In this document: piece by piece, positions 1-64,000 of the stretch
How positions within the stretch are numbered: position 1 is the first letter of the stretch
How the letters are laid out: every line of letters starts with the position of its first letter
DNA from: an uncultured Bacteroidia bacterium
GTDB lineage: Bacteria; Bacteroidota; Bacteroidia; Bacteroidales; UBA932
NCBI GenBank assembly: GCA_902784435.1
Contig: CACZUR010000004.1
Span: forward strand, 1-64,000
Length of the DNA: 64,000 nt
Direction: 5' to 3'
The notes under the pieces: model-generated
Database searches by the model: none
What the model was told of the DNA's origin: nothing
Seen by the model: the letters and a program-made list of their open reading frames with translations, nothing else
Program-made: the position numbers and the translations under genes

Positions 1-480
1 GATGGTTTCCGCAACCAAAGACCCCCAGCCTCTCTTTTTGATTACAATTTCTGCCTGGTAGGGACGAATCCCCTCGTGCGTCTTTTTTACTTGACGAAAA
101 ACGTTCACCACTGTTTCTACACTGAGGTTTTTCTCTTTGGTTATGTCCTGAAAACCTTTCCAGAGTGCTTCCCTGTAATGCAGAATCTCTTTGGCCGGCC
201 CTTCCAGGTAGTCGTCTTCCTGGTAGGATAAACTACGATAGAGTTCATCGTCCGTGGTGAAAATATTCTCAATGGCGCTACTGGCTTTTGCTTCCCGCAG
301 GGCAATGGTATTGACGAAGATGGTTTGGTTGGGGAGTGTGGCCGCCAGGCCTTTCAATTCGGCCAGACGTCTGCTTGCCAGCACCAGTTTGGCTCCTACT
401 TCCGCATCCATGTACAGCGCCTGGTCAGGAGGAAGGGGCGGAAGTTGGTTGTAAGGAGTATGTCTATCGTATGCCTCCAT
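1..480 (-). CDS. Fic family protein, N-terminal part (runs off window)
   Basis: Only the first 160 codons are in the window. Fic proteins transfer AMP or related groups from nucleotides to target proteins. The visible part matches a Fic N-terminal region. Residues 67-72 read SSAIEN, which fits the inhibitory-helix motif [S/T]xxxE[G/N] that blocks ATP binding, so this would be a self-inhibited (class II) Fic. The catalytic HPFx[D/E]GNGR loop lies outside the window, so activity cannot be judged. Start at the ATG at 480, 24 nt downstream of a -7 box that is embedded in repeated TTTTGACAG/CTGTCAAAA sites. It is the last minus-strand gene of an AT-richer corner next to a HEPN/nucleotidyltransferase pair, suggesting an accessory region. 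Confidence 0.8.
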   Translation of the reverse strand, partial: MEAYDRHTPYNQLPPLPPDQALYMDAEVGAKLVLASRRLAELKGLAATLPNQTIFVNTIALREAKASSAIENIFTTDDELYRSLSYQEDDYLEGPAKEILHYREALWKGFQDITKEKNLSVETVVNVFRQVKKTHEGIRPYQAEIVIKKRGWGSLVAETI

Positions 481-535
481 TTTGACAGCGTTCTTTTCAA
501 CTGTCAAAAATAGTAAAATTTTGACAGTTTGCAAA
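480..535 (-). promoter_or_regulatory. Promoter and dyad operator of the Fic gene
   Basis: On the minus strand a -33 TTTG (532-535) lies 19 nt from a -7 box TATTTTTG (505-512). The -7 box is covered by a perfect 9-bp inverted repeat, CTGTCAAAA (501-509) and TTTTGACAG (519-527), with a 9-nt spacer. A third copy, TTTTGACAG (480-488), overlaps the A of the start codon. Repeats covering both promoter and start codon look like an operator for repression, possibly autoregulation; the binding protein is unknown. Confidence 0.65.
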
Positions 536-544
536 ATTTCCGTC

Positions 545-570
545 AAAAAACCGGCCCTCGAAAAGGCCGG
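545..570 (-). terminator. Intrinsic terminator after the HEPN/nucleotidyltransferase pair
   Basis: Minus-strand hairpin CCGGCC/GGCCGG with an 8-nt loop, followed by six T residues. It lies downstream of the nucleotidyltransferase gene and upstream of the Fic promoter, so it separates the two transcripts. Confidence 0.75.
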
Positions 571-574
571 CATG

Positions 575-601
575 TGCGGGCGATGGGACAATTATCGAAC
601 C
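575..601 (-). repeat. Degenerate copy of the tRNA-Leu 3' end
   Basis: Positions 575-589 match the 3' end of the tRNA-Leu at 1471-1485 in 13 of 15 bases. After a 5-nt insertion, TCGAACC (595-601) matches the T-arm. It has the same orientation as the tRNA and flanks the HEPN/nucleotidyltransferase module. It could be an old attachment-site duplication; chance or a different tRNA remnant is possible. Confidence 0.4.
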
Positions 602-653
602 AATTATGAAGACCTTATAGCGGTCTATTCATTTGGTTTACAAATAGATGGAG

Positions 654-953
654 CTATGCAACCATAATTCCAGTGTGAAGGATATCTTCATATAGTGGAG
701 ACGGGTGCGAAGACTCAATAAGAACGGGTTCAATCAAGGTATTTACCTCCAAAGTGATACGCCACAGTTTTGCAGACTCTTTCAAGAAATCTCCATGAAC
801 TTCCGGGACAATGACAGCAACGTCAATATCACTATCCTCCCGGGCGTTACCCTTGCTATAGGATCCGAACAAATAGACAGTAACCGGCCCAAACTTGGCA
901 GTTACTGCCTCCTTGTACCGTTTAACTATTTTTATAACCTGTCTTTTATCCAT
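654..953 (-). CDS. Minimal nucleotidyltransferase (MNT-type), partner of HEPN
   Basis: A 99-aa protein with the polymerase-beta-like nucleotidyltransferase signature: G30-S31 followed by D42 and D44 in SDIDVAVI. Small MNT proteins of this kind pair with HEPN proteins; in the characterised MntA/HepT system the MNT antitoxin silences the HEPN toxin by adding AMP groups. That biochemistry is known for relatives and is inferred here. The gene is the second of a two-gene operon: its ATG lies 22 nt inside the end of the HEPN gene, so translation is probably coupled. A strong hairpin terminator follows at 545-570. Confidence 0.85.
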   Translation of the reverse strand: MDKRQVIKIVKRYKEAVTAKFGPVTVYLFGSYSKGNAREDSDIDVAVIVPEVHGDFLKESAKLWRITLEVNTLIEPVLIESSHPSPLYEDILHTGIMVA

Positions 954-1321
954 AGCTGTAATTCTTTTGTCTTGTCTAGAATCTCTCTACAACGTTCTTT
1001 GCTCAGCCCCTCAGAGATCCTTTCCTTGTAAGATGGATAACGAGCCTCAACATTCAAGGGCATCATTTCACTGATAAAGTCCTTCTGCTCTTCGGAGAAC
1101 AAAGCATTCAGACCACAACTTTGGGCGATGTTGAAGAGGCTATGGGACATGGGTGCCGGTTCAACTTTTTTGCTTGACCAATATGCTTTGAAGATCTTTT
1201 CCAAAGTCTGGTGGCACATGAACCCGACATACAACCATCGGCCGGTAGAGTACATTGCCTCTGCCGTTTCCAGATCGTAGTCAGAAATCTCCGTCCAATA
1301 TTTGACTTTATCCAATTCCAT
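932..1321 (-). CDS. HEPN domain protein, partner of the nucleotidyltransferase
   Basis: A 129-aa all-helical HEPN protein. Recognisable blocks are CHQTLEKIFKAYW (residues 36-48, equivalent to the QQAAEKALKAL helix of the family) and ARYPSYK (93-99). No R-x4-6-H ribonuclease motif is visible, so a toxic RNase activity is not obvious. The start at 1321 is preferred over the in-frame ATG at 1357, because a full promoter (TTTG, 20 nt, TATCTTTG) occupies 1327-1358 and would lie inside the longer form. The mRNA would then be almost leaderless. It overlaps the downstream nucleotidyltransferase gene by 22 nt. Confidence 0.8.
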   Translation of the reverse strand: MELDKVKYWTEISDYDLETAEAMYSTGRWLYVGFMCHQTLEKIFKAYWSSKKVEPAPMSHSLFNIAQSCGLNALFSEEQKDFISEMMPLNVEARYPSYKERISEGLSKERCREILDKTKELQLWIKDRL

Positions 1322-1326
1322 TATGG

Positions 1327-1358
1327 CAAAGATAATTATTTGCAGGATTATCTCCAAA
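1327..1358 (-). promoter_or_regulatory. Promoter of the HEPN/nucleotidyltransferase operon
   Basis: Perfect Bacteroidota promoter on the minus strand: TTTG (1355-1358), 20-nt spacer, TATCTTTG (1327-1334). Only 5 nt separate the -7 box from the ATG at 1321, so the transcript should have little or no leader. It fixes the start of the HEPN gene. Confidence 0.75.
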
Positions 1359-1434
1359 TGTGAAGGATTATTGAACCATTTATAGCGTCTTAATCGTTAG
1401 ATAAAACGACAGAATATCAGCTACTTGCGTAAAC

Positions 1435-1466
1435 AAAAAGGGACCACCTCTTTCCGAAGCGGTCCC
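1435..1466 (-). terminator. Terminator of tRNA-Leu
   Basis: On the minus strand GGGACC (1461-1466) pairs with GGTCCC (1440-1445), followed by five T residues (1435-1439), directly after the tRNA 3' end. Confidence 0.75.
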
Positions 1467-1470
1467 CTCG

Positions 1471-1552
1471 TGCGGGTGAAGGGACTCGAACCCATACGCC
1501 GTAAGGCACCAGATCCTAAGTCTGGGTTGTCTACCAATTCCAACACACCCGC
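1471..1552 (-). tRNA. tRNA-Leu, anticodon TAG
   Basis: An 82-nt tRNA on the minus strand. The acceptor stem is GCGGGTG paired with CACCCGC, with A as discriminator base. The anticodon loop reads CTTAGGA, giving TAG (reads CUA and related Leu codons). The T-arm is GGGTTCGAGTCCC and the length includes a short variable arm as expected for leucine tRNA. CCA is not encoded. A -7 box lies 12 nt upstream and a hairpin terminator follows. Together with its flanking signals this fills the 315-nt gap between the HEPN gene and the next gene. Confidence 0.93.
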
Positions 1553-1564
1553 GAAAAGTGACTG

Positions 1565-1572
1565 CAAATATA
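1565..1572 (-). promoter_or_regulatory. -7 box of tRNA-Leu
   Basis: TATATTTG on the minus strand, 12 nt before the tRNA 5' end. No clear -33 TTTG is seen at the usual distance. Confidence 0.5.
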
Positions 1573-1636
1573 CGAATTTAGTTTGTTTCTATCTAAAAAT
1601 AATCGTAAAATTGCAGATTGTAAGTTTTTAGAGCCC

Positions 1637-2182
1637 ATGCGTAAAATTATCTTATTCATCGTACTGGCACTGGGCATCCCGGCGGCGGTGGCTGCTCAGG
1701 AGTTTCCCCGGCACCAGTTGCGCGCAGGGTGGGGCGACATGCTCTTTGAGTCGCTGGCTTTTCCCAAGGCCGCAAGGGCCCAGGGGGGAAAGGGCTTTAC
1801 GGGCCACCTCTTCGCCGGTTACCAGTACCAGCTGAACAAAGTGGTGAGCCTGGGCGGGCAGCTGGATTTCCAGGCCATCCGGATGGCCGATATGGACAAC
1901 TTTGACCTGGCCGTCATGCCCACCGTCCGTTTTACCTACCTCCGTACCCCGTGGGTGGAACTGCACTCCGGTGTGGCTGTAGGCGTACTGCTGGCCTTCG
2001 ACAACAAGGGCGGGGCGGAATTCTCGCCGGCCCTGGACCTGAACTTCGTGGGCATCCAGCTGGGGAACGGCCCCCTCACCGCCGGTCTGGACCTGGGGAT
2101 GCTCAATGCCCTGTCGGGCGGTTCCAAGATATACCTGTTGGGCGCCCGTCTGGTGTCCGTAAGCTTAAACTATCAGTTCTGA
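1637..2182 (+). CDS. Putative outer-membrane beta-barrel protein
   Basis: A 181-aa protein starting MRKIILFIVLALG, with a type I signal peptide that probably ends after residue 19 (AVAAQ). The rest alternates polar and hydrophobic residues with many aromatics and glycines, and ends in LNYQF, a terminal phenylalanine typical of outer-membrane barrels. No specific family is recognised. An in-frame ATG at 1583 would put 18 extra residues before the signal peptide and is rejected. It is the first gene of a three-gene operon; the next ATG is 4 nt after its stop. Confidence 0.7.
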   Translation: MRKIILFIVLALGIPAAVAAQEFPRHQLRAGWGDMLFESLAFPKAARAQGGKGFTGHLFAGYQYQLNKVVSLGGQLDFQAIRMADMDNFDLAVMPTVRFTYLRTPWVELHSGVAVGVLLAFDNKGGAEFSPALDLNFVGIQLGNGPLTAGLDLGMLNALSGGSKIYLLGARLVSVSLNYQF

Positions 2183-2186
2183 CCCG

Positions 2187-3416
2187 ATGAAAAGAGTATC
2201 CTACATATTGGCCGCAGTGCTTTTGAGCGCGGCCTGTGTCCATCCCACGGTGGAGGTCATCGACTTTGACACCTTTCATCCCACCACGGTAAAATCGGCC
2301 GATGTCTTCCTGGAAGACGGCTCGCTGAACCCGGCGGTGCAGCTGATGGAAGACCCCAACCTTCCGGAAGAAGAGGCCGATACCAAAGTTGCCCGCGTGG
2401 ACGTGTCCACCATCGCCCGCAATATGCTGGAGGTGGTGAACTGCAACAACCTCCTGCACATTTCGGGCACCTTCACCGGGCACGACGTAGACGGCGTTAC
2501 CCCGCTCAAGCAAAGCGGCAAACTGGTGGTTCCGGCCCAGGGGCCCGTGAAAAACCTGATTCTGGTAAGCCACTATACCATCGGCGCCAACTTCGAGGCC
2601 CCGTCGGAGACCTTCCCCATGGAAGCCATCCTGGCCACCAAAGGCTATGCCGTGGCCATTGCCGACTACATCGGCTACGGCGTCACGGCCGACCGCATCC
2701 ACCCCTACATGCACACCCGCAGCACCGCCCAGAGCGTAGTGGACATGGGGCTGGCCGTCAAGCCTTACCTGGAAGCCATCGGCCGAAAGCCGGAGAGTGA
2801 CCAGGTTATCCTGATGGGCTATTCCCAGGGCGGCTCCACCACCCTGGCCGTGATGAATTACCTGCAGGAGAATTACCCCCAGGAATTCCCCATCAAGGAA
2901 GTGTATGCCGGCGGCGGACCATACGACCTGGCCGCCACCTTCGACTTTTCCATGGCAGAGGACAAAACCGGCATTCCCTGTGCCATCCCCATGATTGTGC
3001 AGGGTGTGAACGACGGCGAGCAGCTGGGCCTGAATATGGAAGACTTCTTCCAGGAAAACCTGCTGCAGAACTACAAAGAATGGATTAACTCCAAGCGGTA
3101 CACGGTATCCCAGATTAACCAGCGCATCGGCTCCAACTTCCTGCACGACATCATGACGGAGAAAGGCCGCGACAAAACCAGCAAGGAAACCGCCCTGCTG
3201 TACAAGGCCCTCCTCAAGAATTCCGTGCTCAATTTCACCCCCACGGCTCCCATCTACCTGTTCCACAGCCGGCAGGACCAGACCGTCCCCTTCATCAACG
3301 CCCTGCAGGCCGAGGACTACTTCAAACTGCAGGACATCCGCTATAACTTCGGAGACTATGGCATCCATTCCATCGGCTGCATCCGTTTTGTCATCCTGGT
3401 ATACAACACGCTATGA
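2187..3416 (+). CDS. Secreted alpha/beta-hydrolase lipoprotein (lipase/esterase-like)
   Basis: A 409-aa protein with a lipobox LSAAC (Cys17), so an exported lipoprotein. The alpha/beta-hydrolase fold is shown by the nucleophile elbow GYSQGG (Ser213), an Asp in SRQDQTVPF and a His in YGIHSIG near the end, which together would form the catalytic triad. The layout resembles secretory lipases of the fungal LIP type found in bacteria. The substrate is unknown; an ester is likely. Its last four bases overlap the start of the next gene (ATGA), so the two are translated together. Confidence 0.75.
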   Translation: MKRVSYILAAVLLSAACVHPTVEVIDFDTFHPTTVKSADVFLEDGSLNPAVQLMEDPNLPEEEADTKVARVDVSTIARNMLEVVNCNNLLHISGTFTGHDVDGVTPLKQSGKLVVPAQGPVKNLILVSHYTIGANFEAPSETFPMEAILATKGYAVAIADYIGYGVTADRIHPYMHTRSTAQSVVDMGLAVKPYLEAIGRKPESDQVILMGYSQGGSTTLAVMNYLQENYPQEFPIKEVYAGGGPYDLAATFDFSMAEDKTGIPCAIPMIVQGVNDGEQLGLNMEDFFQENLLQNYKEWINSKRYTVSQINQRIGSNFLHDIMTEKGRDKTSKETALLYKALLKNSVLNFTPTAPIYLFHSRQDQTVPFINALQAEDYFKLQDIRYNFGDYGIHSIGCIRFVILVYNTL

Positions 3417-4309
3417 GAAAACTGCTGTACATATTGACGGGTCTGGCCCTTCTGGCCGCCTGCAACTCGGAAGACAAGACCATTGTCACACCAGCCACCC
3501 TTTCGGTGAAGGTGAACACCGTGGGCGCTTCTAAAGTGAATTTTTCCATCACTTGCAGCAGCCCGGATGCCGCCTATATCTATATCGGCATAGGGGCTTT
3601 CGAGGACTGGTGGTTTTCCTGGACGGACATGCAGGTGGCCCAGGAATACCTGAAGCAGATCCGTTACATGGACGATGAGTATTCGAAGGACAAGAAGTTC
3701 TCCAACTTCCAGGACCGTTTCTGTTTCAAGGGAGACCGCTCTTTCCGCTACCAGTTCCTGGGCCGGGACATGGATTACCGTCTCATCGTTTTCCAGGTAG
3801 ACCCTTTCAAGCGGGAAATCGTGGGAGAGCCTGCCAGCACCACTTTCCACACGGAGGTCATGCCCCATGTAGACCTGGATTTCCAGGTGGATGTACAGGG
3901 CGACGTCCTTACCATCACGCCTTCAGACCCTGACATCACTTACTACTGGGACTACGAAAGCAAGGACTATTTCTGGGGCGAACAGGAAAACAGCGTCTAT
4001 TACTACCTGTATTCGGTGACGGATATGTACGAAAAATACGGCTTTATAGACCAGGTCACTTCCAAAGGCGCGGAAACCTATGCCTTCTCCCAGAACGACA
4101 AAGGCATGGTGGAAGGGGAGACCATTATCCTGGCCGCTGTCCCGTATGTGAACCACGAAATGGCTAATGACCCCCGGATCTGGGAGTTTGAGTATCACAA
4201 AAATCCAGGCAAGTCCACCCTTCGCGCTGTAGATGTGCCTGCAGGGACAGTCCCAGTCCCTCTGCGGCCGTGGCAATGGACGGAACATCATTCTCGTAAA
4301 AACCGCTGA
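3413..4309 (+). CDS. Hypothetical lipoprotein
   Basis: A 298-aa protein with lipobox LLAAC (Cys17). The N-terminal region after the lipid anchor (about 25-60) resembles the beta-sandwich start common in Bacteroidales surface lipoproteins. The rest is rich in Trp and Tyr (DWWFSW, YYWDYESKDYFW). I do not recognise a family. It starts by ATGA overlap with the hydrolase gene. Its last 146 nt overlap the convergent prmA gene, so the tail (the last 49 residues) may be read-through sequence rather than conserved protein. Confidence 0.65.
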   Translation: MRKLLYILTGLALLAACNSEDKTIVTPATLSVKVNTVGASKVNFSITCSSPDAAYIYIGIGAFEDWWFSWTDMQVAQEYLKQIRYMDDEYSKDKKFSNFQDRFCFKGDRSFRYQFLGRDMDYRLIVFQVDPFKREIVGEPASTTFHTEVMPHVDLDFQVDVQGDVLTITPSDPDITYYWDYESKDYFWGEQENSVYYYLYSVTDMYEKYGFIDQVTSKGAETYAFSQNDKGMVEGETIILAAVPYVNHEMANDPRIWEFEYHKNPGKSTLRAVDVPAGTVPVPLRPWQWTEHHSRKNR

Positions 4310-5036
4310 GGAGCAGGTGCCCGCCCCGGCGCAGGGAGCGCTTGTAAGTGGGCAGGTCTTCCAGGATGATATTGCGGTGGATATTGGCCAGCAGGACATC
4401 GTACGTGCCCATCTGGAGCAGGGAAGCGTCGCCGCAGGCCACTTCCATGCGCGTGCCCACGCGGTTCCACCGGGCGTTTCCCCAGGCCGATTGCGCCGCC
4501 ACCGCGTCGATGTCTACGGCAAAAACCTTCCGGGCCCCCATCTTGGCGGCCAGAATGCCCAGGATGGCGGTTCCGCAGCCCATGTCCACCACCGATTTCC
4601 CCTTGATGGAAGCCTCCAGCGCCAGCATCCGCTGCATCATCATGTAGGTGGTGTGGTGGCTGCCGGTCCCGAATGCCATCTGCGGGTCTATCCAGATATT
4701 GAACCGCGTGTGGGGAACGTCCTTGTTGAAGGGCGCCTTGATGGTCACCATTCCGTCTACCACGATGGGCTGGAAACTGTCCTCCCAGGCCTTGTTCCAG
4801 TTCTGTCCCTGGACCGGGATGGCCTCGAACCCCGTTGCAAAAGGATAACCGGACAGGACCACCTTCACGTCCGAAGCGCGGTACAGTTCTGTCTGCACAT
4901 ACCCCTTCAGGAAAGGCTCTTCCGTTACAAATGAGTCGAAAGGCAGTTCCGACAGCTCTGCCATCAGAATCTCGGCTCCTTCCTCCGTGAAAGGGTCCAG
5001 TTTTATGCGGATTTCCAGATAATCAAAACTGTTCAT
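4164..5036 (-). CDS. prmA: Ribosomal protein L11 methyltransferase
   Basis: A 290-aa SAM-dependent methyltransferase that modifies ribosomal protein L11. The SAM-binding glycine loop is VVDMGCGTAILGILAAKMGA, followed by an acidic DID strand end and the substrate-side motif LLANIHRNIILEDL. The upstream PrmA signature WNKAWEDSFQPIVV is also present. It is the last gene of the minus-strand operon cmk-ispH-AsmA-prmA, 7 nt after the AsmA-like gene. The final ~20 residues after EGWTCLDF are probably not conserved and lie in the convergent overlap with the lipoprotein gene. Confidence 0.92.
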   Translation of the reverse strand: MNSFDYLEIRIKLDPFTEEGAEILMAELSELPFDSFVTEEPFLKGYVQTELYRASDVKVVLSGYPFATGFEAIPVQGQNWNKAWEDSFQPIVVDGMVTIKAPFNKDVPHTRFNIWIDPQMAFGTGSHHTTYMMMQRMLALEASIKGKSVVDMGCGTAILGILAAKMGARKVFAVDIDAVAAQSAWGNARWNRVGTRMEVACGDASLLQMGTYDVLLANIHRNIILEDLPTYKRSLRRGGHLLLSGFYENDVPSIATAAEGLGLSLQAHLQREGWTCLDFCDTQTPRSGGH

Positions 5037-5043
5037 ATTACAT

Positions 5044-8000
5044 TCATGGTTTGGCGGCGGCTTCCGCCTCCAGCCGCAGGATTTCCTGTTTCAGGGCTTC
5101 CCGGCGGCTCATGACGTCTTCGGCCATGTTGTCTACGAGCGTGCCCATCTGCTCCAGATGCTGGAGCGAGACACTTTCCTGCGGGCTGCCGGACGGGGCT
5201 TCCACCGTGAAATACTGGCCGGTCCGGTTTTCTTCCATGGCCTTTTCCACCCCCAATTCGAAGATGTTGTGGATGGCGCCCACCAGGCTGTACTGCACAT
5301 TGTCCAGTTCCTTGGTGTATACCGGGATGTTGGCGCTTCGGTATTTGGCCTTGCCCACGCCATAGTGGATGTTGTCAAAGTCCGGTCCCCAGGCGTTGAG
5401 ACCGAACTTGACGAGGAGCGGTGACTTGAGCACGGAGATGTGGTAGTCAAACTCTTTGGTCAGGTGCTGCATGCCGCTGGCGGCCAGCTGGTAGCGGTCT
5501 ACCTTGAGCAGGAAGGGGAAGATTTCCAGTACGTTGTCCTGGATGATGCCGGTGACGGACATGTTGTCTATATGGGCCTCCTTGCGGTTGCGGAACATGA
5601 GCATGCCGGCAATCTTGGACAGCTCCTGGCTCTCGTTCAGGGACAGGTCCTTGCCGGAGATGCGCATCACGCCGTCTACCGAAGGCAGGACCACGTTCAT
5701 AAGGGTGTCGATGTCCGTGGTGACGGCCAGTTCGCAGTCCAGGTCTCCGGCAAAGGTGGAGAGCATGGGCATGAGCGTGTCTACGGCCGGGAAGAGGGTG
5801 ATGACCTTTTCTGCGGTGATGTCCACCAGGTTCAGGTCGAAGCCGGCTTTGATATCCTGCTTGGAACGCGTGGCATAGAAGCCCTCGAAATAGATGTCGC
5901 CCATGTTGGAGGCGGCCAGGGCGTTGGTAATCTGGATGGTGCGGTTGCGCATGGCTACGTCGGCCGCCGCCCAGTTGATTTCCAGGCTGTCGTAGTGGAT
6001 GCCGCTGGCTTCCAGGGAGAAGTCCACCTCCAGGTTGGACGGAATGACCAGCAGTTTCCGCTGTACGGCCGAATCCGGCAGTTCCGGCAGCACCGCCACG
6101 CTGTCTTCCTCGTGCGGGACATAGGTGCTGTAATAGGCATAGCCGCGCAGCAATTCATTGGCGTCCAGGTAGTTGCTCCGCACATCGGCCTTCAGTTTGA
6201 GGCGGCTCCGCGTACTGCCGGCAATGGCTCTCCGGAGGCCGGTGAGCCTGGCCTGGGCCGACACATCGGAACCCCCCGCCAGCACCGTGATATTCTTGAG
6301 GTCCAGCGTGTCGTTGTCGAAGGAACCCCTCACATCCGACAGGCTGGTGGGCAACGGGAAGGACGGCATGGTGAGGTGGGCGCCACCCAGGTTCAGATTG
6401 CCCTCCAGGTCCCAGTTGCGGGCATATTGCTGCAGGGCCGACGACAGGCTGATGCGCACGTCGGCCGCCGCGAAATCGTCCTGGGAAACGCCCCGCATGC
6501 GCGCGGCGCGGGCCCTGGCCAGCAGCGAATCCCGCGGCACGCCGGGATAGACACGCTGCAGGGAATCCAGCAGCTGGTTGCGGCGGGCAGCGTTCCGCGG
6601 CCTGCGGGTGTGCCGGCTGGCGGCCAGGTCGAACTTCAGGTCCTGGAAAGACATCATGTTGGCCCCCAGACGACCGCGGGCCTGCTCCGAGCTGGAGCGC
6701 AGTGACAGCCGGGGCACGGGCTGCTCCCGGGTGACGGGCGTGATGCGGAAACTCTCCGTATTCTTCTTGAGCGTGACGCTCATGCCTTCGCTGTCGCGCA
6801 GCTGGAGGTTGCCCACCCGGAGCAGGCCGATCAGCGGCGTCAGCTCTTTGCCGCCTTTCAGGATCTCGGCAGAATTCTGGGCCAGCAGATGGATGCCGCC
6901 GCCCCGCACGAACATGTCCTTGAAGGAGACGTTCAGGGTGTCGGCATCGGCCTTGAGGGCCAGTACGCGGGTGCCTTTCTTCAGGTTCCGGTTAATCTGG
7001 TTGGCCTGGGTGGACAGATTGACCGCCAGGGTAGGGAGGAGGGCGTACAGGCTGTCTTTTTCGGCGGTGAGGCTGAGGCCGTTGGCGTTGAGGTCTGCGT
7101 TCAGGCTGGCGTTCCCGATGCGCGCCATGCTAAGCTGGGATTTGCGCACGCGGCCGCTGAGCTGCAGGTCCACGCTGCCGGTGCCCGTGATGCCCTTTTC
7201 CAGGGTGAACAGTCTGGTCAGGGAGTCTACCCGCGCCCGGGCTTTGCCGTCCAGGGTGATGAGGGGGTCTTTGCCCAGGGCATCTTTCACCCGGGCCGAT
7301 GCATCTACCTTGGCGCCCGCGATGTCCACGAACAGGCGTTTTACCTCTGCGTTCACTTCCTGCATGTCATCCGTGCGCACCACGGCGTCTACGCCCAGCC
7401 GGCCTTTGCGGCCCAGGCCTTCATAGTCTACGGTGGCGGGCGGAACCAGCAGGCGGGCATTCACGGCGGGCCTGCGCTCCGGGCCCCAGGGGCCTTTCAC
7501 CTGCGCGTCCATGCTCAGGATGGCGCGGGTATTCACTTTCTTCAGGAGGGGGAAGTTGTTCTCGAATTCGTCCAGGAGTTCTCCGAGCGGGCAGTCTTTC
7601 ACGGAGGCCTCTACATCCAGATCCAGCAGGCCGTCCGGGTGGCGCACTACATCTCCCCGGCCGTTCAGGTGCAGGGAGGAAACGCCCAGGTGGAGACTTC
7701 TGGCCAGCACTTCCAGTGCACCTTCTTCCCGCTGCGGGAAGCTCAAGTCTGCATCCAGTTGCACCGGCAGTTTCACACGGCCGAAGCTGCCCGTGCGCAG
7801 GCGGGCGTCGGCCCGGGCTTCCAACTGCACATCCCGTTGCTGAACATGGGCCTGCAGGCTGTGCAGGCGCAGGGACAGGGTGTCCTGGGGCAGGCGCCCG
7901 GAAACCAGCATGGAATCCAGCCGCAACCGCGCGTCCACCTGCTCCGGATGCTCTGTGTCCACCTGTCCGTCCAGCATCAGGCGGCGCAGGGTGAACATGC

Positions 8001-8616
8001 CGTGCAGGGTGTCTTCCGGGTCCGTGAAAACAATCAGGGGACGGTCTGTGAGGCTGATTTTGTTCACCCGGATGGGCGGCAGGGGCTTCTTGCCGCTGCT
8101 GTCCGGGGCATCTTCTTCGCGGCCGATGGGCAGGATGTCCCAGTTGGCCGCCGTGGAATCGTAATAATGGGCAAAGATGCGCGGCCGCTCCAGCTCCAGC
8201 CTGTGGACATGGATGCCCTTTTTCTGGAGGAAGGCCTTATAGTCTACCGAAACCTGCAGCCGGCGGAAGCTGGCCAGGGTGTCCTGCCCGTTTTCCACGC
8301 CCCGCTGCCAGCCCATCTTGAGCAGGCTGAAACGGCGCTGCGTATCCGGGTACAGGCTGTCGTACCGGGCATAGCGGCTGTGCGGATAAGTGATGGCAAA
8401 ATCCTGCGCCTCCACGTTCAGGAAGGGGAAACTCTTGATTACATGCGCCTTCACTTCCCGGAAACTGACGTCTCCCTCCACATAGTCGGCCGCTATCCGG
8501 TTCACGATGCCGGTGAGCACCTGCGGCCGCAGCAGTACTTGGAGGGCCACCAGCAGCACCAGCACTAGGGCCACCAGGCCGATGAGCGAATTCCGTATGA
8601 TCTTGCCCGCTTTCAC
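5044..8616 (-). CDS. AsmA family inner-membrane/periplasmic protein
   Basis: A 1190-aa protein with a single N-terminal membrane helix (about residues 9-28) and a very long periplasmic part rich in beta strands. This is the AsmA/TamB-like layout; such proteins are thought to help lipid or outer-membrane biogenesis by bridging the periplasm. The N-terminal AsmA block (FREVKAHVIKSFPFLNVEAQDF) and the C-terminal AsmA-like block (ISGKDLSLNESQELSKIAGML) are both visible. It starts 3 nt after ispH and is followed 7 nt later by prmA. Confidence 0.88.
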   Translation of the reverse strand: MKAGKIIRNSLIGLVALVLVLLVALQVLLRPQVLTGIVNRIAADYVEGDVSFREVKAHVIKSFPFLNVEAQDFAITYPHSRYARYDSLYPDTQRRFSLLKMGWQRGVENGQDTLASFRRLQVSVDYKAFLQKKGIHVHRLELERPRIFAHYYDSTAANWDILPIGREEDAPDSSGKKPLPPIRVNKISLTDRPLIVFTDPEDTLHGMFTLRRLMLDGQVDTEHPEQVDARLRLDSMLVSGRLPQDTLSLRLHSLQAHVQQRDVQLEARADARLRTGSFGRVKLPVQLDADLSFPQREEGALEVLARSLHLGVSSLHLNGRGDVVRHPDGLLDLDVEASVKDCPLGELLDEFENNFPLLKKVNTRAILSMDAQVKGPWGPERRPAVNARLLVPPATVDYEGLGRKGRLGVDAVVRTDDMQEVNAEVKRLFVDIAGAKVDASARVKDALGKDPLITLDGKARARVDSLTRLFTLEKGITGTGSVDLQLSGRVRKSQLSMARIGNASLNADLNANGLSLTAEKDSLYALLPTLAVNLSTQANQINRNLKKGTRVLALKADADTLNVSFKDMFVRGGGIHLLAQNSAEILKGGKELTPLIGLLRVGNLQLRDSEGMSVTLKKNTESFRITPVTREQPVPRLSLRSSSEQARGRLGANMMSFQDLKFDLAASRHTRRPRNAARRNQLLDSLQRVYPGVPRDSLLARARAARMRGVSQDDFAAADVRISLSSALQQYARNWDLEGNLNLGGAHLTMPSFPLPTSLSDVRGSFDNDTLDLKNITVLAGGSDVSAQARLTGLRRAIAGSTRSRLKLKADVRSNYLDANELLRGYAYYSTYVPHEEDSVAVLPELPDSAVQRKLLVIPSNLEVDFSLEASGIHYDSLEINWAAADVAMRNRTIQITNALAASNMGDIYFEGFYATRSKQDIKAGFDLNLVDITAEKVITLFPAVDTLMPMLSTFAGDLDCELAVTTDIDTLMNVVLPSVDGVMRISGKDLSLNESQELSKIAGMLMFRNRKEAHIDNMSVTGIIQDNVLEIFPFLLKVDRYQLAASGMQHLTKEFDYHISVLKSPLLVKFGLNAWGPDFDNIHYGVGKAKYRSANIPVYTKELDNVQYSLVGAIHNIFELGVEKAMEENRTGQYFTVEAPSGSPQESVSLQHLEQMGTLVDNMAEDVMSRREALKQEILRLEAEAAAKP

Positions 8617-8619
8617 TTC

Positions 8620-9492
8620 CTACAGGTTTTGAACGGCCCCGGCAATGCTTTCCAGCAGCCATTTGGGGGTGGAGGTGGCGCCGCACACACCTACCGTCTG
8701 GCCGGGGGAGAACCACTCCGGACGGATTTCCGAGGCGTGCCCGATGACATGGGTGTCGGGGTTCACGCTGCGGCACAGGTCGCTGAGGACCTTGCCGTTG
8801 GAGGACGACTTGCCGGACACGAACAGGATGACGTCGTGCCCCTTGGCAAAGGCGGCGAGTTTCTCGTGGCGGGAGGCTACCTGCCCGCAGATGGTATTAT
8901 GGACGGTGAGACTCGCTCCTTTTTCCCGCAGCAGCTGGCAGATGGCGTCGTATTCGGAAGGGCTCTTGGTGGTCTGGGAAAAAATCTCGATGGGTTGGTC
9001 CAGCCGGACCATCCCGGCGCCGATGGCCTCCAGGAGCATGCTTTCGTTCTCGACCACCAGGGCGTCGCCGCCCACCTGGCCCAGCAGGCCCAGCACTTCC
9101 GCGTGACCCACCCGGCCGAAGATGATGACCTGCCCTTCCCGGCCGTCTTCGTGCAGGCGGGCATAGGCCTCGCGGATGTGGCGCTGCAGCTGCAGGACCA
9201 CGGGGCAGGAACAGTCGATGACACTGAGCGAGCGGCGGGCGGCCGCCTGATAGGTGGCCGGCGGTTCCCCGTGGGCACGGATGAGCACCGTTTCTCCGTC
9301 GGGCACTTCATCCAGCGAATTGACGGTGATGAGGCCCAGCGCCTGCAGACGGGCCAGTTCCGCCTCGTTGTGCACGATGGCGCCCAGGGAATACAGCCTG
9401 GCGCCGTCTCCCAGGAATTCTTGGGCCCGGGTGATGGCGCGGATCACGCCGCCGCAGAAGCCGGAGCCGGGGTCTATCTCTACCGTTAGCAT
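8620..9492 (-). CDS. ispH: 4-hydroxy-3-methylbut-2-enyl diphosphate reductase
   Basis: A 290-aa iron-sulfur enzyme making IPP and DMAPP, the last step of the MEP isoprenoid pathway. The three cluster cysteines are recognisable in GFCGGVIRAI (Cys13), CSCPVVLQLQ and VCGATSTPKWLLE. The start chosen, MLTVEIDPGSGFCGG at 9492, fits the family. The longer in-frame ORF starting at 9549 would add residues overlapping cmk. Overlaps the end of cmk by 7 nt, so the two are co-transcribed. Confidence 0.95.
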   Translation of the reverse strand: MLTVEIDPGSGFCGGVIRAITRAQEFLGDGARLYSLGAIVHNEAELARLQALGLITVNSLDEVPDGETVLIRAHGEPPATYQAAARRSLSVIDCSCPVVLQLQRHIREAYARLHEDGREGQVIIFGRVGHAEVLGLLGQVGGDALVVENESMLLEAIGAGMVRLDQPIEIFSQTTKSPSEYDAICQLLREKGASLTVHNTICGQVASRHEKLAAFAKGHDVILFVSGKSSSNGKVLSDLCRSVNPDTHVIGHASEIRPEWFSPGQTVGVCGATSTPKWLLESIAGAVQNL

Positions 9493-10199
9493 TTGAGGCC
9501 GGGGCTTTCCAGAAGGCCGAATTTCCCTTGCAGCAGGCCCAGCATCCAAACCACTTCCTCGTGCAGGGTCATGTGGGTATTGTCCAGGACATAGGCGTCC
9601 GCCGCCTGTCGAAGGGGAGAGGTTTCCCGGTGGGAATCCCGGTAATCCCGGTCTTTCAGGTTGGCCAGGACTTCTTCCAGCGTGGTCTTTTCCCCTTTGG
9701 CGGCCAGTTCGTCGTAGCGGCGCCGGGCACGTACCTGTTCATCGGCCGTCATGAAGATCTTGAGTTCCGCGTTGGGGAATACGGTGGTGCCGATGTCGCG
9801 GCCGTCCATGATGACGCGGCCACCTGCGGCGAAGGCGTGCAGTTTGTCGTCTACCCAGCTGCGTACGGCGGCGATGGCACTCACGGGGCTCACGTACTGG
9901 GATACCTCCCAGCCGCGGATTTCCTTTTCGATGCAGCGCGCTCCCAGGTACAGGCGGGTGGCGCCGTCTTCCTGGCAGAAATGCAAATCCAGCGGCTGCA
10001 TGACGGAAAGGAGGGCGGCCTCGTCTATCTTTCCGTCGGCAATGACGCCGGCTTCCAGGCCTGCGAGCGTGACGCCGCGGTACATGGCGCCGCTGTCCAG
10101 GTACAGGAAAGCGAATTCGGTGGCGATGAGCTTGGCGAAGGTGCTCTTTCCGGTAGAGGAATAGCCGTCTACGGCAATGATGATATCGGGAATGTTCAT
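9486..10199 (-). CDS. cmk: Cytidylate kinase
   Basis: A 237-aa CMP/dCMP kinase. It has a P-loop GYSSTGKST near the N-terminus, the conserved SGAMYRGVTLAGLEAG block, and the RDIGTTVFPNAELKIFMTA motif in the middle. First gene of the operon cmk-ispH-AsmA-prmA. A -7 box lies about 31 nt upstream. Confidence 0.95.
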   Translation of the reverse strand: MNIPDIIIAVDGYSSTGKSTFAKLIATEFAFLYLDSGAMYRGVTLAGLEAGVIADGKIDEAALLSVMQPLDLHFCQEDGATRLYLGARCIEKEIRGWEVSQYVSPVSAIAAVRSWVDDKLHAFAAGGRVIMDGRDIGTTVFPNAELKIFMTADEQVRARRRYDELAAKGEKTTLEEVLANLKDRDYRDSHRETSPLRQAADAYVLDNTHMTLHEEVVWMLGLLQGKFGLLESPGLKC

Positions 10200-10230
10200 A
10201 GTCCGGTACTGTTATATGCGCTCTATTCTA

Positions 10231-10238
10231 CAAAAATA
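10231..10238 (-). promoter_or_regulatory. -7 box of the cmk-ispH-AsmA-prmA operon
   Basis: TATTTTTG on the minus strand, followed by about 31 nt of leader before the cmk ATG. The -33 region (TATG) is a weak match. Confidence 0.5.
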
Positions 10239-10278
10239 GAATATTTTTACGATATTTGCATAAAAATTATCAGTAACT

Positions 10279-11427
10279 ATGAAGGTACTCATTGTAGATG
10301 ACGAGCGTGCCATCCGCTATTCCCTGAAAGAAATCCTGGAAATGGAAAATTATCAGGTGGAAACCGCCGAAAACGGCCTGGAAGGCCTTTCCAAGGCAGA
10401 AAAGGAAAAGTACGACGCCATCTTCTGCGATATCAAGATGCCGGAAATGGACGGCACCGAAATGCTGGTCAAGCTCATCGAGGCCGGCGTGGAAACCCCG
10501 GTGATCATGGTCTCCGGCCATGCCGACATCACCACGGCCGTCGACTGCATCAAGAAAGGTGCGTTCGACTTCATCGAGAAGCCCCTGGACCTGAACCGCA
10601 TCCTCATCACCCTCAAGAATGCCACGGACAAGGCCAACCTGGTCACCCAGACCAAAATCCTGAAAAAGAAAATCTATGGCCGGGAGATGATCGGCGAGTC
10701 GGAGCCCGTGGCCCATCTCCGGGACATGATCGGCAAGGTGGCTCCTACCCAGGCCAGCGTCCTCATCACCGGCCCCAACGGCTCCGGCAAGGAACTGGTG
10801 GCCCAGAGCATCTATCAGATGAGCGAGCGCTCCATGATGCCTTTCGTAGAGGTCAACTGCGCCGCCATCCCTTCGGAACTCATTGACAGTGAACTCTTCG
10901 GCCATAAGAAAGGTTCCTTTACATCGGCCATCCGGGACCACAAGGGAAAATTTGAGCAGGCCGACGGCGGCACCATTTTCCTGGACGAGATCGGCGACAT
11001 GTCGCTGGCGGCCCAGGCCAAGGTGCTGCGGGTGCTGCAGGAGCGCAAGCTCACCCCGGTGGGCGGCGACAAGGAAATCACCGTAGACGTCCGCGTCATC
11101 GCCGCTACCAACAAGAACCTGCAGGAAGAGATCGGAAAGGGCAATTTCCGCGAAGACCTGTATCACCGCCTGAGCGTCATCGTGCTCAAGGTCCCCGCCC
11201 TGGACGACCGCAAAGACGACATTCCGCTCCTGATCAGCCATTTCTCGGAGCGCATCTGTGCCGAAAGCGGCAAGCCCACGCGGGCGTTTTCCCCGGAGGC
11301 CGTGAAACTGCTCCAGGAGCGTCCCTGGCCAGGCAATATCCGCGAACTGCGCAACGTGGTGGAGCGCCTGCTCATCCTGGGCGGCAATCCCGTCACGGCC
11401 CGGGACGTGGAAGATTATGTGATGTAG
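10279..11427 (+). CDS. NtrC-family response regulator without DNA-binding domain
   Basis: A 382-aa protein: receiver domain (about 1-120, phospho-acceptor Asp51 in CDIKMPEMDG), then a sigma-54 interaction AAA+ domain (Walker A GPNGSGKE, Walker B GGTIFLDEIGD, arginine finger region near the end). The sigma-54 loop reads GSFTSA instead of the usual GAFTGA. The chain stops at VTARDVEDYVM, right after the AAA+ lid; the Fis-type helix-turn-helix that NtrC relatives carry is missing, and no HTH is coded in the next 90 nt. The NtrY-like kinase at 12217-15711 is its likely partner. Confidence 0.88.
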   Translation: MKVLIVDDERAIRYSLKEILEMENYQVETAENGLEGLSKAEKEKYDAIFCDIKMPEMDGTEMLVKLIEAGVETPVIMVSGHADITTAVDCIKKGAFDFIEKPLDLNRILITLKNATDKANLVTQTKILKKKIYGREMIGESEPVAHLRDMIGKVAPTQASVLITGPNGSGKELVAQSIYQMSERSMMPFVEVNCAAIPSELIDSELFGHKKGSFTSAIRDHKGKFEQADGGTIFLDEIGDMSLAAQAKVLRVLQERKLTPVGGDKEITVDVRVIAATNKNLQEEIGKGNFREDLYHRLSVIVLKVPALDDRKDDIPLLISHFSERICAESGKPTRAFSPEAVKLLQERPWPGNIRELRNVVERLLILGGNPVTARDVEDYVM

Positions 11428-11446
11428 GCCCGCTACCGAAAGAAAA

Positions 11447-11478
11447 TTTGCAGAAAAAGTGACAAATCGTTATTTTTG
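11447..11478 (+). promoter_or_regulatory. Promoter of efp
   Basis: TTTG (11447-11450), 20-nt spacer, TATTTTTG (11471-11478). The efp ATG follows 41 nt downstream, giving the gene its own transcript apart from the regulator upstream. Confidence 0.75.
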
Positions 11479-11519
11479 TAAGTTCTTTGCAATTAACGAT
11501 TAACTAAACAATACCTTTT

Positions 11520-12089
11520 ATGGCAACAACTGCTGACCTGAAAAACGGAATGTACATCATGTTCAACGGCAAACCCTGCGCCGTTGTGTACTTCCAGCAC
11601 GTGAAACCCGGCAAGGGCCCTGCCTTTGTAAAAACCAAACTGCGCAACCTGGAAAACGGCCGCATCCTGGAGAATACCTTCACCGCCGGTGTCAAACTGG
11701 ACACCATCACCGTGGAGCGTCGTCCCTACCAGTTCCTGTACGATGACGGCGAGGCCTTCAACTTCATGCACGAAGAAACCTACGAGCAAATCACCCTTCC
11801 CCACGATGTCGTAGACAACGCAGACCTCATGAAAGAAGGCCAGCACGTGGAAATGATGTTCATGACGGAGCCCGAAGAGCGCTGCCTCACCTGCGAACTG
11901 CCCACTTACGTAACCCTGGAGGTTACCTACAGCGAACCCGCCGTGAAGGGCAATACCGCCTCCACGTCGGCCCTGAAGGAAGTCACTCTGGAAACCGGTG
12001 CCAAGATCATGGTTCCCCTGTTCATCGAAACCGGCGAAATCATCACCGTCAACACCACGGACCGCAGCTACGGCCAGCGCGTGAAGTAA
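11520..12089 (+). CDS. efp: Translation elongation factor P
   Basis: A 189-aa protein of normal EF-P length with three domains: a KOW-like N-terminal domain (TADLKNGMYIMFNGKPCAV), a central OB fold, and a C-terminal OB fold ending IITVNTTDRSYGQRVK. EF-P relieves ribosome stalling at polyproline. The tip-loop residue that is modified in other bacteria lies near KPGKGPAF, with lysine available. Transcribed from its own promoter and followed by two hairpins. Confidence 0.96.
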   Translation: MATTADLKNGMYIMFNGKPCAVVYFQHVKPGKGPAFVKTKLRNLENGRILENTFTAGVKLDTITVERRPYQFLYDDGEAFNFMHEETYEQITLPHDVVDNADLMKEGQHVEMMFMTEPEERCLTCELPTYVTLEVTYSEPAVKGNTASTSALKEVTLETGAKIMVPLFIETGEIITVNTTDRSYGQRVK

Positions 12090-12109
12090 GCGCCCCTTCT
12101 CAACGTCTT

Positions 12110-12148
12110 ATGCGCCTAATGTCCCCAAAATCGGGACATTAGGCGCAT
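12110..12148. terminator. Perfect 16-bp hairpin after efp
   Basis: ATGCGCCTAATGTCCC (12110-12125) is the exact reverse complement of 12133-12148, with a 7-nt loop. T-rich sequence follows on the plus strand. It probably ends the efp transcript, but it also resembles a repetitive palindrome because a near copy follows 14 nt later. Confidence 0.65.
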
Positions 12149-12161
12149 TTCCGCTTGTTTT

Positions 12162-12198
12162 TGCTCCCAATGTCCCCGTTTTTGGGACGTTAGGAGCA
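12162..12198. repeat. Second palindrome related to the first
   Basis: TGCTCCCAATGTCCC (12162-12176) pairs with GGGACGTTAGGAGCA (12184-12198) at 13 of 15 positions. Its right arm matches the right arm of the 12110-12148 hairpin at 13 of 15 bases. The pair lies between convergent genes (efp and the kinase) and could end both transcripts. Confidence 0.6.
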
Positions 12199-12216
12199 CC
12201 ATAGGGCTGGAGGCGC

Positions 12217-15200
12217 TTATTTTTTGGGATATTTGACGGTAAAGCAGGCGCCGCCCAGGGCGAAGGAGCGGCTGTAGGAGATGCTGCCGCCGCAGTGCTC
12301 CACGATGCGTTTGCAGATGGCCAGGCCCAGGCCGCTGCCGCTGGTCTTGGTGGTGAAATCCGGCGTGAAGATCTTGTCCTGGTTGTGCTCCGACACGCCG
12401 GGACCGTTGTCTTCCACCACAATGTCGTAGAATCCGTCTTCCACGGCGTTGCGTACGGCCACCACCAGGCGTTTTTCGCCTTCGTTCTCGTCCACCGCCT
12501 GGATGGCGTTGGTAAGGAGGTTCACCACGACGCGGGTAAGCTGCGGGCGCGGGGCCGATACCCAGGCCGACGGCAGGCCGAAATAGTCTACCCGGAGGTC
12601 GTCGCGGGAATCGAAAAGCTCCACTTCCTGCCGTACCAGGGCGTCCAGGTCCAGCCGCTCCGCCTTCTGGTCGTACATCTTGGCGAAGGTGGAGAACTGG
12701 TCGGCCGAATCGGCCAGCAAGTCTACGTGATACAGGACGGTGGACGCCACTTCGTCAAAGCGCTCCTGCCAGGCGGGGTTGCCGGTCTGTTTCATGCGCA
12801 TGAGCATCTGCAGCTGGAGTTTGATGGGCGTGAGCGGGTTCTTGAGATCGTGGGCCACGCGGCGCGCCATGTCTGTCCAGGCCTTGTCGCGTTCTACCTG
12901 CGCCAGGCGGCGGGAACTGTCTCCCAGGTCTTTCACCATGCGGTTGTAGGCCTGTACCAGCGGGGTGATTTCGTCGTCCTGGTTGTATTCCAGCGGTTCC
13001 AGGTGGTCGATGTCCGTGACGGTCATCTTGCGGCGCAGCTGGGTAATGGGCTGGAACATGCGGCTGATCATCTCGAAAGTAATGACCCGGGAGGTCATCA
13101 GCAGGAGCAGGAAGATGGTGATGATGGTGGCGATATGCAGGATGGCTTCCGTCTCCAGGTCGTGGGTGAGGTCGGTGAAGGGGGATGAGGCGATGCCCAC
13201 CCTGCGGCCGTTGCTGTTCATGATGGGGGCGTACAGGGCATAGTAATTGCGCCGGGCCGCCTTTTCCCGCTGCATGTAGAAGCGTTTGTGCCCGAACAGG
13301 ATCTGGCTGTAGGCGGTTTCGTTGAGGCGGTGCCCCAGGATCATGCGGTCGTACACCTCCGGCGTGGTGCTCATGACCACCCGGCCGTTCATGTCAAAGA
13401 GGGTGATGTCGCACTTGAGGTTGTTGCCCACGGTTTCCACGGATTGCAGCACTTCCTCCGACACAATGTCCGAAGGGTCTTCCACCTGCCGCAGGTACTC
13501 CTGCAGCATGGACTGCAGGGTGTTGATGCGGGAGGTCATGATGCTTTGCATGTCCGCGTTGTTGCGCTTGTACACGAACCAGACGCTGAATACGCCCATG
13601 GCCAGCAGCGTGAGGCTCAGGGAAATGTATACCACCATGCCTATGCGGGTCTGGTAGTACCGGCGTCCGCCGCTGCCTTTCCGCCGCCACACCAGGGCCG
13701 ATATGGCCAGGAACGCCAGGATGGCGAAGAGGAAGCCCTCCACCACGTAATAGAGCCGTTCCGTAGACGGGCGGGAGATGACCACCACTTCGTCTTCGGA
13801 CACGTTGTGCACGAAATGGTTCCAGTCCTCCACCTCTATGTGACCGCTGCTTTCGCGTTTGAGGATGCCCTCCAGGACGGTGGGGTAGGGATAGGAGCCT
13901 TTATACTGCAACAGGCTGCCGCCCGTGTACTTGGCCCAGGAATAGACGGGTGGCAGGGACACCTGGCCGGGGTCCGAAACCCCCAGGAGCCGCAGGTAGC
14001 CGCGGTCCTCGCGGTTGTGCTTGGACTCCACGGTAACCAGGATGGAACTGGCGCCGTAGTCCTTTACATAATAGGTAAACAGACCGGTATAGGAGGCCCG
14101 TCCGCTGCCGATGGTCTTGTAGAAGAAGTGGGAATTGTCGCCCAGGCGGGTGCCGCTGCGGATGCGCTCCTGGAACAGGGGCGCCGCGCTCATGTCGGCC
14201 CCGGGCTGGATGACGGCAATGTCGTAATCCTGCGAGATGCGGCCCATGTAGCTGCTCACCAGGCGGCTGCGGAGGATGTCGGTGCTGCCGCCGATGACGG
14301 AAAGGGCGCCGATCACCGGGTCTGCCGCAATGGCCGCTTCCGCCCCGCGGAGCTGGATTTCCAGGGCGATGTCGCGGTCCATGGCCAGGCGGTTGGCCCA
14401 TACATCTACCCGCTGGCGCTCCTTCTGGAAGCCCCAGGTGGAAGAGGCGATGACAAAGTACACGCCCACGGCCACCGCATATACGAGGCGTCCCACGGAC
14501 GAAAAGGCGTCGTAGCGCAGGCCCGTCAGGGAGCGCAGGAGCGGGGAAAGGATCTGGATGAGCAGCGGGATGGTGAGCGTGAGGGACAGGAAGCTCAGGT
14601 ATACCAGGCCGGTGAAGCCGTTGAGCAGCACAATCTTATATAGTTCCAGCGTAATGCTGGAGTTGAAGGTGATGCTCCGGAAAGTCAGGTGGATGTAAAT
14701 GCCGATACAAACCATCAGGGCGGTGAGCCCCAGCGCCAGCGCACCCTCCATCCAGCGGCTGTTTTTGCGGCGCAGCCATTTCAGGAGCGTCCAGCGCACC
14801 AGGTAAAAGTCCAGCACCAGCAGCGTGAGGGCCAGGTTGATGAGGATGACGGCCCCCAGCGAGTACAGGATGTGGCCATCGGCATAGATGAGCGGGGAAA
14901 AGAGCTGCGTCACGGGCGAAAGCTTGCGCCCGTAGAAGTACATCCAGACAATGGCCCCCAGCTGTACCAGCAGGGTGGTCCCCATCCACAGGGCCGACGG
15001 ATAGGTGGACAGGAACAGGAGCGATGCCGTAAGCAGCAGGGCCATGGCCAGCCACAGCAGCACGGAATGCTGCCGGGAGGTTTCGGCGATGGTTTCGGCC
15101 GTGAGCTTGAACAGTGGCTTGCCGCTGACGTGGACCACGGCACCCACGCCGGAAGAGATGGGGCGGATGTTGAAGCGGGAATCCAGGTGGAAATGCCGGT

Positions 15201-15711
15201 TGACACCGTTCAGGGAGCCCGCCTGCAGTTCGTTCACCATCTCCAGGCCGGCGATGACCTTGCAGCCCTCCCCGTCCACGGCCTTCTCCAGGAACCATTT
15301 GGTCCCGTGGTTGGCAAAGATGGGATTTTCTCCCACCTCGCTCAGGGGCGATGCCAGGTTGCTCCGGCTGTCTCCCAGCCGCTGGACCAGCGTCCGGGGG
15401 CGGATGTCATCCGAGCGGATGGGAAACTGGTGCGCCCAGCTTTGCAGGGTGTCTTCCACGTAGCGGTACACCACCATGTCTTCGGGCAGGTTCTTCAGTT
15501 CCATCCACTGCGCCGGATCCGTATGCAGGGCAATGTCTATATACTTGTCCAGCAGGGCCATCCGCTTTTCCACCCGCTTTCCCAGGTTGCCGGCGGCAGA
15601 CTCCAGCCTGCCGCCGCTGCGCCCCGTGAACAGCGAGGCCACGAAGACCAGCAGCGCGGCGGCCACCAGGGCCCCCGACAGGCATTGCCGTATGTGTTTG
15701 CTCTTATTCAT
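12217..15711 (-). CDS. Large NtrY-like sensor histidine kinase
   Basis: A 1164-aa membrane kinase. An N-terminal helix (about 13-29) and periplasmic segment are followed by a bundle of about six membrane helices (roughly 220-430), an extracytoplasmic stretch, two more helices (about 655-730), another sensor region, a last helix, a HAMP-like linker and the kinase core. The H-box HDLKNPLTPIKL (His near residue 951) is the NtrY type. The ATP-binding part shows NLLTNAIQAV, EDNGPG and GSGLGLAICKRI. It overlaps rlmH by 8 nt. The response regulator at 10279-11427 is the probable partner. Confidence 0.88.
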   Translation of the reverse strand: MNKSKHIRQCLSGALVAAALLVFVASLFTGRSGGRLESAAGNLGKRVEKRMALLDKYIDIALHTDPAQWMELKNLPEDMVVYRYVEDTLQSWAHQFPIRSDDIRPRTLVQRLGDSRSNLASPLSEVGENPIFANHGTKWFLEKAVDGEGCKVIAGLEMVNELQAGSLNGVNRHFHLDSRFNIRPISSGVGAVVHVSGKPLFKLTAETIAETSRQHSVLLWLAMALLLTASLLFLSTYPSALWMGTTLLVQLGAIVWMYFYGRKLSPVTQLFSPLIYADGHILYSLGAVILINLALTLLVLDFYLVRWTLLKWLRRKNSRWMEGALALGLTALMVCIGIYIHLTFRSITFNSSITLELYKIVLLNGFTGLVYLSFLSLTLTIPLLIQILSPLLRSLTGLRYDAFSSVGRLVYAVAVGVYFVIASSTWGFQKERQRVDVWANRLAMDRDIALEIQLRGAEAAIAADPVIGALSVIGGSTDILRSRLVSSYMGRISQDYDIAVIQPGADMSAAPLFQERIRSGTRLGDNSHFFYKTIGSGRASYTGLFTYYVKDYGASSILVTVESKHNREDRGYLRLLGVSDPGQVSLPPVYSWAKYTGGSLLQYKGSYPYPTVLEGILKRESSGHIEVEDWNHFVHNVSEDEVVVISRPSTERLYYVVEGFLFAILAFLAISALVWRRKGSGGRRYYQTRIGMVVYISLSLTLLAMGVFSVWFVYKRNNADMQSIMTSRINTLQSMLQEYLRQVEDPSDIVSEEVLQSVETVGNNLKCDITLFDMNGRVVMSTTPEVYDRMILGHRLNETAYSQILFGHKRFYMQREKAARRNYYALYAPIMNSNGRRVGIASSPFTDLTHDLETEAILHIATIITIFLLLLMTSRVITFEMISRMFQPITQLRRKMTVTDIDHLEPLEYNQDDEITPLVQAYNRMVKDLGDSSRRLAQVERDKAWTDMARRVAHDLKNPLTPIKLQLQMLMRMKQTGNPAWQERFDEVASTVLYHVDLLADSADQFSTFAKMYDQKAERLDLDALVRQEVELFDSRDDLRVDYFGLPSAWVSAPRPQLTRVVVNLLTNAIQAVDENEGEKRLVVAVRNAVEDGFYDIVVEDNGPGVSEHNQDKIFTPDFTTKTSGSGLGLAICKRIVEHCGGSISYSRSFALGGACFTVKYPKK

Positions 15712-16177
15712 GGTGGTACGGCTCTCCCTTCAGGATGGTGAAAGCCCGGTAAAGCTGCTCCGCAAAAATCGTGCGCACCATCTGGTGCGAGAACGTCATC
15801 TTGGAAAGGGAAATCTTGCCCTGGCAGCGCTGATACACCGCATCGGAGAAGCCATAGGCTCCGCCGATGGTGAAAAACAGGTTCCGCGCTCCGGAGCCCA
15901 GCTGTTTCTGGATATAGTCGGCAAATTCCAGGGAACGGAATTCGCGGCCGTGCTCGTCCAGAAGGATTAAGGTGTCGGACGGCCCCAGCTGTTTCAGGAT
16001 GAGTTCTCCCTCCTTGTCTTTGATCTGCTGCCGGGTAAGGCTGCCGGCTTTTTTCAGCTCCGGAATCTCCACCACGGAGAAGGGAACATAGTGCCCCAGC
16101 CGGGACACATACAGGTCCAGGCCCTCCTTTACCCATTTTACGTCGGTTTTGCCGACGGTAAGCAGCGTTACGTTCAT
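15704..16177 (-). CDS. rlmH: 23S rRNA pseudouridine-1915 N3-methyltransferase
   Basis: A 157-aa SPOUT methyltransferase acting on helix 69 of 23S rRNA. Typical features: LGPSDTLILLDEHGREFRS, the knot glycine stretch FTIGGAYGF, and the C-terminal SKMTFSHQMVRTIFAEQLYRA. The start MNVTLLTVGKT at 16177 is preferred over an upstream ATG at 16219, because a promoter (16189-16220) lies in between. Its stop overlaps the start of the kinase gene by 8 nt. Confidence 0.94.
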   Translation of the reverse strand: MNVTLLTVGKTDVKWVKEGLDLYVSRLGHYVPFSVVEIPELKKAGSLTRQQIKDKEGELILKQLGPSDTLILLDEHGREFRSLEFADYIQKQLGSGARNLFFTIGGAYGFSDAVYQRCQGKISLSKMTFSHQMVRTIFAEQLYRAFTILKGEPYHHE

Positions 16178-16188
16178 TTTCTTATGTG

Positions 16189-16220
16189 CAAATGTAGCGA
16201 TTCGGCGCGGAATTTGCAAT
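16189..16220 (-). promoter_or_regulatory. Promoter of the rlmH-kinase operon
   Basis: Minus strand: ATTG (16217-16220), 20-nt spacer, TACATTTG (16189-16196), 11 nt before the rlmH ATG. It decides the rlmH start. Confidence 0.65.
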
Positions 16221-16233
16221 ATAAACGTCCGGA

Positions 16234-16695
16234 ATGAAAACGCTTCTGCATATGGCTTTGGTGGCGGCTACGCTCTTTCTGGGCGTATCGGCGGCCGGAC
16301 AGAATAAATTCCAGGCCAGTGTCAGGAGCCTGCCTCCCCAGCAGCAGGACGGCGGTTTTTCCGTTTTCTCCTCCATTACCAAATACCTGGCCCTGGGAGA
16401 TGCCGCCTCCCTCTCCAGCTGGTTCGCGGACAATCTGGACGTAACGGTGCTCTCCTCCAACCGCAACTGCTCCCGCAAGCAGGCCCAGGAAATCCTGCGC
16501 AATTTCTTCGAAGCCAATACCCCGCGTTCCTTCCAGGTAACCCACAAGGCTTCGGAATCCAACAAGAAATACATCATCGGCCTGCTCAATGCAGGCGGGG
16601 AACTCTTCCAGGTTACCATCTATGCCACGGCGTCGGCCGGGGATACTTACAAAATCCAGCAACTGAATATCGCCCGCCAGACGGCCGCCTACTAG
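16234..16695 (+). CDS. DUF4783-type exported protein
   Basis: A 153-aa protein with a signal peptide (cleavage probably after VSAAG, about residue 22) and a single small alpha+beta domain. The block GGFSVFSSITKYLALGDAASLSSWFADNLDV and the SRKQAQEILRNFF helix match DUF4783, a family common in Bacteroidales and of NTF2-like appearance. Function unknown. Transcribed divergently from rlmH; its stop codon sits inside the loop of its terminator hairpin. Confidence 0.75.
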   Translation: MKTLLHMALVAATLFLGVSAAGQNKFQASVRSLPPQQQDGGFSVFSSITKYLALGDAASLSSWFADNLDVTVLSSNRNCSRKQAQEILRNFFEANTPRSFQVTHKASESNKKYIIGLLNAGGELFQVTIYATASAGDTYKIQQLNIARQTAAY

Positions 16696-16708
16696 AGGCG
16701 GTTTTTTT
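16685..16708 (+). terminator. Terminator overlapping the DUF4783 stop codon
   Basis: CCGCCT (16685-16690) pairs with AGGCGG (16696-16701); the 5-nt loop holds the TAG stop, and seven T residues follow (16702-16708). Confidence 0.8.
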
Positions 16709-18944
16709 ATTCTGCCTCCAGTACGAATACGGCCGAGCTGTACTGCCCGTACAGCGTGGGATTGAAGCCGCCTTCCATGAGGAAGTCGCCTCGGAAAGCC
16801 TGGCCGTTTCCCCACCAGCAGCTGCGGTCCACGTTCTGTTCCACCACCTTATAGTTCAAGGCCGGGTCCAGGCCCTGCAGCCGGAACACCTTGCCGCCTA
16901 CGGTACGGGGTTCGAAGTGGATGCAATAGGTATATACCACGGCGCGCCGCTTGTCCGGCGACACGTACATGAGGCCGTAATAGCTGCTTTCCAGGGGCGA
17001 TGCCAGGCGGTACAGGTCTCCGGTGAACACCAGGTCCCGGTACTGTTTGTAAGAGGCGATGCAGCGGTCTACGGTGGCGCGGTCCTGGTCCGTAAAGTAT
17101 TTGGGTTGCAGTTCCAGGCCCAGGCGGCCGGCGGTGGCCATGTCGAAGCGGAACTTCAGGGGCGTCACATTGCCGGTCTGGTGGTTGGGCACCGTGGAGA
17201 CGTGCGAACCCATGATGCAGGCCGGGTAAATCATGGAAGTGGCGTATTGGATATAGGCGCGGGTGAGGGCGTCCGTATTGTCGCTGGTCCAGACCTCGTT
17301 GCAGTAGCGAAGGGCTCCGTAGTCTACGCGTCCGCCGCCGGAGGAGCAGCATTGCACGAGGGTTTTGGGATATTTCTCCCGGATGCGGCGCATCACGTTA
17401 TACAGCCCCTGCGTGTACTCCACATAGAAGCGGTCCTGTTCAGCGCCCAGATACGGGCTGCCGAAGCTCTGGATGACGCGGTTGCAGTCCCACTTGATAT
17501 AGTCGATGTTCGGGGCCAGCTGCATGGTGCGGTCGAAGATGCCGAAGACGAAGTCCTGTACGGCCGGGTTGGACAGGTCCAGGACCCACTGGTTGCGCCC
17601 CTGGTAAATCTCGCGGCCGGGGCTCTGCACCACCCATTCGGGATGCGCATGGGCCAGGTCGCTGCGCGGGTTCACCATCTCGGGCTCTATCCAGATGCCG
17701 AATTTGAGGCCTTTGTCATGGGCATGCCGGGCCAGGAAGTCGATGCCTTCCGGCAGTTTGGACACGTTCACCTCCCAGTCGCCCAGTCCGGCGTCGTCGT
17801 TGTTGCGCGGATAGTTGTTCCCGAACCAGCCGTCGTCCAGCACGAACATCTCCAGGCCCATGCCGGCGGCATCGTCCATCATGCGCAGCAGCGTCTCGGT
17901 GGTGAAGGTGAAGTAGGCGCCTTCCCAGCTGTTCAGGAGGGTGGGATTCACCTCTCCGCCGCCGTAGATGCTGTATTGGCGGGCCCAGCGGTGCAGGTTG
18001 CGGGAGGCCCCGCCGGCGCCGCAGGTGCTGTAAGTATAGATCATGTCCGGGGTGACGAAGGTGTCTCCTCCCTTCAGGGGGTAGGCCGATGCAAACGGGC
18101 TGATGCCCGTGAGGATGTTCAGCCGGTGGGCATCGTCCTTCTCGAAGCTCAGGCGGAAATTGCCGCTCCAGGCCAGGGCGCCGGCAATGACCTCCCCTTC
18201 GGTTTCGCTGAATTCCTTCGTGTTCAGGCTCAGGAGAAAAGAGGGGTTGTTCCCCTGCGTATTCTGCGTGCCGCGGCGGCTCTCGATCACCTTTAAGTCG
18301 TGGCCCAGCACTTCGCTTTCCATCTGCATGTCCGTGGCCCAGGCCCCGTAGAAATGGGTGAGGAGGTACTCGTCGGCATCGACATATAAGGACGAAGAGG
18401 CGTAGTTGAGCAGCTGCACGGGCTGCTTGCCGCCGTTGAGGATTTCCGTGTGTTCCACAATGACATCTTCCCTGGCGTAGGCATCATAGACCAGCTTTAC
18501 CTCCAGGCCGGTCACATAGTCCTTGAGGCCGATGGCGGTGGACTCGCAGCCGCCGTGCCGCGTAACCTGGTGTCCGGTGTAGTAGAGTTCCGTATTGTGG
18601 TTGCCGTCGGCATATTTTACGTGCAGGGCCGGTTCATTGATATAGCGGCCGCCCGTGGCCGGATAGGTGGCTCCGCGGAATCCGTTGTAGTCCTCGGTGT
18701 TTACGGCGCGCTGCAGGAACTGCTCCGGGGCTGCCAGGCGGCGGCCGTAATGCACGGTTTCCAGGTGCCCGTTGGGGTGCACCAGCAGGACCAGGGAAGT
18801 GTTTTGCGTCTCTATGGAAATCACCTGCCGCTCCACGGAGGGGATGGCGACGGTTTCATGGACAAACTTCTTGGCTTTTTTCTGGGCCTGTGCCGGAAGG
18901 AGGGTGAGCAGCAGGGCCGCTGCGAGGAAGAGAATGCGTTTCAT
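16707..18944 (-). CDS. GH36 alpha-galactosidase
   Basis: A 745-aa protein with a type I signal peptide (LLTLLPAQAQ), probably periplasmic. GH36 enzymes remove terminal alpha-galactose, here most likely the alpha-1,6-galactose side chains of galactomannan. The N-terminal beta-sandwich is followed by the catalytic barrel; the nucleophile Asp lies in YIKWDCN (about residue 485) and the acid/base Asp in SSGGGRVDYG (about 539). Start at 18944 because the longer frame to 19016 places residues before the signal peptide. It is transcribed away from the AraC gene. A near-consensus -7 box (TATCTTCG, 18965-18972) lies upstream. Confidence 0.93.
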   Translation of the reverse strand: MKRILFLAAALLLTLLPAQAQKKAKKFVHETVAIPSVERQVISIETQNTSLVLLVHPNGHLETVHYGRRLAAPEQFLQRAVNTEDYNGFRGATYPATGGRYINEPALHVKYADGNHNTELYYTGHQVTRHGGCESTAIGLKDYVTGLEVKLVYDAYAREDVIVEHTEILNGGKQPVQLLNYASSSLYVDADEYLLTHFYGAWATDMQMESEVLGHDLKVIESRRGTQNTQGNNPSFLLSLNTKEFSETEGEVIAGALAWSGNFRLSFEKDDAHRLNILTGISPFASAYPLKGGDTFVTPDMIYTYSTCGAGGASRNLHRWARQYSIYGGGEVNPTLLNSWEGAYFTFTTETLLRMMDDAAGMGLEMFVLDDGWFGNNYPRNNDDAGLGDWEVNVSKLPEGIDFLARHAHDKGLKFGIWIEPEMVNPRSDLAHAHPEWVVQSPGREIYQGRNQWVLDLSNPAVQDFVFGIFDRTMQLAPNIDYIKWDCNRVIQSFGSPYLGAEQDRFYVEYTQGLYNVMRRIREKYPKTLVQCCSSGGGRVDYGALRYCNEVWTSDNTDALTRAYIQYATSMIYPACIMGSHVSTVPNHQTGNVTPLKFRFDMATAGRLGLELQPKYFTDQDRATVDRCIASYKQYRDLVFTGDLYRLASPLESSYYGLMYVSPDKRRAVVYTYCIHFEPRTVGGKVFRLQGLDPALNYKVVEQNVDRSCWWGNGQAFRGDFLMEGGFNPTLYGQYSSAVFVLEAE

Positions 18945-19000
18945 GGTTGAAAGATTGGTCTGCACGAAGATAAGTTTTTCTTTCCATATTGTCAATTTAT

Positions 19001-19032
19001 GTTGAAAAAGTATCAAAAAAAGTATATATTTG
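19001..19032 (+). promoter_or_regulatory. Promoter of the AraC-type regulator
   Basis: GTTG (19001-19004), 20-nt spacer, TATATTTG (19025-19032), 22 nt before the ATG at 19055. The box lies inside the longer possible frame and so rules out the upstream ATG at 18989. Confidence 0.7.
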
Positions 19033-19054
19033 TACAGGAAACACTGATACTATT

Positions 19055-19933
19055 ATGTCTAAAGTACTGCGGGAAAACCCTCCCATCACCGAGAAGGACT
19101 GCTTTATCATCGTGGAACGGCACAAGAGCGAGTTCAATTATCCCATCCATTCCCATGCCGAATGCGAGCTCAATTTCGTGGAAAACTGTACCGGTGTGCA
19201 CCGGGTGGTGGGCGACAGCATCGAGGAAGTGGGGGAGTTCGACCTGGTACTCATCACCGGGGACGGGCTGGAACACGCCTGGCAACAGGGCAACTGCACC
19301 AGCCCGGACGTGCGGGAAATCACCATCCAGTTTTCGCCGGACCTGCTGGACGAACGCCTGCTGGGACGCAACCAGTTCCATGCCATCCGGCAGATGTTCG
19401 AGCGCGCCCGGCTGGGACTGTCGTTTTCCATGAAAACGGTCATGAAGGTGTATGGCATCCTGGATGGAATCGCCCGGCAGCCCGACAGCTTCGAACAGTT
19501 TCTGGCCATGCTTAAAGTCCTGAATGAACTTGCGCAGGATGCGGAATCCAGGACATTGGCGTCCAGTTCGTTCGCCCACCGGGAACCGGACCGGGAAAGC
19601 CACCGGGTAGCCAAGGTGAAAGCCTATGTCACCACCCACTACGCAGAGGAACTGCGGCTGGAAGACCTGGCGCAGATGGCGGGTATGGCCCCCAGTGCCT
19701 TCAGCCGCTTCTTCAAGCAGCATACCAACCGGACTTTACAGGATTACATCATCGATATCCGCCTAGGTGCTGCCGCCCGCATGCTGGTAGACACCTCCAG
19801 CGGCATCTCGGAAATCTCCTATGCCTGCGGCTTTAACAACCTGTCCAATTTCAACCGCATCTTCAAGGCGCGGCGCGGTTATACCCCCCGGGATTTCCGG
19901 GCGTTGTTTACCAAGAGCAGGGTGTATGTATAG
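19055..19933 (+). CDS. AraC-family transcriptional regulator of the mannan locus
   Basis: A 292-aa cytoplasmic protein. The N-terminal cupin-like sensing half shows FNYPIHSHAECELNFV, with histidines that suit sugar binding, and DLVLITGDGLEHAW. The C-terminal half has two AraC helix-turn-helix motifs: LRLEDLAQMAGMAPSAFSRFFKQ and ISEISYACGFNNLSNFNRIFK. It sits between the GH36 gene and the GH5-SusC operon, so control of the PUL is likely. A soluble AraC sensor would respond to a cytoplasmic sugar (mannobiose or mannosyl-glucose are candidates), unlike the hybrid two-component or SusR sensors that control many PULs. Confidence 0.9.
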   Translation: MSKVLRENPPITEKDCFIIVERHKSEFNYPIHSHAECELNFVENCTGVHRVVGDSIEEVGEFDLVLITGDGLEHAWQQGNCTSPDVREITIQFSPDLLDERLLGRNQFHAIRQMFERARLGLSFSMKTVMKVYGILDGIARQPDSFEQFLAMLKVLNELAQDAESRTLASSSFAHREPDRESHRVAKVKAYVTTHYAEELRLEDLAQMAGMAPSAFSRFFKQHTNRTLQDYIIDIRLGAAARMLVDTSSGISEISYACGFNNLSNFNRIFKARRGYTPRDFRALFTKSRVYV

Positions 19934-19974
19934 GACGCGTTAAAAAAATATCATAATTAGATAAAATGTTACTT

Positions 19975-20003
19975 TTTGTGCCGACGGATATGCTTTAACT
20001 TTG
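19975..20003 (+). promoter_or_regulatory. Main promoter of the mannan PUL operon
   Basis: TTTG (19975-19978) and TAACTTTG (19996-20003), with a 17-nt spacer that is shorter than usual. A sub-optimal spacer would suit a promoter needing the AraC activator encoded just upstream. Confidence 0.6.
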
Positions 20004-20017
20004 CAAAAGTAATATTT

Positions 20018-21283
20018 ATGTCGGCCAACATAATGAAAAATGCACTTAAACTAGTTCTGGGCATTTTCGTTGCCCTTTCGTTCCTTCAGTGTACCCAACC
20101 CTCTTTTGTCGGCGTCCAGAATGGGCAGTTTGTCCGTGACGGAAAGGCGTTTACCTTTATCGGCACCAATTTCTGGTATGGCCCCATCCTGGCTTCGGAC
20201 GGGCGTGGGGGAGACATGGCGCGCCTTACCCGGGAACTGGACAGTCTTCAGGCCCTGGGGCTCCGGAACCTCCGTGTCCTCGCAGGCGCCCAGGGGGAAA
20301 GCGGTGTTTTCTCCCGCGTAGAACCTACCCTGGAAACGGCGCCCGGCGTGTACAACGACACCCTGCTGGTGGGCCTGGACCGTTTCCTGATGGAACTGGA
20401 CAAGCGGGACATGCAGGCTGTGCTGTACCTGAACAACTCCTGGGAATGGAGCGGCGGCTACGGACAGTATCTGGAATGGGCCACCGGAGAAAAGGCCCTG
20501 ATCCCGCTTGTAGACGGTTACTGGCCTTTCATGCAGCAGATGCGCAAGTTCCAGACTTCCCGGGAGAGCCAGGAACTCTTCTATAACCATGTGAGGGCCA
20601 TCGTGGGCCGTACCAACTCCCTCACCGGCAAGCCTTACAAAGAGGATCCGGCCATATTCTCCTGGCAAATCGGCAACGAGCCCCGCTGCTTCTCCGACGA
20701 AAAAGAGATCCGGGAGGGTTTCCTGGGCTGGCTCACGGAAACCGCCCGCCTGATCAAGGAGCTGGATCCCAACCATATGGTATCCACCGGCAACGAAGGC
20801 TTCATGGGCTGCGAACAGGACTGGGAACTCACGGAACAGGTGAACAACATTCCCGGCGTAGACTACATGACCATCCATATCTGGCCCTACAACTGGGGCT
20901 GGGTCAATGCCGAAGACCTGGCCGGCACCCTGCCTTCCGCCATTGAAAAGACGGCCGAATATCTCTCCGGGCACGCAGAACTGGCCCGGCGGCTGGGAAA
21001 ACCCGTCGTCTGTGAGGAATTCGGTTTCCCGCGGGACGGTTTCTCACCGTCCATGAGCGCTCCCACGCGGGCGCGTGATACTTATTATAAATACATCTTC
21101 GGCCAGGTGGGCAAAACCCTCCAGGGCGCCAATTTCTGGGGCTGGAGCGGTGTGGCGGTGCCCCTGCACGAGCAGTGGGAAAGCGGAGACCCCTACACCG
21201 GAGACCCGGCGCAGGAAGCCCAGGGCCTGAACGGCGTATATATCACGGATACTACTGTTTCCGTGATCCAAGAAGCCATTTAA
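20018..21283 (+). CDS. GH5 endo-beta-mannanase lipoprotein (GH5_7-like)
   Basis: A 421-aa protein. The lipobox is LSFLQC; if translation begins at the second ATG (20033) the signal peptide is MKNALKLVLGIFVALSFLQC. GH5 acid/base Glu is in QIGNEPRCF and the nucleophile Glu in VCEEFGFPRDG. The motif set FIGTNFWYG, NNSWEWSGGYGQYL and IHIWPYNWGW is that of GH5 subfamily 7 beta-mannanases. It probably cuts mannan chains at the cell surface or in the periplasm. First gene of the long PUL operon, 43 nt before SusC. Confidence 0.88.
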   Translation: MSANIMKNALKLVLGIFVALSFLQCTQPSFVGVQNGQFVRDGKAFTFIGTNFWYGPILASDGRGGDMARLTRELDSLQALGLRNLRVLAGAQGESGVFSRVEPTLETAPGVYNDTLLVGLDRFLMELDKRDMQAVLYLNNSWEWSGGYGQYLEWATGEKALIPLVDGYWPFMQQMRKFQTSRESQELFYNHVRAIVGRTNSLTGKPYKEDPAIFSWQIGNEPRCFSDEKEIREGFLGWLTETARLIKELDPNHMVSTGNEGFMGCEQDWELTEQVNNIPGVDYMTIHIWPYNWGWVNAEDLAGTLPSAIEKTAEYLSGHAELARRLGKPVVCEEFGFPRDGFSPSMSAPTRARDTYYKYIFGQVGKTLQGANFWGWSGVAVPLHEQWESGDPYTGDPAQEAQGLNGVYITDTTVSVIQEAI

Positions 21284-21326
21284 CCAAACCAAACCAATAT
21301 TAATCCATTAACCAAAACCAAGTAGC

Positions 21327-24300
21327 ATGAAACAAAAATTTGTGACCTTCATGCTGGCACTCCTCGCCACCACGGCCCTGTTCGCACAGAACAAGGTCAC
21401 CGGTACCGTCACGGACGATATCGGCCCGGTCATCGGAGCCAGTGTCATGGAGAAGGGCACCTCCAACGGTGCCATCACAGACCTTGATGGAAACTACGAG
21501 ATCACGGTGAAGTCCGGCGCAACGCTCGTGTTCTCTTCCATCGGCTATGCAACGCAGGAGATCGCTGTTGGCTCGCAGAAAGTCATCAACGTAAAACTCT
21601 CCGAAGATACCGAATTCCTGGACGAGGTTGTCGTCGTGGGTTACGGTACCATGAAAAGAAGTGACCTCTCCGGTGCTTCCGTCTCCATGAAGGAGGAAGA
21701 CCTGAAGGGCTCCATCATCTCTTCGCTGGACCAGTCCCTGCAGGGCCGTGCCGCCGGCGTGTCTGCTGTGCAGACTTCCGGTGCCCCGGGTTCCTCCTCC
21801 TCCATCCGTGTGCGTGGCCAGGCAACGGTCAACGCCAATGCAGAACCGCTGTACGTCATCGACGGTGTCATCATCCAGGGTGGCGGCAATTCCGGCGGAG
21901 ACTTCGGTCTGGGCGGCCTGGGCAACGGTAAGGTGTCCACCATCTCCCCGCTGGCCACCATCAACCCGGCCGATATCGTGAGCATGGAAATCCTGAAGGA
22001 TGCCTCTGCCACCGCTATTTACGGTGCACAGGGCGCCAACGGTGTCGTGCTCATCACTACCAAGCACGGTAAGGCCGGCGATGCCAAATTCTCCTATGAC
22101 GGCATGTTCGCCGTCTCCCGCCAGACCAGCCGCATCCAGATGATGAATTTGCGCGAATTCGCCGAGTATTACAACGACATGGTGGACCTGGGCCTGGTAG
22201 ACCACAATGGCTGGTATGCCGATCCTTCCATCCTGGGCAAGGGAACCAACTGGCAGGACGAGGTATTCCGTACCGCCCTGCAGCACCAGCATCAGGTGAG
22301 CGCACAGGGCGGCTCCGAGAAAGTGCAGTACTATGTATCCGGTTCGTACATGAACCAGGAGGGTACCATTATCGGTTCCAACTTCGACCGTCTGAGCTTC
22401 CGTACCAACCTGGACGCCCAGCTCAAGGACTGGCTCAAACTGGGCGTGAACGCCACCTACGCCATCACCAACGACAATATCAAGCTGGCCGACGGTCAGG
22501 AAGGTGTCATCTTCTATTCCCTGTCCACGCTGCCCGACATCCCGGTCTATGACCTGGACGGCAATTATTCCACGACGGTCCGTGAGGGTTACACCTCCGC
22601 CAACCCGGTGGCCCTGGCCATGCTGGACGAAAACCTCCTGAAACGTCAGAAACTCACCGGTAACATCTATGCCGAGCTCACGCCCATCAAGCATTTCGTA
22701 TGGCGCAGTGAGGTGGGCTTCGACTTCAGCCACTCCGAAGCCACCACTTACAAGCCCATGGTGAACCTGGGCGGCTGGCAGCGCGGTTCCAACTCCATGA
22801 GTTCCCAGCGCAATGCCAGCACCTACTGGTCCCTGAAGAACTACCTCACGTATTCCAACACCTTCGGCAAGCACAGCCTCACCGCCATGATCGGCCAGGA
22901 AACCTGGGAATCCCGCTGGAATTACCTGAGCGCTTCCAATAAGGATCTGCCTTCCGACGAGATCCACAATCTGCGTCTGGCAACGGGAGATCCCACGGTG
23001 GGTTCCGGTTTCGGTTCTTCCGCCATGGCGTCTTTCTTCACCCGTGAGACGTACAACTACGACAATCGTTATCTGCTCACCTATACGTTCCGTTACGACG
23101 GTTCTTCCAACTTCGGCCCCGACAACCGTTGGGCCGGCTTCCACTCCGTGGCCGGCAGCTGGCGCTTCACCAACGAGAAATTCATGAAAGCCTTTGCCGA
23201 ATCCATCGCCCTGAACAGCGGTAAAATCCGTCTGGGATGGGGCCAGACCGGTAACGCCAACATCGGCGGCGGCGCCTGGGAATCCGGCATGAGCAAGATG
23301 CCCACCGGCCTCGGTGACAGCCAGCGTCCTTCCAACATCGCCAATACCGGTATCCACTGGGAGAAGCAGGAACAGGTGAACCTGGGCCTGGATCTGAACT
23401 TCCTGGAGAATAAATACAATCTCACGGTAGACCTGTACCAGAAGGTTTCCTCCGACATGCTCATGTCCATGACCCTTCCTTCCTATATGGGTACCCAAGG
23501 CAACGGTTCTTCCGCCCTGGCCGCCCCGAAGGGCAACTACGGCACCATCCGCAACCGCGGTCTGGAAATCACCCTGGATACGCACCCCGTGGACAAGAAG
23601 AACTTCGGCTGGGACAGCAACTTCCAGATTTCCTTCAACCAGAATACCCTCGTCGCCCTGGACGGCAGCGCCAATGCCCAGCTCGTGGGCTACGGACAGT
23701 GGAGCGATATCGTCTCCGTGACCGAAATCGGCGAATCCCTGTATAACTTCTACGGTTATGTGGTGGAAGGCGTTTACAAGGACTTCGACGACATCATGAA
23801 TTCCCCGAAGGCCGAAAAATTCCCCCAGGACGGTGTCTTTAACCGTACTACCACGGTCTGGCCCGGCGACATCAAGTTCAAGGATGTGAACGGTGACGGT
23901 GTCATCAATGAAAAGGACCGCACCAACATCGGTTCCCCGCTCCCGAAATTCACCTTCGGCTGGACCAACACCTTCCGTTACAAGAATGTAGACCTTACCA
24001 TCTTCCTCAACGGTTCGGTTGGAAACAAGGTGCTCAACTACAACATGATGGGCCAGGGCTACAACGGCCTGGTGCACATGAACAGCACCTGGACCAACCA
24101 GCATGTGGACATCAAGGACCGCGCCCGCCTGGAGATCATCGACCCCGCCAAGACCTATGCCGACGGCTCCTCCTGGCAGGATGACATCTCCAACGTACGC
24201 GTTTCCAACAGCGGCACGCTGACGCCCCGTCCGTCCATCCAGGACCCCAACGACAACGACCGCCTGAGCACCCGTTACATCGAAGACGGCAGCTATCTGC

Positions 24301-24539
24301 GCGTCAAGAACATCACCCTTGGCTATACTTTCCCGAAGCGGCTTCTGGAAAAGGCCAAGATGGAGAATGTACGCGTGTACATGAATATCCAGAACCTTTA
24401 TACGCTCACCCGATACAAGGGCTTCGATCCGGAAGTCGGTGCTTCCACGCAGGACTCCAGCGGCCTTACCTTCGGTGTGGATAACGGACGTTATCCTTCC
24501 CCGATGACCTGCTCTTTCGGCGTGAACATTACTTTCTAA
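21327..24539 (+). CDS. SusC-like TonB-dependent outer-membrane transporter
   Basis: A 1070-aa protein with signal peptide (ATTALFAQ), an N-terminal carboxypeptidase-regulatory-like domain (about 24-100), a TonB-box region (EVVVVGYGTMKRS), a plug domain (ISSLDQSLQGRAAGVSAVQ, YVIDGVIIQ) and a beta-barrel ending in TCSFGVNITF. It should import mannan oligosaccharides with the adjacent SusD. Codons are of the GGT/CGT/ACC type, more biased than in neighbouring enzyme genes, which suggests high expression. It overlaps the earliest possible SusD start codon. Confidence 0.97.
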   Translation: MKQKFVTFMLALLATTALFAQNKVTGTVTDDIGPVIGASVMEKGTSNGAITDLDGNYEITVKSGATLVFSSIGYATQEIAVGSQKVINVKLSEDTEFLDEVVVVGYGTMKRSDLSGASVSMKEEDLKGSIISSLDQSLQGRAAGVSAVQTSGAPGSSSSIRVRGQATVNANAEPLYVIDGVIIQGGGNSGGDFGLGGLGNGKVSTISPLATINPADIVSMEILKDASATAIYGAQGANGVVLITTKHGKAGDAKFSYDGMFAVSRQTSRIQMMNLREFAEYYNDMVDLGLVDHNGWYADPSILGKGTNWQDEVFRTALQHQHQVSAQGGSEKVQYYVSGSYMNQEGTIIGSNFDRLSFRTNLDAQLKDWLKLGVNATYAITNDNIKLADGQEGVIFYSLSTLPDIPVYDLDGNYSTTVREGYTSANPVALAMLDENLLKRQKLTGNIYAELTPIKHFVWRSEVGFDFSHSEATTYKPMVNLGGWQRGSNSMSSQRNASTYWSLKNYLTYSNTFGKHSLTAMIGQETWESRWNYLSASNKDLPSDEIHNLRLATGDPTVGSGFGSSAMASFFTRETYNYDNRYLLTYTFRYDGSSNFGPDNRWAGFHSVAGSWRFTNEKFMKAFAESIALNSGKIRLGWGQTGNANIGGGAWESGMSKMPTGLGDSQRPSNIANTGIHWEKQEQVNLGLDLNFLENKYNLTVDLYQKVSSDMLMSMTLPSYMGTQGNGSSALAAPKGNYGTIRNRGLEITLDTHPVDKKNFGWDSNFQISFNQNTLVALDGSANAQLVGYGQWSDIVSVTEIGESLYNFYGYVVEGVYKDFDDIMNSPKAEKFPQDGVFNRTTTVWPGDIKFKDVNGDGVINEKDRTNIGSPLPKFTFGWTNTFRYKNVDLTIFLNGSVGNKVLNYNMMGQGYNGLVHMNSTWTNQHVDIKDRARLEIIDPAKTYADGSSWQDDISNVRVSNSGTLTPRPSIQDPNDNDRLSTRYIEDGSYLRVKNITLGYTFPKRLLEKAKMENVRVYMNIQNLYTLTRYKGFDPEVGASTQDSSGLTFGVDNGRYPSPMTCSFGVNITF

Positions 24540-24556
24540 TGATGGAGGAAACGAAT

Positions 24557-26338
24557 ATGAAAAATGCATTGAAATACATTGCCCTCGCAGCGGTCATCGC
24601 TTTTGGCGCATCCTCCTGCTCCAAGTTCCTCAACCGTCCTTCCGAGGACAGTTACACGACTGCACTCTTCTACCAGAATGACGCCCAGATTGAGCAGGGT
24701 ATCAATTACCTGTACAACTCCCCCTGGTACGATATCATCCGTTTCTATATCTATGGTTCCGAAACCATGTGCGGCAACGTCTACCAGGGCCAGAACGCCT
24801 ATTCTACCCTTACCGTGAACGGTACGGACCAGGACCTCAAGAACATGGCCTATTCCCTGTGGGCCGTGAATGCCCAGTGCAACACGGTCATCCGCAATAT
24901 CCTAGCTTCCCAAAGCGCCTCCATTACCGATGCCACGCGCAACCGCTGCATCGGCGAAGTGCTGGCCTGGAAAGCCATGACCTACTTCTTCCTGGTGCGC
25001 ACCTTCGGCGATGTCCCCATCATCCACGACAACACCGAAACCATCAAGCAGGCCAGCTACAATGAAGTTTCCAAGGTCCAGAAGGCCGATGTATACGAGT
25101 ACATCGTCATGACTCTGGAAAAGGCCATGGAACTGCTTCCGAAGAACGCCTATATCGGCAAACTCAACCGCATTGACTACTATGCCGCCGAGGCGCTGCT
25201 GTCCAAGGTGTACCTCACCAAGGCCGGCGTTTCCGGTTCTTTGAACCAGGCAGATCTGGAGAAGGCCCGTGACTATGCCAAGGATGTCATCCTGAACTCC
25301 GGCCGTACCCTGACCCCGAAGTATTCCGACATCTTCCGCATGAAGCCGGATCAGTTCCAGCAGACGGGTGAGGAACTCTTCACCTGGCACTGGCAGTGCA
25401 AGCAGGAGGTCTGGACCTCCCAGAACTCCATCCAGTGCGACGTGGGCCTGGTGGGCTTTGACGAGAACGGCAACCTCTGGGGAGACTGGAAAGGTCCTTC
25501 CGTAGACCTGCAGGACCTCTTTGGCGTTTCCGCCGCCGAGAATCCCCAGAACCGCGCGAACAACGACGACCGCCGTCAGGCCACCATGATGATGTTCGGT
25601 GACCAGTACGACTATTTCTGGTCCGACAGGGGCGGCTTCGACTTCTACCGCTTCTTCTACGACGAGTCTTATTGCCCCGGCGGCCTGGAGAGCAACGCTT
25701 CCAGCAAGAGCTTCGGCTGCGGTTCCGGCGCCAACTATGCCAAGCACCTCTATGGTGACAAGGCCGACCACGTAGCCGCCTTCGGATTTCCTTCCTTCGG
25801 CATGTATAACCAGCTTCCTACGCACATCCTGCGTCTCGGAGACATCTATCTGGTCTATGCCGAGGCCGCTTACCTCACCGGCGATACCGAAACGGCACGG
25901 AACTATGTGAATCAGGTACGTGCCCGTGCCCATGCCAATCCGCTTCCCACCGTGGACATCCGCGACATCTGGAAAGAGCGTCGTCTGGAACTGGCCCTGG
26001 AGGGGGACAACTGGTACGATTTCGTCCGCCGTTCCTACTACGACGTGCAGGGCTGCATCGACGACCTGCTGGCCCAGCGCCGTTCCACCTGGGGCGGTCT
26101 GGATGCCGCTTACAAGAGTTTTGTCACTGACGAGCAGGGAAATTATGTGGGTCCCGGCGCCCGTCCCTGGGATGCCAGCGGCATCACCTACGATCCTTCC
26201 AACGAACTCACCGACGTAAAGGCTTCCATGTTCACCATCCCGTTCCCGACGGAAGATGTGGTCATGAACCCTGGCGTAGCCTCTGATGCAGAAGCCATCC
26301 ATGTGGATGTACGCACGGAATATACCTATGACTTTTAA
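24557..26338 (+). CDS. SusD-like nutrient-binding lipoprotein
   Basis: A 593-aa lipoprotein (lipobox GASSC, Cys21) with the helical TPR-type fold of SusD/RagB: NAQCNTVIRNILAS, EVLAWKAMTYFFLVRTFGDVPI, and the C-terminal DIRDIWKERRLELALEGDNWYDFVR. It forms the lid of the SusC transporter and captures glycans. Earlier in-frame ATGs exist at 24539 (overlapping the SusC stop) and 24542, but GGAGGAA (24544-24550) lies 6 nt before the ATG at 24557 and the signal peptide starts there, so 24557 is chosen. Confidence 0.95.
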   Translation: MKNALKYIALAAVIAFGASSCSKFLNRPSEDSYTTALFYQNDAQIEQGINYLYNSPWYDIIRFYIYGSETMCGNVYQGQNAYSTLTVNGTDQDLKNMAYSLWAVNAQCNTVIRNILASQSASITDATRNRCIGEVLAWKAMTYFFLVRTFGDVPIIHDNTETIKQASYNEVSKVQKADVYEYIVMTLEKAMELLPKNAYIGKLNRIDYYAAEALLSKVYLTKAGVSGSLNQADLEKARDYAKDVILNSGRTLTPKYSDIFRMKPDQFQQTGEELFTWHWQCKQEVWTSQNSIQCDVGLVGFDENGNLWGDWKGPSVDLQDLFGVSAAENPQNRANNDDRRQATMMMFGDQYDYFWSDRGGFDFYRFFYDESYCPGGLESNASSKSFGCGSGANYAKHLYGDKADHVAAFGFPSFGMYNQLPTHILRLGDIYLVYAEAAYLTGDTETARNYVNQVRARAHANPLPTVDIRDIWKERRLELALEGDNWYDFVRRSYYDVQGCIDDLLAQRRSTWGGLDAAYKSFVTDEQGNYVGPGARPWDASGITYDPSNELTDVKASMFTIPFPTEDVVMNPGVASDAEAIHVDVRTEYTYDF

Positions 26339-26349
26339 TCTCTGAGACG

Positions 26350-27654
26350 ATGAAAAATCTGACAAAATATATCAGTTTGCTGCTGGGTCTGATGCTGGCC
26401 GCCTCCTGCACGTCCGTAGACTATCCGGACCGCTTTGTGCAGACCGCCGGCACTCCCAAGGTGGACTTTGTCCGCTATGCCGACAAAGATGTCATCATCA
26501 CCCAGGCCAACATGGAAGAGGTCGTCTGCATCGTGGGCGATAACCTGACCAGCGTGCACGACCTTTACTTCAATGACCAGCCGGCCGTGCTGAATCCCAG
26601 CTACATGACGGCCAAGTCCCTGGTGGTAGCCGTTCCCAAGAACATGCCGGCAGAACAGACCGACAAGATGTACCTTATTACCAAGGACAGTACCGTGGTC
26701 TCCTACGACTTCAAGGTACTGCCTCCCGCCCCCAAGATTTCCTCCATGTCCCTGGAGTGGGCCAAGCCGGGTGAGACCGTGACCATTTACGGCTCTTATC
26801 TCTTCGGCCCCCTCACCGTGGAATTCCCCGGCGTGGATCCCGTCGAGGTGGCTACGGCCTCCGGACCTTCCGTGGATGTGACGGTTCCGGCCGGCGCCCA
26901 GCCCGGTAAGGTCAAGGTTACTACGGCTTCCGGTACGGCCCAGTCCGTGTTTATGTACAAGGACAGCCGCGGTATGCTCTTCGACTTTGACGGTGCTACC
27001 GGCCTGGACAACCATGGCTGGAACGGTCATGCCTCCCAGGACGATGACGGAACCGGCATCAGCGGCCGTTTCTTCCAGTTCGGCGACGGAACCACCCCGC
27101 TCACCGGTGACTGGGAAGAGGCTCACTTCTCCTTCGTGTACTGGCCGGGTTCCTGGAATACGCCCGAAAACTATCAGGATGGTGCCACAGGTGCCCGTCT
27201 GACCGACCTGGCCGACTTCTCGGACTGGAAGAACATGGCACTCAAGTTCGAGATGTGCATCCCTGCCAGCAACCCCTGGACCGGAACGCCCATGCAGGTT
27301 GTGATGGCCGGTGTGGATGTGGTTTCCTTCGGCGGTGCCGTAGAGGATATCTACGGCAACCAGTGCGCCGGCGCCAACAATACTTATATGTCTGGCAATG
27401 CAGCCCCCCGCGGCCTGTATCGGCCCTGGACCGCTACCGGCAGTTTCGACACGGGTGGCAAGTGGATCACCGTTACGCTCCCGCTGGAAGAATTCACCTA
27501 CGGTTGGAACGGCAATCCTGCTACCGGCACCCTCAATGCCGACAGCTTCTCCAGCCTCTGGCTCTTTATCTGCAAGGGCGGTATGGAAGAAGCCGGCACG
27601 GAGTGCACCCCCATCATCAAGATTGACAACATCCGTGCGGTTCCTTACAAATAG
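26350..27654 (+). CDS. Surface glycan-binding lipoprotein with TIG domains (SGBP-A position)
   Basis: A 434-aa lipoprotein (LAASC, Cys20). Two immunoglobulin-like IPT/TIG modules (about 30-200; GDNLTSVHDLYFNDQPAVLNP and GSYLFGPLTVEFPG) act as a stalk. The C-terminal part (about 205-434) resembles the glycan-binding domain of SGBP-B-type proteins, with exposed aromatics (HGWNGHA, YWPGSWNTPENY, YRPWTATGSF). In such loci these proteins hold polysaccharide at the cell surface without cutting it; mannan as ligand is inferred from the neighbours. 11 nt after SusD. Confidence 0.82.
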   Translation: MKNLTKYISLLLGLMLAASCTSVDYPDRFVQTAGTPKVDFVRYADKDVIITQANMEEVVCIVGDNLTSVHDLYFNDQPAVLNPSYMTAKSLVVAVPKNMPAEQTDKMYLITKDSTVVSYDFKVLPPAPKISSMSLEWAKPGETVTIYGSYLFGPLTVEFPGVDPVEVATASGPSVDVTVPAGAQPGKVKVTTASGTAQSVFMYKDSRGMLFDFDGATGLDNHGWNGHASQDDDGTGISGRFFQFGDGTTPLTGDWEEAHFSFVYWPGSWNTPENYQDGATGARLTDLADFSDWKNMALKFEMCIPASNPWTGTPMQVVMAGVDVVSFGGAVEDIYGNQCAGANNTYMSGNAAPRGLYRPWTATGSFDTGGKWITVTLPLEEFTYGWNGNPATGTLNADSFSSLWLFICKGGMEEAGTECTPIIKIDNIRAVPYK

Positions 27655-27663
27655 TCTAAGAAT

Positions 27664-30057
27664 ATGAAAAAGATACTGAAATATTCCCTTCTTGCCGTTC
27701 TTGCCCTTTCTGCATTGGCAGGTTGTAAGAAGGCATTGGAAACAGACCAGTTCGCCGGCTTTTCCCTGGCGGCCATCGCCCCGAACCCGGTGATGCGCGG
27801 CGCCGAACTCCGGATCATCGGTAACGGCCTGGAGAATGTCTCCGAGGTACAGTTTGCCGGCGGTGTCTCTGTCACTGAAATCGAAGTGGTGACCAAGGGA
27901 GAACGCAGCGAGATTCGCGTTACCGTTCCCGTGGAAGGCCCCGAAATCGGCCCGGTCACGGTCCTGACCAAGGAAGGCCTCAAGGCTTCTACCCGTTTCG
28001 ACCTGGAATTCACCGAACCCATCGAGCAGGCGTCGTTCAGCCCTGCTACGGCCCTTTCCGGGGATGTCATTACCATCCAGGGTGAATACCTGCAGAATGT
28101 GAAATGCGTCATCTTCGGCGGTGATGCCAAGGTGAACGAATTCGTGAGCCAGTCCCGCCACGAACTCAAGGTGTCGGTTCCGTGCAATGCCCTTACGGGT
28201 CCCGTAATCCTGAGCGACGTGGACGAGGTGAACGATGCTACCACCATTCCCAACCAGATTTATTCCGCTACCGAACTTACCATCGGCCAGCCTACCGTCG
28301 TAAAGGCCCAGAAGGCCGTTTACAAGAGCGGTGACCTGGTGACAGTGACCGGTGAGCACCTGGATATGATTGAGAATCTGGCCGTTCCTCAGGTGAACGA
28401 CGTAGATTTCGAAATCGCTGCAGACGGCACTTCCATCACGTTCAACCTGCCCGCCAGGGCTACGGACGGCAATATCACCCTTACCTCCTATGCCGGTGAC
28501 AACTTCGATGCCGGTGAGATCGAGACGGTTTCCGTGGCCGATATGGGCATCACTTCCCAGGCCGAAGACGGCCGGTATAAGGCCGGCTGCACGGTGGAAA
28601 TTACCGGTGAAGACCTGGATCTGGTGACCAAGGTGGAATTTACGAATGCCGAGGCAGCCTGGTATTTGTCCGACGGCAAGATCATCGCCACACAGCCTGC
28701 CGGCGCCAAGGACGGTCCTGTTACCGTAACCCTGGAATCCGGTAAGCAGGCCGCCACGAACGCAATTGAGGTGGTAAAACCGGTCGTGAGTGGCGTAGAC
28801 AAGACCGAGGCGGTCGCCGGAAAAGACCAGATCGTTGTTTCCGGTGAAGACCTTGACCTTGTTACCGCCATCACCATCGGCACAAAGGAGCAGTCGTTCA
28901 TTGCTTGCGACTTCAGCTATGACGCCGAGAGCGGAAACATCACTGTTCCTGTTCCGGAGAATGCCTACACGGGAGTTCTCACCCTCAAGGCAGACAGCGG
29001 GTACGAAAGCACCACGGCAGAGATAGCCGTTACTTACGACCTGGCCGTGTCCATCACCTACAATAAGGCCTCCTACGCCCTTGGAAAGCCCATTGACATT
29101 TCCGGTAAGAATCTCTTCCAGATTGAGCAGATCTACATCAAGGACAAGAAGGTGACCGCTTATTCCCAGAAGACCGATGACGCCATGACTTTCAATCTCC
29201 CCGACGAGATTGTCAGCCCCGGCATGTATCGCCTGAATCTTGTCCTCGTGGACGGTACCGAACTCACCTGGCCGGTCCCCTTCGAGGTGACGGCTCCTTT
29301 CACGGAAACCTTCATCTGGGAAGGCGCCAGTGCTACCGGCGACTATGCCCAGAATCTGGAACTGGGCGGTGAAGACGACTGGGTGAATGCAGGCGTTGCC
29401 GTAGGGGATGTCATCCACATCTACTTCACACCCGACAATGCCGCTGAATGGCAGATTCAGATATTTGACGGCCACTGGACCTCCATGAGCTATGTTACGC
29501 CCAATGGCACCCAGTGGAACCAGGAGAATTCTCCCGGAGCCCCCGCTGCCGGCTATGTGGCCTTCGAGGTGACAGAGGATGTTTATGCGGCAATCACGTC
29601 TCATCAGTGGTGGGGAAGCGCCCTCATCCTCCAGGGTAAGAATGTTACCATCACGGGTCTGTCGTTCCTGCACTTCGGCCTCTCCGAGACGGTGGTCTGG
29701 GAAGGCCCCAGCGCCAACACCGGCGACTATGCCCAGAATCTGGAACTGGGCGGTGAAGACGACTGGGTGAATGCAGAACTGTATGAAGGTGCCGAAGTAC
29801 GCATTTACTTCACACCGGACGACCCCAGCGACTGGTCCATCCAGATTTTCGACGGCCACTGGAACGGTATGGGCTATGTGACGCCCGACGGTACTCAGTG
29901 GAATGCGGAAAACTCTCCCGAGGCCATTGAAAAAGGTTATGTGTCCTTCATCGCCGAAGGGAATGCCTTTACGGCCCTCACGACCAAAGCCTATTGGGGA
30001 ACGGCCATCATCCTCCAGGGTAAGAACCTGGTAGTGAATAAGTTGTCCTTCCTGTAA
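27664..30057 (+). CDS. Large multi-TIG surface glycan-binding lipoprotein with duplicated C-terminal module
   Basis: A 797-aa lipoprotein (ALAGC, Cys20). About six IPT/TIG-like repeats follow one another from residue ~35 to ~545, each with the pattern GDxxxIxGxxL (for example SGDVITIQGEYL, SGDLVTVTGEHL, GKPIDISGKNL). Then come two copies of a ~128-aa module (about 550-675 and 677-797), each with YAQNLELGGEDDWVNA, IQIFDGHW, YVTP.GTQWN and WWG/YWG. These look like tandem carbohydrate-binding units. A 58-bp stretch is identical in both. A strong terminator follows. Confidence 0.82.
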   Translation: MKKILKYSLLAVLALSALAGCKKALETDQFAGFSLAAIAPNPVMRGAELRIIGNGLENVSEVQFAGGVSVTEIEVVTKGERSEIRVTVPVEGPEIGPVTVLTKEGLKASTRFDLEFTEPIEQASFSPATALSGDVITIQGEYLQNVKCVIFGGDAKVNEFVSQSRHELKVSVPCNALTGPVILSDVDEVNDATTIPNQIYSATELTIGQPTVVKAQKAVYKSGDLVTVTGEHLDMIENLAVPQVNDVDFEIAADGTSITFNLPARATDGNITLTSYAGDNFDAGEIETVSVADMGITSQAEDGRYKAGCTVEITGEDLDLVTKVEFTNAEAAWYLSDGKIIATQPAGAKDGPVTVTLESGKQAATNAIEVVKPVVSGVDKTEAVAGKDQIVVSGEDLDLVTAITIGTKEQSFIACDFSYDAESGNITVPVPENAYTGVLTLKADSGYESTTAEIAVTYDLAVSITYNKASYALGKPIDISGKNLFQIEQIYIKDKKVTAYSQKTDDAMTFNLPDEIVSPGMYRLNLVLVDGTELTWPVPFEVTAPFTETFIWEGASATGDYAQNLELGGEDDWVNAGVAVGDVIHIYFTPDNAAEWQIQIFDGHWTSMSYVTPNGTQWNQENSPGAPAAGYVAFEVTEDVYAAITSHQWWGSALILQGKNVTITGLSFLHFGLSETVVWEGPSANTGDYAQNLELGGEDDWVNAELYEGAEVRIYFTPDDPSDWSIQIFDGHWNGMGYVTPDGTQWNAENSPEAIEKGYVSFIAEGNAFTALTTKAYWGTAIILQGKNLVVNKLSFL
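29335..29392 (+). repeat. 58-bp direct repeat, copy 1 (second copy 29719-29776)
   Basis: Positions 29335-29392 and 29719-29776 are identical over 58 bp at a period of 384 nt (128 codons), while the rest of the two modules has diverged. This points to recent duplication, gene conversion or strong local constraint within the glycan-binding protein gene. Confidence 0.9.
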
Positions 30058-30066
30058 TCTCTCTTT

Positions 30067-30107
30067 AACCCGGAGGGGGCCGACCCTCCCTCCGGGTTCC
30101 ATTTTTT
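30067..30107 (+). terminator. Strong terminator inside the PUL
   Basis: AACCCGGAGGG (30067-30077) pairs perfectly with 30088-30098 (11 bp), followed by T residues (30102-30107). It separates the SusC/SusD/binding-protein block from the first GH26 gene and would lower expression of the downstream enzymes. Confidence 0.85.
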
Positions 30108-30112
30108 AGACT

Positions 30113-31534
30113 ATGAGAAAGTTATTCCAATACTCAGCGGCCTTTGTAGCTGCCCTTTGCGTCTTTTCTTGCGGAAAAGACAATCCGGCAGAGGAGCCCT
30201 CGAATCCGGCACCCAAGGATATCACCCTAAGCCTGTCGGCCTTGGATGTCCCTGCAGAGGGGGGATCATATTCCCTTTCGGTCAAGGCCCCGTCCCGTCC
30301 TACCTTCAGCGTCCCAGCGAAGTGGATCGGCTTTACGGACGGCACCTACTCCAATTATCAGATTACTTATGGGATTACGGTATCGGCCAATCCCGCTGAT
30401 GAAGAACGTACGGCTGTGCTGACCATCAACAGCGGAACGCTTTCCAAAACCATTTCCGTGAAGCAGGCCGCAGCTCCCAAGTCCGTGAATCCGGGCCAGG
30501 ATCCTGTCGGGGAAGTGGATGCCATCCTGTCCAACACAAAAGCCAGTGCCCAGGCGGTAAAGGTCTATGACTTTCTCCGGGAGCAGGCCGGGCAGAAGAT
30601 GCTCAGCGGCGTGCAGTCCGGCGGTACAGCCAATAACAACGAGCGCGTGAACCAGATTTATCAGCTCACCGGAAAGCACCCCGCCCTGGCCGGCTACGAC
30701 TACATTTTCCTGCAGTATTCGCCCACTCCGCAGGGCTGGAGCTGGGTAGTGAATTATGCCGACATCTCCGCGGCCAAGGAGCAGTGGGCCAACAACGGCC
30801 TGGTTTCCTTCATGTGGCACTGGAATGTTCCTAATTCCAAGGCCGACTGGGACAAGGGAAAGCAGGGGAATTTCGAAGGGTATAATTTCTACTCGGACAA
30901 GACTTCGTTCAGCATCCAGAACGCCCTCACTCCCGGCACCTGGGAGAACGATTTCATCCTCCAGGATATTGAAAAGGTGGCCGGCTACCTCAAACTACTG
31001 CAGCAGGAGGGAATCCCCGTCCTGTGGCGTCCGCTCCACGAAGCCGCCGGCAACTATAACCTGTATGGCAAAACCAACAATGCCTGGTTCTGGTGGGGAC
31101 GCGGCGGGGCCGATGCCTGCAGGAAGCTCTGGAAACTGCTCCGTGACAAACTGGAAGGGGAGTACGGTCTGGACAACCTGATCTGGGTATGGACGCTGGA
31201 CGCCACCCCGGGTGCAGAGAATGAATGGGCGTCCTGGTATCCCGGCAACGACCAGGTAGACATCGTGGGCGTGGATATCTATGCCGATGATACCAACGCC
31301 AAGGAACGTCAGTACAAGGCGGCCGTAGCCCTTTCCGGCGGCCATAAACTGGTAACCGTGAGCGAGTGCGGCAACATTCCGGATCCGGCCAAGTGTCTCT
31401 CTGCCGGCCAGTCCTGGAGTTGGTTCCTCACCTGGGACCTGGAATCCTATGCCCTCAATACAGATACATACTGGAAAACGCTCATGTCTTCGCCCCGTGT
31501 GCTCACACGCGAAGCCATGCCATCCTTAAAATAA
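30113..31534 (+). CDS. GH26 endo-beta-1,4-mannanase lipoprotein with BACON domain
   Basis: A 473-aa lipoprotein (VFSC, Cys20). An N-terminal BACON-like beta-sandwich (about 36-125) is followed by a GH26 barrel (about 135-473). The acid/base Glu is in WRPLHEAAGNYNLYG and the nucleophile Glu in TVSECGN, the usual GH26 pair. Mannanases of this type make mannobiose and longer oligosaccharides from mannan. It starts just after a terminator, with no obvious new promoter, so expression depends on read-through. Confidence 0.93.
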   Translation: MRKLFQYSAAFVAALCVFSCGKDNPAEEPSNPAPKDITLSLSALDVPAEGGSYSLSVKAPSRPTFSVPAKWIGFTDGTYSNYQITYGITVSANPADEERTAVLTINSGTLSKTISVKQAAAPKSVNPGQDPVGEVDAILSNTKASAQAVKVYDFLREQAGQKMLSGVQSGGTANNNERVNQIYQLTGKHPALAGYDYIFLQYSPTPQGWSWVVNYADISAAKEQWANNGLVSFMWHWNVPNSKADWDKGKQGNFEGYNFYSDKTSFSIQNALTPGTWENDFILQDIEKVAGYLKLLQQEGIPVLWRPLHEAAGNYNLYGKTNNAWFWWGRGGADACRKLWKLLRDKLEGEYGLDNLIWVWTLDATPGAENEWASWYPGNDQVDIVGVDIYADDTNAKERQYKAAVALSGGHKLVTVSECGNIPDPAKCLSAGQSWSWFLTWDLESYALNTDTYWKTLMSSPRVLTREAMPSLK

Positions 31535-31542
31535 CTTCTGTC

Positions 31543-33090
31543 ATGAATATTTGTCGACATTTTTTCCTGCCTTTGCTGGTATTGACATCGGCCCTTTTTT
31601 CCTGCGGCGGAAAGGACAATCCCGTGAATACGGACACCACCCCGAAAGCCCCGACCGCCATCACCCTGAGCACTTCTTCCATTTCAGACCCGGCTGCGGG
31701 CGGTTCGCATGAAGTGACCATCACCGCCCCTGCCCGTCCCCAGATTGTCATTCCTTCGGAGGCGAAGGGCTGGCTGAGCATGCAGGACGGCACCTACAAG
31801 GATTATAAAATCACCGTTACGCTCAAGTTGTCGGCCAATGACACCTATGCCATCCGCAGTGCCGACGTTACCGTGAAAGCCACCGGCGCGGCCGATGTCA
31901 CCCTGAAAGTGACGCAGGCCGGCAAGGAAGTCATCACGGATCCCACCCTGCCCAACAACGCGGCCATAGCCCGTACGCGGGAACTGGGACTGGGCTGGAA
32001 CATGGGCAACCACTTTGACGCCTATGCTAACGGTGTGGCCAGTGAAACGGCCTGGCAGGGGAAATCGGCCACCGAAGCCACTTTCACCGGGTTGAAGGCC
32101 AAGGGCTTCACCAGCGTCCGTATTCCCGCCACATGGATGGGACATATCGGGGAAGGCCCGGACTATACCCTGGATGAGCAATGGCTGGACCGCATTTATG
32201 AGGTCGTGGGCTTTGCCGAGAATGCGGGCCTGAACGTCATCCTCAACACCCACCACGACGAAGACCATGGCGAGAATGACGGTCATCATTGGCAGAATCT
32301 CAAAGGCGCCGTAGACAATGATGCTGTCAACAAACAGGTGAAGGAGGAGATTGCCGCGGTCTGGCGTCAGATTGCCACCAAGTTCAAGGATAAAGGCAAC
32401 TTCCTCATGTTCGAATCCTTCAACGAGCTCATCTACGGCAACCAGTGGTCTTCCAGTTCCAATACGGAGAAGAAGTGCTCCGTTATCAATCAGTGGAACC
32501 AGGTGTTCGTGGACGCCGTCCGTGCCACCGGCGGCAACAACGCCACCCGCTGGCTGGGCGTGCCCGGCTATGCCGCCAGCCCCAATTACCTGCAGTATGT
32601 TACGGTGCCCGACGACCCTGCCGGAAAAATCATGCTGGCCTTCCACTGCTATGACCCGTACGACTATACCATCGGGGGAAAGCAGCTGCCCGACTGGGGC
32701 CATACCGGAAAGAACTTCCCCCGGGGAGAGGAAGATATCAAGGAACTGTTCAACCGCATCTATACCGACTATGTAGCCAAAGACATCCCCATCTACATGG
32801 GAGAGTTCGGCTGCTCCATGCGCAATAAGGCCGATGCCAAGGCCTGGGCCTATTACCTGTATTATCTGGAATACTTCGTCAAGTGCGCCAGGACCTTCGG
32901 TATTTCCGGCTTCCTCTGGGACAATGGTGCCGAGGGTTATGGCCAGGAGCGTCACGGCTATATAGACCATGGCTCCGGTGCCTTCACCGCCCAGGGAGAA
33001 GCCCCTGTCAATGCCATGATCAAGGCCTGGAACAGTACCGCTGCCTCCTACACCCTGCAAAGCGTCTATGATAGCGCCCCGGTGTTTTGA
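31543..33090 (+). CDS. GH5 endoglucanase/glucomannanase-like lipoprotein (GH5_4 type) with BACON domain
   Basis: A 515-aa lipoprotein (ALFSC, Cys21) with a BACON-like domain (about 38-128) very like the one in the upstream GH26. The GH5 domain begins with ELGLGWNMGNHFDA, the entry motif of subfamily 4. Acid/base Glu is in FESFNELIYG and nucleophile Glu in IYMGEFGCSM. GH5_4 enzymes cut beta-1,4-glucan, xyloglucan or glucomannan, so this gene hints at a mixed glucomannan substrate. The start at 31543 is chosen because it begins a lipoprotein signal; the frame is open from 31366 but that part overlaps the GH26 gene. Confidence 0.87.
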   Translation: MNICRHFFLPLLVLTSALFSCGGKDNPVNTDTTPKAPTAITLSTSSISDPAAGGSHEVTITAPARPQIVIPSEAKGWLSMQDGTYKDYKITVTLKLSANDTYAIRSADVTVKATGAADVTLKVTQAGKEVITDPTLPNNAAIARTRELGLGWNMGNHFDAYANGVASETAWQGKSATEATFTGLKAKGFTSVRIPATWMGHIGEGPDYTLDEQWLDRIYEVVGFAENAGLNVILNTHHDEDHGENDGHHWQNLKGAVDNDAVNKQVKEEIAAVWRQIATKFKDKGNFLMFESFNELIYGNQWSSSSNTEKKCSVINQWNQVFVDAVRATGGNNATRWLGVPGYAASPNYLQYVTVPDDPAGKIMLAFHCYDPYDYTIGGKQLPDWGHTGKNFPRGEEDIKELFNRIYTDYVAKDIPIYMGEFGCSMRNKADAKAWAYYLYYLEYFVKCARTFGISGFLWDNGAEGYGQERHGYIDHGSGAFTAQGEAPVNAMIKAWNSTAASYTLQSVYDSAPVF

Positions 33091-33185
33091 TGCCGTTTTT
33101 GCTAATAGCTTGATTTTTAGTTAGATATAATATTTGCTCCCGGCAATATTGACTGGAGTAAAATGCGTAAGTAATTGATAATAAA

Positions 33186-34283
33186 ATGATTAGAAAAAAC
33201 GCTACGCTTTTGATCGCTACTGCTTTGTGCGTTGCCTGCAGCACCGGCAATAAAAAGCCCGTAGAAACACCCCGGGACCAGCTGGTCCACCGCCTGTTTA
33301 CTTATGCCCAGAACGGGCAAATCGCCTACGGACACCAGGACGACCTGGCCTATGGCCATGCCTGGAAAGTGGAAGACTGGGAAAACGACCCGCTGGAACG
33401 TTCGGATGTCAAGGCCACCGCGGGGAAGTACCCCATGGTGCTGGGCTTCGACCTGGGCGGCATCGAGCTGGGCAACGACAAGAACCTGGACGGCGTTCCC
33501 TTCGGCCTGATGCGGAAGGCCGCGCAGAAACATGTGGAGCGGGGCGGCATCGTCACTTTCTCCTGGCATCCGCGGAATCCCCTCACGGGCGGAGACGCCT
33601 GGGACGTGAGCAGCGACCAGGTGGTGAAGGCCGTCCTTCCGGAAGGGGAGTTGGCCCCGGAATTCCGGGTCTGGCTGCAGCGTGCGGCCGATTTCGTGGA
33701 AAGCCTGGGCGATGTGGCCGTGATTTTCCGCCCCTGGCACGAGAATACCGGCAGTTGGTTCTGGTGGGGTGAAAAGCTGTGCAGCGCCCGGGAATACCAG
33801 GAGCTGTTCCGCTTTACCTGGCTGTACTTTGTGAAGGAACGGGGACTGACGAATGTGCTCTGGTGCTACTCTCCCGGCGGCGATGCCGGCCCGGAGCGTT
33901 CCATGGACCGCTATCCCGGCGACGAGTTCGTGGACATCCTGGCCGTGGACAGTTACGAGTTCGTGGGCAGCGGCTCCGTAGAGGAGGCGCGCGTGCGCTA
34001 TCAGGAGGAACTCAAGGGCGCCCTGACCTTCCTGACGGCGGCGGGGACGGAGCATGAGAAGCTGATTGCCCTCAGTGAAACGGGCCTGGAAGGCCTCGTA
34101 GACCCGAAATGGTGGACGGAAACCCTGTATCCGGCCATCAAGGACTATCCCATCTCCTATGTACTCACCTGGCGCAACGCCCACGACAAACCGGGACATT
34201 TCTATGCCCCCTGGGAAGGCTTTGAGGGCGCTCCCGATTTCAAAGAATTCAGTGAACTGGAAACCATCGTATTTTTGGATTAA
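33186..34283 (+). CDS. GH26 beta-mannanase/mannobiohydrolase lipoprotein
   Basis: A 365-aa single-domain GH26 with lipobox VAC (Cys18). Acid/base Glu is in FRPWHENTGSWFWWG and nucleophile Glu in ALSETGLEG. It lacks the BACON stalk of the first GH26, so it may work in the periplasm and process imported oligosaccharides to mannobiose, as the paired GH26 enzymes of known mannan loci do (inference). The 95-nt gap before it is AT-rich; it contains ATATTTGC but no full promoter. GH130 follows 4 nt later. Confidence 0.93.
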   Translation: MIRKNATLLIATALCVACSTGNKKPVETPRDQLVHRLFTYAQNGQIAYGHQDDLAYGHAWKVEDWENDPLERSDVKATAGKYPMVLGFDLGGIELGNDKNLDGVPFGLMRKAAQKHVERGGIVTFSWHPRNPLTGGDAWDVSSDQVVKAVLPEGELAPEFRVWLQRAADFVESLGDVAVIFRPWHENTGSWFWWGEKLCSAREYQELFRFTWLYFVKERGLTNVLWCYSPGGDAGPERSMDRYPGDEFVDILAVDSYEFVGSGSVEEARVRYQEELKGALTFLTAAGTEHEKLIALSETGLEGLVDPKWWTETLYPAIKDYPISYVLTWRNAHDKPGHFYAPWEGFEGAPDFKEFSELETIVFLD

Positions 34284-34286
34284 GCT

Positions 34287-35441
34287 ATGACATACGAAGA
34301 GCGTCTGGCCTGGCTGAAGGAAAGCCACCGGCAACTGATTGAAAAGAAGAACGCCCCCATTGAGGGCAACGGCGTCTACGAACGCTGGGAAAATCCCATC
34401 GTCACGGCGGAACATACCCCGCTGGAGTGGCGCTACGACTTTAACCGGGAGCGCAATCCCTATCTGATGGAGCGCATCGGCATGCACGCCACGCTCAATT
34501 CCGGTGCCATCAAGTGGGGCGACAAATATGTCCTGGTGGTGCGTGTGGAGGGGGCCGACCGCAAGTCCTTCTTCGCCGTGGCCGAAAGTCCCAACGGGGT
34601 GGACAACTTCCGTTTCTGGCCGCGTCCCATTACCCTGCCCGAATGGGGGGAACCCGCCACCAATGTGTACGACATGCGCCTCACCCGGCACGAGGATGGC
34701 TGGATTTACGGCATCTTCTGCGTGGAACGCAAGGACCATTCGGTGGAAGGAGACCTCTCCGCCGCCACGGCGGCGGCCGGTATCGCCCGTACCAAGGACC
34801 TGGTGAACTGGGAGCGTCTGCCGGACCTTCAGAGCAAAAGCCAGCAGCGCAATGTGGTGCTGCATCCGGAGTTCGTGAACGGGAAATATGCCCTGTACAC
34901 GCGCCCGCAGGACGGTTTTATCGACGCCGGCAGCGGCGGCGGCATCGGCTGGGCGCTGGTAGACAGCATGGAACACGCCGTGGTGACGGAGGAAAAGATC
35001 ATCAACCGGCGTTTCTATCACACCATCAAGGAAGTGAAGAACGGAGAAGGCCCGCATCCCATCAAGACCCCCCAGGGCTGGCTGCATCTGGCCCACGGCG
35101 TGCGCGGCTGCGCCAGCGGTCTCCGCTACGTGCTGTACATGTATATGACTTCCCTGGAGGATCCTTCGCGGGTCATCGCCCAGCCCGGCGGCTTTTTCAT
35201 GGTGCCCGAAGGCTGGGAGTATGTGGGCGACGTGATGAATGTCCTCTTCTCCAACGGCTGGATCAAGGACGACGACGGCCGCGTGTTCATCTACTACGCC
35301 TCCTCCGATACCCGCATGCATGTGGCCACTTCTTCGGTAGACCGGCTGGTGGATTACTGCCTGCACACCCCGGAAGACGGCCTTCGCACCGGCCTGTCCG
35401 TAGAGACCCTGAATAAACTCATTGATTTGAATCAGAAATAG
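34287..35441 (+). CDS. GH130_1 4-O-beta-mannosyl-glucose phosphorylase
   Basis: A 384-aa cytoplasmic protein without signal peptide. It closely follows the GH130 subfamily 1 pattern known from the Bacteroides fragilis enzyme: RIGMHATLNSGAIKWGDKY, VRVEGADRKSFFAVAESPNG, NVYDMRLTRHEDGWIYGIF and LHPEFVNGKYALYTRPQDGF. The family splits mannosyl-beta-1,4-glucose with phosphate to mannose 1-phosphate and glucose, saving ATP. The epimerase at 42070 would supply its substrate. Confidence 0.95.
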   Translation: MTYEERLAWLKESHRQLIEKKNAPIEGNGVYERWENPIVTAEHTPLEWRYDFNRERNPYLMERIGMHATLNSGAIKWGDKYVLVVRVEGADRKSFFAVAESPNGVDNFRFWPRPITLPEWGEPATNVYDMRLTRHEDGWIYGIFCVERKDHSVEGDLSAATAAAGIARTKDLVNWERLPDLQSKSQQRNVVLHPEFVNGKYALYTRPQDGFIDAGSGGGIGWALVDSMEHAVVTEEKIINRRFYHTIKEVKNGEGPHPIKTPQGWLHLAHGVRGCASGLRYVLYMYMTSLEDPSRVIAQPGGFFMVPEGWEYVGDVMNVLFSNGWIKDDDGRVFIYYASSDTRMHVATSSVDRLVDYCLHTPEDGLRTGLSVETLNKLIDLNQK

Positions 35442-35443
35442 TT

Positions 35444-36871
35444 ATGTTAATAGCCACTCTTTGTGCGCTGCTCCTCCAGGCGCAGCCGCTGCAATTGTCC
35501 CACCTGTTTACCGACCACGCTGTGCTGCAGCGGGAAACCTCCGTCCCGGTCTGGGGCTGGGGAACGCCCGGTGCCAAAGTGGAGGTGACCGCTTCCTGGA
35601 ACGGCGTCAAAGCCGTAGCCAAGGTGGCCGATGACGGCTCCTGGAGCGTAGTGCTCCCAACCGGTGAGGCCGGCGGCCCCTACACCCTCAGCGTCAAAAG
35701 TGGGAAGGAGCGCCTGTCCGTGGCCGATATCGTCCTGGGCGAAGTGTGGATGTGCTCCGGCCAGTCCAACATGGAAATGCCCATCTCCGGTTTCGGTTTC
35801 CAGGAAGTGGAAGGCGCCACGGAAGCCATCATGAGCGCCCCTGAGACGGCTTCCCTGGTACGCGTGTTTGATATCAAGACCCCGAAGAAGACCGTCCCGG
35901 AAAAGGATGTGGATGCCCGTTGGGCCTATTCCGACGGCGCCGTTACCGCCAAGACATCGGCCGTGGCCTATTTCTTTGCCAAGCGCCTTACCCGGACCCT
36001 GGGCGTGCCCGTGGGCATCATCGTGAACGCCTGGGGCGGCAGTCGCATCGAGCCGTGGATGACCCGGGATGTCATCAATGGCGCCGGTCTCACTCAGGCC
36101 GAACTGGACGAACTGTATGCCGTCCAGGAACAGCCGGACCGCTGGCCGGAAACCCCGGAGCTCATCTGGAACGGCCGGGTGGCGCCCATCGTGGGTTATG
36201 CCGCCAAGGGCATCCTCTGGTACCAGGGCTGCTCCAACATGGGCCAGCCGCACTGCTATGACAAGTTGCAGAAAGCCATGGTGGAGATGTGGCGGAAAGC
36301 CTGGGGAAGGGACCTGCCCTTCATCTACACACTCCTGGCTCCTTACGACCATGGGGATGCCGACGGCCGCTGGCGTTCCTTCTTTGTGGAAAACCAGCTG
36401 CACACGGAGGAAATCCTGAGCCAGTCCTGGGCCATCTGCACGGAAACCCTGGGCAACAAGGTTACGGTGCACCCTTCCCAGAAAAAGGAAGTGGCCGATA
36501 TGATGGTGCAGCGCGCCCTGCAGAACGTGTACGGCCTCTATCCCGGCATTTCCATCGAACTGCCGCGCCTCAAAGACGTGGCCTACGAGGCCGACGGCCG
36601 TGTGAAAGTGACCCTTACCCAGGTGTGGAGCAACCTGATGAGCATCAGCGCCCGGGACATCACGGGCTTTGAGCTGGCCGGGGAAGACCGCCAGTTCCAT
36701 CTGGCCCAGGCGCAGGTAGACTGGGACGGCCAGACCATCCTGGTCAGCTGCCCCGAAGTGCCGCATCCGGTGGCCGTCCGCTACGGCTTCCGCAACTTCA
36801 TGGACGCCAACCTGGCCAAGAGCAACGGCATTCCCGTGCCGCCGTTCCGCTCCGACGATTGGGAATACTAA
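35444..36871 (+). CDS. SIAE-type carbohydrate acetylesterase
   Basis: A 475-aa protein with a short signal sequence (MLIATLCALLLQAQ). The SGNH-hydrolase/sialate O-acetylesterase family is shown by WMCSGQSNMEMP (catalytic Ser in GQSN), AWGGSRIEPWM and GILWYQGCSN. In a mannan locus the obvious role is removing acetyl groups from acetylated (gluco)mannan; that substrate is inferred. It starts 2 nt after GH130 and ends at the base before the GH31 frame begins. Confidence 0.85.
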   Translation: MLIATLCALLLQAQPLQLSHLFTDHAVLQRETSVPVWGWGTPGAKVEVTASWNGVKAVAKVADDGSWSVVLPTGEAGGPYTLSVKSGKERLSVADIVLGEVWMCSGQSNMEMPISGFGFQEVEGATEAIMSAPETASLVRVFDIKTPKKTVPEKDVDARWAYSDGAVTAKTSAVAYFFAKRLTRTLGVPVGIIVNAWGGSRIEPWMTRDVINGAGLTQAELDELYAVQEQPDRWPETPELIWNGRVAPIVGYAAKGILWYQGCSNMGQPHCYDKLQKAMVEMWRKAWGRDLPFIYTLLAPYDHGDADGRWRSFFVENQLHTEEILSQSWAICTETLGNKVTVHPSQKKEVADMMVQRALQNVYGLYPGISIELPRLKDVAYEADGRVKVTLTQVWSNLMSISARDITGFELAGEDRQFHLAQAQVDWDGQTILVSCPEVPHPVAVRYGFRNFMDANLAKSNGIPVPPFRSDDWEY

Positions 36872-36886
36872 ATGGATATGTATTTT

Positions 36887-39640
36887 ATGAAACACGTCCT
36901 CATAGGAAAGATGCTGCTGGCCGGACTGTTTCTGGCAGGCTGCGGCAAACAGGAAGTAAAAGTGGCCACCGAGGCCGGCACCGTCCGCCTGCAGGTGGTA
37001 AGTCCGGAGATTGTCCGGGTGAGCGTTTCCCCCGACGGAAAGTTCCGGGACCGTCAGAGCCTGATGGTCGTTCCCCAGCAGGGGAGCGTGGATTATACCG
37101 TGGAAAAGGGAGACGGCTGCGTGCGGCTGCACACATCGGCCCTGAAAGTGGAGGTGGACAAGGCGCAGGGAACGGTGAACTTTTACAAGGCCGACGGCAC
37201 CCCGCTGGCCCTGGACGGCCATGCTGCCTTCCAGCCCATGGAAGTGGAAGGCAAACAGGCCTGGAGCACGACGGTGAGCTATGCTTCCCCGGACGGCGAG
37301 GCCTTCTATGGCCTGGGCCAGCATCAGGCCGGGGAATTCAACCACAAGGGCCTGCGGGAAGAACTGTACCAGTACAACACCAAGATCAGCGTGCCCATGG
37401 TGGTTTCCAACAAGGGCTACGGCATCCTCTTCGACGCCTATTCCCTGAGCCGCTGGGGAAGTGCTCAGCCTTACCGCCAGCTGGGAGAAGTCTTTGACCT
37501 GCAGCTGAAGGGAACCTATACGCCAGCCAAGGGCCAGCCGCTGGTACAGCGGGAAGACAGCCTGTTCTACGAGAACGAGTGGGCCATCCGGAACCTTCCG
37601 AAACTGCCGCTGAATGGTGCTTCGGTGAGCTATGACGGCACCCTTACCGCCCCGGAGACCGGCGACTACCACTTTATCCAGTACTATGCCGGTTTCCAGC
37701 GCACCGTCGTGGGCGGAAAGGAAGTGATGAGCCGACGCTGGCGTCCGGCCTGGAACCCCAACAGCGACAAGTTTACCGTGCACCTGGAAAAGGGAGTTCC
37801 CGTGCCCCTGCACATAGACTGGGAGCCGGACGGGGATGTCTCTTACATCGGCCTCCGGGTGGCACCGCTGGAAACCCCGGAACAGGAGAGCCGCCTCACT
37901 TTCTGGAGCGAGTTCGAGCCCATGGCCGACTACTATTTCATGGCCGGAGGCAGCTATGACGGCGTTATCCGGGACTATCGCCAGCTCACCGGCAAGGCGC
38001 CCGTGATGCCCAAATGGGTGCTGGGCTTCTGGCAGAGCCGGGAGCGCTATTCCACCCAGGAAGACCTGGTGGAAACCCTGGCCGAAATGCGTCGCCGCCA
38101 CATTCCCGTCGACAATATCGTCCAGGACTGGCAGTATTGGCTGGAAGATCAGTGGGGCAGCCACGAATTCGATCCGGAGCGCTATCCGGATCCTGAAAAG
38201 ATGCTGGACGATGTGCATGGGATGCATGCGCGTTTCATGATTTCCGTCTGGCCCAAGTTCTATACCAATACGGTTCATTATCAGGAACTGAAAAAAGCCG
38301 GTTTTGCCTATACCCACGCCGAGGATGACGGCTTGGAAGACTGGCTGGGCCATAAGCAGAGTTTCTACGATGCCTATGCCCCGGCCGGCCGGAAGCTGTT
38401 CTGGCAGCAGATGGACAACACCCTGTACAGCCGCTACGGCCGCAAGATTGACGCCTGGTGGATGGACGCCAGTGAACCCAACCTGCGCGACTGCCTGCCG
38501 TTGGATTACATGAAATGGCTGCTGACGCCCAACGCCCTGGGCAGCAGCACCGAATACCTGAATGCCTATGCCCTGGTGAACGCCCAGGCCATCTACGAAG
38601 GCCAGCGCAGCGTAGATCCTGACAAACGCGTCTTTCTTCTCACCCGCAATGGCTTTGCCGGCCTGCAGCGCTACAGCACGGCCTCCTGGAGCGGAGACAT
38701 CGGCACGTCCTGGACCGATATGCGCATGCAGATGGCCGCCGGCCTCAACTACTCCATGAGCGGCATTCCGTTCTGGGGCATGGACATCGGAGGCTTCTCC
38801 GTGATGAGCCAGTTTAACGACCCCGCCCATGCCGATGAATGGCAGGAACTGCAAACCCGCTGGCACCAGTTCGGCACCTTTGTGCCGCTGTTCCGTACCC
38901 ATGGGCAGTGGCCGCGCCGCGAACTCTGGAACATCGCTCCGGAAGGGAGTCCCGCCTACGAGAGCATCCTTTGGTATATGCAGCTGCGTTACCGCCTGAT
39001 GCCTTACCTGTATTCCCTCACCGGCGCCGTGCATTTCCAGGACGCCACCCTGATGCGGGGGCTTCCCATGGATTATCCCGACGACCCGGAGGTCCGTGAC
39101 CTCTCGGACCAGTGGATGCTGGGCCCGGCCTTCATGGCCTGCCCGGTGTATGAGTATAAGGCTCGCAGCCGCAGCGTCTATTTCCCGATGGGCGGCTGGT
39201 ACGACTTCTATACAGGTGCCTATATGGTTGGCGGAAAGCGCTTTACCATGGATGCGCCCTACGAGCGTATGCCGCTTTACGTAAGGGCCGGAAGCATCGT
39301 CCCGGTGGGCCCGGCCATGGAATGGTCCGACGAAAAGCCTGCCGATGAGATCCTCCTCCTGGTCTATGCCGGAGCAGATACCCGCTTTACCCTGTACGGG
39401 GATGACGGTCTCACCTATGCCTATGAGAAAGGGGCTTACAGCACCGTGGAACTGCAGTGGGAGGATGCTGCGCGTACCCTCACCATCTGCCCCCGGGAAG
39501 GAAGCTATCCCGGCATGCCCGAAAAGATGAATTTCCGGGTGGTGGTGATAGACACCGCCCATCCCGTTCCCTTCCAGCCGGAGGCCCTGGACGGCCGCCC
39601 TGTCGTGTACGACGGCCAGGAGCTGTCGGTTGCTTTCTAA
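36887..39640 (+). CDS. GH31 alpha-glycosidase with inserted PA14 domain
   Basis: A 917-aa lipoprotein (FLAGC, Cys18). The N-terminal GH31 sandwich is interrupted by a PA14-like domain (about 240-320; LNGASVSYDGTLTAPETGDYHF). The barrel has its nucleophile Asp in WWMDASEPN (about residue 525) and the acid/base Asp in SGDIGTSW (about 603). GH31 with PA14 is the architecture of Bacteroides alpha-xylosidases from xyloglucan loci, so alpha-xylosidase is my best guess; alpha-glucosidase remains possible. The start at 36887 gives the lipoprotein signal, while the ATG at 36872 adds five residues. Confidence 0.85.
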   Translation: MKHVLIGKMLLAGLFLAGCGKQEVKVATEAGTVRLQVVSPEIVRVSVSPDGKFRDRQSLMVVPQQGSVDYTVEKGDGCVRLHTSALKVEVDKAQGTVNFYKADGTPLALDGHAAFQPMEVEGKQAWSTTVSYASPDGEAFYGLGQHQAGEFNHKGLREELYQYNTKISVPMVVSNKGYGILFDAYSLSRWGSAQPYRQLGEVFDLQLKGTYTPAKGQPLVQREDSLFYENEWAIRNLPKLPLNGASVSYDGTLTAPETGDYHFIQYYAGFQRTVVGGKEVMSRRWRPAWNPNSDKFTVHLEKGVPVPLHIDWEPDGDVSYIGLRVAPLETPEQESRLTFWSEFEPMADYYFMAGGSYDGVIRDYRQLTGKAPVMPKWVLGFWQSRERYSTQEDLVETLAEMRRRHIPVDNIVQDWQYWLEDQWGSHEFDPERYPDPEKMLDDVHGMHARFMISVWPKFYTNTVHYQELKKAGFAYTHAEDDGLEDWLGHKQSFYDAYAPAGRKLFWQQMDNTLYSRYGRKIDAWWMDASEPNLRDCLPLDYMKWLLTPNALGSSTEYLNAYALVNAQAIYEGQRSVDPDKRVFLLTRNGFAGLQRYSTASWSGDIGTSWTDMRMQMAAGLNYSMSGIPFWGMDIGGFSVMSQFNDPAHADEWQELQTRWHQFGTFVPLFRTHGQWPRRELWNIAPEGSPAYESILWYMQLRYRLMPYLYSLTGAVHFQDATLMRGLPMDYPDDPEVRDLSDQWMLGPAFMACPVYEYKARSRSVYFPMGGWYDFYTGAYMVGGKRFTMDAPYERMPLYVRAGSIVPVGPAMEWSDEKPADEILLLVYAGADTRFTLYGDDGLTYAYEKGAYSTVELQWEDAARTLTICPREGSYPGMPEKMNFRVVVIDTAHPVPFQPEALDGRPVVYDGQELSVAF

Positions 39641-39660
39641 ACAGTTTTTTGCTATCTTTG
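39629..39660 (+). promoter_or_regulatory. Internal PUL promoter before GH3
   Basis: GTTG (39629-39632), 20-nt spacer, TATCTTTG (39653-39660), 23 nt before the GH3 ATG. The 3' end of the locus (GH3, epimerase, symporter) can be transcribed separately. Confidence 0.7.
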
Positions 39661-39683
39661 ATGGTTAATCAACTATCGTGTAT

Positions 39684-41984
39684 ATGAAACCTTTATATCC
39701 CGTTCTTGCGCTGGCCCTGGTGCTGGCATCCTGTGCACCCAAGGCTCCACAGGCCATCCCCTCCGACAAAGCTGTCGAAGCCAAAGTGGAGAAAGTCCTG
39801 AAAGGAATGACCCTGGAAGAGAAAGCCGGGCAGTTGGTCCAGCTCAATATCAGCACGCTGGAAGATGCCACCCACGAAAAGATAGACCCCGCCAAATTGG
39901 AAAAGATCATCGGGGAGTATAAAGTGGGTTCCATCCTGAACGTGATGCACGACCGTGCCCACAGCCGGGAGGAAACCGCCGCCATGGTGCGCCAGATCCA
40001 GGAGTATTCCATGGAGAAAATCGGCATTCCCTGCATCTACGGCCTGGATATGATTCACGGTGCCTCCTACCTCACGGACGGCTCGCTGTATCCGCAGGAG
40101 ATCAACCTGGGAGCCACTTTCAACCGGGAATTTGCCCGGCAGATGGGGCACGCGATGGCCTATGAGACCCGTGCCGCCCAGGTGCCGTGGGTGTTCTCCC
40201 CGGTCATGGACCTGGGCAGGGACCCCCGCTGGCCGCGTATCTGGGAAAGCTTCGGCGAAGATCCTTTCCTGCAGGCCGAAATGGCCCGCGAGGAAACCCT
40301 GGCCCTGCAGGGAGAAGACCCCAATCACATAGACCTGCAGCACGTGGCCGTGTCCCTGAAGCACTTCGTGGGCTATGGTGTGCCCGTTTCCGGGAAAGAC
40401 CGTACGCCGGCCATCATCGCCCCGAACGACCTCCGGGAGAAGTTTTTCGCACCTTTCCTGGAATGCTTCCGCGCCGGCGCCCTCACCGCCATGGTGAACT
40501 CGGCCTCCATCAACGGTGTCCCTACCCACGCCAATGCCCTCCTCCTCACCGGCTGGGTGAAGGAAGAGCTGGGCTGGGACGGCATGCTGGTGACGGACTG
40601 GGCCGACATTGACAATTTCTATGTGCGGGACCATGTGGCGGCCGACAAACGGGAGGCCATCGCGCTGGGTATCAACGCCGGTATCGACATGATCATGGAC
40701 CCCTACGACCCCGAATGCTGCAAGGACATCGTGGCCCTGGTGAAGGAAGGCCGCATTTCGCCGGCCCGCCTGGACGACGCCGTACGCCGGGTACTGCGCC
40801 TGAAAGTGCGCCTGGGCCTGTTTGACAAGCCCGTCTGGGACGAAGTATATCCGGAGTTCGGCTCGGAGCAGTTCGCCCGCGAGTCTTATGCCGCCGCCCT
40901 GGAATCCGAGGTGCTGCTCAAGAACGACGGCATCCTGCCCCTGAACGGCAACGAAAGAATCCTGGTCTGCGGCCCCAACGCCAACAGCCTGCGTGCCCTG
41001 AACGGTGGCTGGAGCTATACCTGGCAGGGCAATGCCGATGCCTTCGTGCCCCAGTATAATACCATCCTGGAGGCGCTCCAGAAGCGTTTCTCCAATGTTT
41101 CCTATGAACCGGGCGTCACCTATATCGACATTCCCATGGCCTGGCAGTACGAGGACGCCAAGGGGATCGGCCGTGCCGTGGGGGCTGCCCGCAATGCCGA
41201 CATTATCGTAGCCTGCGTGGGCGAGAACTCCTACTGCGAAACCCCCGGCAACATGGACGACCTCAATCTGTCGGCCAACCAGAAGAAGCTGGTGAAAGAC
41301 CTCTCCGCTACCGGAAAGCCCATCATCCTCATCCTGAACGAAGGCCGTCCGCGCCTGATTGGGGACATCGAACCGTTGGCATCGGCCGTGGTGGACGTGA
41401 TGCTGCCTTCCAACTTCGGCGGCGACGCCCTGGCGGCCCTCCTGAGCGGCGACGAGAATTTCTCCGGCAAGCTGCCCTTTACCTATTCCAAGCACATCAA
41501 CGCCCTGCATACCTACGACTACAAGGTGTCCGAACACCGCGAAACCATGGAAGGCTCCTATAACTACGACGCCATCATGGACGTGCAGTGGCCCTTCGGC
41601 CATGGCCTCAGCTATACCACCTATGCCTATTCCAACCTGCAGGTTTCCGCCGCGTCCTTCAAGGCCGGCGATGTCCTGAAGGTGACGGTGGATGTGACCA
41701 ATACCGGCAGCCGTGCCGGCAAGGAGGCTGTCCTGGTATACAGTTCAGACCTGGTGGCCTCCCTGATTCCGGACGTGAAGCGCCTCCGCGGCTTCGACAA
41801 AGTGGCCTTGGAGCCTGGCGAGACCAAGACGGTGAGCTTCGAGATTCCGGCATCGGCCCTGGCTTTCGTGGGGGCCGACGGCCTGTGGCGCCTGGAAGAA
41901 GGCGACTTCCGTATCAGCTGCGGCGGCCTGGGCCAGCTGGTGAAATGTACTGAGACCTTTGTCTGGGGCACCCCGAATATTTAG
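39684..41984 (+). CDS. GH3 beta-glycosidase lipoprotein (beta-glucosidase-like)
   Basis: A 766-aa lipoprotein (VLASC, Cys16). GH3 TIM-barrel (about 35-370) with nucleophile Asp in LVTDWADID (about residue 304), KHF at CVAVSLKHFVGYG-type position, a second alpha/beta sandwich domain (about 395-620) and a fibronectin-III-like end. It probably removes beta-glucose from the non-reducing ends of glucomannan oligosaccharides; beta-xylosidase or beta-mannosidase activity cannot be excluded. The in-frame ATG at 39678 is less likely than 39684, where the signal begins. Confidence 0.92.
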   Translation: MKPLYPVLALALVLASCAPKAPQAIPSDKAVEAKVEKVLKGMTLEEKAGQLVQLNISTLEDATHEKIDPAKLEKIIGEYKVGSILNVMHDRAHSREETAAMVRQIQEYSMEKIGIPCIYGLDMIHGASYLTDGSLYPQEINLGATFNREFARQMGHAMAYETRAAQVPWVFSPVMDLGRDPRWPRIWESFGEDPFLQAEMAREETLALQGEDPNHIDLQHVAVSLKHFVGYGVPVSGKDRTPAIIAPNDLREKFFAPFLECFRAGALTAMVNSASINGVPTHANALLLTGWVKEELGWDGMLVTDWADIDNFYVRDHVAADKREAIALGINAGIDMIMDPYDPECCKDIVALVKEGRISPARLDDAVRRVLRLKVRLGLFDKPVWDEVYPEFGSEQFARESYAAALESEVLLKNDGILPLNGNERILVCGPNANSLRALNGGWSYTWQGNADAFVPQYNTILEALQKRFSNVSYEPGVTYIDIPMAWQYEDAKGIGRAVGAARNADIIVACVGENSYCETPGNMDDLNLSANQKKLVKDLSATGKPIILILNEGRPRLIGDIEPLASAVVDVMLPSNFGGDALAALLSGDENFSGKLPFTYSKHINALHTYDYKVSEHRETMEGSYNYDAIMDVQWPFGHGLSYTTYAYSNLQVSAASFKAGDVLKVTVDVTNTGSRAGKEAVLVYSSDLVASLIPDVKRLRGFDKVALEPGETKTVSFEIPASALAFVGADGLWRLEEGDFRISCGGLGQLVKCTETFVWGTPNI

Positions 41985-41991
41985 CGATTCG

Positions 41992-42051
41992 GGGCAGACT
42001 CCCCTGCGGCCGCTAATAGAAAGGCCGATGCTCCCTTAGGGGCGTCTGCCC
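41992..42051. repeat. Palindromic element, copy A (intergenic, GH3 to epimerase)
   Basis: Arms GGGCAGAC (41992-41999) and GTCTGCCC (42044-42051) enclose a 43-nt core (42001-42043) starting CCCCTGCGG and ending TTAGGGGC. The core matches copy B (60631-60673) at 38 of 43 positions. Inside it CGGCC pairs with GGCCG, giving a compound hairpin. On the minus strand it stays open in the frame used by copies B and C. Together with the CCCCGAAT/ATTCGGGG hairpin around the GH3 stop (41971-41994), it could weaken transcription. Confidence 0.85.
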
Positions 42052-42069
42052 TGAAAACAAGAGTTGACG

Positions 42070-43251
42070 ATGGAAACAAGGACAGACTTATTCTTAAAAG
42101 AAGTCCGGGAGTGCCTGACGCAGAATATCCTGCCGTACTGGCTGCGCCTGAAGGACCCTCGCGGCGGTTTTTACGGAGAGGTTTCCTCGGACAGCACCGT
42201 CAAGTACGATGCTCCGCGGGGCGTCATCCTGAACGCCCGGCTCATCTGGGCTTTCTCTGCGGCTTATCAGGCACTGGGAAACACCGAATATCTGGTGGCC
42301 GCGGTCCATGCCCGGGACTGGTTCCTGGCGCATTTCTGCGACCACAAATATGGCGGCGTGTACTGGAGCGTGAGCGCGGAAGGGGAGCGCCTGGATACCA
42401 AGAAGCAGTTGTACGCCCAGGGTTTCGCCATTTACGGCCTGTCGGAGCTGTACAAGGCCACCCGTGACGACGAGGCGCTCAAGAACGCCGTGAACCTGTA
42501 CAAGGTGGTGGAAACCTATTTTGCCGACACAGAGAACGGCGGTTACATCGAGGCCCTGGCCCGGGATTTCTCCCCGCTGGAGGATATGTCCCTGAGCGCC
42601 CACGACATCAACGCCGACAAAACCATGAACTCCCACCTGCACCTGCTGGAGGCCTATGCCAACCTGTATCAGGTTTGGCCCGACGAAGGGCTGAAGGCCC
42701 GCGTGGAGGCCCTGCTGGACCTGGTGGGTACACGGGTCATGGCCCCGGACGGCCATCTGCAGCTATATTTCCGGAAGGACTGGAGCGTGCTGCCGGGCGG
42801 CCTCTCTTACGGTCACGACATCGAAACTTCCTGGCTGGCGCTGGAATGTGCCTTCGCGCTCAAGGACCTGGATGTAGTAACCCGTGTGCGCCCCTGGGCG
42901 CTGGCCATGGGAAAGGCCGGCAACGAAGGCCTGCTCCCGGACGGATCCATGCGCTACGAACTGCTTCCCGACGGCCGCTACGACGATTCCCGCCAGTGGT
43001 GGGTGCAGGCCGAAGCCGTAGTGGGCAACCTGTGGCTGTGGAAATTCCACTCCGACGCCGCCGGGGCAGAACGCGCCCTGGCCCTGTGGTATTACATCCG
43101 GAAGCACCTCGTAGACAGCCGCGGCGGGGAGTGGTGGTGGGCCGTACTGCCGGATGGCTCGCTGGACTTCTCCCAGCCCAAGGCCGGCTTCTGGAAATGT
43201 CCCTATCACAATTCCCGCATGTGCCTCCAAGTATTAAAGATTTTTGAATAG
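42070..43251 (+). CDS. Cellobiose/mannobiose 2-epimerase (AGE family)
   Basis: A 393-aa cytoplasmic alpha/alpha-barrel protein. Family marks: GGFYGEVSSDS near the start, DTKKQLYAQGFAIYGL, SAHDINADKTMNSHLHLLEAYANLY. The two catalytic histidines of the family should be those in YGHDIETSW (about residue 249) and PYHNSRMC (about 379). It interconverts glucose and mannose at the reducing end, here beta-1,4-mannobiose to mannosyl-glucose for the GH130_1 enzyme. The symporter gene follows 4 nt later. A GTG/ATG six bases upstream (42064) is an alternative start. Confidence 0.93.
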   Translation: METRTDLFLKEVRECLTQNILPYWLRLKDPRGGFYGEVSSDSTVKYDAPRGVILNARLIWAFSAAYQALGNTEYLVAAVHARDWFLAHFCDHKYGGVYWSVSAEGERLDTKKQLYAQGFAIYGLSELYKATRDDEALKNAVNLYKVVETYFADTENGGYIEALARDFSPLEDMSLSAHDINADKTMNSHLHLLEAYANLYQVWPDEGLKARVEALLDLVGTRVMAPDGHLQLYFRKDWSVLPGGLSYGHDIETSWLALECAFALKDLDVVTRVRPWALAMGKAGNEGLLPDGSMRYELLPDGRYDDSRQWWVQAEAVVGNLWLWKFHSDAAGAERALALWYYIRKHLVDSRGGEWWWAVLPDGSLDFSQPKAGFWKCPYHNSRMCLQVLKIFE

Positions 43252-43255
43252 TCAT

Positions 43256-44599
43256 ATGGCCAAATTATCAGAGAAAATAGGCTATGGCCTGGGTGACGCC
43301 GCTGCCGGCGGCATTACCTGGAAAGTGATGTCCATTGCTTTTCCCTTCTTCTTTACCAATGTCTTCGGCCTTACCGTGGCCGATGCCGCCGCCCTCATGC
43401 TGGTGGCCCGTCTGTTCGACGTGGTCACGGACCCCATGATGGGCGCTATCGCAGACCGCACCCGTTCGCGCTGGGGAACCTACAGGCCCTGGCTCATCTT
43501 CGGAGCCATTCCGCTGGGTCTGGTGTTTGCCCTGCTCCTGTATACCCCGGACCTGGGGCCTGCCGGCAAGCGTGTCTATGCCTATGCCCTGTATCTGCTC
43601 ATGATGGTGGTATACACCGCCGTGAACGTGCCCTACGGCTCGCTGCTGGGCGTAATGACGGACGATGACGACGAGAAAAACCAGTTCTCGTCGTACCGGA
43701 TGGTAGGAGCCTATGCCATGGGCTTCGTTACCCTGTTTGCCTTCCCTTACCTGCAGAAGATGGTGGGTGGCACCCCGCAGCACCAGTACGCCGTGCTGGG
43801 TGCCGTGCTGGGCGCCGTGGCGGCCCTGGGCACCCTGGCCTGCGGCCTGCTCACCAAGGAACGGCTCAAACCCGTCCGTGCAGAGAAGTTCTCCTTCAAG
43901 CCTTTCGCCGACCTGTTCCGTAACAAGCCGTGGATCTACCTCACGCTCATCGGCATCTGCACCAATTTCTTCAACGGCTTCCGCTATGCCGTGGCGGCCT
44001 ACCTCATGGAGTATTGCCTGCACGGGGATGTCACTGTCTGGGGGCTGGTTATCAACTACACGGTGTTCATGATGTTCGGTGAGGCTACCTGCATGGTCTT
44101 CGGCGGCCTGTCCCCCTGGTTCACCAAGAAGGTGGGCTCCAAGAACAAGGCTTTCGCCTGGTCGGCCATCATCTGCGCCGTGTCGTCCATCCTGTTCTTC
44201 TTCATCCCCATGGATCCGGCCTGGATCTGGGTGATGGTGGCCAATGTCATTGTCACGTCCATCGGCATCGGCTTCTATTCTCCGCTGCTGTGGTCCATGT
44301 ATGCCGACGTAGCAGACTATGCCACCCAGAAGAACGGCACCTCCTCCACCGGCCTCATCTTCTCGTCCGGAACCATGGCGCAGAAGTTCGGATCGGCCAT
44401 TTCCGGTGCCCTCGTGGCCATGTTCCTGGGCCTGTCCGGCTTCATTTCCAGCACAGACCCCATCACGCAGGACACCGTCATCACCATCACCAACCAGGGG
44501 GCTGTCCAAACCATGATCTGGGCGCTGTTCTCCCTGTTCCCGGCCGCCATCGCCCTCCTCATCCTGCTGCTGCTGCGCCTGTATCCCATCAAGAAGTAG
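43256..44599 (+). CDS. GPH-type sugar:cation symporter
   Basis: A 447-aa membrane protein with about 12 helices, of the glycoside-pentoside-hexuronide:cation symporter family (MFS_2). Family marks: KIGYGLGDAAAGGITWKV at the N-terminus, RLFDVVTDPMMGAIADRT, and RWGTYRPWLIFGAIPLG. It probably brings mannobiose across the inner membrane for the epimerase and phosphorylase. The start at 43256 fits the family (MAKLSEKIGYG). Last gene of the PUL on the plus strand. Confidence 0.93.
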   Translation: MAKLSEKIGYGLGDAAAGGITWKVMSIAFPFFFTNVFGLTVADAAALMLVARLFDVVTDPMMGAIADRTRSRWGTYRPWLIFGAIPLGLVFALLLYTPDLGPAGKRVYAYALYLLMMVVYTAVNVPYGSLLGVMTDDDDEKNQFSSYRMVGAYAMGFVTLFAFPYLQKMVGGTPQHQYAVLGAVLGAVAALGTLACGLLTKERLKPVRAEKFSFKPFADLFRNKPWIYLTLIGICTNFFNGFRYAVAAYLMEYCLHGDVTVWGLVINYTVFMMFGEATCMVFGGLSPWFTKKVGSKNKAFAWSAIICAVSSILFFFIPMDPAWIWVMVANVIVTSIGIGFYSPLLWSMYADVADYATQKNGTSSTGLIFSSGTMAQKFGSAISGALVAMFLGLSGFISSTDPITQDTVITITNQGAVQTMIWALFSLFPAAIALLILLLLRLYPIKK

Positions 44600-44627
44600 G
44601 CATCCGCTTTCTGCTTCGCGCATGATG

Positions 44628-44720
44628 CGCAAGTGATTGATAGTTAGCATCTTATGGATTTTTATCGGTCCAATTTGCGCCGATAAAAATCCATAAAACG
44701 TTAATACTGAGGCACTTGCG
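44628..44720. repeat. Nested dyad-symmetry element downstream of the symporter
   Basis: An inner perfect 17-bp inverted repeat (44652-44668 with 44680-44696, 11-nt loop) begins TTATGGATTTTT. It is enclosed by an outer 8-bp repeat, CGCAAGTG (44628-44635) and CACTTGCG (44713-44720). There is no T-run after the stem, so it is not a classical terminator. It may stop transcripts, bind a protein, or be a small mobile remnant. The rest of this 157-nt gap shows only the promoter at 44746. Confidence 0.8.
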
Positions 44721-44745
44721 AACCAGCGTATTTCGGGCGTTTCGT

Positions 44746-44753
44746 TATCTTTG
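44746..44753 (+). promoter_or_regulatory. -7 box of the following hypothetical gene
   Basis: TATCTTTG only 3 nt before the ATG at 44757, so the mRNA would be leaderless or nearly so. The -33 region is poor (ACCA). Confidence 0.55.
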
Positions 44754-44756
44754 GGC

Positions 44757-45338
44757 ATGGAAACGCCGGACTGGGGTTTATTGGCACTCACTTTCTTCCT
44801 GAACAGGCCCATGCTGCTGCAGGAGAGTACGCCGTTGTACAACTGGAGCTGGGAAGAGCAGGAAACCTGGGAGCTGGCTCAGTTCATCCGCAGTGCCATG
44901 CAGGAAATCCGGCGGCGGAAAGAGCCTCTGCGCCCGGAAATCCTTTACGGGCAGCAGATGGTGCGCGTCCGCATCACCAAGGGATATCGGGTCTATATCG
45001 GCGGGCAGGAACTGAAAATCCGCCCCATGGCCAAAAGCATCCTCCTGCTTTTCCTTCGGCATCCGGAAGGGATTCCGCTCAAGCGGATCGCAGACTACCG
45101 CGATGAACTGGCAGGGTATTACGGCCGCCTGAGCCGAAGCTCGGACCCGGAGGCCATCGAGCACAGCCTGGACCGCATCATGGACCTTTTTTCCAACGAC
45201 CTCAATGTGAACATCGCCCGGGTAAACGCCGCGCTAGCCCCTCTGGTGGGGCCGTCCCGTGTCCTGTACCAGATTGGCGGGAATTCCGGCAGTTCCAAAA
45301 GCATCCTGCTGGACCGTTCGCTGGTGGTCTGGGAGTGA
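44757..45338 (+). CDS. Conserved hypothetical protein, possible winged-helix regulator
   Basis: A 193-aa soluble protein, no signal. Residues ~70-193 look like a C-terminal DNA-binding unit of the response-regulator type: a short strand pair (RVYIGGQELKIRPMAKSILLLFLRHPEGIPLKRIADYRDEL) and a conserved end (GGNSGSSKSILLDRSLVVWE), which I associate with an unnamed Bacteroidales family. Function not known. The ATG at 44757 is used; a TTG two codons upstream lies inside the -7 box. It is followed by AT-rich repeats and a transposase gene. Confidence 0.7.
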   Translation: METPDWGLLALTFFLNRPMLLQESTPLYNWSWEEQETWELAQFIRSAMQEIRRRKEPLRPEILYGQQMVRVRITKGYRVYIGGQELKIRPMAKSILLLFLRHPEGIPLKRIADYRDELAGYYGRLSRSSDPEAIEHSLDRIMDLFSNDLNVNIARVNAALAPLVGPSRVLYQIGGNSGSSKSILLDRSLVVWE

Positions 45339-45353
45339 CGCCCCGCCCCTTAA

Positions 45354-45434
45354 AATCCTTTAAAACATATCACAATCCTTTGAAACATAAAAAAAATCCT
45401 GTGAAACAACACATCTTTTCAAAGGATTCTTTTT
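45354..45434. repeat. AT-rich iterons with one inverted copy, before the RAYT gene
   Basis: Three direct copies of AATCCTTTGAAACA or a one-base variant start at 45354, 45374 and 45395 (period 20-21 nt, two helical turns). An inverted copy, TTTCAAAGGATT (45417-45428), can pair with any of them; with copy 2 it forms a perfect 12-bp stem. CTTTTT follows, so one form is a terminator-like hairpin. The rest of the 138-nt gap has only a weak -7 box, TATCTTTC (45453-45460). Confidence 0.75.
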
Positions 45435-45476
45435 CGGGAAGGGGAGAGTGCGTATCTTTCCCCAAAAAGCGAAGAC

Positions 45477-46406
45477 ATGAAAAAGCGAAAAGATTACGCG
45501 GGAGGGGTCCATCACGTCTTTCAGAGAACCATCGGCCGGGGCCTTATTTTCTATTCCATGAAAGACATTTTGGTGTTCTTTACCATTTATTGCGCCTATG
45601 CCGACAAGCGGAATGTGAGAATCCTGGCGCTCTGTCCCATGCCGGACCATATCCATCTGGTGCTCTCTGTCACCGGGGCAAAGCAGCTGGCCGATTTCAT
45701 GCACACGGCTACGCGCCTCTTTGCCCGGGAATGGAATATCGGTCATCGGCGGAAAGGACCGTTATTCCAGCATCCCTATGGCAGCTCGGCCAAGCTGGGC
45801 AGCAAAGCGGTGCGCACCTCGCTGGCCTATTGCAACAACAATCCCGTGGAACGGAAGCTCACGGAAAAGGCCGAAGATTACCGGTGGAACTTCCTGGCCT
45901 ATTACCGGAACACGCATCCTTTTTCCGAGCCGCTTGCGCTTACGCAGGCTTCGGGCCGCCTTCGCAGTGCCATCAAGATTGTGGAGGCCTGCCGCGATGC
46001 CGGAGGCTATTTGCGCTATCAGGCGCTGGACCGCTGGGAGAAAAGTCTGTCGGACAGGGAATGGCAGCAGCTGGCCGACCATATCATAGGAGAGTGGAAT
46101 GTGATGGACTATGAGCAGGCCATTGCCTATTATGGCAGCTACGAGTCCCTGCTCCGGGCCTTCCGGGACAACACGGGCAGCGAATACGAAATCCCGGAAG
46201 AGCGGGACCCCTATTCCGACGCGGTCTATGCCGCGTGCTCCAGGGTGCTGCTCGCCGAAGGGCTGGTGCAGGACCTGCGGGAGGTGCCGATGATGGACCA
46301 TGAGCGGAAAGACGCCTGCTGCAGGCTTTTGGTGCGGCGGACATCGGCCCGGATGAAGCAAGTGCGCAAATACCTGCACCTCCCGCTGGATATGGAGGGT
46401 TGGTAA
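45477..46406 (+). CDS. REP-associated tyrosine transposase (RAYT, Y1 HUH family)
   Basis: A 309-aa protein related to IS200-type transposases. The HUH motif is PDHIHLV (His58 and His60); the catalytic Tyr is probably Tyr118 in AYCNNNPVERKL, matching the YxxxNPV motif of RAYTs. A long C-terminal part (about 150-309) of mixed helices follows. RAYTs are single-copy domesticated relatives that act on short palindromic REP sequences. No terminal repeats of an insertion sequence surround it. The upstream region has iterons. It ends just before the rpmH terminator. Confidence 0.88.
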   Translation: MKKRKDYAGGVHHVFQRTIGRGLIFYSMKDILVFFTIYCAYADKRNVRILALCPMPDHIHLVLSVTGAKQLADFMHTATRLFAREWNIGHRRKGPLFQHPYGSSAKLGSKAVRTSLAYCNNNPVERKLTEKAEDYRWNFLAYYRNTHPFSEPLALTQASGRLRSAIKIVEACRDAGGYLRYQALDRWEKSLSDREWQQLADHIIGEWNVMDYEQAIAYYGSYESLLRAFRDNTGSEYEIPEERDPYSDAVYAACSRVLLAEGLVQDLREVPMMDHERKDACCRLLVRRTSARMKQVRKYLHLPLDMEGW

Positions 46407-46411
46407 CTGCG

Positions 46412-46445
46412 CAAAAAAGCCGCAGGCTCCGAAGAGGCTGCGGCT
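46412..46445 (-). terminator. Terminator of rpmH
   Basis: AGCCGCAG (46418-46425) pairs with CTGCGGCT (46438-46445); six T residues follow on the minus strand. Convergent with the RAYT gene. Confidence 0.85.
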
Positions 46446-46466
46446 TATAGCTACAGAAGGAAAAAA

Positions 46467-46619
46467 CTACCAGCGGTCCTCGTCGGACACGGAGAGTTTC
46501 TTGCGGGCGTGGCGACGACGGGCGCTCAGGACGCGGCGGCCGTTGGCGGAAGCCATTCTTGCGCGGAAGCCGTGCTTGTTCACACGCTTGCGGCGGGAAG
46601 GTTGAAATGTTCTCTTCAT
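46467..46619 (-). CDS. rpmH: 50S ribosomal protein L34
   Basis: A short gene of 50 codons plus stop, encoding [20 protein letters not shown] at the start, a highly basic protein with the L34 signature KRTFQPS and [17 protein letters not shown]. It is part of the large ribosomal subunit. The C-terminus (VSDEDRW) is acidic and typical of Bacteroidota versions. It has its own perfect promoter (46656-46687) and a terminator; it is too short for a standard ORF cutoff. Confidence 0.96.
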
Positions 46620-46655
46620 ATTATCTCTATTTTATATTTTTTCGCGTAAGGGCTG

Positions 46656-46687
46656 CAAAGATAATCATTCTTCCCGAAACCGCCAAA
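46656..46687 (-). promoter_or_regulatory. Promoter of rpmH
   Basis: Minus strand: TTTG (46684-46687), 20-nt spacer, TATCTTTG (46656-46663), 36 nt before the ATG. Exact match to the Bacteroidota consensus; it touches the end of rsmG. Confidence 0.8.
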
Positions 46688-47341
46688 TTATTTTTCAAGA
46701 TGTATGACCAATTTTCCCTCGAACCAGGCATCGGGGAGCCAGGAAGAGACGGGCCATGTGTGTACGCTGCCTTTTGCGAGCCGATGACGGGCCATCACGG
46801 TGGCCAGCTCTTCCACTACGTCGCCGCCTTTGAGGTACAGGATGCCGCGGCGGAATTTGCCTTTTACCCAGGGGTAGAAGTCCACGAGGGATGCCACGGC
46901 ACGGGAAACCACAAAGTCGAACTGCTGGGGAAGGCTCTCTGCCCGGGCGTTTACTACCTGGACGTTCTGCAGGTTCAAGGCCGATGCAACCGCCTGTGCT
47001 ACAATGGTTTTCTTCCCAACGGAGTCGCAAAGGACCCACTGCGCCCCAGGGAAGAGGATGGCCAGCGGAATGCCGGGGAAGCCGCCCCCGGTGCCCAGGT
47101 CCAGGACCGAGGCCGATGCAAACGCCTCATAGAGTCCCGGTACCGTCTGCAGATAGCGGGCAATGGCGAGGGAATGCAGGACATGGTGTTCGTACAGGGC
47201 GTCGATGTCTTTCCGGGAGATGACGTTGATCTGGGCATTCCACTCCCGGTACAGACCGTCCAGCGCCGTGAAAGCGGCTTCCTGCGCTTCCGTGAGCGGA
47301 AAATCGGCCCGGATAAAGTCCAGAAATGCAGCGGTGTTCAT
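46688..47341 (-). CDS. rsmG: 16S rRNA (guanine-527 N7)-methyltransferase
   Basis: A 217-aa SAM-dependent enzyme methylating G527 of 16S rRNA. Family marks: YREWNAQINVISRKD, HVLHSLAIA, the SAM loop VLDLGTGGGFPGIPLAI and the late motif VVSRAVASL. It overlaps the sigma factor gene upstream by 4 nt (ATGA), so polA, sigma and rsmG form one transcript. Confidence 0.95.
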   Translation of the reverse strand: MNTAAFLDFIRADFPLTEAQEAAFTALDGLYREWNAQINVISRKDIDALYEHHVLHSLAIARYLQTVPGLYEAFASASVLDLGTGGGFPGIPLAILFPGAQWVLCDSVGKKTIVAQAVASALNLQNVQVVNARAESLPQQFDFVVSRAVASLVDFYPWVKGKFRRGILYLKGGDVVEELATVMARHRLAKGSVHTWPVSSWLPDAWFEGKLVIHLEK

Positions 47342-47913
47342 TCCACTTCCCCCCGGAGCATCATCTGGGCCAGGTGCTGTTTGCCCCGGCGGATGCGCGT
47401 GCGGACCGTATTGAGCTCCAGGTCCAGCTCTTTCGCAATCTCTTCGTATTCCAGTTCTTCTATCATATACTTGATCATCACGTCTTTATACAGGGATGGA
47501 AGTTCGTCGATGAACGCCATCAGGCGCTGGTGCACTTCGTCGTTGATAATCTCTTCTTCCGGCGTAAAGTCCGTGAGCTGTGCACCGCCTTCCGGGCTCT
47601 CCTGTTCGGCCTTGTGCAGGATGCCTTCCTTCTTCTCGCTTTCCCGCCGGATGGTGCTCAGATGGTCCAGCGCCGTGCGGGTGGCGATGGTCAGGAGCCA
47701 GGGACGGAATTCCCGCGAGGTGTCAAAGGCGGGAAGGGCCACAAAGGCTTTCTGGAAGCTTTCGGACACGACGTCGTCTACGTCGGCCTTCCATTTGAAA
47801 TAGCCGCTCACACGGCCGCGGACAGCTTTTTCATGAATCTGGTAGATGGCCCGGTAGGCCATCTGGTCTCCCTGGATGGCTTTCTGAATCAGTTCTTTTT
47901 CGTTGTACTCCAT
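47338..47913 (-). CDS. ECF-type RNA polymerase sigma factor
   Basis: A 191-aa sigma-70 family protein with region 2 (YRAIYQIHEKAVRGRVSGYF, DVDDVVSESFQKAF) and region 4 (LPSLYKDVMIKYMIEELEYEEIAKELDLELNTVRTRIRRGK). The start at 47913 is chosen because the frame extending to 47985 lies inside polA. No membrane anti-sigma gene is adjacent; its neighbours are polA (1 nt upstream) and rsmG (4-nt overlap), so it may be expressed constitutively. Confidence 0.9.
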   Translation of the reverse strand: MEYNEKELIQKAIQGDQMAYRAIYQIHEKAVRGRVSGYFKWKADVDDVVSESFQKAFVALPAFDTSREFRPWLLTIATRTALDHLSTIRRESEKKEGILHKAEQESPEGGAQLTDFTPEEEIINDEVHQRLMAFIDELPSLYKDVMIKYMIEELEYEEIAKELDLELNTVRTRIRRGKQHLAQMMLRGEVE

Positions 47914-47914
47914 A

Positions 47915-50650
47915 TCAATGCGCTTCCAGCCAGTTTTTTCCCGCGGCGCATTCCACCGTAAGCGGAACGGACAGGCGGATGACATTTTCCATCACTTCTT
48001 TCACCAGTTGCTGCAGCCGGGGTACCTCCGTGGGAATGGCGTCGAACACCAGTTCGTCGTGGATCTGCAGCACCATTTTGCTTTGCAAGCCCTCTGCAGA
48101 GAGCCTTTCCGCCACGCGGATCATGGCCAGTTTGATGATATCGGCCGATGTCCCCTGGATGGGGGCGTTCACGGCGTTGCGTTCCGCCAGGGCGCGGACG
48201 GTGGCATTGCGGGCCTGGATGTCCGGCAGATAGCGCCGGCGTCCGAAGAGGGTTTCCACATAACCGTTGGCCCGGGCAAAGGCGATGCTGCTGTCGATGA
48301 ACGAGCGGATGGCCGGGAAAGAGGCGAAGTAGCCGTCGATGAGCTCTTTGGCCGCAGTGCGCGACAGATGCAGCCGCTGCGCCAGGCCGAAGGAGGAGAT
48401 GCCGTACATGATGCCGAAGTTGGCGGTCTTGGCCATGCCGCGCTGCTCCCGCGTTACTTCCGAAACCGGTATGCCGAAGATCTTGGCGGCGGTGGCGGCG
48501 TGTACGTCCACTCCGTCGCGGAAAGCCTGTACCAGATGGGCGTCCTGGCTCAGGTGGGCCATGATGCGCAGTTCGATCTGGGAGTAGTCCGCGCTCACGA
48601 TGAGGCCCTGGGGCGTGGCCGGAACAAAGGCCTTTCGGATTTCCTTGCCGCGCTCCGTGCGGATGGGGATGTTCTGCAGGTTGGGGTTGGAGCTGGAAAG
48701 CCTTCCGGTTGCTGTAAGCGCCTGATTGAACGTTGTATGGATGCGCCCGTCCAGCGGAGAGATGTAAGTGGGGAAAGGCTCTATGTAGGTGGACAGGAGT
48801 TTTTTCACGGCACGGAATTCCAGGATTTCCTCTACGATGGGATGCCGGTCCGCGATGGCCAGGAGGGTGGCTTCATCCGTGGAATACTGGCCCTTGGAGG
48901 CGCTCTTTTTGGCCTTCGGGTCCAGTTTCAGTTTGTCGAAGAGCAGTTCGCCCACCTGTTTGGGCGAGGAAATGTTCAGCTGCGGAGCGTCGGCGAGCGA
49001 GCGGATGCGCTCCTCCCGCTGCACCAGTTCCCGGCGCAGGCCATCGGCAAACTCCTTGAGCTGCGCCATATCCACTTTCACGCCGTCGCATTCCATCCTG
49101 GCCAGCACTTTGGCCAGCGGTTCTTCCATTTGGTCATAGAAGGAAGGCAGGTTTTCCCTCAGTTTGTCTCCCAGGGGAATCATCACCTGTGCTTCCAGCA
49201 GATGGGGGGCATCCTCCTCCTCGGGAACATCGTCGAAAAGCGATCCGGTACTGGCCGGGGCCGACGGCTCCAGAGAAACCCCCAGGTAGGTCTGTGAGAG
49301 GGCCGACAAGTCGTGGCTGCGCTCGGGATTCAGTACGTAGTGCATGAGCTGGACATCATTCCATTGTCCAGCGAGGCCGATGCCTTCCGCCGCCAGCGTC
49401 CGGGCCGTTTTCTTTAGGTCCGAGCCGTATTTGGCCACGGATGCGTCTTCCAGCAGCGCTTTGGCTTCGGAAAAGGAGGCCGATGCCACCAGACCGCCCG
49501 CGGAAAGGCTGATCCGGTGCCCCCACAGGGCCAGGCCTGCTTTCCCCGATGCTTTCGCGGCGCTCAACACATCGGCCACCGGGGATGCTGTCCCCGCAGG
49601 AACAAAAGAGAGGGCCGATGCCCCTGCGGGCACCGCCTCCCCCTTGCCAAAAGCGGGTCCGGGCACGGAAACGGGGGTTTTGGTGCCCGCGAGGCCATTT
49701 TGGGCGGGTCCGGGCACGGAAACGGGGGTTTTGGTGCCCGCGAGGCCATTTTGGGCGGGTCCGGGCACAGAAACGGGGGTTATTGTGCCCGCGAGGTATT
49801 TTTTCAGGGAGGTGAACTCGTATTCCTGAAAGAGTTCTGCCAGGCGGGGGGTGAAGGCTCCGCTGTAGCGCATCTGCTCCAGGGTGACGGGGAGGGACAT
49901 GTCTGTCTTGATGGTGACCAGGGCCTTGGACAGGGCCATGTGCGGCTGCGCCTCCCGGAACAGTTCCTGCTGCCTGGCTGTCAGCTGGTCCAGATGGGCG
50001 TAAATGTTTTCCAGGGAGCCGTACCGGGCAATGAGTTTGGCGGCGCCGACCTCTCCAACGCCCTTGACACCGGGTACGTTGTCGGCCGTATCGCCGCAGA
50101 TGGCCAGCATGTCAATGACCTGCGAGGGACTCTGGATGCCCCATTTCTCACAGAGCTCCTTCACCCCCAGAATCTCGTTGTCCGCGCCCGACTTGCCGGG
50201 TTTGTACTGGAAGGCGTGCGGGCCCACCAGCTGGCCGTAGTCCTTGTCCGGCGTGACCATATACACGTCCAGGGTTTCGGAGGCGTTCTGCACGGTAATG
50301 GAACCCAGTACGTCATCGGCCTCGAAGCCCGGAACCATCACCACCGGGATGCCCATGGCCTCTACCAGTCCGGTGAGGGGCTCCAGGGCGTCGATGATCA
50401 GCTGCGGGGTGGGCGGGCGCGTGCCCTTGTATTCCGGGTACATCTGGTTGCGGAAAGTACCGCCCGGCGGGTCGAAGGCCACGGCCAGGTGGGTGGGTTT
50501 TTCCCGTTGGATGAGCTCCAGAAGGTATTTTGTGAATCCGAAGAGGATGGACATGTCCGCCCCCTTGGAGTTGATCATCGGCCTGCGCAGGAACGCGTAG
50601 TACATCTTGAATACCAGCGCATGCCCGTCGATAAGAAACAGTTTGTCCAT
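47915..50650 (-). CDS. polA: DNA polymerase I with repeat-derived linker
   Basis: A 911-aa protein: 5'-3' flap exonuclease (about 1-285; FDPPGGTFRNQMYPEYKGTR, DKDYGQLV, GVKGVGEVGA), a shortened 3'-5' exonuclease-like region (about 363-480) and the polymerase (about 520-911) with motif A SADYSQIELR, motif B TREQRGMAKTANFGIMYG and motif C QIHDELVF. The proofreading acids are mostly absent (GLALWG at the first site), so proofreading is probably lost. Residues ~288-362 are unusual: three 17-aa repeats (GTKTPVSVPGPAQNGLA) followed by a palindrome-encoded stretch. Operon with the sigma gene and rsmG. Confidence 0.95.
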   Translation of the reverse strand: MDKLFLIDGHALVFKMYYAFLRRPMINSKGADMSILFGFTKYLLELIQREKPTHLAVAFDPPGGTFRNQMYPEYKGTRPPTPQLIIDALEPLTGLVEAMGIPVVMVPGFEADDVLGSITVQNASETLDVYMVTPDKDYGQLVGPHAFQYKPGKSGADNEILGVKELCEKWGIQSPSQVIDMLAICGDTADNVPGVKGVGEVGAAKLIARYGSLENIYAHLDQLTARQQELFREAQPHMALSKALVTIKTDMSLPVTLEQMRYSGAFTPRLAELFQEYEFTSLKKYLAGTITPVSVPGPAQNGLAGTKTPVSVPGPAQNGLAGTKTPVSVPGPAFGKGEAVPAGASALSFVPAGTASPVADVLSAAKASGKAGLALWGHRISLSAGGLVASASFSEAKALLEDASVAKYGSDLKKTARTLAAEGIGLAGQWNDVQLMHYVLNPERSHDLSALSQTYLGVSLEPSAPASTGSLFDDVPEEEDAPHLLEAQVMIPLGDKLRENLPSFYDQMEEPLAKVLARMECDGVKVDMAQLKEFADGLRRELVQREERIRSLADAPQLNISSPKQVGELLFDKLKLDPKAKKSASKGQYSTDEATLLAIADRHPIVEEILEFRAVKKLLSTYIEPFPTYISPLDGRIHTTFNQALTATGRLSSSNPNLQNIPIRTERGKEIRKAFVPATPQGLIVSADYSQIELRIMAHLSQDAHLVQAFRDGVDVHAATAAKIFGIPVSEVTREQRGMAKTANFGIMYGISSFGLAQRLHLSRTAAKELIDGYFASFPAIRSFIDSSIAFARANGYVETLFGRRRYLPDIQARNATVRALAERNAVNAPIQGTSADIIKLAMIRVAERLSAEGLQSKMVLQIHDELVFDAIPTEVPRLQQLVKEVMENVIRLSVPLTVECAAGKNWLEAH
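49581..49642. repeat. Palindromic element, copy C (inside polA)
   Basis: Stem CCCGCAGG (49593-49600) with CCTGCGGG (49623-49630) and outer GGGGA/TCCCC (49581-49585, 49638-49642). The loop contains AAAAGAGAGGGCCGATGC, matching copy B at 16 of 18 positions. Read with polA it encodes GEAVPAGASALSFVPAGTAS, close to the peptide encoded by copy B in nrnA and in the same frame. Confidence 0.75.
49655..49804. repeat. 51-bp palindromic tandem repeat inside polA
   Basis: Units start at 49655, 49706 and 49757. Units 1 and 2 are identical; unit 3 is diverged and incomplete. Each contains GGGCAC and GTGCCC about 16 nt apart, so each unit can form a hairpin. The period of 51 keeps the polA frame and adds 17 aa per copy. 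It abuts palindromic copy C. Confidence 0.9.
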
Positions 50651-50672
50651 TTTGTCCCTGCCCTTCAGCCGC

Positions 50673-51038
50673 CTATTCTCCGCTCAGTTTCTTCACAATC
50701 TCGTCGTCGCCGGTGAATACATGGCCGAAGACGCCTACGGATACCATGTCGGTTTCTCCGCCGTGGGTGAGGCGGCCCACGCTGTATACGTAGTGGTTCT
50801 CTACCTGAAGCTCACTGTCCAGATACCATTCAGAGAGGTTGGACCCCAGCTGGGAAATGCCGCCCAGGATGCCCAGGACGTCGTTGCTCTTGTCTTCGTT
50901 GAGGCCGAGCTCTTTGCCGATGTTCTTTTCGATGGCAGCCTTGAGGGCATCTTTGTGGGCCTGCTCGTCGGGGCAGGTGAAGTAGGCGATGCCTCCGACA
51001 ATGAGGAGGAACAGTGCGAGTTTGAAAAGACCTTTCAT
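50673..51038 (-). CDS. Small membrane-anchored protein, DUF4359-like
   Basis: A 121-aa protein with one N-terminal helix (about 5-21) followed by a short CPDEQAHKDALKAAIEKN helix and a beta-rich part (HYVYSVGRLTHGGETDMVSVGVFGHVF). It resembles DUF4359 proteins, of unknown function. It is 22 nt upstream of polA on the same strand and probably shares its promoter region (51064-51071). Confidence 0.65.
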   Translation of the reverse strand: MKGLFKLALFLLIVGGIAYFTCPDEQAHKDALKAAIEKNIGKELGLNEDKSNDVLGILGGISQLGSNLSEWYLDSELQVENHYVYSVGRLTHGGETDMVSVGVFGHVFTGDDEIVKKLSGE

Positions 51039-51063
51039 ATGGATGACCTATTATTGAAACAGT

Positions 51064-51071
51064 CAAAGATA
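51064..51071 (-). promoter_or_regulatory. -7 box of the DUF4359-polA-sigma-rsmG transcript
   Basis: TATCTTTG on the minus strand, 25 nt before the ATG at 51038. No good -33 element is seen. Confidence 0.55.
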
Positions 51072-51081
51072 AACAATTTTT

Positions 51082-51113
51082 TTTGCTTTCCTGCCGATAT
51101 ATGTCTAAATTTG
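51082..51113 (+). promoter_or_regulatory. Promoter of the GH5 lipoprotein gene
   Basis: TTTG (51082-51085), 20-nt spacer, TAAATTTG (51106-51113), 31 nt before the ATG at 51145. Divergent to the DUF4359 promoter. Confidence 0.75.
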
Positions 51114-51144
51114 AAAAGACGATGAATCAACTCATTATAACCCT

Positions 51145-52146
51145 ATGAAAACGAACACGTTTACAGCCATTGCCGTCCTGGCGCTGATCCTGGCGGCCGC
51201 TTGCACGCCCAAGGAGTCCTGGGTAAAAGTGGAAGGAAACCATTTCGTAGACCCCGAGGGGAAGGAACTGGTGTTCCGCGGACTCTGTTTCTCGGATCCC
51301 GTGAAACTGGTCCGGGAAGGCCAGTGGAGCGAACGCTATTTCCAGGAGGCGGCTGCCTGGGGCGCCAACATCGTGCGTTTCGCCGTCCATCCCACCAACC
51401 TGAATTCCCTGGGCTGGGAGGAGACCTTCCAGGCCATGGACCAGGGCATCGCCTGGGCCAAGCAGCACGGAATGTACGTGATCATGGACTGGCATTCCAT
51501 CGGCAATCTGAAGGAGGAAAAGTACACTTCGCCCATGTACAACACCACAAAGGAAGAAACCTTCAAGTTCTGGCGCACGGTGGCCCGGCGCTACAAGGAC
51601 GAACCTACGGTGGCTTTGTACGAACTGTTCAACGAGCCCACCGTGACGGCTGAGGGCGTGGGGGACTGCAGCTGGAGCGAATGGAAAGAGATGCAGGAAC
51701 AGCTCATCGACACGGTGCGCACTTACAATCCCCACGCCATCTGCCTGTGCGCCGGATTCAACTGGGCATACGACCTCACGCCGGTAGCCAGGGAACCCAT
51801 CGCCCGGGAGAACATCGCTTACGTTTCCCATCCCTATCCGATGAAGCGTTCCCAGCCCTGGGAGGAGCAGTGGGAGCAGGACTTCGGCTTTGTGGCCGAT
51901 ACCTACCCCGTCATCTGCACGGAAATCGGCTTCTGCCTGGCGGACGAGCCGGGTGCCCATATCCCCGTCATGTCCACGGACGTTTACGGCGAGCATATTA
52001 CCAAGTATTTCGAGCAGAAGGGCATCTCCTTCACCGTATGGTGCTTCGACACCAGCTGGTCGCCCATGCTCATCAGCGACTGGGATTTCACCCCCACTAC
52101 CCAGGGCCGCTTCTTCAAGGCGTACCTGCAGGGCAAAGCGCAGTGA
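51145..52146 (+). CDS. GH5 glycoside hydrolase lipoprotein
   Basis: A 333-aa lipoprotein (LAAAC, Cys20). GH5 (cellulase-like) barrel with acid/base Glu in YELFNEPTV and nucleophile Glu in ICTEIGF. Other marks are VRFAVHP near the start and IMDWHSIGN. It stands alone, 6.5 kb after the PUL and with its own promoter, so it is not clearly part of the mannan system. The subfamily is uncertain; beta-glucan or beta-mannan is likely. Confidence 0.85.
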   Translation: MKTNTFTAIAVLALILAAACTPKESWVKVEGNHFVDPEGKELVFRGLCFSDPVKLVREGQWSERYFQEAAAWGANIVRFAVHPTNLNSLGWEETFQAMDQGIAWAKQHGMYVIMDWHSIGNLKEEKYTSPMYNTTKEETFKFWRTVARRYKDEPTVALYELFNEPTVTAEGVGDCSWSEWKEMQEQLIDTVRTYNPHAICLCAGFNWAYDLTPVAREPIARENIAYVSHPYPMKRSQPWEEQWEQDFGFVADTYPVICTEIGFCLADEPGAHIPVMSTDVYGEHITKYFEQKGISFTVWCFDTSWSPMLISDWDFTPTTQGRFFKAYLQGKAQ

Positions 52147-52148
52147 GT

Positions 52149-52247
52149 ATGCGGGACTTCAACGTAGGCATCGTCGGGGCCGGCTCCTTTGCCCGACGCT
52201 GGGGCGTCCGTTATCCCATGGACGAGCAAGATTACACCCTTTTATGA
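52149..52247 (+). pseudogene. 32-aa stub resembling the start of a Gfo/Idh oxidoreductase
   Basis: The short frame begins MRDFNVGIVGAGSFARRWG, with the GxGxxA nucleotide-binding turn typical of Gfo/Idh/MocA dehydrogenases, then departs and stops after 32 residues. Its stop overlaps the ATG of the next gene (ATGA), so it may be a coupled leader peptide or the remnant of a deleted dehydrogenase. Confidence 0.45.
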
Positions 52248-52552
52248 ACCCGAAATTTCTGCTTGTTTCAGACCCGGCCCAACCCTTGGTGGGCACTTTC
52301 GTGTACGGCCTGGTGTATCAGCACAAGGATCTGATCCGGGGCTATGTGAAAACCCACGGAGGCGGCTGGTATCACAAGGATGACAAGGCCAAGGTGATGA
52401 CCCTCTACGGAAGTTCCGGGGATTACGGTGAACCGGACTTCCGTTTCCTGGACCGCATTCCGCGGGAGCTCAAGGATTATACCTTCATTTACACGCCTTT
52501 CTGGGGCGCTCCTGAAAAGGAACTCTCCCTGGAAGGGGTGGAATGGTTCTAG
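52244..52552 (+). CDS. Hypothetical protein
   Basis: A 102-aa soluble protein starting MNPKFLLVSDPAQPLVGTFV, rich in Tyr, Gly and Asp (GGGWYHKDDKAKVMTLYGSSGDYG). No family is recognised. It starts by ATGA overlap with the 32-aa stub and ends in a 4-nt convergent overlap with the MsrA fusion gene. Codon use resembles its neighbours, so it is probably a real gene. Confidence 0.6.
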   Translation: MNPKFLLVSDPAQPLVGTFVYGLVYQHKDLIRGYVKTHGGGWYHKDDKAKVMTLYGSSGDYGEPDFRFLDRIPRELKDYTFIYTPFWGAPEKELSLEGVEWF

Positions 52553-53454
52553 ACCAGCCGGGCCAGGAGTTCCAGCCAGGCGGCATCTACGCTGTCGAAG
52601 GTGGCATACTGGTTATCGTCGATATCCAGCACGGCGGTCACTTCCCCGTCTTGGTCAAAGACAGGCACCACAATCTCTGACTTGGATTCACTGCTGCAGG
52701 CAATGTGGCCGGGGAATTCCTCCACGTCGGGAACCACCAGGGGCTTTTTCTGCTTCCAGGACGTGCCGCAGACCCCTTTCCCGAACCCGATGCGGAAACA
52801 GGCCGCCGTGCCCTGGAAGGGGCCCAGCACCAGCTGGCCGTCCATGACGCGGTAGAATCCCGTCCAGAAAAAGTGCATCTTGTGGGCGATAAGGGCGGAA
52901 AGGTTGGCCATGCGGGCCACGGTGTCGGGCTCGTCGCCCAGGTACAGCCGGGCATCCTGATACAGGCGCAGGTAGGCAAAGGTTTTCAGGGGAAGGTGGC
53001 AATAGCCTTCCGGATTCTTGTCCAGGTAATTCTGGTGGTATTCCTCCGCGGGATAGAAGTTTCGCAGCGGTTCTAGTTGCGTTACCAGCGGAACGCCCAG
53101 TTGGGCCGACACTTCCCGGAATACGGCTTCTATCACGGGTCGGTCCTCGTCGGCCGTGTAAAACACGCCGCTGCGGTAGCGCGTGCCCTCGTCATGCCCC
53201 TGGCGGTTCAGGGTAAGGGGATCCGTGACGGTAAAGAACATCCGGGACAGGAAGGTGAGGCTCACCCGCTCCGGGTTATAGCGTACCCGGACGGTTTCGG
53301 CAAAGCCGGTGGTGTCGGTGTATACTTCCTTGTACGTGGGGTTGGCGGTGTGGCCGTTGGCATAGCCGGGCATGGCCTCGCTTACGCCGTCCACGCCTTT
53401 GAAAAAATGCTCCACCCCCCAGAAGCAGCCGCCTGCAAAATAGATTTCCTTCAT
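52549..53454 (-). CDS. msrA: Methionine sulfoxide reductase MsrA fused to free-Met-(R)-sulfoxide reductase (GAF)
   Basis: A 301-aa fusion. Residues 1-~155 are MsrA, with active site GGCFWG (Cys10) and recycling cysteine in NPEGYC (Cys152); it reduces the S-form of methionine sulfoxide. Residues ~160-301 are a GAF-type fRMsr domain; Cys219, Cys229 and Cys253 have the same spacing (10 and 24) as the three active-site cysteines of Escherichia coli fRMsr (Cys84, 94, 118), which reduces free methionine-R-sulfoxide. One protein would cover both stereoisomers. The usual MsrB partner is absent here. It starts 3 nt after ettA, so it is in its operon. Confidence 0.9.
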   Translation of the reverse strand: MKEIYFAGGCFWGVEHFFKGVDGVSEAMPGYANGHTANPTYKEVYTDTTGFAETVRVRYNPERVSLTFLSRMFFTVTDPLTLNRQGHDEGTRYRSGVFYTADEDRPVIEAVFREVSAQLGVPLVTQLEPLRNFYPAEEYHQNYLDKNPEGYCHLPLKTFAYLRLYQDARLYLGDEPDTVARMANLSALIAHKMHFFWTGFYRVMDGQLVLGPFQGTAACFRIGFGKGVCGTSWKQKKPLVVPDVEEFPGHIACSSESKSEIVVPVFDQDGEVTAVLDIDDNQYATFDSVDAAWLELLARLV

Positions 53455-53457
53455 GGA

Positions 53458-55137
53458 TTATTCCATTAACTTCTTGTATTTGAAACGTTTGGGAGCTGCA
53501 TCCGGGCCCAGGCGCATCTTGCGGTTCTCTTCGTATTCCTGGTAGTTGCCCTCGAAGAAAACCACCTTTCCCTCGCCTTCGAAAGCCAGGATGTGCGTGG
53601 CGATACGGTCCAGGAACCAGCGGTCGTGGGAGACCACTACGGCACAGCCCGCAAAGCCGTCCAGGCCTTCTTCCAGGGCGCGGATGGTATTCACGTCCAC
53701 GTCGTTGGTGGGCTCGTCCAGCAGGAGCACGTTGCCCTCGTCTTTCAGGGTGAGGGCCAGGTGCAGGCGGTTGCGTTCGCCGCCGGAGAGCACGCCGCAC
53801 TTCTTTTCCTGGTCGGCCCCGGAGAAGTTGAAACGGGATACCCATGCGCGGGCATTCACGTCGCGGCCGCCCATGCGCACCCATTCGGAATTGCCGGCGA
53901 TGGTCTCGTACACCGTCTTGTCCGGGTCGATGGAGCGGTGCTGCTGGTCCACATAGGATATCTTCACGGTTTCTCCGATCTCGATGCTGCCGCTGTCGGC
54001 CTGCTCGATGCCCATGATCAGGCGGAACAGCGTGGTTTTACCGGCACCGTTGGGGCCGATGACGCCCACGATGCCCGCCGGCGGCAGTTCGAAACTCAGA
54101 TGCTCGAACAGGAGTTTGTCTCCGTAGGCCTTGGAAACATCCGTAAATTTGATCACTTTGTTGCCCAGGTGCGGGCCGTTGGGAATATAGATTTCCAGGT
54201 TGGCTTCCTTTTGTTTCGTGTCGGCCGATGCCAGTTTTTCGTAGGCGCCCAGACGGGCCTTCTGCTTGGCCTGGCGGGCCTTGGGGGCCATCCGCACCCA
54301 TTCCAGCTCCCGTTCCAGGGTTTTGCGCCGCTTGCTCTCCGCCTTCTCTTCCTGGGCCAGGCGTTTGGTTTTCTGGTCCAGCCAGGAAGAGTAGTTGCCC
54401 TTCCAGGGAATGCCTTCGCCGCGGTCCAGTTCCAGGATCCAGCCGGCCACGTTGTCCAGGAAATAACGGTCGTGGGTGACGGCGATCACCGTGCCCTTGT
54501 ACTGCTGCAGGTGGGCTTCCAGCCACTGGATACTCTCCGTGTCCAGGTGGTTGGTGGGCTCGTCCAGCAGCAGGACATCCGGCTCCTGCAGCAGCAGGCG
54601 GCACAGGGCCACGCGGCGGCGCTCACCGCCGGAGAGTTCCTTGATTTTCTGCTCCGGGGGCGGGCACTGGAGGGCATCCATGGCGCGCTCCAGTTTGGCG
54701 TCTATCTCCCAGCCGTTCACATGGTCGATCTGCTCGGTGAGTTCCCCCTGGCGCTCGATGAGGCGGTTCATCTCGTCCTCGTCCATGGGCTCCATAAACT
54801 TCAGGGAAATCTCGTTATACTCCTGCAGGATGTCCATGACTTCCTGGACGCCCTCCTGCACCACTTCCAGCACCGTTTTTTCGGGATCCATCTGCGGTTC
54901 CTGCTCCAGGTAGCCCACGCTGTAGCCGGGCGCCCATACCACCTCTCCGCGGGAGGCCTTTTCCACGCCGGCGATAATCTTGAGGAGCGTAGATTTACCG
55001 GCACCGTTCAGGCCCAGGATGCCAATCTTGGCCCCGTAGAAGAAGCCCAGGTAAATGTCTTTGAGAATGACTTTGTTGTTGTGGGGCAGAATCTTGCTCA
55101 CCCCGTTCATGGAGAAGATAATCTTTTCGTCGGCCAT
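53458..55137 (-). CDS. ettA: Energy-dependent translational throttle ABC-F protein
   Basis: A 559-aa ABC-F ATPase without membrane segments. Two ABC domains: the first with GLNGAGKST, LSGGERRRVAL and LDEPTNHLD; the second with GPNGAGKTT, LSGGERNRLHL and LDEPTNDVD. The TNDVDV end and the helical arm after domain 1 fit EttA, which binds the ribosomal E site and gates translation when ATP is low. The start at 55137 (MADEKIIFSM) is used; the longer frame to 55215 contains the -7 box at 55154-55161. Confidence 0.94.
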   Translation of the reverse strand: MADEKIIFSMNGVSKILPHNNKVILKDIYLGFFYGAKIGILGLNGAGKSTLLKIIAGVEKASRGEVVWAPGYSVGYLEQEPQMDPEKTVLEVVQEGVQEVMDILQEYNEISLKFMEPMDEDEMNRLIERQGELTEQIDHVNGWEIDAKLERAMDALQCPPPEQKIKELSGGERRRVALCRLLLQEPDVLLLDEPTNHLDTESIQWLEAHLQQYKGTVIAVTHDRYFLDNVAGWILELDRGEGIPWKGNYSSWLDQKTKRLAQEEKAESKRRKTLERELEWVRMAPKARQAKQKARLGAYEKLASADTKQKEANLEIYIPNGPHLGNKVIKFTDVSKAYGDKLLFEHLSFELPPAGIVGVIGPNGAGKTTLFRLIMGIEQADSGSIEIGETVKISYVDQQHRSIDPDKTVYETIAGNSEWVRMGGRDVNARAWVSRFNFSGADQEKKCGVLSGGERNRLHLALTLKDEGNVLLLDEPTNDVDVNTIRALEEGLDGFAGCAVVVSHDRWFLDRIATHILAFEGEGKVVFFEGNYQEYEENRKMRLGPDAAPKRFKYKKLME

Positions 55138-55153
55138 AAAATAACTGTTTGCG

Positions 55154-55161
55154 CAAAGATA
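55154..55161 (-). promoter_or_regulatory. -7 box of ettA-msrA
   Basis: TATCTTTG on the minus strand, 16 nt before the ettA ATG. It rules out the longer ettA frame. No clear -33 element. Confidence 0.55.
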
Positions 55162-55195
55162 CAATTTTCCCGGAGAATAACAGTCCGGGGAAAGG

Positions 55196-56482
55196 CTATT
55201 TCCGGAACAGGTCACGGGACGGGAGCTGCGAGGAAAAGCGCCCGCGGAGGTTCTGGAACAGCTGGGCGGTGTTGCGGGTAAAGCGCGAGCCCCGCCAGGC
55301 CGACGTGTTGGTGATCAGGATCCACATCTCTCCGTCCGGGTATACCTTAATCAGGGCCGATGTCCCGGAAAAGGAGCCCGTACGTGTCCATTCCCCGTCC
55401 GGGCGGCAGTCCAGCCAGCCCAGGGCGAAGGTGTCGTCGTCAAAGTAGGCGGTCATCTGCTGCACGGTGAACGGGTCCAGGATGTCCGGGACGGGCCCGT
55501 GGCCGTCGATGGCGCACACCAGCCGGGCCAGTTCCAGCGTGGACCCTACCCAGCCGCCGGCCCCGTACAGGCCGGAGATGTGGTTGCCGCCATAGCACTT
55601 TTCCACCGAGGCGAAGCGGCCGTCAAAAGAAGGCCCTGGCTCGGCTTCCGGATGCATGTAATAGCGGGACTCCCCGGGCAGGCGGTCTTTCAGGTAGTCT
55701 CCCCCCAGGGCGAAGTGATGGCACAGGGCTTTTTCAAACACCTCCTGCTGCATGAATTCCTCGTAGGGGAGGCCGGACACTCTTTCAATGACCAGCGACA
55801 GCAGCAGGTACCCGAAATTGGAGTATTCCTGGTCTGTGCCGGGCTGGAAGGAGAGCCGTTTGGCCACTTCCTTCCGGACCAGGTAGTCCGGGGTGGGCGG
55901 GGCGCTCAGCCCCCACTGGCGCATCAGGCGCAGGGTGCCGAACATGACGTCACCGCCGCGGGCCGAAAATCCGGCCTGGTGCCGCAGCAGATGTTCCACT
56001 GTCATCTCGTAATAACGGTCGTCGCGGATGCAGGCGTCATACTCGTTCAGGACGCCCAGGGGGCCGAAAACCGGGGTTTCCAGGAACACTTTCCCCTGGT
56101 CCTGCAAGCGCATGATCCCGATGGCGGTGAGGAGTTTGGAAACGGAGGCCATCCGGAGGCGCACTTCGGGCGTCATGGGCTGGTTGGTGTCGGCCTGTCC
56201 GTAACCGCGGGCATACAGCAGGGAGTCGTTCCGGACAATGGACAGGGAGGCGCCCCGGAGGCTCCAGAACTGCAGGAAACTGTCGATGGCGTGATCCATC
56301 GCGGGCAGCGAGGACAGCTCGTTGGTAATGCTGCCGTCGTGCAGGTCTGTTTTCCAGTTCACCGGAATCTCCGGCGCCGGGGCCGCATCGCGGACGGCCC
56401 GCTGCTTCCCGCGTACAAGGTACACCGAAACCGCCGCCAGCAGCAGCGGAAGCACGAAATAGGCCAGGCGGAAGGGCCTCAC
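55196..56482 (-). CDS. Membrane-anchored serine hydrolase (beta-lactamase class C family)
   Basis: A 428-aa protein with an N-terminal membrane anchor (about 5-24) and a periplasmic domain of the beta-lactamase/penicillin-binding type: SxxK motif SVSK in LRMASVSKLLTAIGI, YxN motif YSNFGYLLL. The third motif is less clear near TGSFSGTSA. Such enzymes include D-amino-peptidases and esterases; the substrate is unknown. It overlaps the upstream kinase-like gene by 4 nt and is last in the nrnA operon. Confidence 0.85.
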   Translation of the reverse strand: MRPFRLAYFVLPLLLAAVSVYLVRGKQRAVRDAAPAPEIPVNWKTDLHDGSITNELSSLPAMDHAIDSFLQFWSLRGASLSIVRNDSLLYARGYGQADTNQPMTPEVRLRMASVSKLLTAIGIMRLQDQGKVFLETPVFGPLGVLNEYDACIRDDRYYEMTVEHLLRHQAGFSARGGDVMFGTLRLMRQWGLSAPPTPDYLVRKEVAKRLSFQPGTDQEYSNFGYLLLSLVIERVSGLPYEEFMQQEVFEKALCHHFALGGDYLKDRLPGESRYYMHPEAEPGPSFDGRFASVEKCYGGNHISGLYGAGGWVGSTLELARLVCAIDGHGPVPDILDPFTVQQMTAYFDDDTFALGWLDCRPDGEWTRTGSFSGTSALIKVYPDGEMWILITNTSAWRGSRFTRNTAQLFQNLRGRFSSQLPSRDLFRK

Positions 56483-57087
56483 TTGACCAGGCCGGCTTTC
56501 CGGCCGAAGTCGATGATCAGCTGCGCCGTACCGTCAATCCCCAGCACGGAACTGTCTACGCACAGGTTGTAGTTGGAGGCCTGCCCCCAGTTGCCGAATG
56601 TGTAGTAGTTGTAGTAAGTTTCCCGGGTGCGGTCTTTGCGGCGCATCAGTTTTTCTGCCTCGGAGGCATCCAGGTTTTCCAGGCTTACCAGTCGCTGGAT
56701 GCGGTATTCTTCCGGTGCCCCGATGAAGACATCCAGGCTGGGAATGTCCCGGAGGATATAGTCTGCACAGCGGCCGATGAAGATGGCATCCCCTTTCTCT
56801 GCAATGCCGCGGATGACCTCGCTCTGGATCTTGAACAGCATGTCGTCGGTCACATAGCCGCTTTCCATGGGGCCCATGCGCCCGGAAGAGAAGAAACTGG
56901 ACAGGGAGAACAGCCCGGGTTTCTTTTCGGTCTGTTCAAATACGCTGCGGGAATAGCCGCTTTTCTCGGCCGCCTCGGAGATGAGCTGGTTGTCGTAGAA
57001 GGGAATGCCCAGGATTTTGCCGATGGCCTGGCCTACGTAGCCGCCACCGCTGCCGAAAGACCGGCCTATGGTGATGATGGTATGCAT
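56479..57087 (-). CDS. Cytidylate kinase-like protein
   Basis: A 202-aa P-loop protein. MHTIITIGRSFGSGGGYVGQ fits the cytidylate-kinase-like family, with RSFGSGG in place of the usual P-loop, and ends with the NYNLCVDSSVLG block of that family. It is distinct from the true cmk at 9486-10199; the substrate is unknown. The start at 57087 is preferred to 57129, which would lie inside the MATE gene. Placed 4 nt after the MATE gene, overlapping the serine hydrolase by 4 nt. Confidence 0.85.
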   Translation of the reverse strand: MHTIITIGRSFGSGGGYVGQAIGKILGIPFYDNQLISEAAEKSGYSRSVFEQTEKKPGLFSLSSFFSSGRMGPMESGYVTDDMLFKIQSEVIRGIAEKGDAIFIGRCADYILRDIPSLDVFIGAPEEYRIQRLVSLENLDASEAEKLMRRKDRTRETYYNYYTFGNWGQASNYNLCVDSSVLGIDGTAQLIIDFGRKAGLVK

Positions 57088-57091
57088 AGCG

Positions 57092-58492
57092 CTAGATTTG
57101 ACTGCCAAGGATGGAAGGGTCCTCCCCATCCTTGAGTTTGCCCAGTTTTACCAGCAGCTGCCAGCCCAGAATGGCCGTAATGACGGCTGCGATGGTGTCG
57201 GAGATGGGGAAACTGTACCAGACGCCCACTTCCGACTCCAGGAGTGCGGGCAGCAGGTAGATACAGGGAAGCAGGAACAGCAGCTGCCGGGACAGGGACA
57301 GGAAAATGGATTTCCGGACCATACCCAGGCACTGGAACAGGTTGGTGGTCACCATCTGGAAGCCCACGATGGGGAACACGATATTCATCATGCGCAAGCC
57401 CCGGGAGGCTTTTTCGATGAGGATGGGATCGTTGGTGAAGATTTTCACCACGGGCACCGGGAAGAATACGGAAGCCACGAAACCCAGGAAGGTGACCAGG
57501 GTGGCCCACATGGCCGTTTTCAGGTATACTTCCCGCACGCGGCCGTATTGCCGGGCTCCGTAGTTGTAGCCCGCAATGGGCTGCATGCCCTGGTTGAAGC
57601 CGAATACGATCATGACAAACAGGAAGGTAATCCGGTTCACGATGCCGTAGGCACCGATGGCCAGGTCTCCGCCCCATTTTACCAGCTGCTGGTTGATGAA
57701 CAGCACCACTATACAGCTGGCCAGGTTCATCAGGAAGGGACCGAGCCCGATGGACAGGGAGTCCTTGGCGATGCGCCAGTCTACCCGGAACATGTGGATG
57801 GAGCGGGGGAGGTGCAGGAAGCGCTCCGGATTCAGGAAATACCACAGGGTGTAGCTCAGCGACATCAGCTGGCACAGCACGGTGGCGATGGCGGCCCCGC
57901 GGATGCCCATTCCCAGCACAAAGATGAAGATGGGGTCCAGGATGGCGTTGGAAATGACGGTGAACAGCGTCAGGCCCATGGCCAGTTTGGGATTTCCGGA
58001 ACTTCGGACCACGCTGTTGAGGCCGAAGTACAGGTGCGTGACCACATTGCCAAGGGCAATGATGGCCATATAGTCCCTGGCAAAGGGCAGGGTGGCGTCG
58101 CTGGCACCGAAAAAGCGCAGGATGGGATCCATCCACACCAGGCACACGAAGGTGAACAGGAGGCCCGTAATGATGTTCAGGGTAATCTCGTTGGAGAGGA
58201 CCTTGCCGGCCACCTTGTAGTTCTTCTGGCCCAGCAGCACGGAAATCATGGTAGAGGCGCCCACGCCCACCAGGGTTCCCAGGGCTGTGGAGATGTTCAT
58301 CAGAGGAAAGGTGATGGCCAGGCCGGCGATGGACAGCGACCCCACATCGGGGATGTGGCCGATGTAGATGCTGTCTACCATATTGTACAGGGAAGACGCC
58401 GTCATGGCAATGATGCCGGGAACGGCATATTGCCGGATGAGGGCGTTGATGGGCTTGGTGCCCAGCTCGGTAGGGACTGCTCCGCTGGCCAT
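57092..58492 (-). CDS. MATE-family efflux transporter
   Basis: A 466-aa membrane protein with about 12 helices. MATE features: NALIRQYAVPGIIAMTASSLYNMVDSIYIGH at the N-terminus, GxxALG-type stretch MNISTALGTLVGVGASTMIS, and the second-half repeat MNLASCIVVLFINQQL. It exports organic cations in exchange for Na+ or H+; the specific substrate is not predictable. 3 nt after the second FKBP gene. Confidence 0.92.
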   Translation of the reverse strand: MASGAVPTELGTKPINALIRQYAVPGIIAMTASSLYNMVDSIYIGHIPDVGSLSIAGLAITFPLMNISTALGTLVGVGASTMISVLLGQKNYKVAGKVLSNEITLNIITGLLFTFVCLVWMDPILRFFGASDATLPFARDYMAIIALGNVVTHLYFGLNSVVRSSGNPKLAMGLTLFTVISNAILDPIFIFVLGMGIRGAAIATVLCQLMSLSYTLWYFLNPERFLHLPRSIHMFRVDWRIAKDSLSIGLGPFLMNLASCIVVLFINQQLVKWGGDLAIGAYGIVNRITFLFVMIVFGFNQGMQPIAGYNYGARQYGRVREVYLKTAMWATLVTFLGFVASVFFPVPVVKIFTNDPILIEKASRGLRMMNIVFPIVGFQMVTTNLFQCLGMVRKSIFLSLSRQLLFLLPCIYLLPALLESEVGVWYSFPISDTIAAVITAILGWQLLVKLGKLKDGEDPSILGSQI

Positions 58493-58495
58493 AGG

Positions 58496-59527
58496 CTATT
58501 CTGCCATGACTTCCAGCTCAAAGATCAGGGGTGCGTAACCGGGGATGGAGGCACCCTTGCCGGAAGAACCGTAGCCGTGGGTGGAGGTGAACAGCACGGT
58601 GGCCTTCTGACCTTTGTATTTGAGCAGATACAGGGCGCCCTTGAAGCCGTTGATGAGGCTGCTGCTGCCGCCGAGGGTCACGTTGTCATAGGCAGAGGCC
58701 TGGACGATGGCCACCGTGGTGTAGGCGGCGGCGCTGTTATACAGCCCCGCGTCCTTGGCCACTTTTTCCACGGTGGTGTCAAATACCTGGCCGTTCAGGA
58801 GTTTGCCGGTATAGTTGAGCTGGAACGTTTCTCCGGCCTTGATGGGCTCCTGGTCCCCGAAGGCCGAGACGTCGCTGATGAAATAGAATTTGCCGTCGGG
58901 CTCTTCGTCCGTCACATAGGAGACGGGCTGGACGGAAGTGCCATAATGGCTGGTCACATACTGGGCCAACTGCTGTTTTTCCACTTGGTCCACATCGGCC
59001 GTCTGTCCTTGCAGGCCGATGGTGTATTCCAGATGCGTAGAGGAGGTGCAGGCCGCCAGGTATTTCTCCTCGCTGCCCAGCCGGCTGGTGGTAAGCATCC
59101 AGGCGGGGATGACCGCCTTGCGGGTGCCGCCCAGACGCATGCCGCTGAGCATGGCGTCGATGCCGGCAAAGCTGATGCCTTCGCCCATGGCCATCCATTT
59201 GGGGCCGTAGTAGTTGGCGGGAGAATAGGTGCCCAGCTGCTGGGCCAGCGCCTTGTCTGTGGTGGAGGTGACGGTGCCGCCGCCCAGGGCGCGGATGGTG
59301 ACATCGGCCAGGATGTAATCCAGGCTCTTGTCCCAGGCTTCGCCGCTGCCGGGTGTGTCTTCCAGGATATAGATGCCGTCTGCGTTTTTGGGTACGTTGG
59401 GATAGACGGCCTTCATGTACAGGTCCAGGTATTCTTTGGCTTCCTGGCCGCTGGTGGTTTCCGTCTTCTGTTCGCAGGCCGCTGCAACCAGGCAGAGGGC
59501 CATCAGGAGCAATACTTTCTTATTCAT
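58496..59527 (-). CDS. FKBP-type peptidyl-prolyl isomerase lipoprotein, two-domain
   Basis: A 343-aa lipoprotein (VAAAC, Cys18). The C-terminal FKBP domain (about 205-343) shows AGETFQLNYTGKLLNGQVFDTT and LLKYKGQKATVLFTSTHGYGSSGKG ... YAPLIFELEVM. The N-terminal half (about 45-200) resembles a degenerate FKBP domain. It probably assists folding in the periplasm or outer membrane. It overlaps the preceding small FKBP gene by 8 nt. Confidence 0.87.
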   Translation of the reverse strand: MNKKVLLLMALCLVAAACEQKTETTSGQEAKEYLDLYMKAVYPNVPKNADGIYILEDTPGSGEAWDKSLDYILADVTIRALGGGTVTSTTDKALAQQLGTYSPANYYGPKWMAMGEGISFAGIDAMLSGMRLGGTRKAVIPAWMLTTSRLGSEEKYLAACTSSTHLEYTIGLQGQTADVDQVEKQQLAQYVTSHYGTSVQPVSYVTDEEPDGKFYFISDVSAFGDQEPIKAGETFQLNYTGKLLNGQVFDTTVEKVAKDAGLYNSAAAYTTVAIVQASAYDNVTLGGSSSLINGFKGALYLLKYKGQKATVLFTSTHGYGSSGKGASIPGYAPLIFELEVMAE

Positions 59528-60071
59528 TGAAAATCTTTTCTATCAAAATGTAATAGACCAGGGCCGACAGTGCAGGAATCGTGCCTTTCTCGCTGTTTCC
59601 GAAGCCGTATTTCCCGGTGAACAGGATGTAGGCTTCGTCCCCGGGCTGCACCCCTGCGAGCCCGTCCTGCAGGCCCTGCACCAGGTTCTTGTCCAGGGAG
59701 AGGGTGTCCAGCTTGAAGCGGGTGTTGTCCGAGAGGGTCCACCGGGCCTGCGCGGTCACTTCCTGGATGTTGGTGGCCACCAGGTTAGAAGTGGAAATGC
59801 TGGCGCTGGTCAGGGTGAAACAGGCATAATGGAGCGACACCCGTCCGCCCTCTTTCAGGGAATCCCGTGCCGGGGGCAGGGTGTCGTGCAGGGTAATGCG
59901 GTAGGCCCCGCCGTTCCGGGCAAGCGTGGCTTTGGGGTCTTCCTTCATCCTGGCCGCCACGAAGTTCTCGATAAAAGTGGTCTGTTTGTCGTAGGTGGTC
60001 TGGAGGGACTGCTTGCTGCAAGACAGCAGGCCACCCGCCAGGACAAGCAGTATGAGACTCAGTTTTTTCAT
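59520..60071 (-). CDS. Small FKBP-type lipoprotein
   Basis: A 183-aa lipoprotein (GLLSC, Cys18) with one FKBP-like domain: GGRVSLHYACFTLT, LVQGLQDGLAGVQPGDEAYILFTGKYGFGN and ALSALVYYILIEKI. The VQGLxxGLxGVxxGD block is the FKBP signature. Likely a periplasmic prolyl isomerase or chaperone. It overlaps nrnA by 4 nt (ATGA), so the FKBP pair is translated together with it. Confidence 0.85.
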   Translation of the reverse strand: MKKLSLILLVLAGGLLSCSKQSLQTTYDKQTTFIENFVAARMKEDPKATLARNGGAYRITLHDTLPPARDSLKEGGRVSLHYACFTLTSASISTSNLVATNIQEVTAQARWTLSDNTRFKLDTLSLDKNLVQGLQDGLAGVQPGDEAYILFTGKYGFGNSEKGTIPALSALVYYILIEKIFNE

Positions 60072-61165
60072 GCCAGGAATGCTTTGACGGCCTTCTCTAT
60101 ATAGGCGGGGGCGTCATCGGCACAGGGAATGTCCTCGCCGATGAAAAGCTTGCCGCCGGCGGCATTTTCGTGCCCGCCGCCGTGGAAATACTGCATGGCC
60201 AGCTGCTGGGCGCTGGTGCCTTTTTTGGAGCGGATGGAAACCCGGAAATGCCCCTTGTCCTCTTTCAGGAAAAGGCTCAGCCGGACTTTTCCGATGGTCA
60301 GGGGAACGTTGACCAGCCCCTCCGTCTCTCCTTCGTGCATGTCGTAGCGCTGCTGGATTTCCCGGGTAAGCACCATGTAGGCGGCGCCTTCCGGCAGCAG
60401 GACCATCCGTTCGCTTTGCATGTAGCCCATGAGCCTGACGCGGTTTTCCCGGTAGCAGTTGTAGATTTGCTGCAGGATGGCGTCGCGGTCCACCCCGGCG
60501 GCCATGAGCTCCGAGGCCATCCGGAAGGTGCTGGGAAACACGGAATTGGCAAAATTGTTGGTGTCCGTGGTCATGCCGGTCAGGAGGGCGCTCCCGATGT
60601 CATTGGGCAGTGCCTGACCGGAGGGGGATGCCCCTGCGGTCGCTAAAGAGAAGGCCGATGCTCCCTTAGGGGCTTCCCCCTCCGGTCCCTGTCCCAGTGC
60701 TTTCAGAATCCAGTAGAGGACCTCTGAAGCGGAGGAAATGTGCGGCGTGGAGAACGACAGGCCGAAGCTGTCCCGGTCCGGGTTCAGGTGGTGGTCTATG
60801 AGCACTTTCCGGGCCGGGGAGGCCTTGAGGGGCTCTTCCAGGCTTTCCGTCCGGTGGAAGGCGTTGCAGTCCAGCAGGAACACCAGGTCGGCTTCCCGGA
60901 TGCGCCGTTCCGTAGCGGCGGCGTCGCGGTTATGGAAACAGTAGGGGATTTCCTCCGGGAGGATGAACAGCAGGTTTTCGGGCGGATTGTCCGAAAAGGC
61001 GCAGGCCACGTCTTTTCCGGCCAGGTTTTTCAGATACAGACACAGGGCGGCCGTGGCGCCCAGGGCATCCCCGTCCGGGTGCGTGTGCCCCACGACCACG
61101 GGATGCTTGCATTCCCGGATCCACTGCTGCAGGAGCCTGATGTCTTCGTTTCTGATAAAATCCAT
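60068..61165 (-). CDS. nrnA: DHH-family oligoribonuclease/pAp phosphatase with inserted peptide
   Basis: A 365-aa DHH/DHHA1 protein. Metal-binding motifs are HTHPDGDALGA (28-38), LLDCN (97-101), LIDHHLNPD (122-130) and TTDTNNF (199-205), and the DHHA1 end has GGGHENAAG. NrnA-type enzymes degrade short RNAs and pAp. Residues ~160-187 (GPEGEAPKGASAFSLATAGA) are an insertion between two conserved segments, encoded by palindromic copy B. First gene of a six-gene minus-strand operon (nrnA, two FKBPs, MATE, kinase-like, serine hydrolase). Confidence 0.92.
   Translation of the reverse strand: MDFIRNEDIRLLQQWIRECKHPVVVGHTHPDGDALGATAALCLYLKNLAGKDVACAFSDNPPENLLFILPEEIPYCFHNRDAAATERRIREADLVFLLDCNAFHRTESLEEPLKASPARKVLIDHHLNPDRDSFGLSFSTPHISSASEVLYWILKALGQGPEGEAPKGASAFSLATAGASPSGQALPNDIGSALLTGMTTDTNNFANSVFPSTFRMASELMAAGVDRDAILQQIYNCYRENRVRLMGYMQSERMVLLPEGAAYMVLTREIQQRYDMHEGETEGLVNVPLTIGKVRLSLFLKEDKGHFRVSIRSKKGTSAQQLAMQYFHGGGHENAAGGKLFIGEDIPCADDAPAYIEKAVKAFLA
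60616..60687. repeat. Palindromic element, copy B (inside nrnA)
   Basis: Perfect 13-bp arms GACCGGAGGGGGA (60616-60628) and TCCCCCTCCGGTC (60675-60687), then CCCCT/AGGGG (60631-60635, 60668-60672), around a core (60631-60673) that matches copy A at 38 of 43 positions. Read with nrnA it encodes an extra peptide containing EAPKGASAFSLATAGASP. Confidence 0.9.
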
Positions 61166-61184
61166 TGCGCTTGAATTGCGATGG

Positions 61185-61216
61185 CAAATTTACAAAAGAT
61201 TATTGCTTTTGAGAAA
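61185..61216 (-). promoter_or_regulatory. Promoter of the nrnA operon
   Basis: Minus strand: TTTC (61213-61216), 20-nt spacer, TAAATTTG (61185-61192), 19 nt before the nrnA ATG. Divergent to the promoter of the next gene. Confidence 0.6.
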
Positions 61217-61233
61217 TCATTTTGTTAACTTTG
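61202..61233 (+). promoter_or_regulatory. Promoter of the 61267 gene
   Basis: ATTG (61202-61205), 20-nt spacer, TAACTTTG (61226-61233), 33 nt before the ATG. Confidence 0.65.
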
Positions 61234-61266
61234 TCGGAAGTTTTGAAATTATAAAACACTAAAATA

Positions 61267-61968
61267 ATGAACAAGTCCGTAAAAATTATCGTGGAAATTG
61301 CTCTGGCAGCCGTCATTTGCCTCGTAGGCTGGCTCATCGTCAAGAGTGTCCAGAAGCCTGTGGAGTTCAATAATGAGGTTGCCGCCCGTTCCAAGGTGGG
61401 CATCCAGCGCCTCAAGGACATCCGTACCCTCCAGGTGGCTTTCAAGAGCGTCAATGGCCGTTTCAGCCCTACCGTAGACTCCCTCAAGATGTTCTATGAA
61501 TCCGGCAAGATGGACATCGTGATGCAGATCGGTTCCCACGACGACTCCCTGGCTGTTGCCAACACCGAGGCCATCAAGAAGGCCAACAAGAAACTCAAAC
61601 CGGACCAGCTGCTGGCCAAACTGCAGGAAGCCTATGCCGCCGGTCAGAAGGTGGTGTTCTCCACCGTTACTTCCATTCCCGTGAAGGATACCCTCTTCCA
61701 CAACCGCCCGGACTTTTGCATCGACTCCCTGGCCTTCATTCCTTTCTCCGGCGGTCAGCTCACGGAGATGGAAGCTACCATCAAGACCGTATCCGGTGTG
61801 CAGGTTCCCCTGTTCGAAGCCCGTATGCCTTACAAAGCCCTGTGCAAAGGCCTGGACAACCAGCTGCGCATCAACCTGGATGCAGAGCGCCGGGACCAGA
61901 ACAAGTACGAAGGCTTGCAGGTGGGCAGCGTTACCGCTCCTAACAACAACGCCGGTAACTGGGAGTAG
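61267..61968 (+). CDS. Hypothetical single-pass membrane protein
   Basis: A 233-aa protein with one N-terminal membrane helix (about 8-25) and an exported domain with basic heptad-like stretches (EAIKKANKKLKPDQLLAKLQEAY). No family is recognised. Strong codon bias (GGT, CGT, GTT) like that of the SusC genes suggests high expression. Divergent from nrnA, 8 nt before the DUF3822 gene. Confidence 0.75.
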   Translation: MNKSVKIIVEIALAAVICLVGWLIVKSVQKPVEFNNEVAARSKVGIQRLKDIRTLQVAFKSVNGRFSPTVDSLKMFYESGKMDIVMQIGSHDDSLAVANTEAIKKANKKLKPDQLLAKLQEAYAAGQKVVFSTVTSIPVKDTLFHNRPDFCIDSLAFIPFSGGQLTEMEATIKTVSGVQVPLFEARMPYKALCKGLDNQLRINLDAERRDQNKYEGLQVGSVTAPNNNAGNWE

Positions 61969-61976
61969 TCCTTCCT

Positions 61977-62666
61977 ATGGACCCGTTACATACCTCATAT
62001 AAAGGGATATCCATTCAAGTTTCCTTGAGTGGATATTCTTTTAAGGTATACGACCCGGACGGGGTGCAGTGTTCCGGCTGGCTGGGTGCGGAGCGCATTT
62101 TTACCACACCGGAGTTCCAGCGGCGCTATGAGAATGTGGAGATTTCCCTGCTTACGCCCAAGGTAACCCTGGTGCCGGATGCCTTCAACGCGCCCCTGAT
62201 GGCCCACGCTACGTTGTCGGAGGTTTGTAAACTGGATCCCACGGATTTTGTAGAAACAGTGCCTGTCCCTTCGCTGGGCTCCACCCTGGTGTTCTCCAAT
62301 TCCCTGGGCGAATCCCTGTCCCGGGTGCTGGCCCAGACGGTCCTTCCCGTTTCCGGGGTGCCGGTGCGCATCCTTCCGGAAATGTATTATCTGCTCACCC
62401 GGCTGGAAGACATTCCGGAATACAACAAAATCGTGGCGTCCTGGCACAGCGGTTACCTGCACCTGGTCATCGGCCAGGGAAAAAGCCTTAACCTGTGCAA
62501 TGTGTTCGAAGCCCCGGACTTCACCACGGCGGAGTATTTCCTGTTCCTGTGCATGAAGCGCCTGCAGCTGAATCCGGAGGTGTCCACCGTCTGTTTCCGC
62601 ACGCCCCTGGACCCGGAGGCGGAAATGTCCCTGTACCGCTATTTCAAAGCCGTGGTGCAGCTATGA
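61977..62666 (+). CDS. DUF3822 family protein
   Basis: A 229-aa soluble protein. The overall pattern, with strands FKVYDPDGVQCSGWLGAERIF and HSGYLHLVIGQGKSLNLCNVFEAPDFTTAEYFLFL, and its fixed place directly before rsmD match DUF3822 (actin-like fold, unknown function), a family found in Bacteroidota. Its stop overlaps the rsmD start (ATGA), so translation is coupled. Confidence 0.82.
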   Translation: MDPLHTSYKGISIQVSLSGYSFKVYDPDGVQCSGWLGAERIFTTPEFQRRYENVEISLLTPKVTLVPDAFNAPLMAHATLSEVCKLDPTDFVETVPVPSLGSTLVFSNSLGESLSRVLAQTVLPVSGVPVRILPEMYYLLTRLEDIPEYNKIVASWHSGYLHLVIGQGKSLNLCNVFEAPDFTTAEYFLFLCMKRLQLNPEVSTVCFRTPLDPEAEMSLYRYFKAVVQL

Positions 62667-63193
62667 GGATCATCGGCGGCCAACTGAAGGGAAAGGTGAT
62701 CCTGCCGCCGGCAGGGTACAAGGCCCGTCCCACCACAGACTTCGCCAAGGAAGGCCTGTTCAATATCCTGGACAACGAATACGAATTCCAGGACCTGAAA
62801 GTGCTGGACCTTTTCGGCGGAACGGGCTCCATCGCCTTCGAGTTCGCCTCCCGCGGCGCCGCACGGGTATACTGTGTGGAAATGGCCCGGGAAAACGCCT
62901 CGTTCATCAAGACGGAAGCCGCCCGGCTGGGGCTTCCCAATGTAACCATGGTGCGGGACAATGTCTTCGATTTCGTGCCTATCTGCCGGGAAAAGTTCGA
63001 CATCATTTTTGCAGATCCGCCCTATGCCCTGGAAGGCCTCCAGGGGCTTCCGGACCTCATTTTCTCTTATGATATCCTGCATCCGGAATGCTATTTCATC
63101 CTGGAACACGGAGACGAACACAGTTTTACCGCCCATCCGCGCTTTGTCAAGGAGCGCAGTTACGGGCGCGTGCACTTCAGCTTTTTTGCCTAA
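62663..63193 (+). CDS. rsmD: 16S rRNA (guanine-966 N2)-methyltransferase
   Basis: A 176-aa SAM-dependent enzyme. Marks: MRIIGGQLKGKVILPP and RPTTDFAKEGLFNIL at the start, SAM loop VLDLFGGTGSIAFEFASRGA, and the catalytic NPPY-type motif IIFADPPYAL. The start at 62663 overlaps the DUF3822 stop; the frame open from 62495 would lie inside that gene. Its TAA overlaps the cstA start (TAATG). Confidence 0.95.
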   Translation: MRIIGGQLKGKVILPPAGYKARPTTDFAKEGLFNILDNEYEFQDLKVLDLFGGTGSIAFEFASRGAARVYCVEMARENASFIKTEAARLGLPNVTMVRDNVFDFVPICREKFDIIFADPPYALEGLQGLPDLIFSYDILHPECYFILEHGDEHSFTAHPRFVKERSYGRVHFSFFA

Positions 63194-64000
63194 TGGTATC
63201 CTTTCTCCTCAGCATTGTAGCCCTGGTCCTGGGCTACGTGTTCTACGGTGCGTTCGTAGAGCGTGTCTTCGGCCCGGATCCCCAGAGACTTACCCCGGCC
63301 GTCACCAAGGCCGACGGTGTGGATTTCATCAAAATGCCCTCCTGGCGGGTGTTCATGGTCCAGTTCCTGAACATTGCGGGAACGGGGCCCATCTTCGGAG
63401 CCATCATGGGCGCCAAATTCGGCCCGTCCAGCTATCTGTGGATTGTCTTTGGCTGCATCTTTGCCGGTGCCGTGCACGATTTCATGGTGGGCATGATGTC
63501 CCTCCGTCGCGGCGGGGTGGGCGTCCCCGAACTGGTGGGCGACTATATGAGCAAGGCCACCAGGATTGTGATGCTGGCTTTCTCCATCATCCTGCTGGCC
63601 CTGGTGGGCACCGTATTCGTGTACAGTCCGGCGCTCATCCTGGGAGACATGGCCGGCGATGGCAGCACGAGTGCCATCATGCTCTGGGTAGGCATCATCT
63701 TCCTGTATTATATCATCGCCACCCTGCTGCCCATCGACAAGCTCATCGGCAGGATCTATCCCATCTTTGCCGTTGCCCTGCTGTTCATGGCTGTGGCGCT
63801 GATGGTCTGCCTCTTTGTCAAGTGGCCGCAGCTTCCCGAAATCTGGGACGGACTGGTGGGCTGGCAGGACAAGGCGGGTCTCAAGGACCAGCCCATTTTC
63901 CCTTGCCTGTTCATCACCATCGCCTGCGGGGCCATTTCCGGCTTCCACGCTACCCAGAGCCCGATGATGGCGCGTTGCATGGGCAATGAGAAACTGGGGC
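63193..64000 (+). CDS. cstA: Carbon starvation protein A, N-terminal part
   Basis: Only the first 269 codons are in the window. CstA-family transporter (peptide or pyruvate uptake). Family marks: VSFLLSIVALVLGYVFYGAFVERV, TPAVTKADGVDF, QFLNIAGTGPIFGAIMGAKFG and GAVHDFMVGMMSLRRGG, with at least six membrane helices visible. The ATG overlaps the rsmD stop codon (TAATG), so it is the fourth gene of the plus-strand operon and runs off the window end. Confidence 0.93.
   Translation, partial: MVSFLLSIVALVLGYVFYGAFVERVFGPDPQRLTPAVTKADGVDFIKMPSWRVFMVQFLNIAGTGPIFGAIMGAKFGPSSYLWIVFGCIFAGAVHDFMVGMMSLRRGGVGVPELVGDYMSKATRIVMLAFSIILLALVGTVFVYSPALILGDMAGDGSTSAIMLWVGIIFLYYIIATLLPIDKLIGRIYPIFAVALLFMAVALMVCLFVKWPQLPEIWDGLVGWQDKAGLKDQPIFPCLFITIACGAISGFHATQSPMMARCMGNEKLG

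Follow-up and report, generated by a model that had tools for sequence, protein, structure and literature searches.

Rickettsia palindromic elements (RPEs) are described, in the excerpts of the literature available to us, as palindromic, dispersed, and divided into several families that lie in frame within unrelated genes; they are about 150 bp long and encode a conserved peptide (PMC10969869). REP/RAYT systems consist of small high-copy palindromic repeats, some of which lie within genes, tagged on one side with GTAG or CGTC, and hairpins are the substrate of the Y1 class of transposases (PMC3733652, excerpts). Template switching between the arms of inverted repeats in yeast genes homogenises the arms and inverts the spacer, within coding DNA (PMC8604942), and in RNA genes, compensatory changes arise by template switching (PMC8794818); for both we draw on partial text. 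Perfect inverted repeats are also found in functional protein genes of the mitochondria of Nematomorpha (PMC6649704, in part).

The window we analysed is a 64,000-nucleotide stretch of DNA from an uncultured gut bacterium of the class Bacteroidia. It contains three palindromic elements, A (41992-42051), B (60616-60687), and C (49581-49642), which look like members of a little-known kind of selfish DNA and like a natural archive of the way replication remodels hairpins. The first-pass annotation had reported all three, and we found that they are real and correctly placed. With its margins, element A (41984-42058, plus strand) lies between the stop codon of an open reading frame (39678-41984) and an ATG near 42070. 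Its arms pair at 41992-41999/42044-42051 and 42001-42005/42038-42042, around a loop at 42006-42037. Element B (60614-60688, plus strand) has arms at 60616-60628/60675-60687 and 60631-60635/60668-60672 and a loop at 60636-60667. It is within nrnA (60068-61165, minus strand) and antisense to the gene, between the DHH domain (PF01368) and the DHHA1 domain (PF02272). Element C (49574-49648, plus strand) is antisense within polA (47915-50650, minus strand), in a variable stretch (around residues 298-345 and on) at which relatives' matches split in two. As proposed, B and C are each contained in an open frame, that of NrnA and that of PolA, respectively. A and B are alike over 46 nt, at 87% identity. 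Their arms GGGCAGAC/GTCTGCCC and GACCGGAGGGGGA/TCCCCCTCCGGTC pair perfectly, as had been said; the stem of C is imperfect. A covariance model recovers A, B, and C from the window with 72.5, 89.0, and 45.6 bits, respectively.

The part of polA near C has other tandem or palindromic inserts in other species. In the window, three tandem 51-nt units (49653-49805), with an internal inverted repeat (GGGCAC...GTGCCC), adjoin element C. A separate open reading frame (27664-30057) contains direct repeats that are 384 nt apart (29335-29925; 58 nt identical, 124 nt at 74%).

The core recurs elsewhere in the genome: searching the genome and its relatives with the covariance model confirmed a dispersed family, which has about 40 members in this genome of 2.2 Mb. 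Allowing up to 2 mismatches, we found GGCCGATGCNCCCTNNGGGG at 29 places in the genome, and its reversed control at none; by eye, 23 of these 29 matches form part of a hairpin and the other 6 lie outside one. The covariance model, which was built from 20 copies, identified 41 distinct places at E ≤ 0.1, including 40 at E ≤ 0.001 (E-values are rough, and 19 of the 41 places were in the model). These 41 places are the 47 rows reported by the model minus 6 opposite-strand duplicates of the same palindromes. In our list of elements, the sequence of one of the model's matches (C20:101778) was left out and another element (C6:48683) was added by hand. One of the comparisons between sites covered 10 of the 14 that had been listed for it.

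Among 400 sampled genomes from the genus, the model matched at least 34 (E ≤ 0.001), which are the source genome and at least 33 of the 399 others; at most 12 candidates were scored per genome, and several genomes have just one weak match. With up to 150 candidates scored in each of 14 genomes, there were 42, 39, 35, 23, 19, and 16 matches in six genomes, 7, 4, 1, and 1 in another four, and none in the remaining four. The match counts in both surveys may include two strands of a single palindrome, and two of our genome identifiers (G424 and G171) denote the same genome, with identical coordinates. The family had no match in 24 genomes from other families of the order. The genus is probably Cryptobacteroides; the closest public IleS records are from Bacteroidales MAGs, many of them from ruminants, and named Candidatus Cryptobacteroides come next, at 67–71%.

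We view the elements as one superfamily of palindromes, apparently non-autonomous, in this genus. In each copy, two arms of about 13–28 bp flank a conserved loop and form Watson-Crick pairs with each other, and the family's perfect palindromes are about 46–92 nt long. Among 87 elements from all loci, loops of 32, 26, 16, and 30 nt are the most frequent; the loops have a common part that resembles AAAAGAAGGCCGATGC, by which the elements were themselves found. A second loop, of 38 nt, lies between similar arms in G019, G341, G005, and G333, and was not found in G371 or G231. Of its 26 full copies, 17 have the very same loop sequence, and there are 0.015 changes per loop site. The viral contigs searched had no match to an exact pattern of either loop. 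Conservation drops with distance from the loop. In 273 kb around the elements, chosen (apart from the window) because they contain elements, we counted 26 perfect palindromes of at least 14 bp, and 22 of them carry the family loop; in the unselected window, 0 of 2 do.

Other repeats were seen along the way. Two inverted repeats in the window (44623-44725 and 12110-12148, with perfect arms of 17 and 16 bp) do not have the family loop and are possibly terminators. At three loci in G341 (L410, L418, and L468), a smaller hairpin whose core is CCGGTCAGGCCGG or close to it is found where G019 has a hairpin with the 38-nt loop. And a motif similar to TCATTCTGAGCGAAGCGAAGAATCT is within the linkers of four loci (L421, L416, L417, and L373); similar repeats are known from other Bacteroidetes.

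Copies are found on either strand of genes and also between genes. Among the 33 of the 41 elements in this genome (G000) that we could assign to open frames of at least 220 codons, 30 use one reading phase per strand: all 20 elements on the gene strand have the same phase, as do 10 of the 13 on the opposite strand (the longest open frames may be wrong at two C12 copies). The host proteins identified by Pfam include Fmt, IleS, MetG, CysS, UvrD, DnaX, RmlD, and a Mur ligase, which a separate comparison showed to be MurE. Judging from their sequences, we took two further hosts to be UvrA and RsmH.

Many relatives have nothing at the same sites. In IleS, the inserted block is missing from 39 of 41 aligned relatives (the alignment includes 41 of 80 loci); one of the others (L228) has another loop and one (L230) has an unrelated insert. 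For RmlD, 6 of 8 related sequences have no insert, and the net gain is 69–75 nt, as compared to a palindrome of 70 nt. For a family 28 glycosyl hydrolase, all four relatives are without the insert, and the net gain is 72–75 nt. The UDP-glucose dehydrogenase of G341 has 28 more residues than its best solved relative, which corresponds to 84 nt (23+38+23), but the gain relative to the close relative in G371 is 78 nt, not 84. For UDP-glucose dehydrogenase, IleS, and NrnA, the best relative of solved structure is shorter at the place of the insert, by 28, 16, and 23 residues, respectively. Net gains are below the length of the palindrome for IleS (48 nt) and MurE (51–63 nt), and the largest are around 100 nt; the linkers being compared are variable. 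At one place in nrnA, 23 genomes have empty linkers, hairpins of this family, or quite different hairpins. Given how many relatives do without the insert, the inserted peptides are not an ancient feature of NrnA or PolA. This and the recurrence of the core were the two points on which the first-pass annotation had made its reading depend, and both came out in its favour. Comparing close genomes, we saw no clear case of a recent insertion with the loop type found in the window. Also in nrnA, G005 and G333 are close (0.914), and their linkers have different inserts, each of which is common to a more distant genome (L168, L169, L170, and L173); this suggests recombination or transfer.

When one arm differs from the consensus, the other arm usually differs to match. 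We compared the 15 inner pairs of 35 elements from G000 (those of the 37 full-length elements with at least 11 of 15 pairs). Of these 525 cells, 317 match the consensus, 177 have Watson-Crick changes on both sides, 4 are G-T, and 27 are something else. In the second family, 117 of 416 arm pairs are changed on both sides, with 2 G-T pairs and 8 others. Our first alignment had 83 two-sided cells, while the mean after shuffling was 24.4. Selection on an RNA stem is expected to leave G-T pairs. Because G-T is scarce (8 of the 75 non-Watson-Crick stem cells in the 87 elements from all loci), the palindrome is most likely kept at the level of DNA. Template switching during replication seems to be the simplest account of this DNA-level pairing, and it would also explain why loops flip.

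Flipped loops are seen at sites that are shared between genomes. At one site in G019 and G341 (L387/L402), the arms are the same and the loop is in the opposite orientation. Similarly, 2 of 12 sites that are common to G101 and G379, genomes of two related species, have flipped loops. (A further pair, L203/L223, is also flipped, at a site that is below the flank threshold and outside the set of 12.) These 12 are the unique shared sites from 17 elements in G101 and 30 elements in G379; including double sites gives 16 pairs. At these sites the arms are 0.745 alike, versus 0.612 for non-orthologous pairs, and their likeness exceeds that of shuffled pairs (P = 0.0006), so the arms retain the history of the site. 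The loops show no such signal (P = 0.74): with just 12 sites, loop identity is 0.904 between orthologs, 0.905 and 0.911 within the two genomes, and 0.879 across genomes. Loop bases also differ by genome: the position that follows GCT holds A in 14 of 17 loops from G101 and G in 28 of 30 loops from G379. Because arms keep their site history while loops do not, the loops look to have been homogenised within genomes. Two pairs of elements speak against so simple a picture: L383 and L385 have site, loop, and orientation in common and have dissimilar arms, in genomes that are about 91% alike, and L401 and L396 are flipped and have different arms. In IleS, DnaX, Fmt, and the putative UvrA and RsmH, the same gene has different loop types in different species.

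We propose, with a probability of about 0.62, that these are RPE-like palindromic elements and that template switching keeps their arms alike and flips and homogenises their loops. A loop cassette (commonly of 32, 26, 16, 30, or 38 nt) between arms of about 13–28 bp would enter a site as a whole hairpin, and selection would spare the copies that stay in frame within tolerant linkers. If an arm then mutated, template switching would soon copy the change to the other arm, and the DNA palindrome would stay nearly perfect while the sequence of the arms drifted. Snap-back copying would also flip the loop. And switching between hairpins with similar inner arms would allow one loop type to spread through the genome by conversion. 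We also consider, tentatively, that the elements might propagate without any transposase. The loop cassette would spread to other hairpins and to new sites via template switching during replication, primed at the inner arms, which are short and conserved, and each site's own arms would drift together. If this is true, then loop types compete and replace each other genome by genome.

The first-pass annotation described the outer arms as completely different and suggested checking whether they derive from the target. In fact, they follow a degenerate consensus. The arms of 28 of 33 elements in G000 fit the family consensus as compared to a background of in-phase coding sequence (P < 0.05). For the second family, once copies from the same site are excluded, 25 of 26 arms fit its consensus over their inner 16 nt (P < 0.01), with all frames as the background; the in-phase control was used only for G000. 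The arms share descent from a consensus and change together on both sides, so they are not arbitrary target DNA. This bears on a rather unlikely alternative, in which the replicating strand picks up another copy's loop and goes on to copy itself in reverse, which would make one arm resident target DNA and the other a newly made inverted copy. There are several alleles with one arm in close relatives, as this would predict: an RsmH-like gene in G231 has one arm (22/22 nt of the right arm) and no loop, G005 has one-arm alleles at L388 (16 nt, net 54), L380 (net 63), and L391, the nrnA genes of G231 and G341 have such alleles, and so, in part, does the site of L206 in G387. Short inverted homologies at the junctions, and net gains of about a loop plus one arm in IleS and MurE, would fit as well. 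However, when read in its own register, each of the five resident arms that we scored fits the consensus for the family's arms (P = 0.016, 0.009, 0.004, <0.001, and <0.001). Because both the elements' arms and these resident arms fit the consensus, it looks as if most arms came with the element and most one-arm alleles are what deletions left behind. Furthermore, RmlD, the family 28 glycosyl hydrolase, UDP-glucose dehydrogenase, and the dnaX site in G005 gained approximately the whole palindrome. We therefore reject target-derived arms as a general rule.

It seems improbable that the hairpins are moved by a Y1 (RAYT-like) or other transposase, as with REP or MITE elements. The window does encode a Y1_Tnp protein: the match to PF01797 (45567-45839) is within an open reading frame of 309 amino acids (45477-46406, plus strand), and there are two more matches elsewhere in the genome. 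But Y1_Tnp is present in all of the genomes that we searched (16 identifiers, 15 distinct genomes), with or without elements. Among them are G371 and G231, in which we found no loop of either type, and G348, which gave no match to the R1 model. Across these 15 genomes, its presence shows no correlation with the elements. Also, we saw no fixed terminal repeat, and the few clean empty sites show no consistent target duplication. Least probable of all is that the hairpin acts as an RNA, or that its peptide is useful, and that selection for this maintains the pairing: covariation is strong and the loop and reading phase are conserved, but G-T pairs are not enriched, A, B, and C have no match in Rfam at the gathering score (a scan of the window found one tRNA only), and copies lie on either gene strand and between genes and are dispensed with by many relatives.

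Our results suggest that in-frame invasion of housekeeping genes by palindromes is not confined to Rickettsia. The elements also provide many natural replicates for a question that can rarely be tested, which is how the arms of a hairpin stay paired as they evolve. The small number of one-sided changes points to correction of DNA rather than selection on RNA. Covariation in an alignment need not imply a functional RNA, nor must an extra peptide in a protein from this genus have a function.

As the first-pass annotation had supposed, no such family seems to have been described from Bacteroidales: a literature search, with thin coverage of subscription journals, found none. The palindromes of Nematomorpha differ in that, by the partial account we drew on, both arms encode conserved native protein, while the inserts described here are missing from relatives. 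Like REP elements (as excerpted), these are small palindromic repeats with high copy number, some of them in genes. Unlike REP elements, the outer ends of their arms have no common sequence (by eye) and no GTAG or CGTC tag, and no transposase correlates with them. Unlike MITEs, they have no conserved terminal inverted repeats, as conservation falls away from the loop. The flipped loop at L387/L402 is like the spacer inversion described for yeast (PMC8604942, in part). The cases of template switching in the excerpted text (PMC8604942 and PMC8794818) are repeats at single loci, or spacer inversions with 2–5 substitutions, while ours is a dispersed family of inserts. The likeness to RPEs, which the first-pass annotation had pointed out, is fair as an analogy, at the level of description. 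Instead of about 150 bp with a conserved peptide, the palindromes described here are about 46–92 nt, with a conserved loop that can be exchanged or flipped and arms that change together, and they come from another phylum. But like RPEs, they are palindromic and dispersed, form several families, and lie in frame within unrelated genes.
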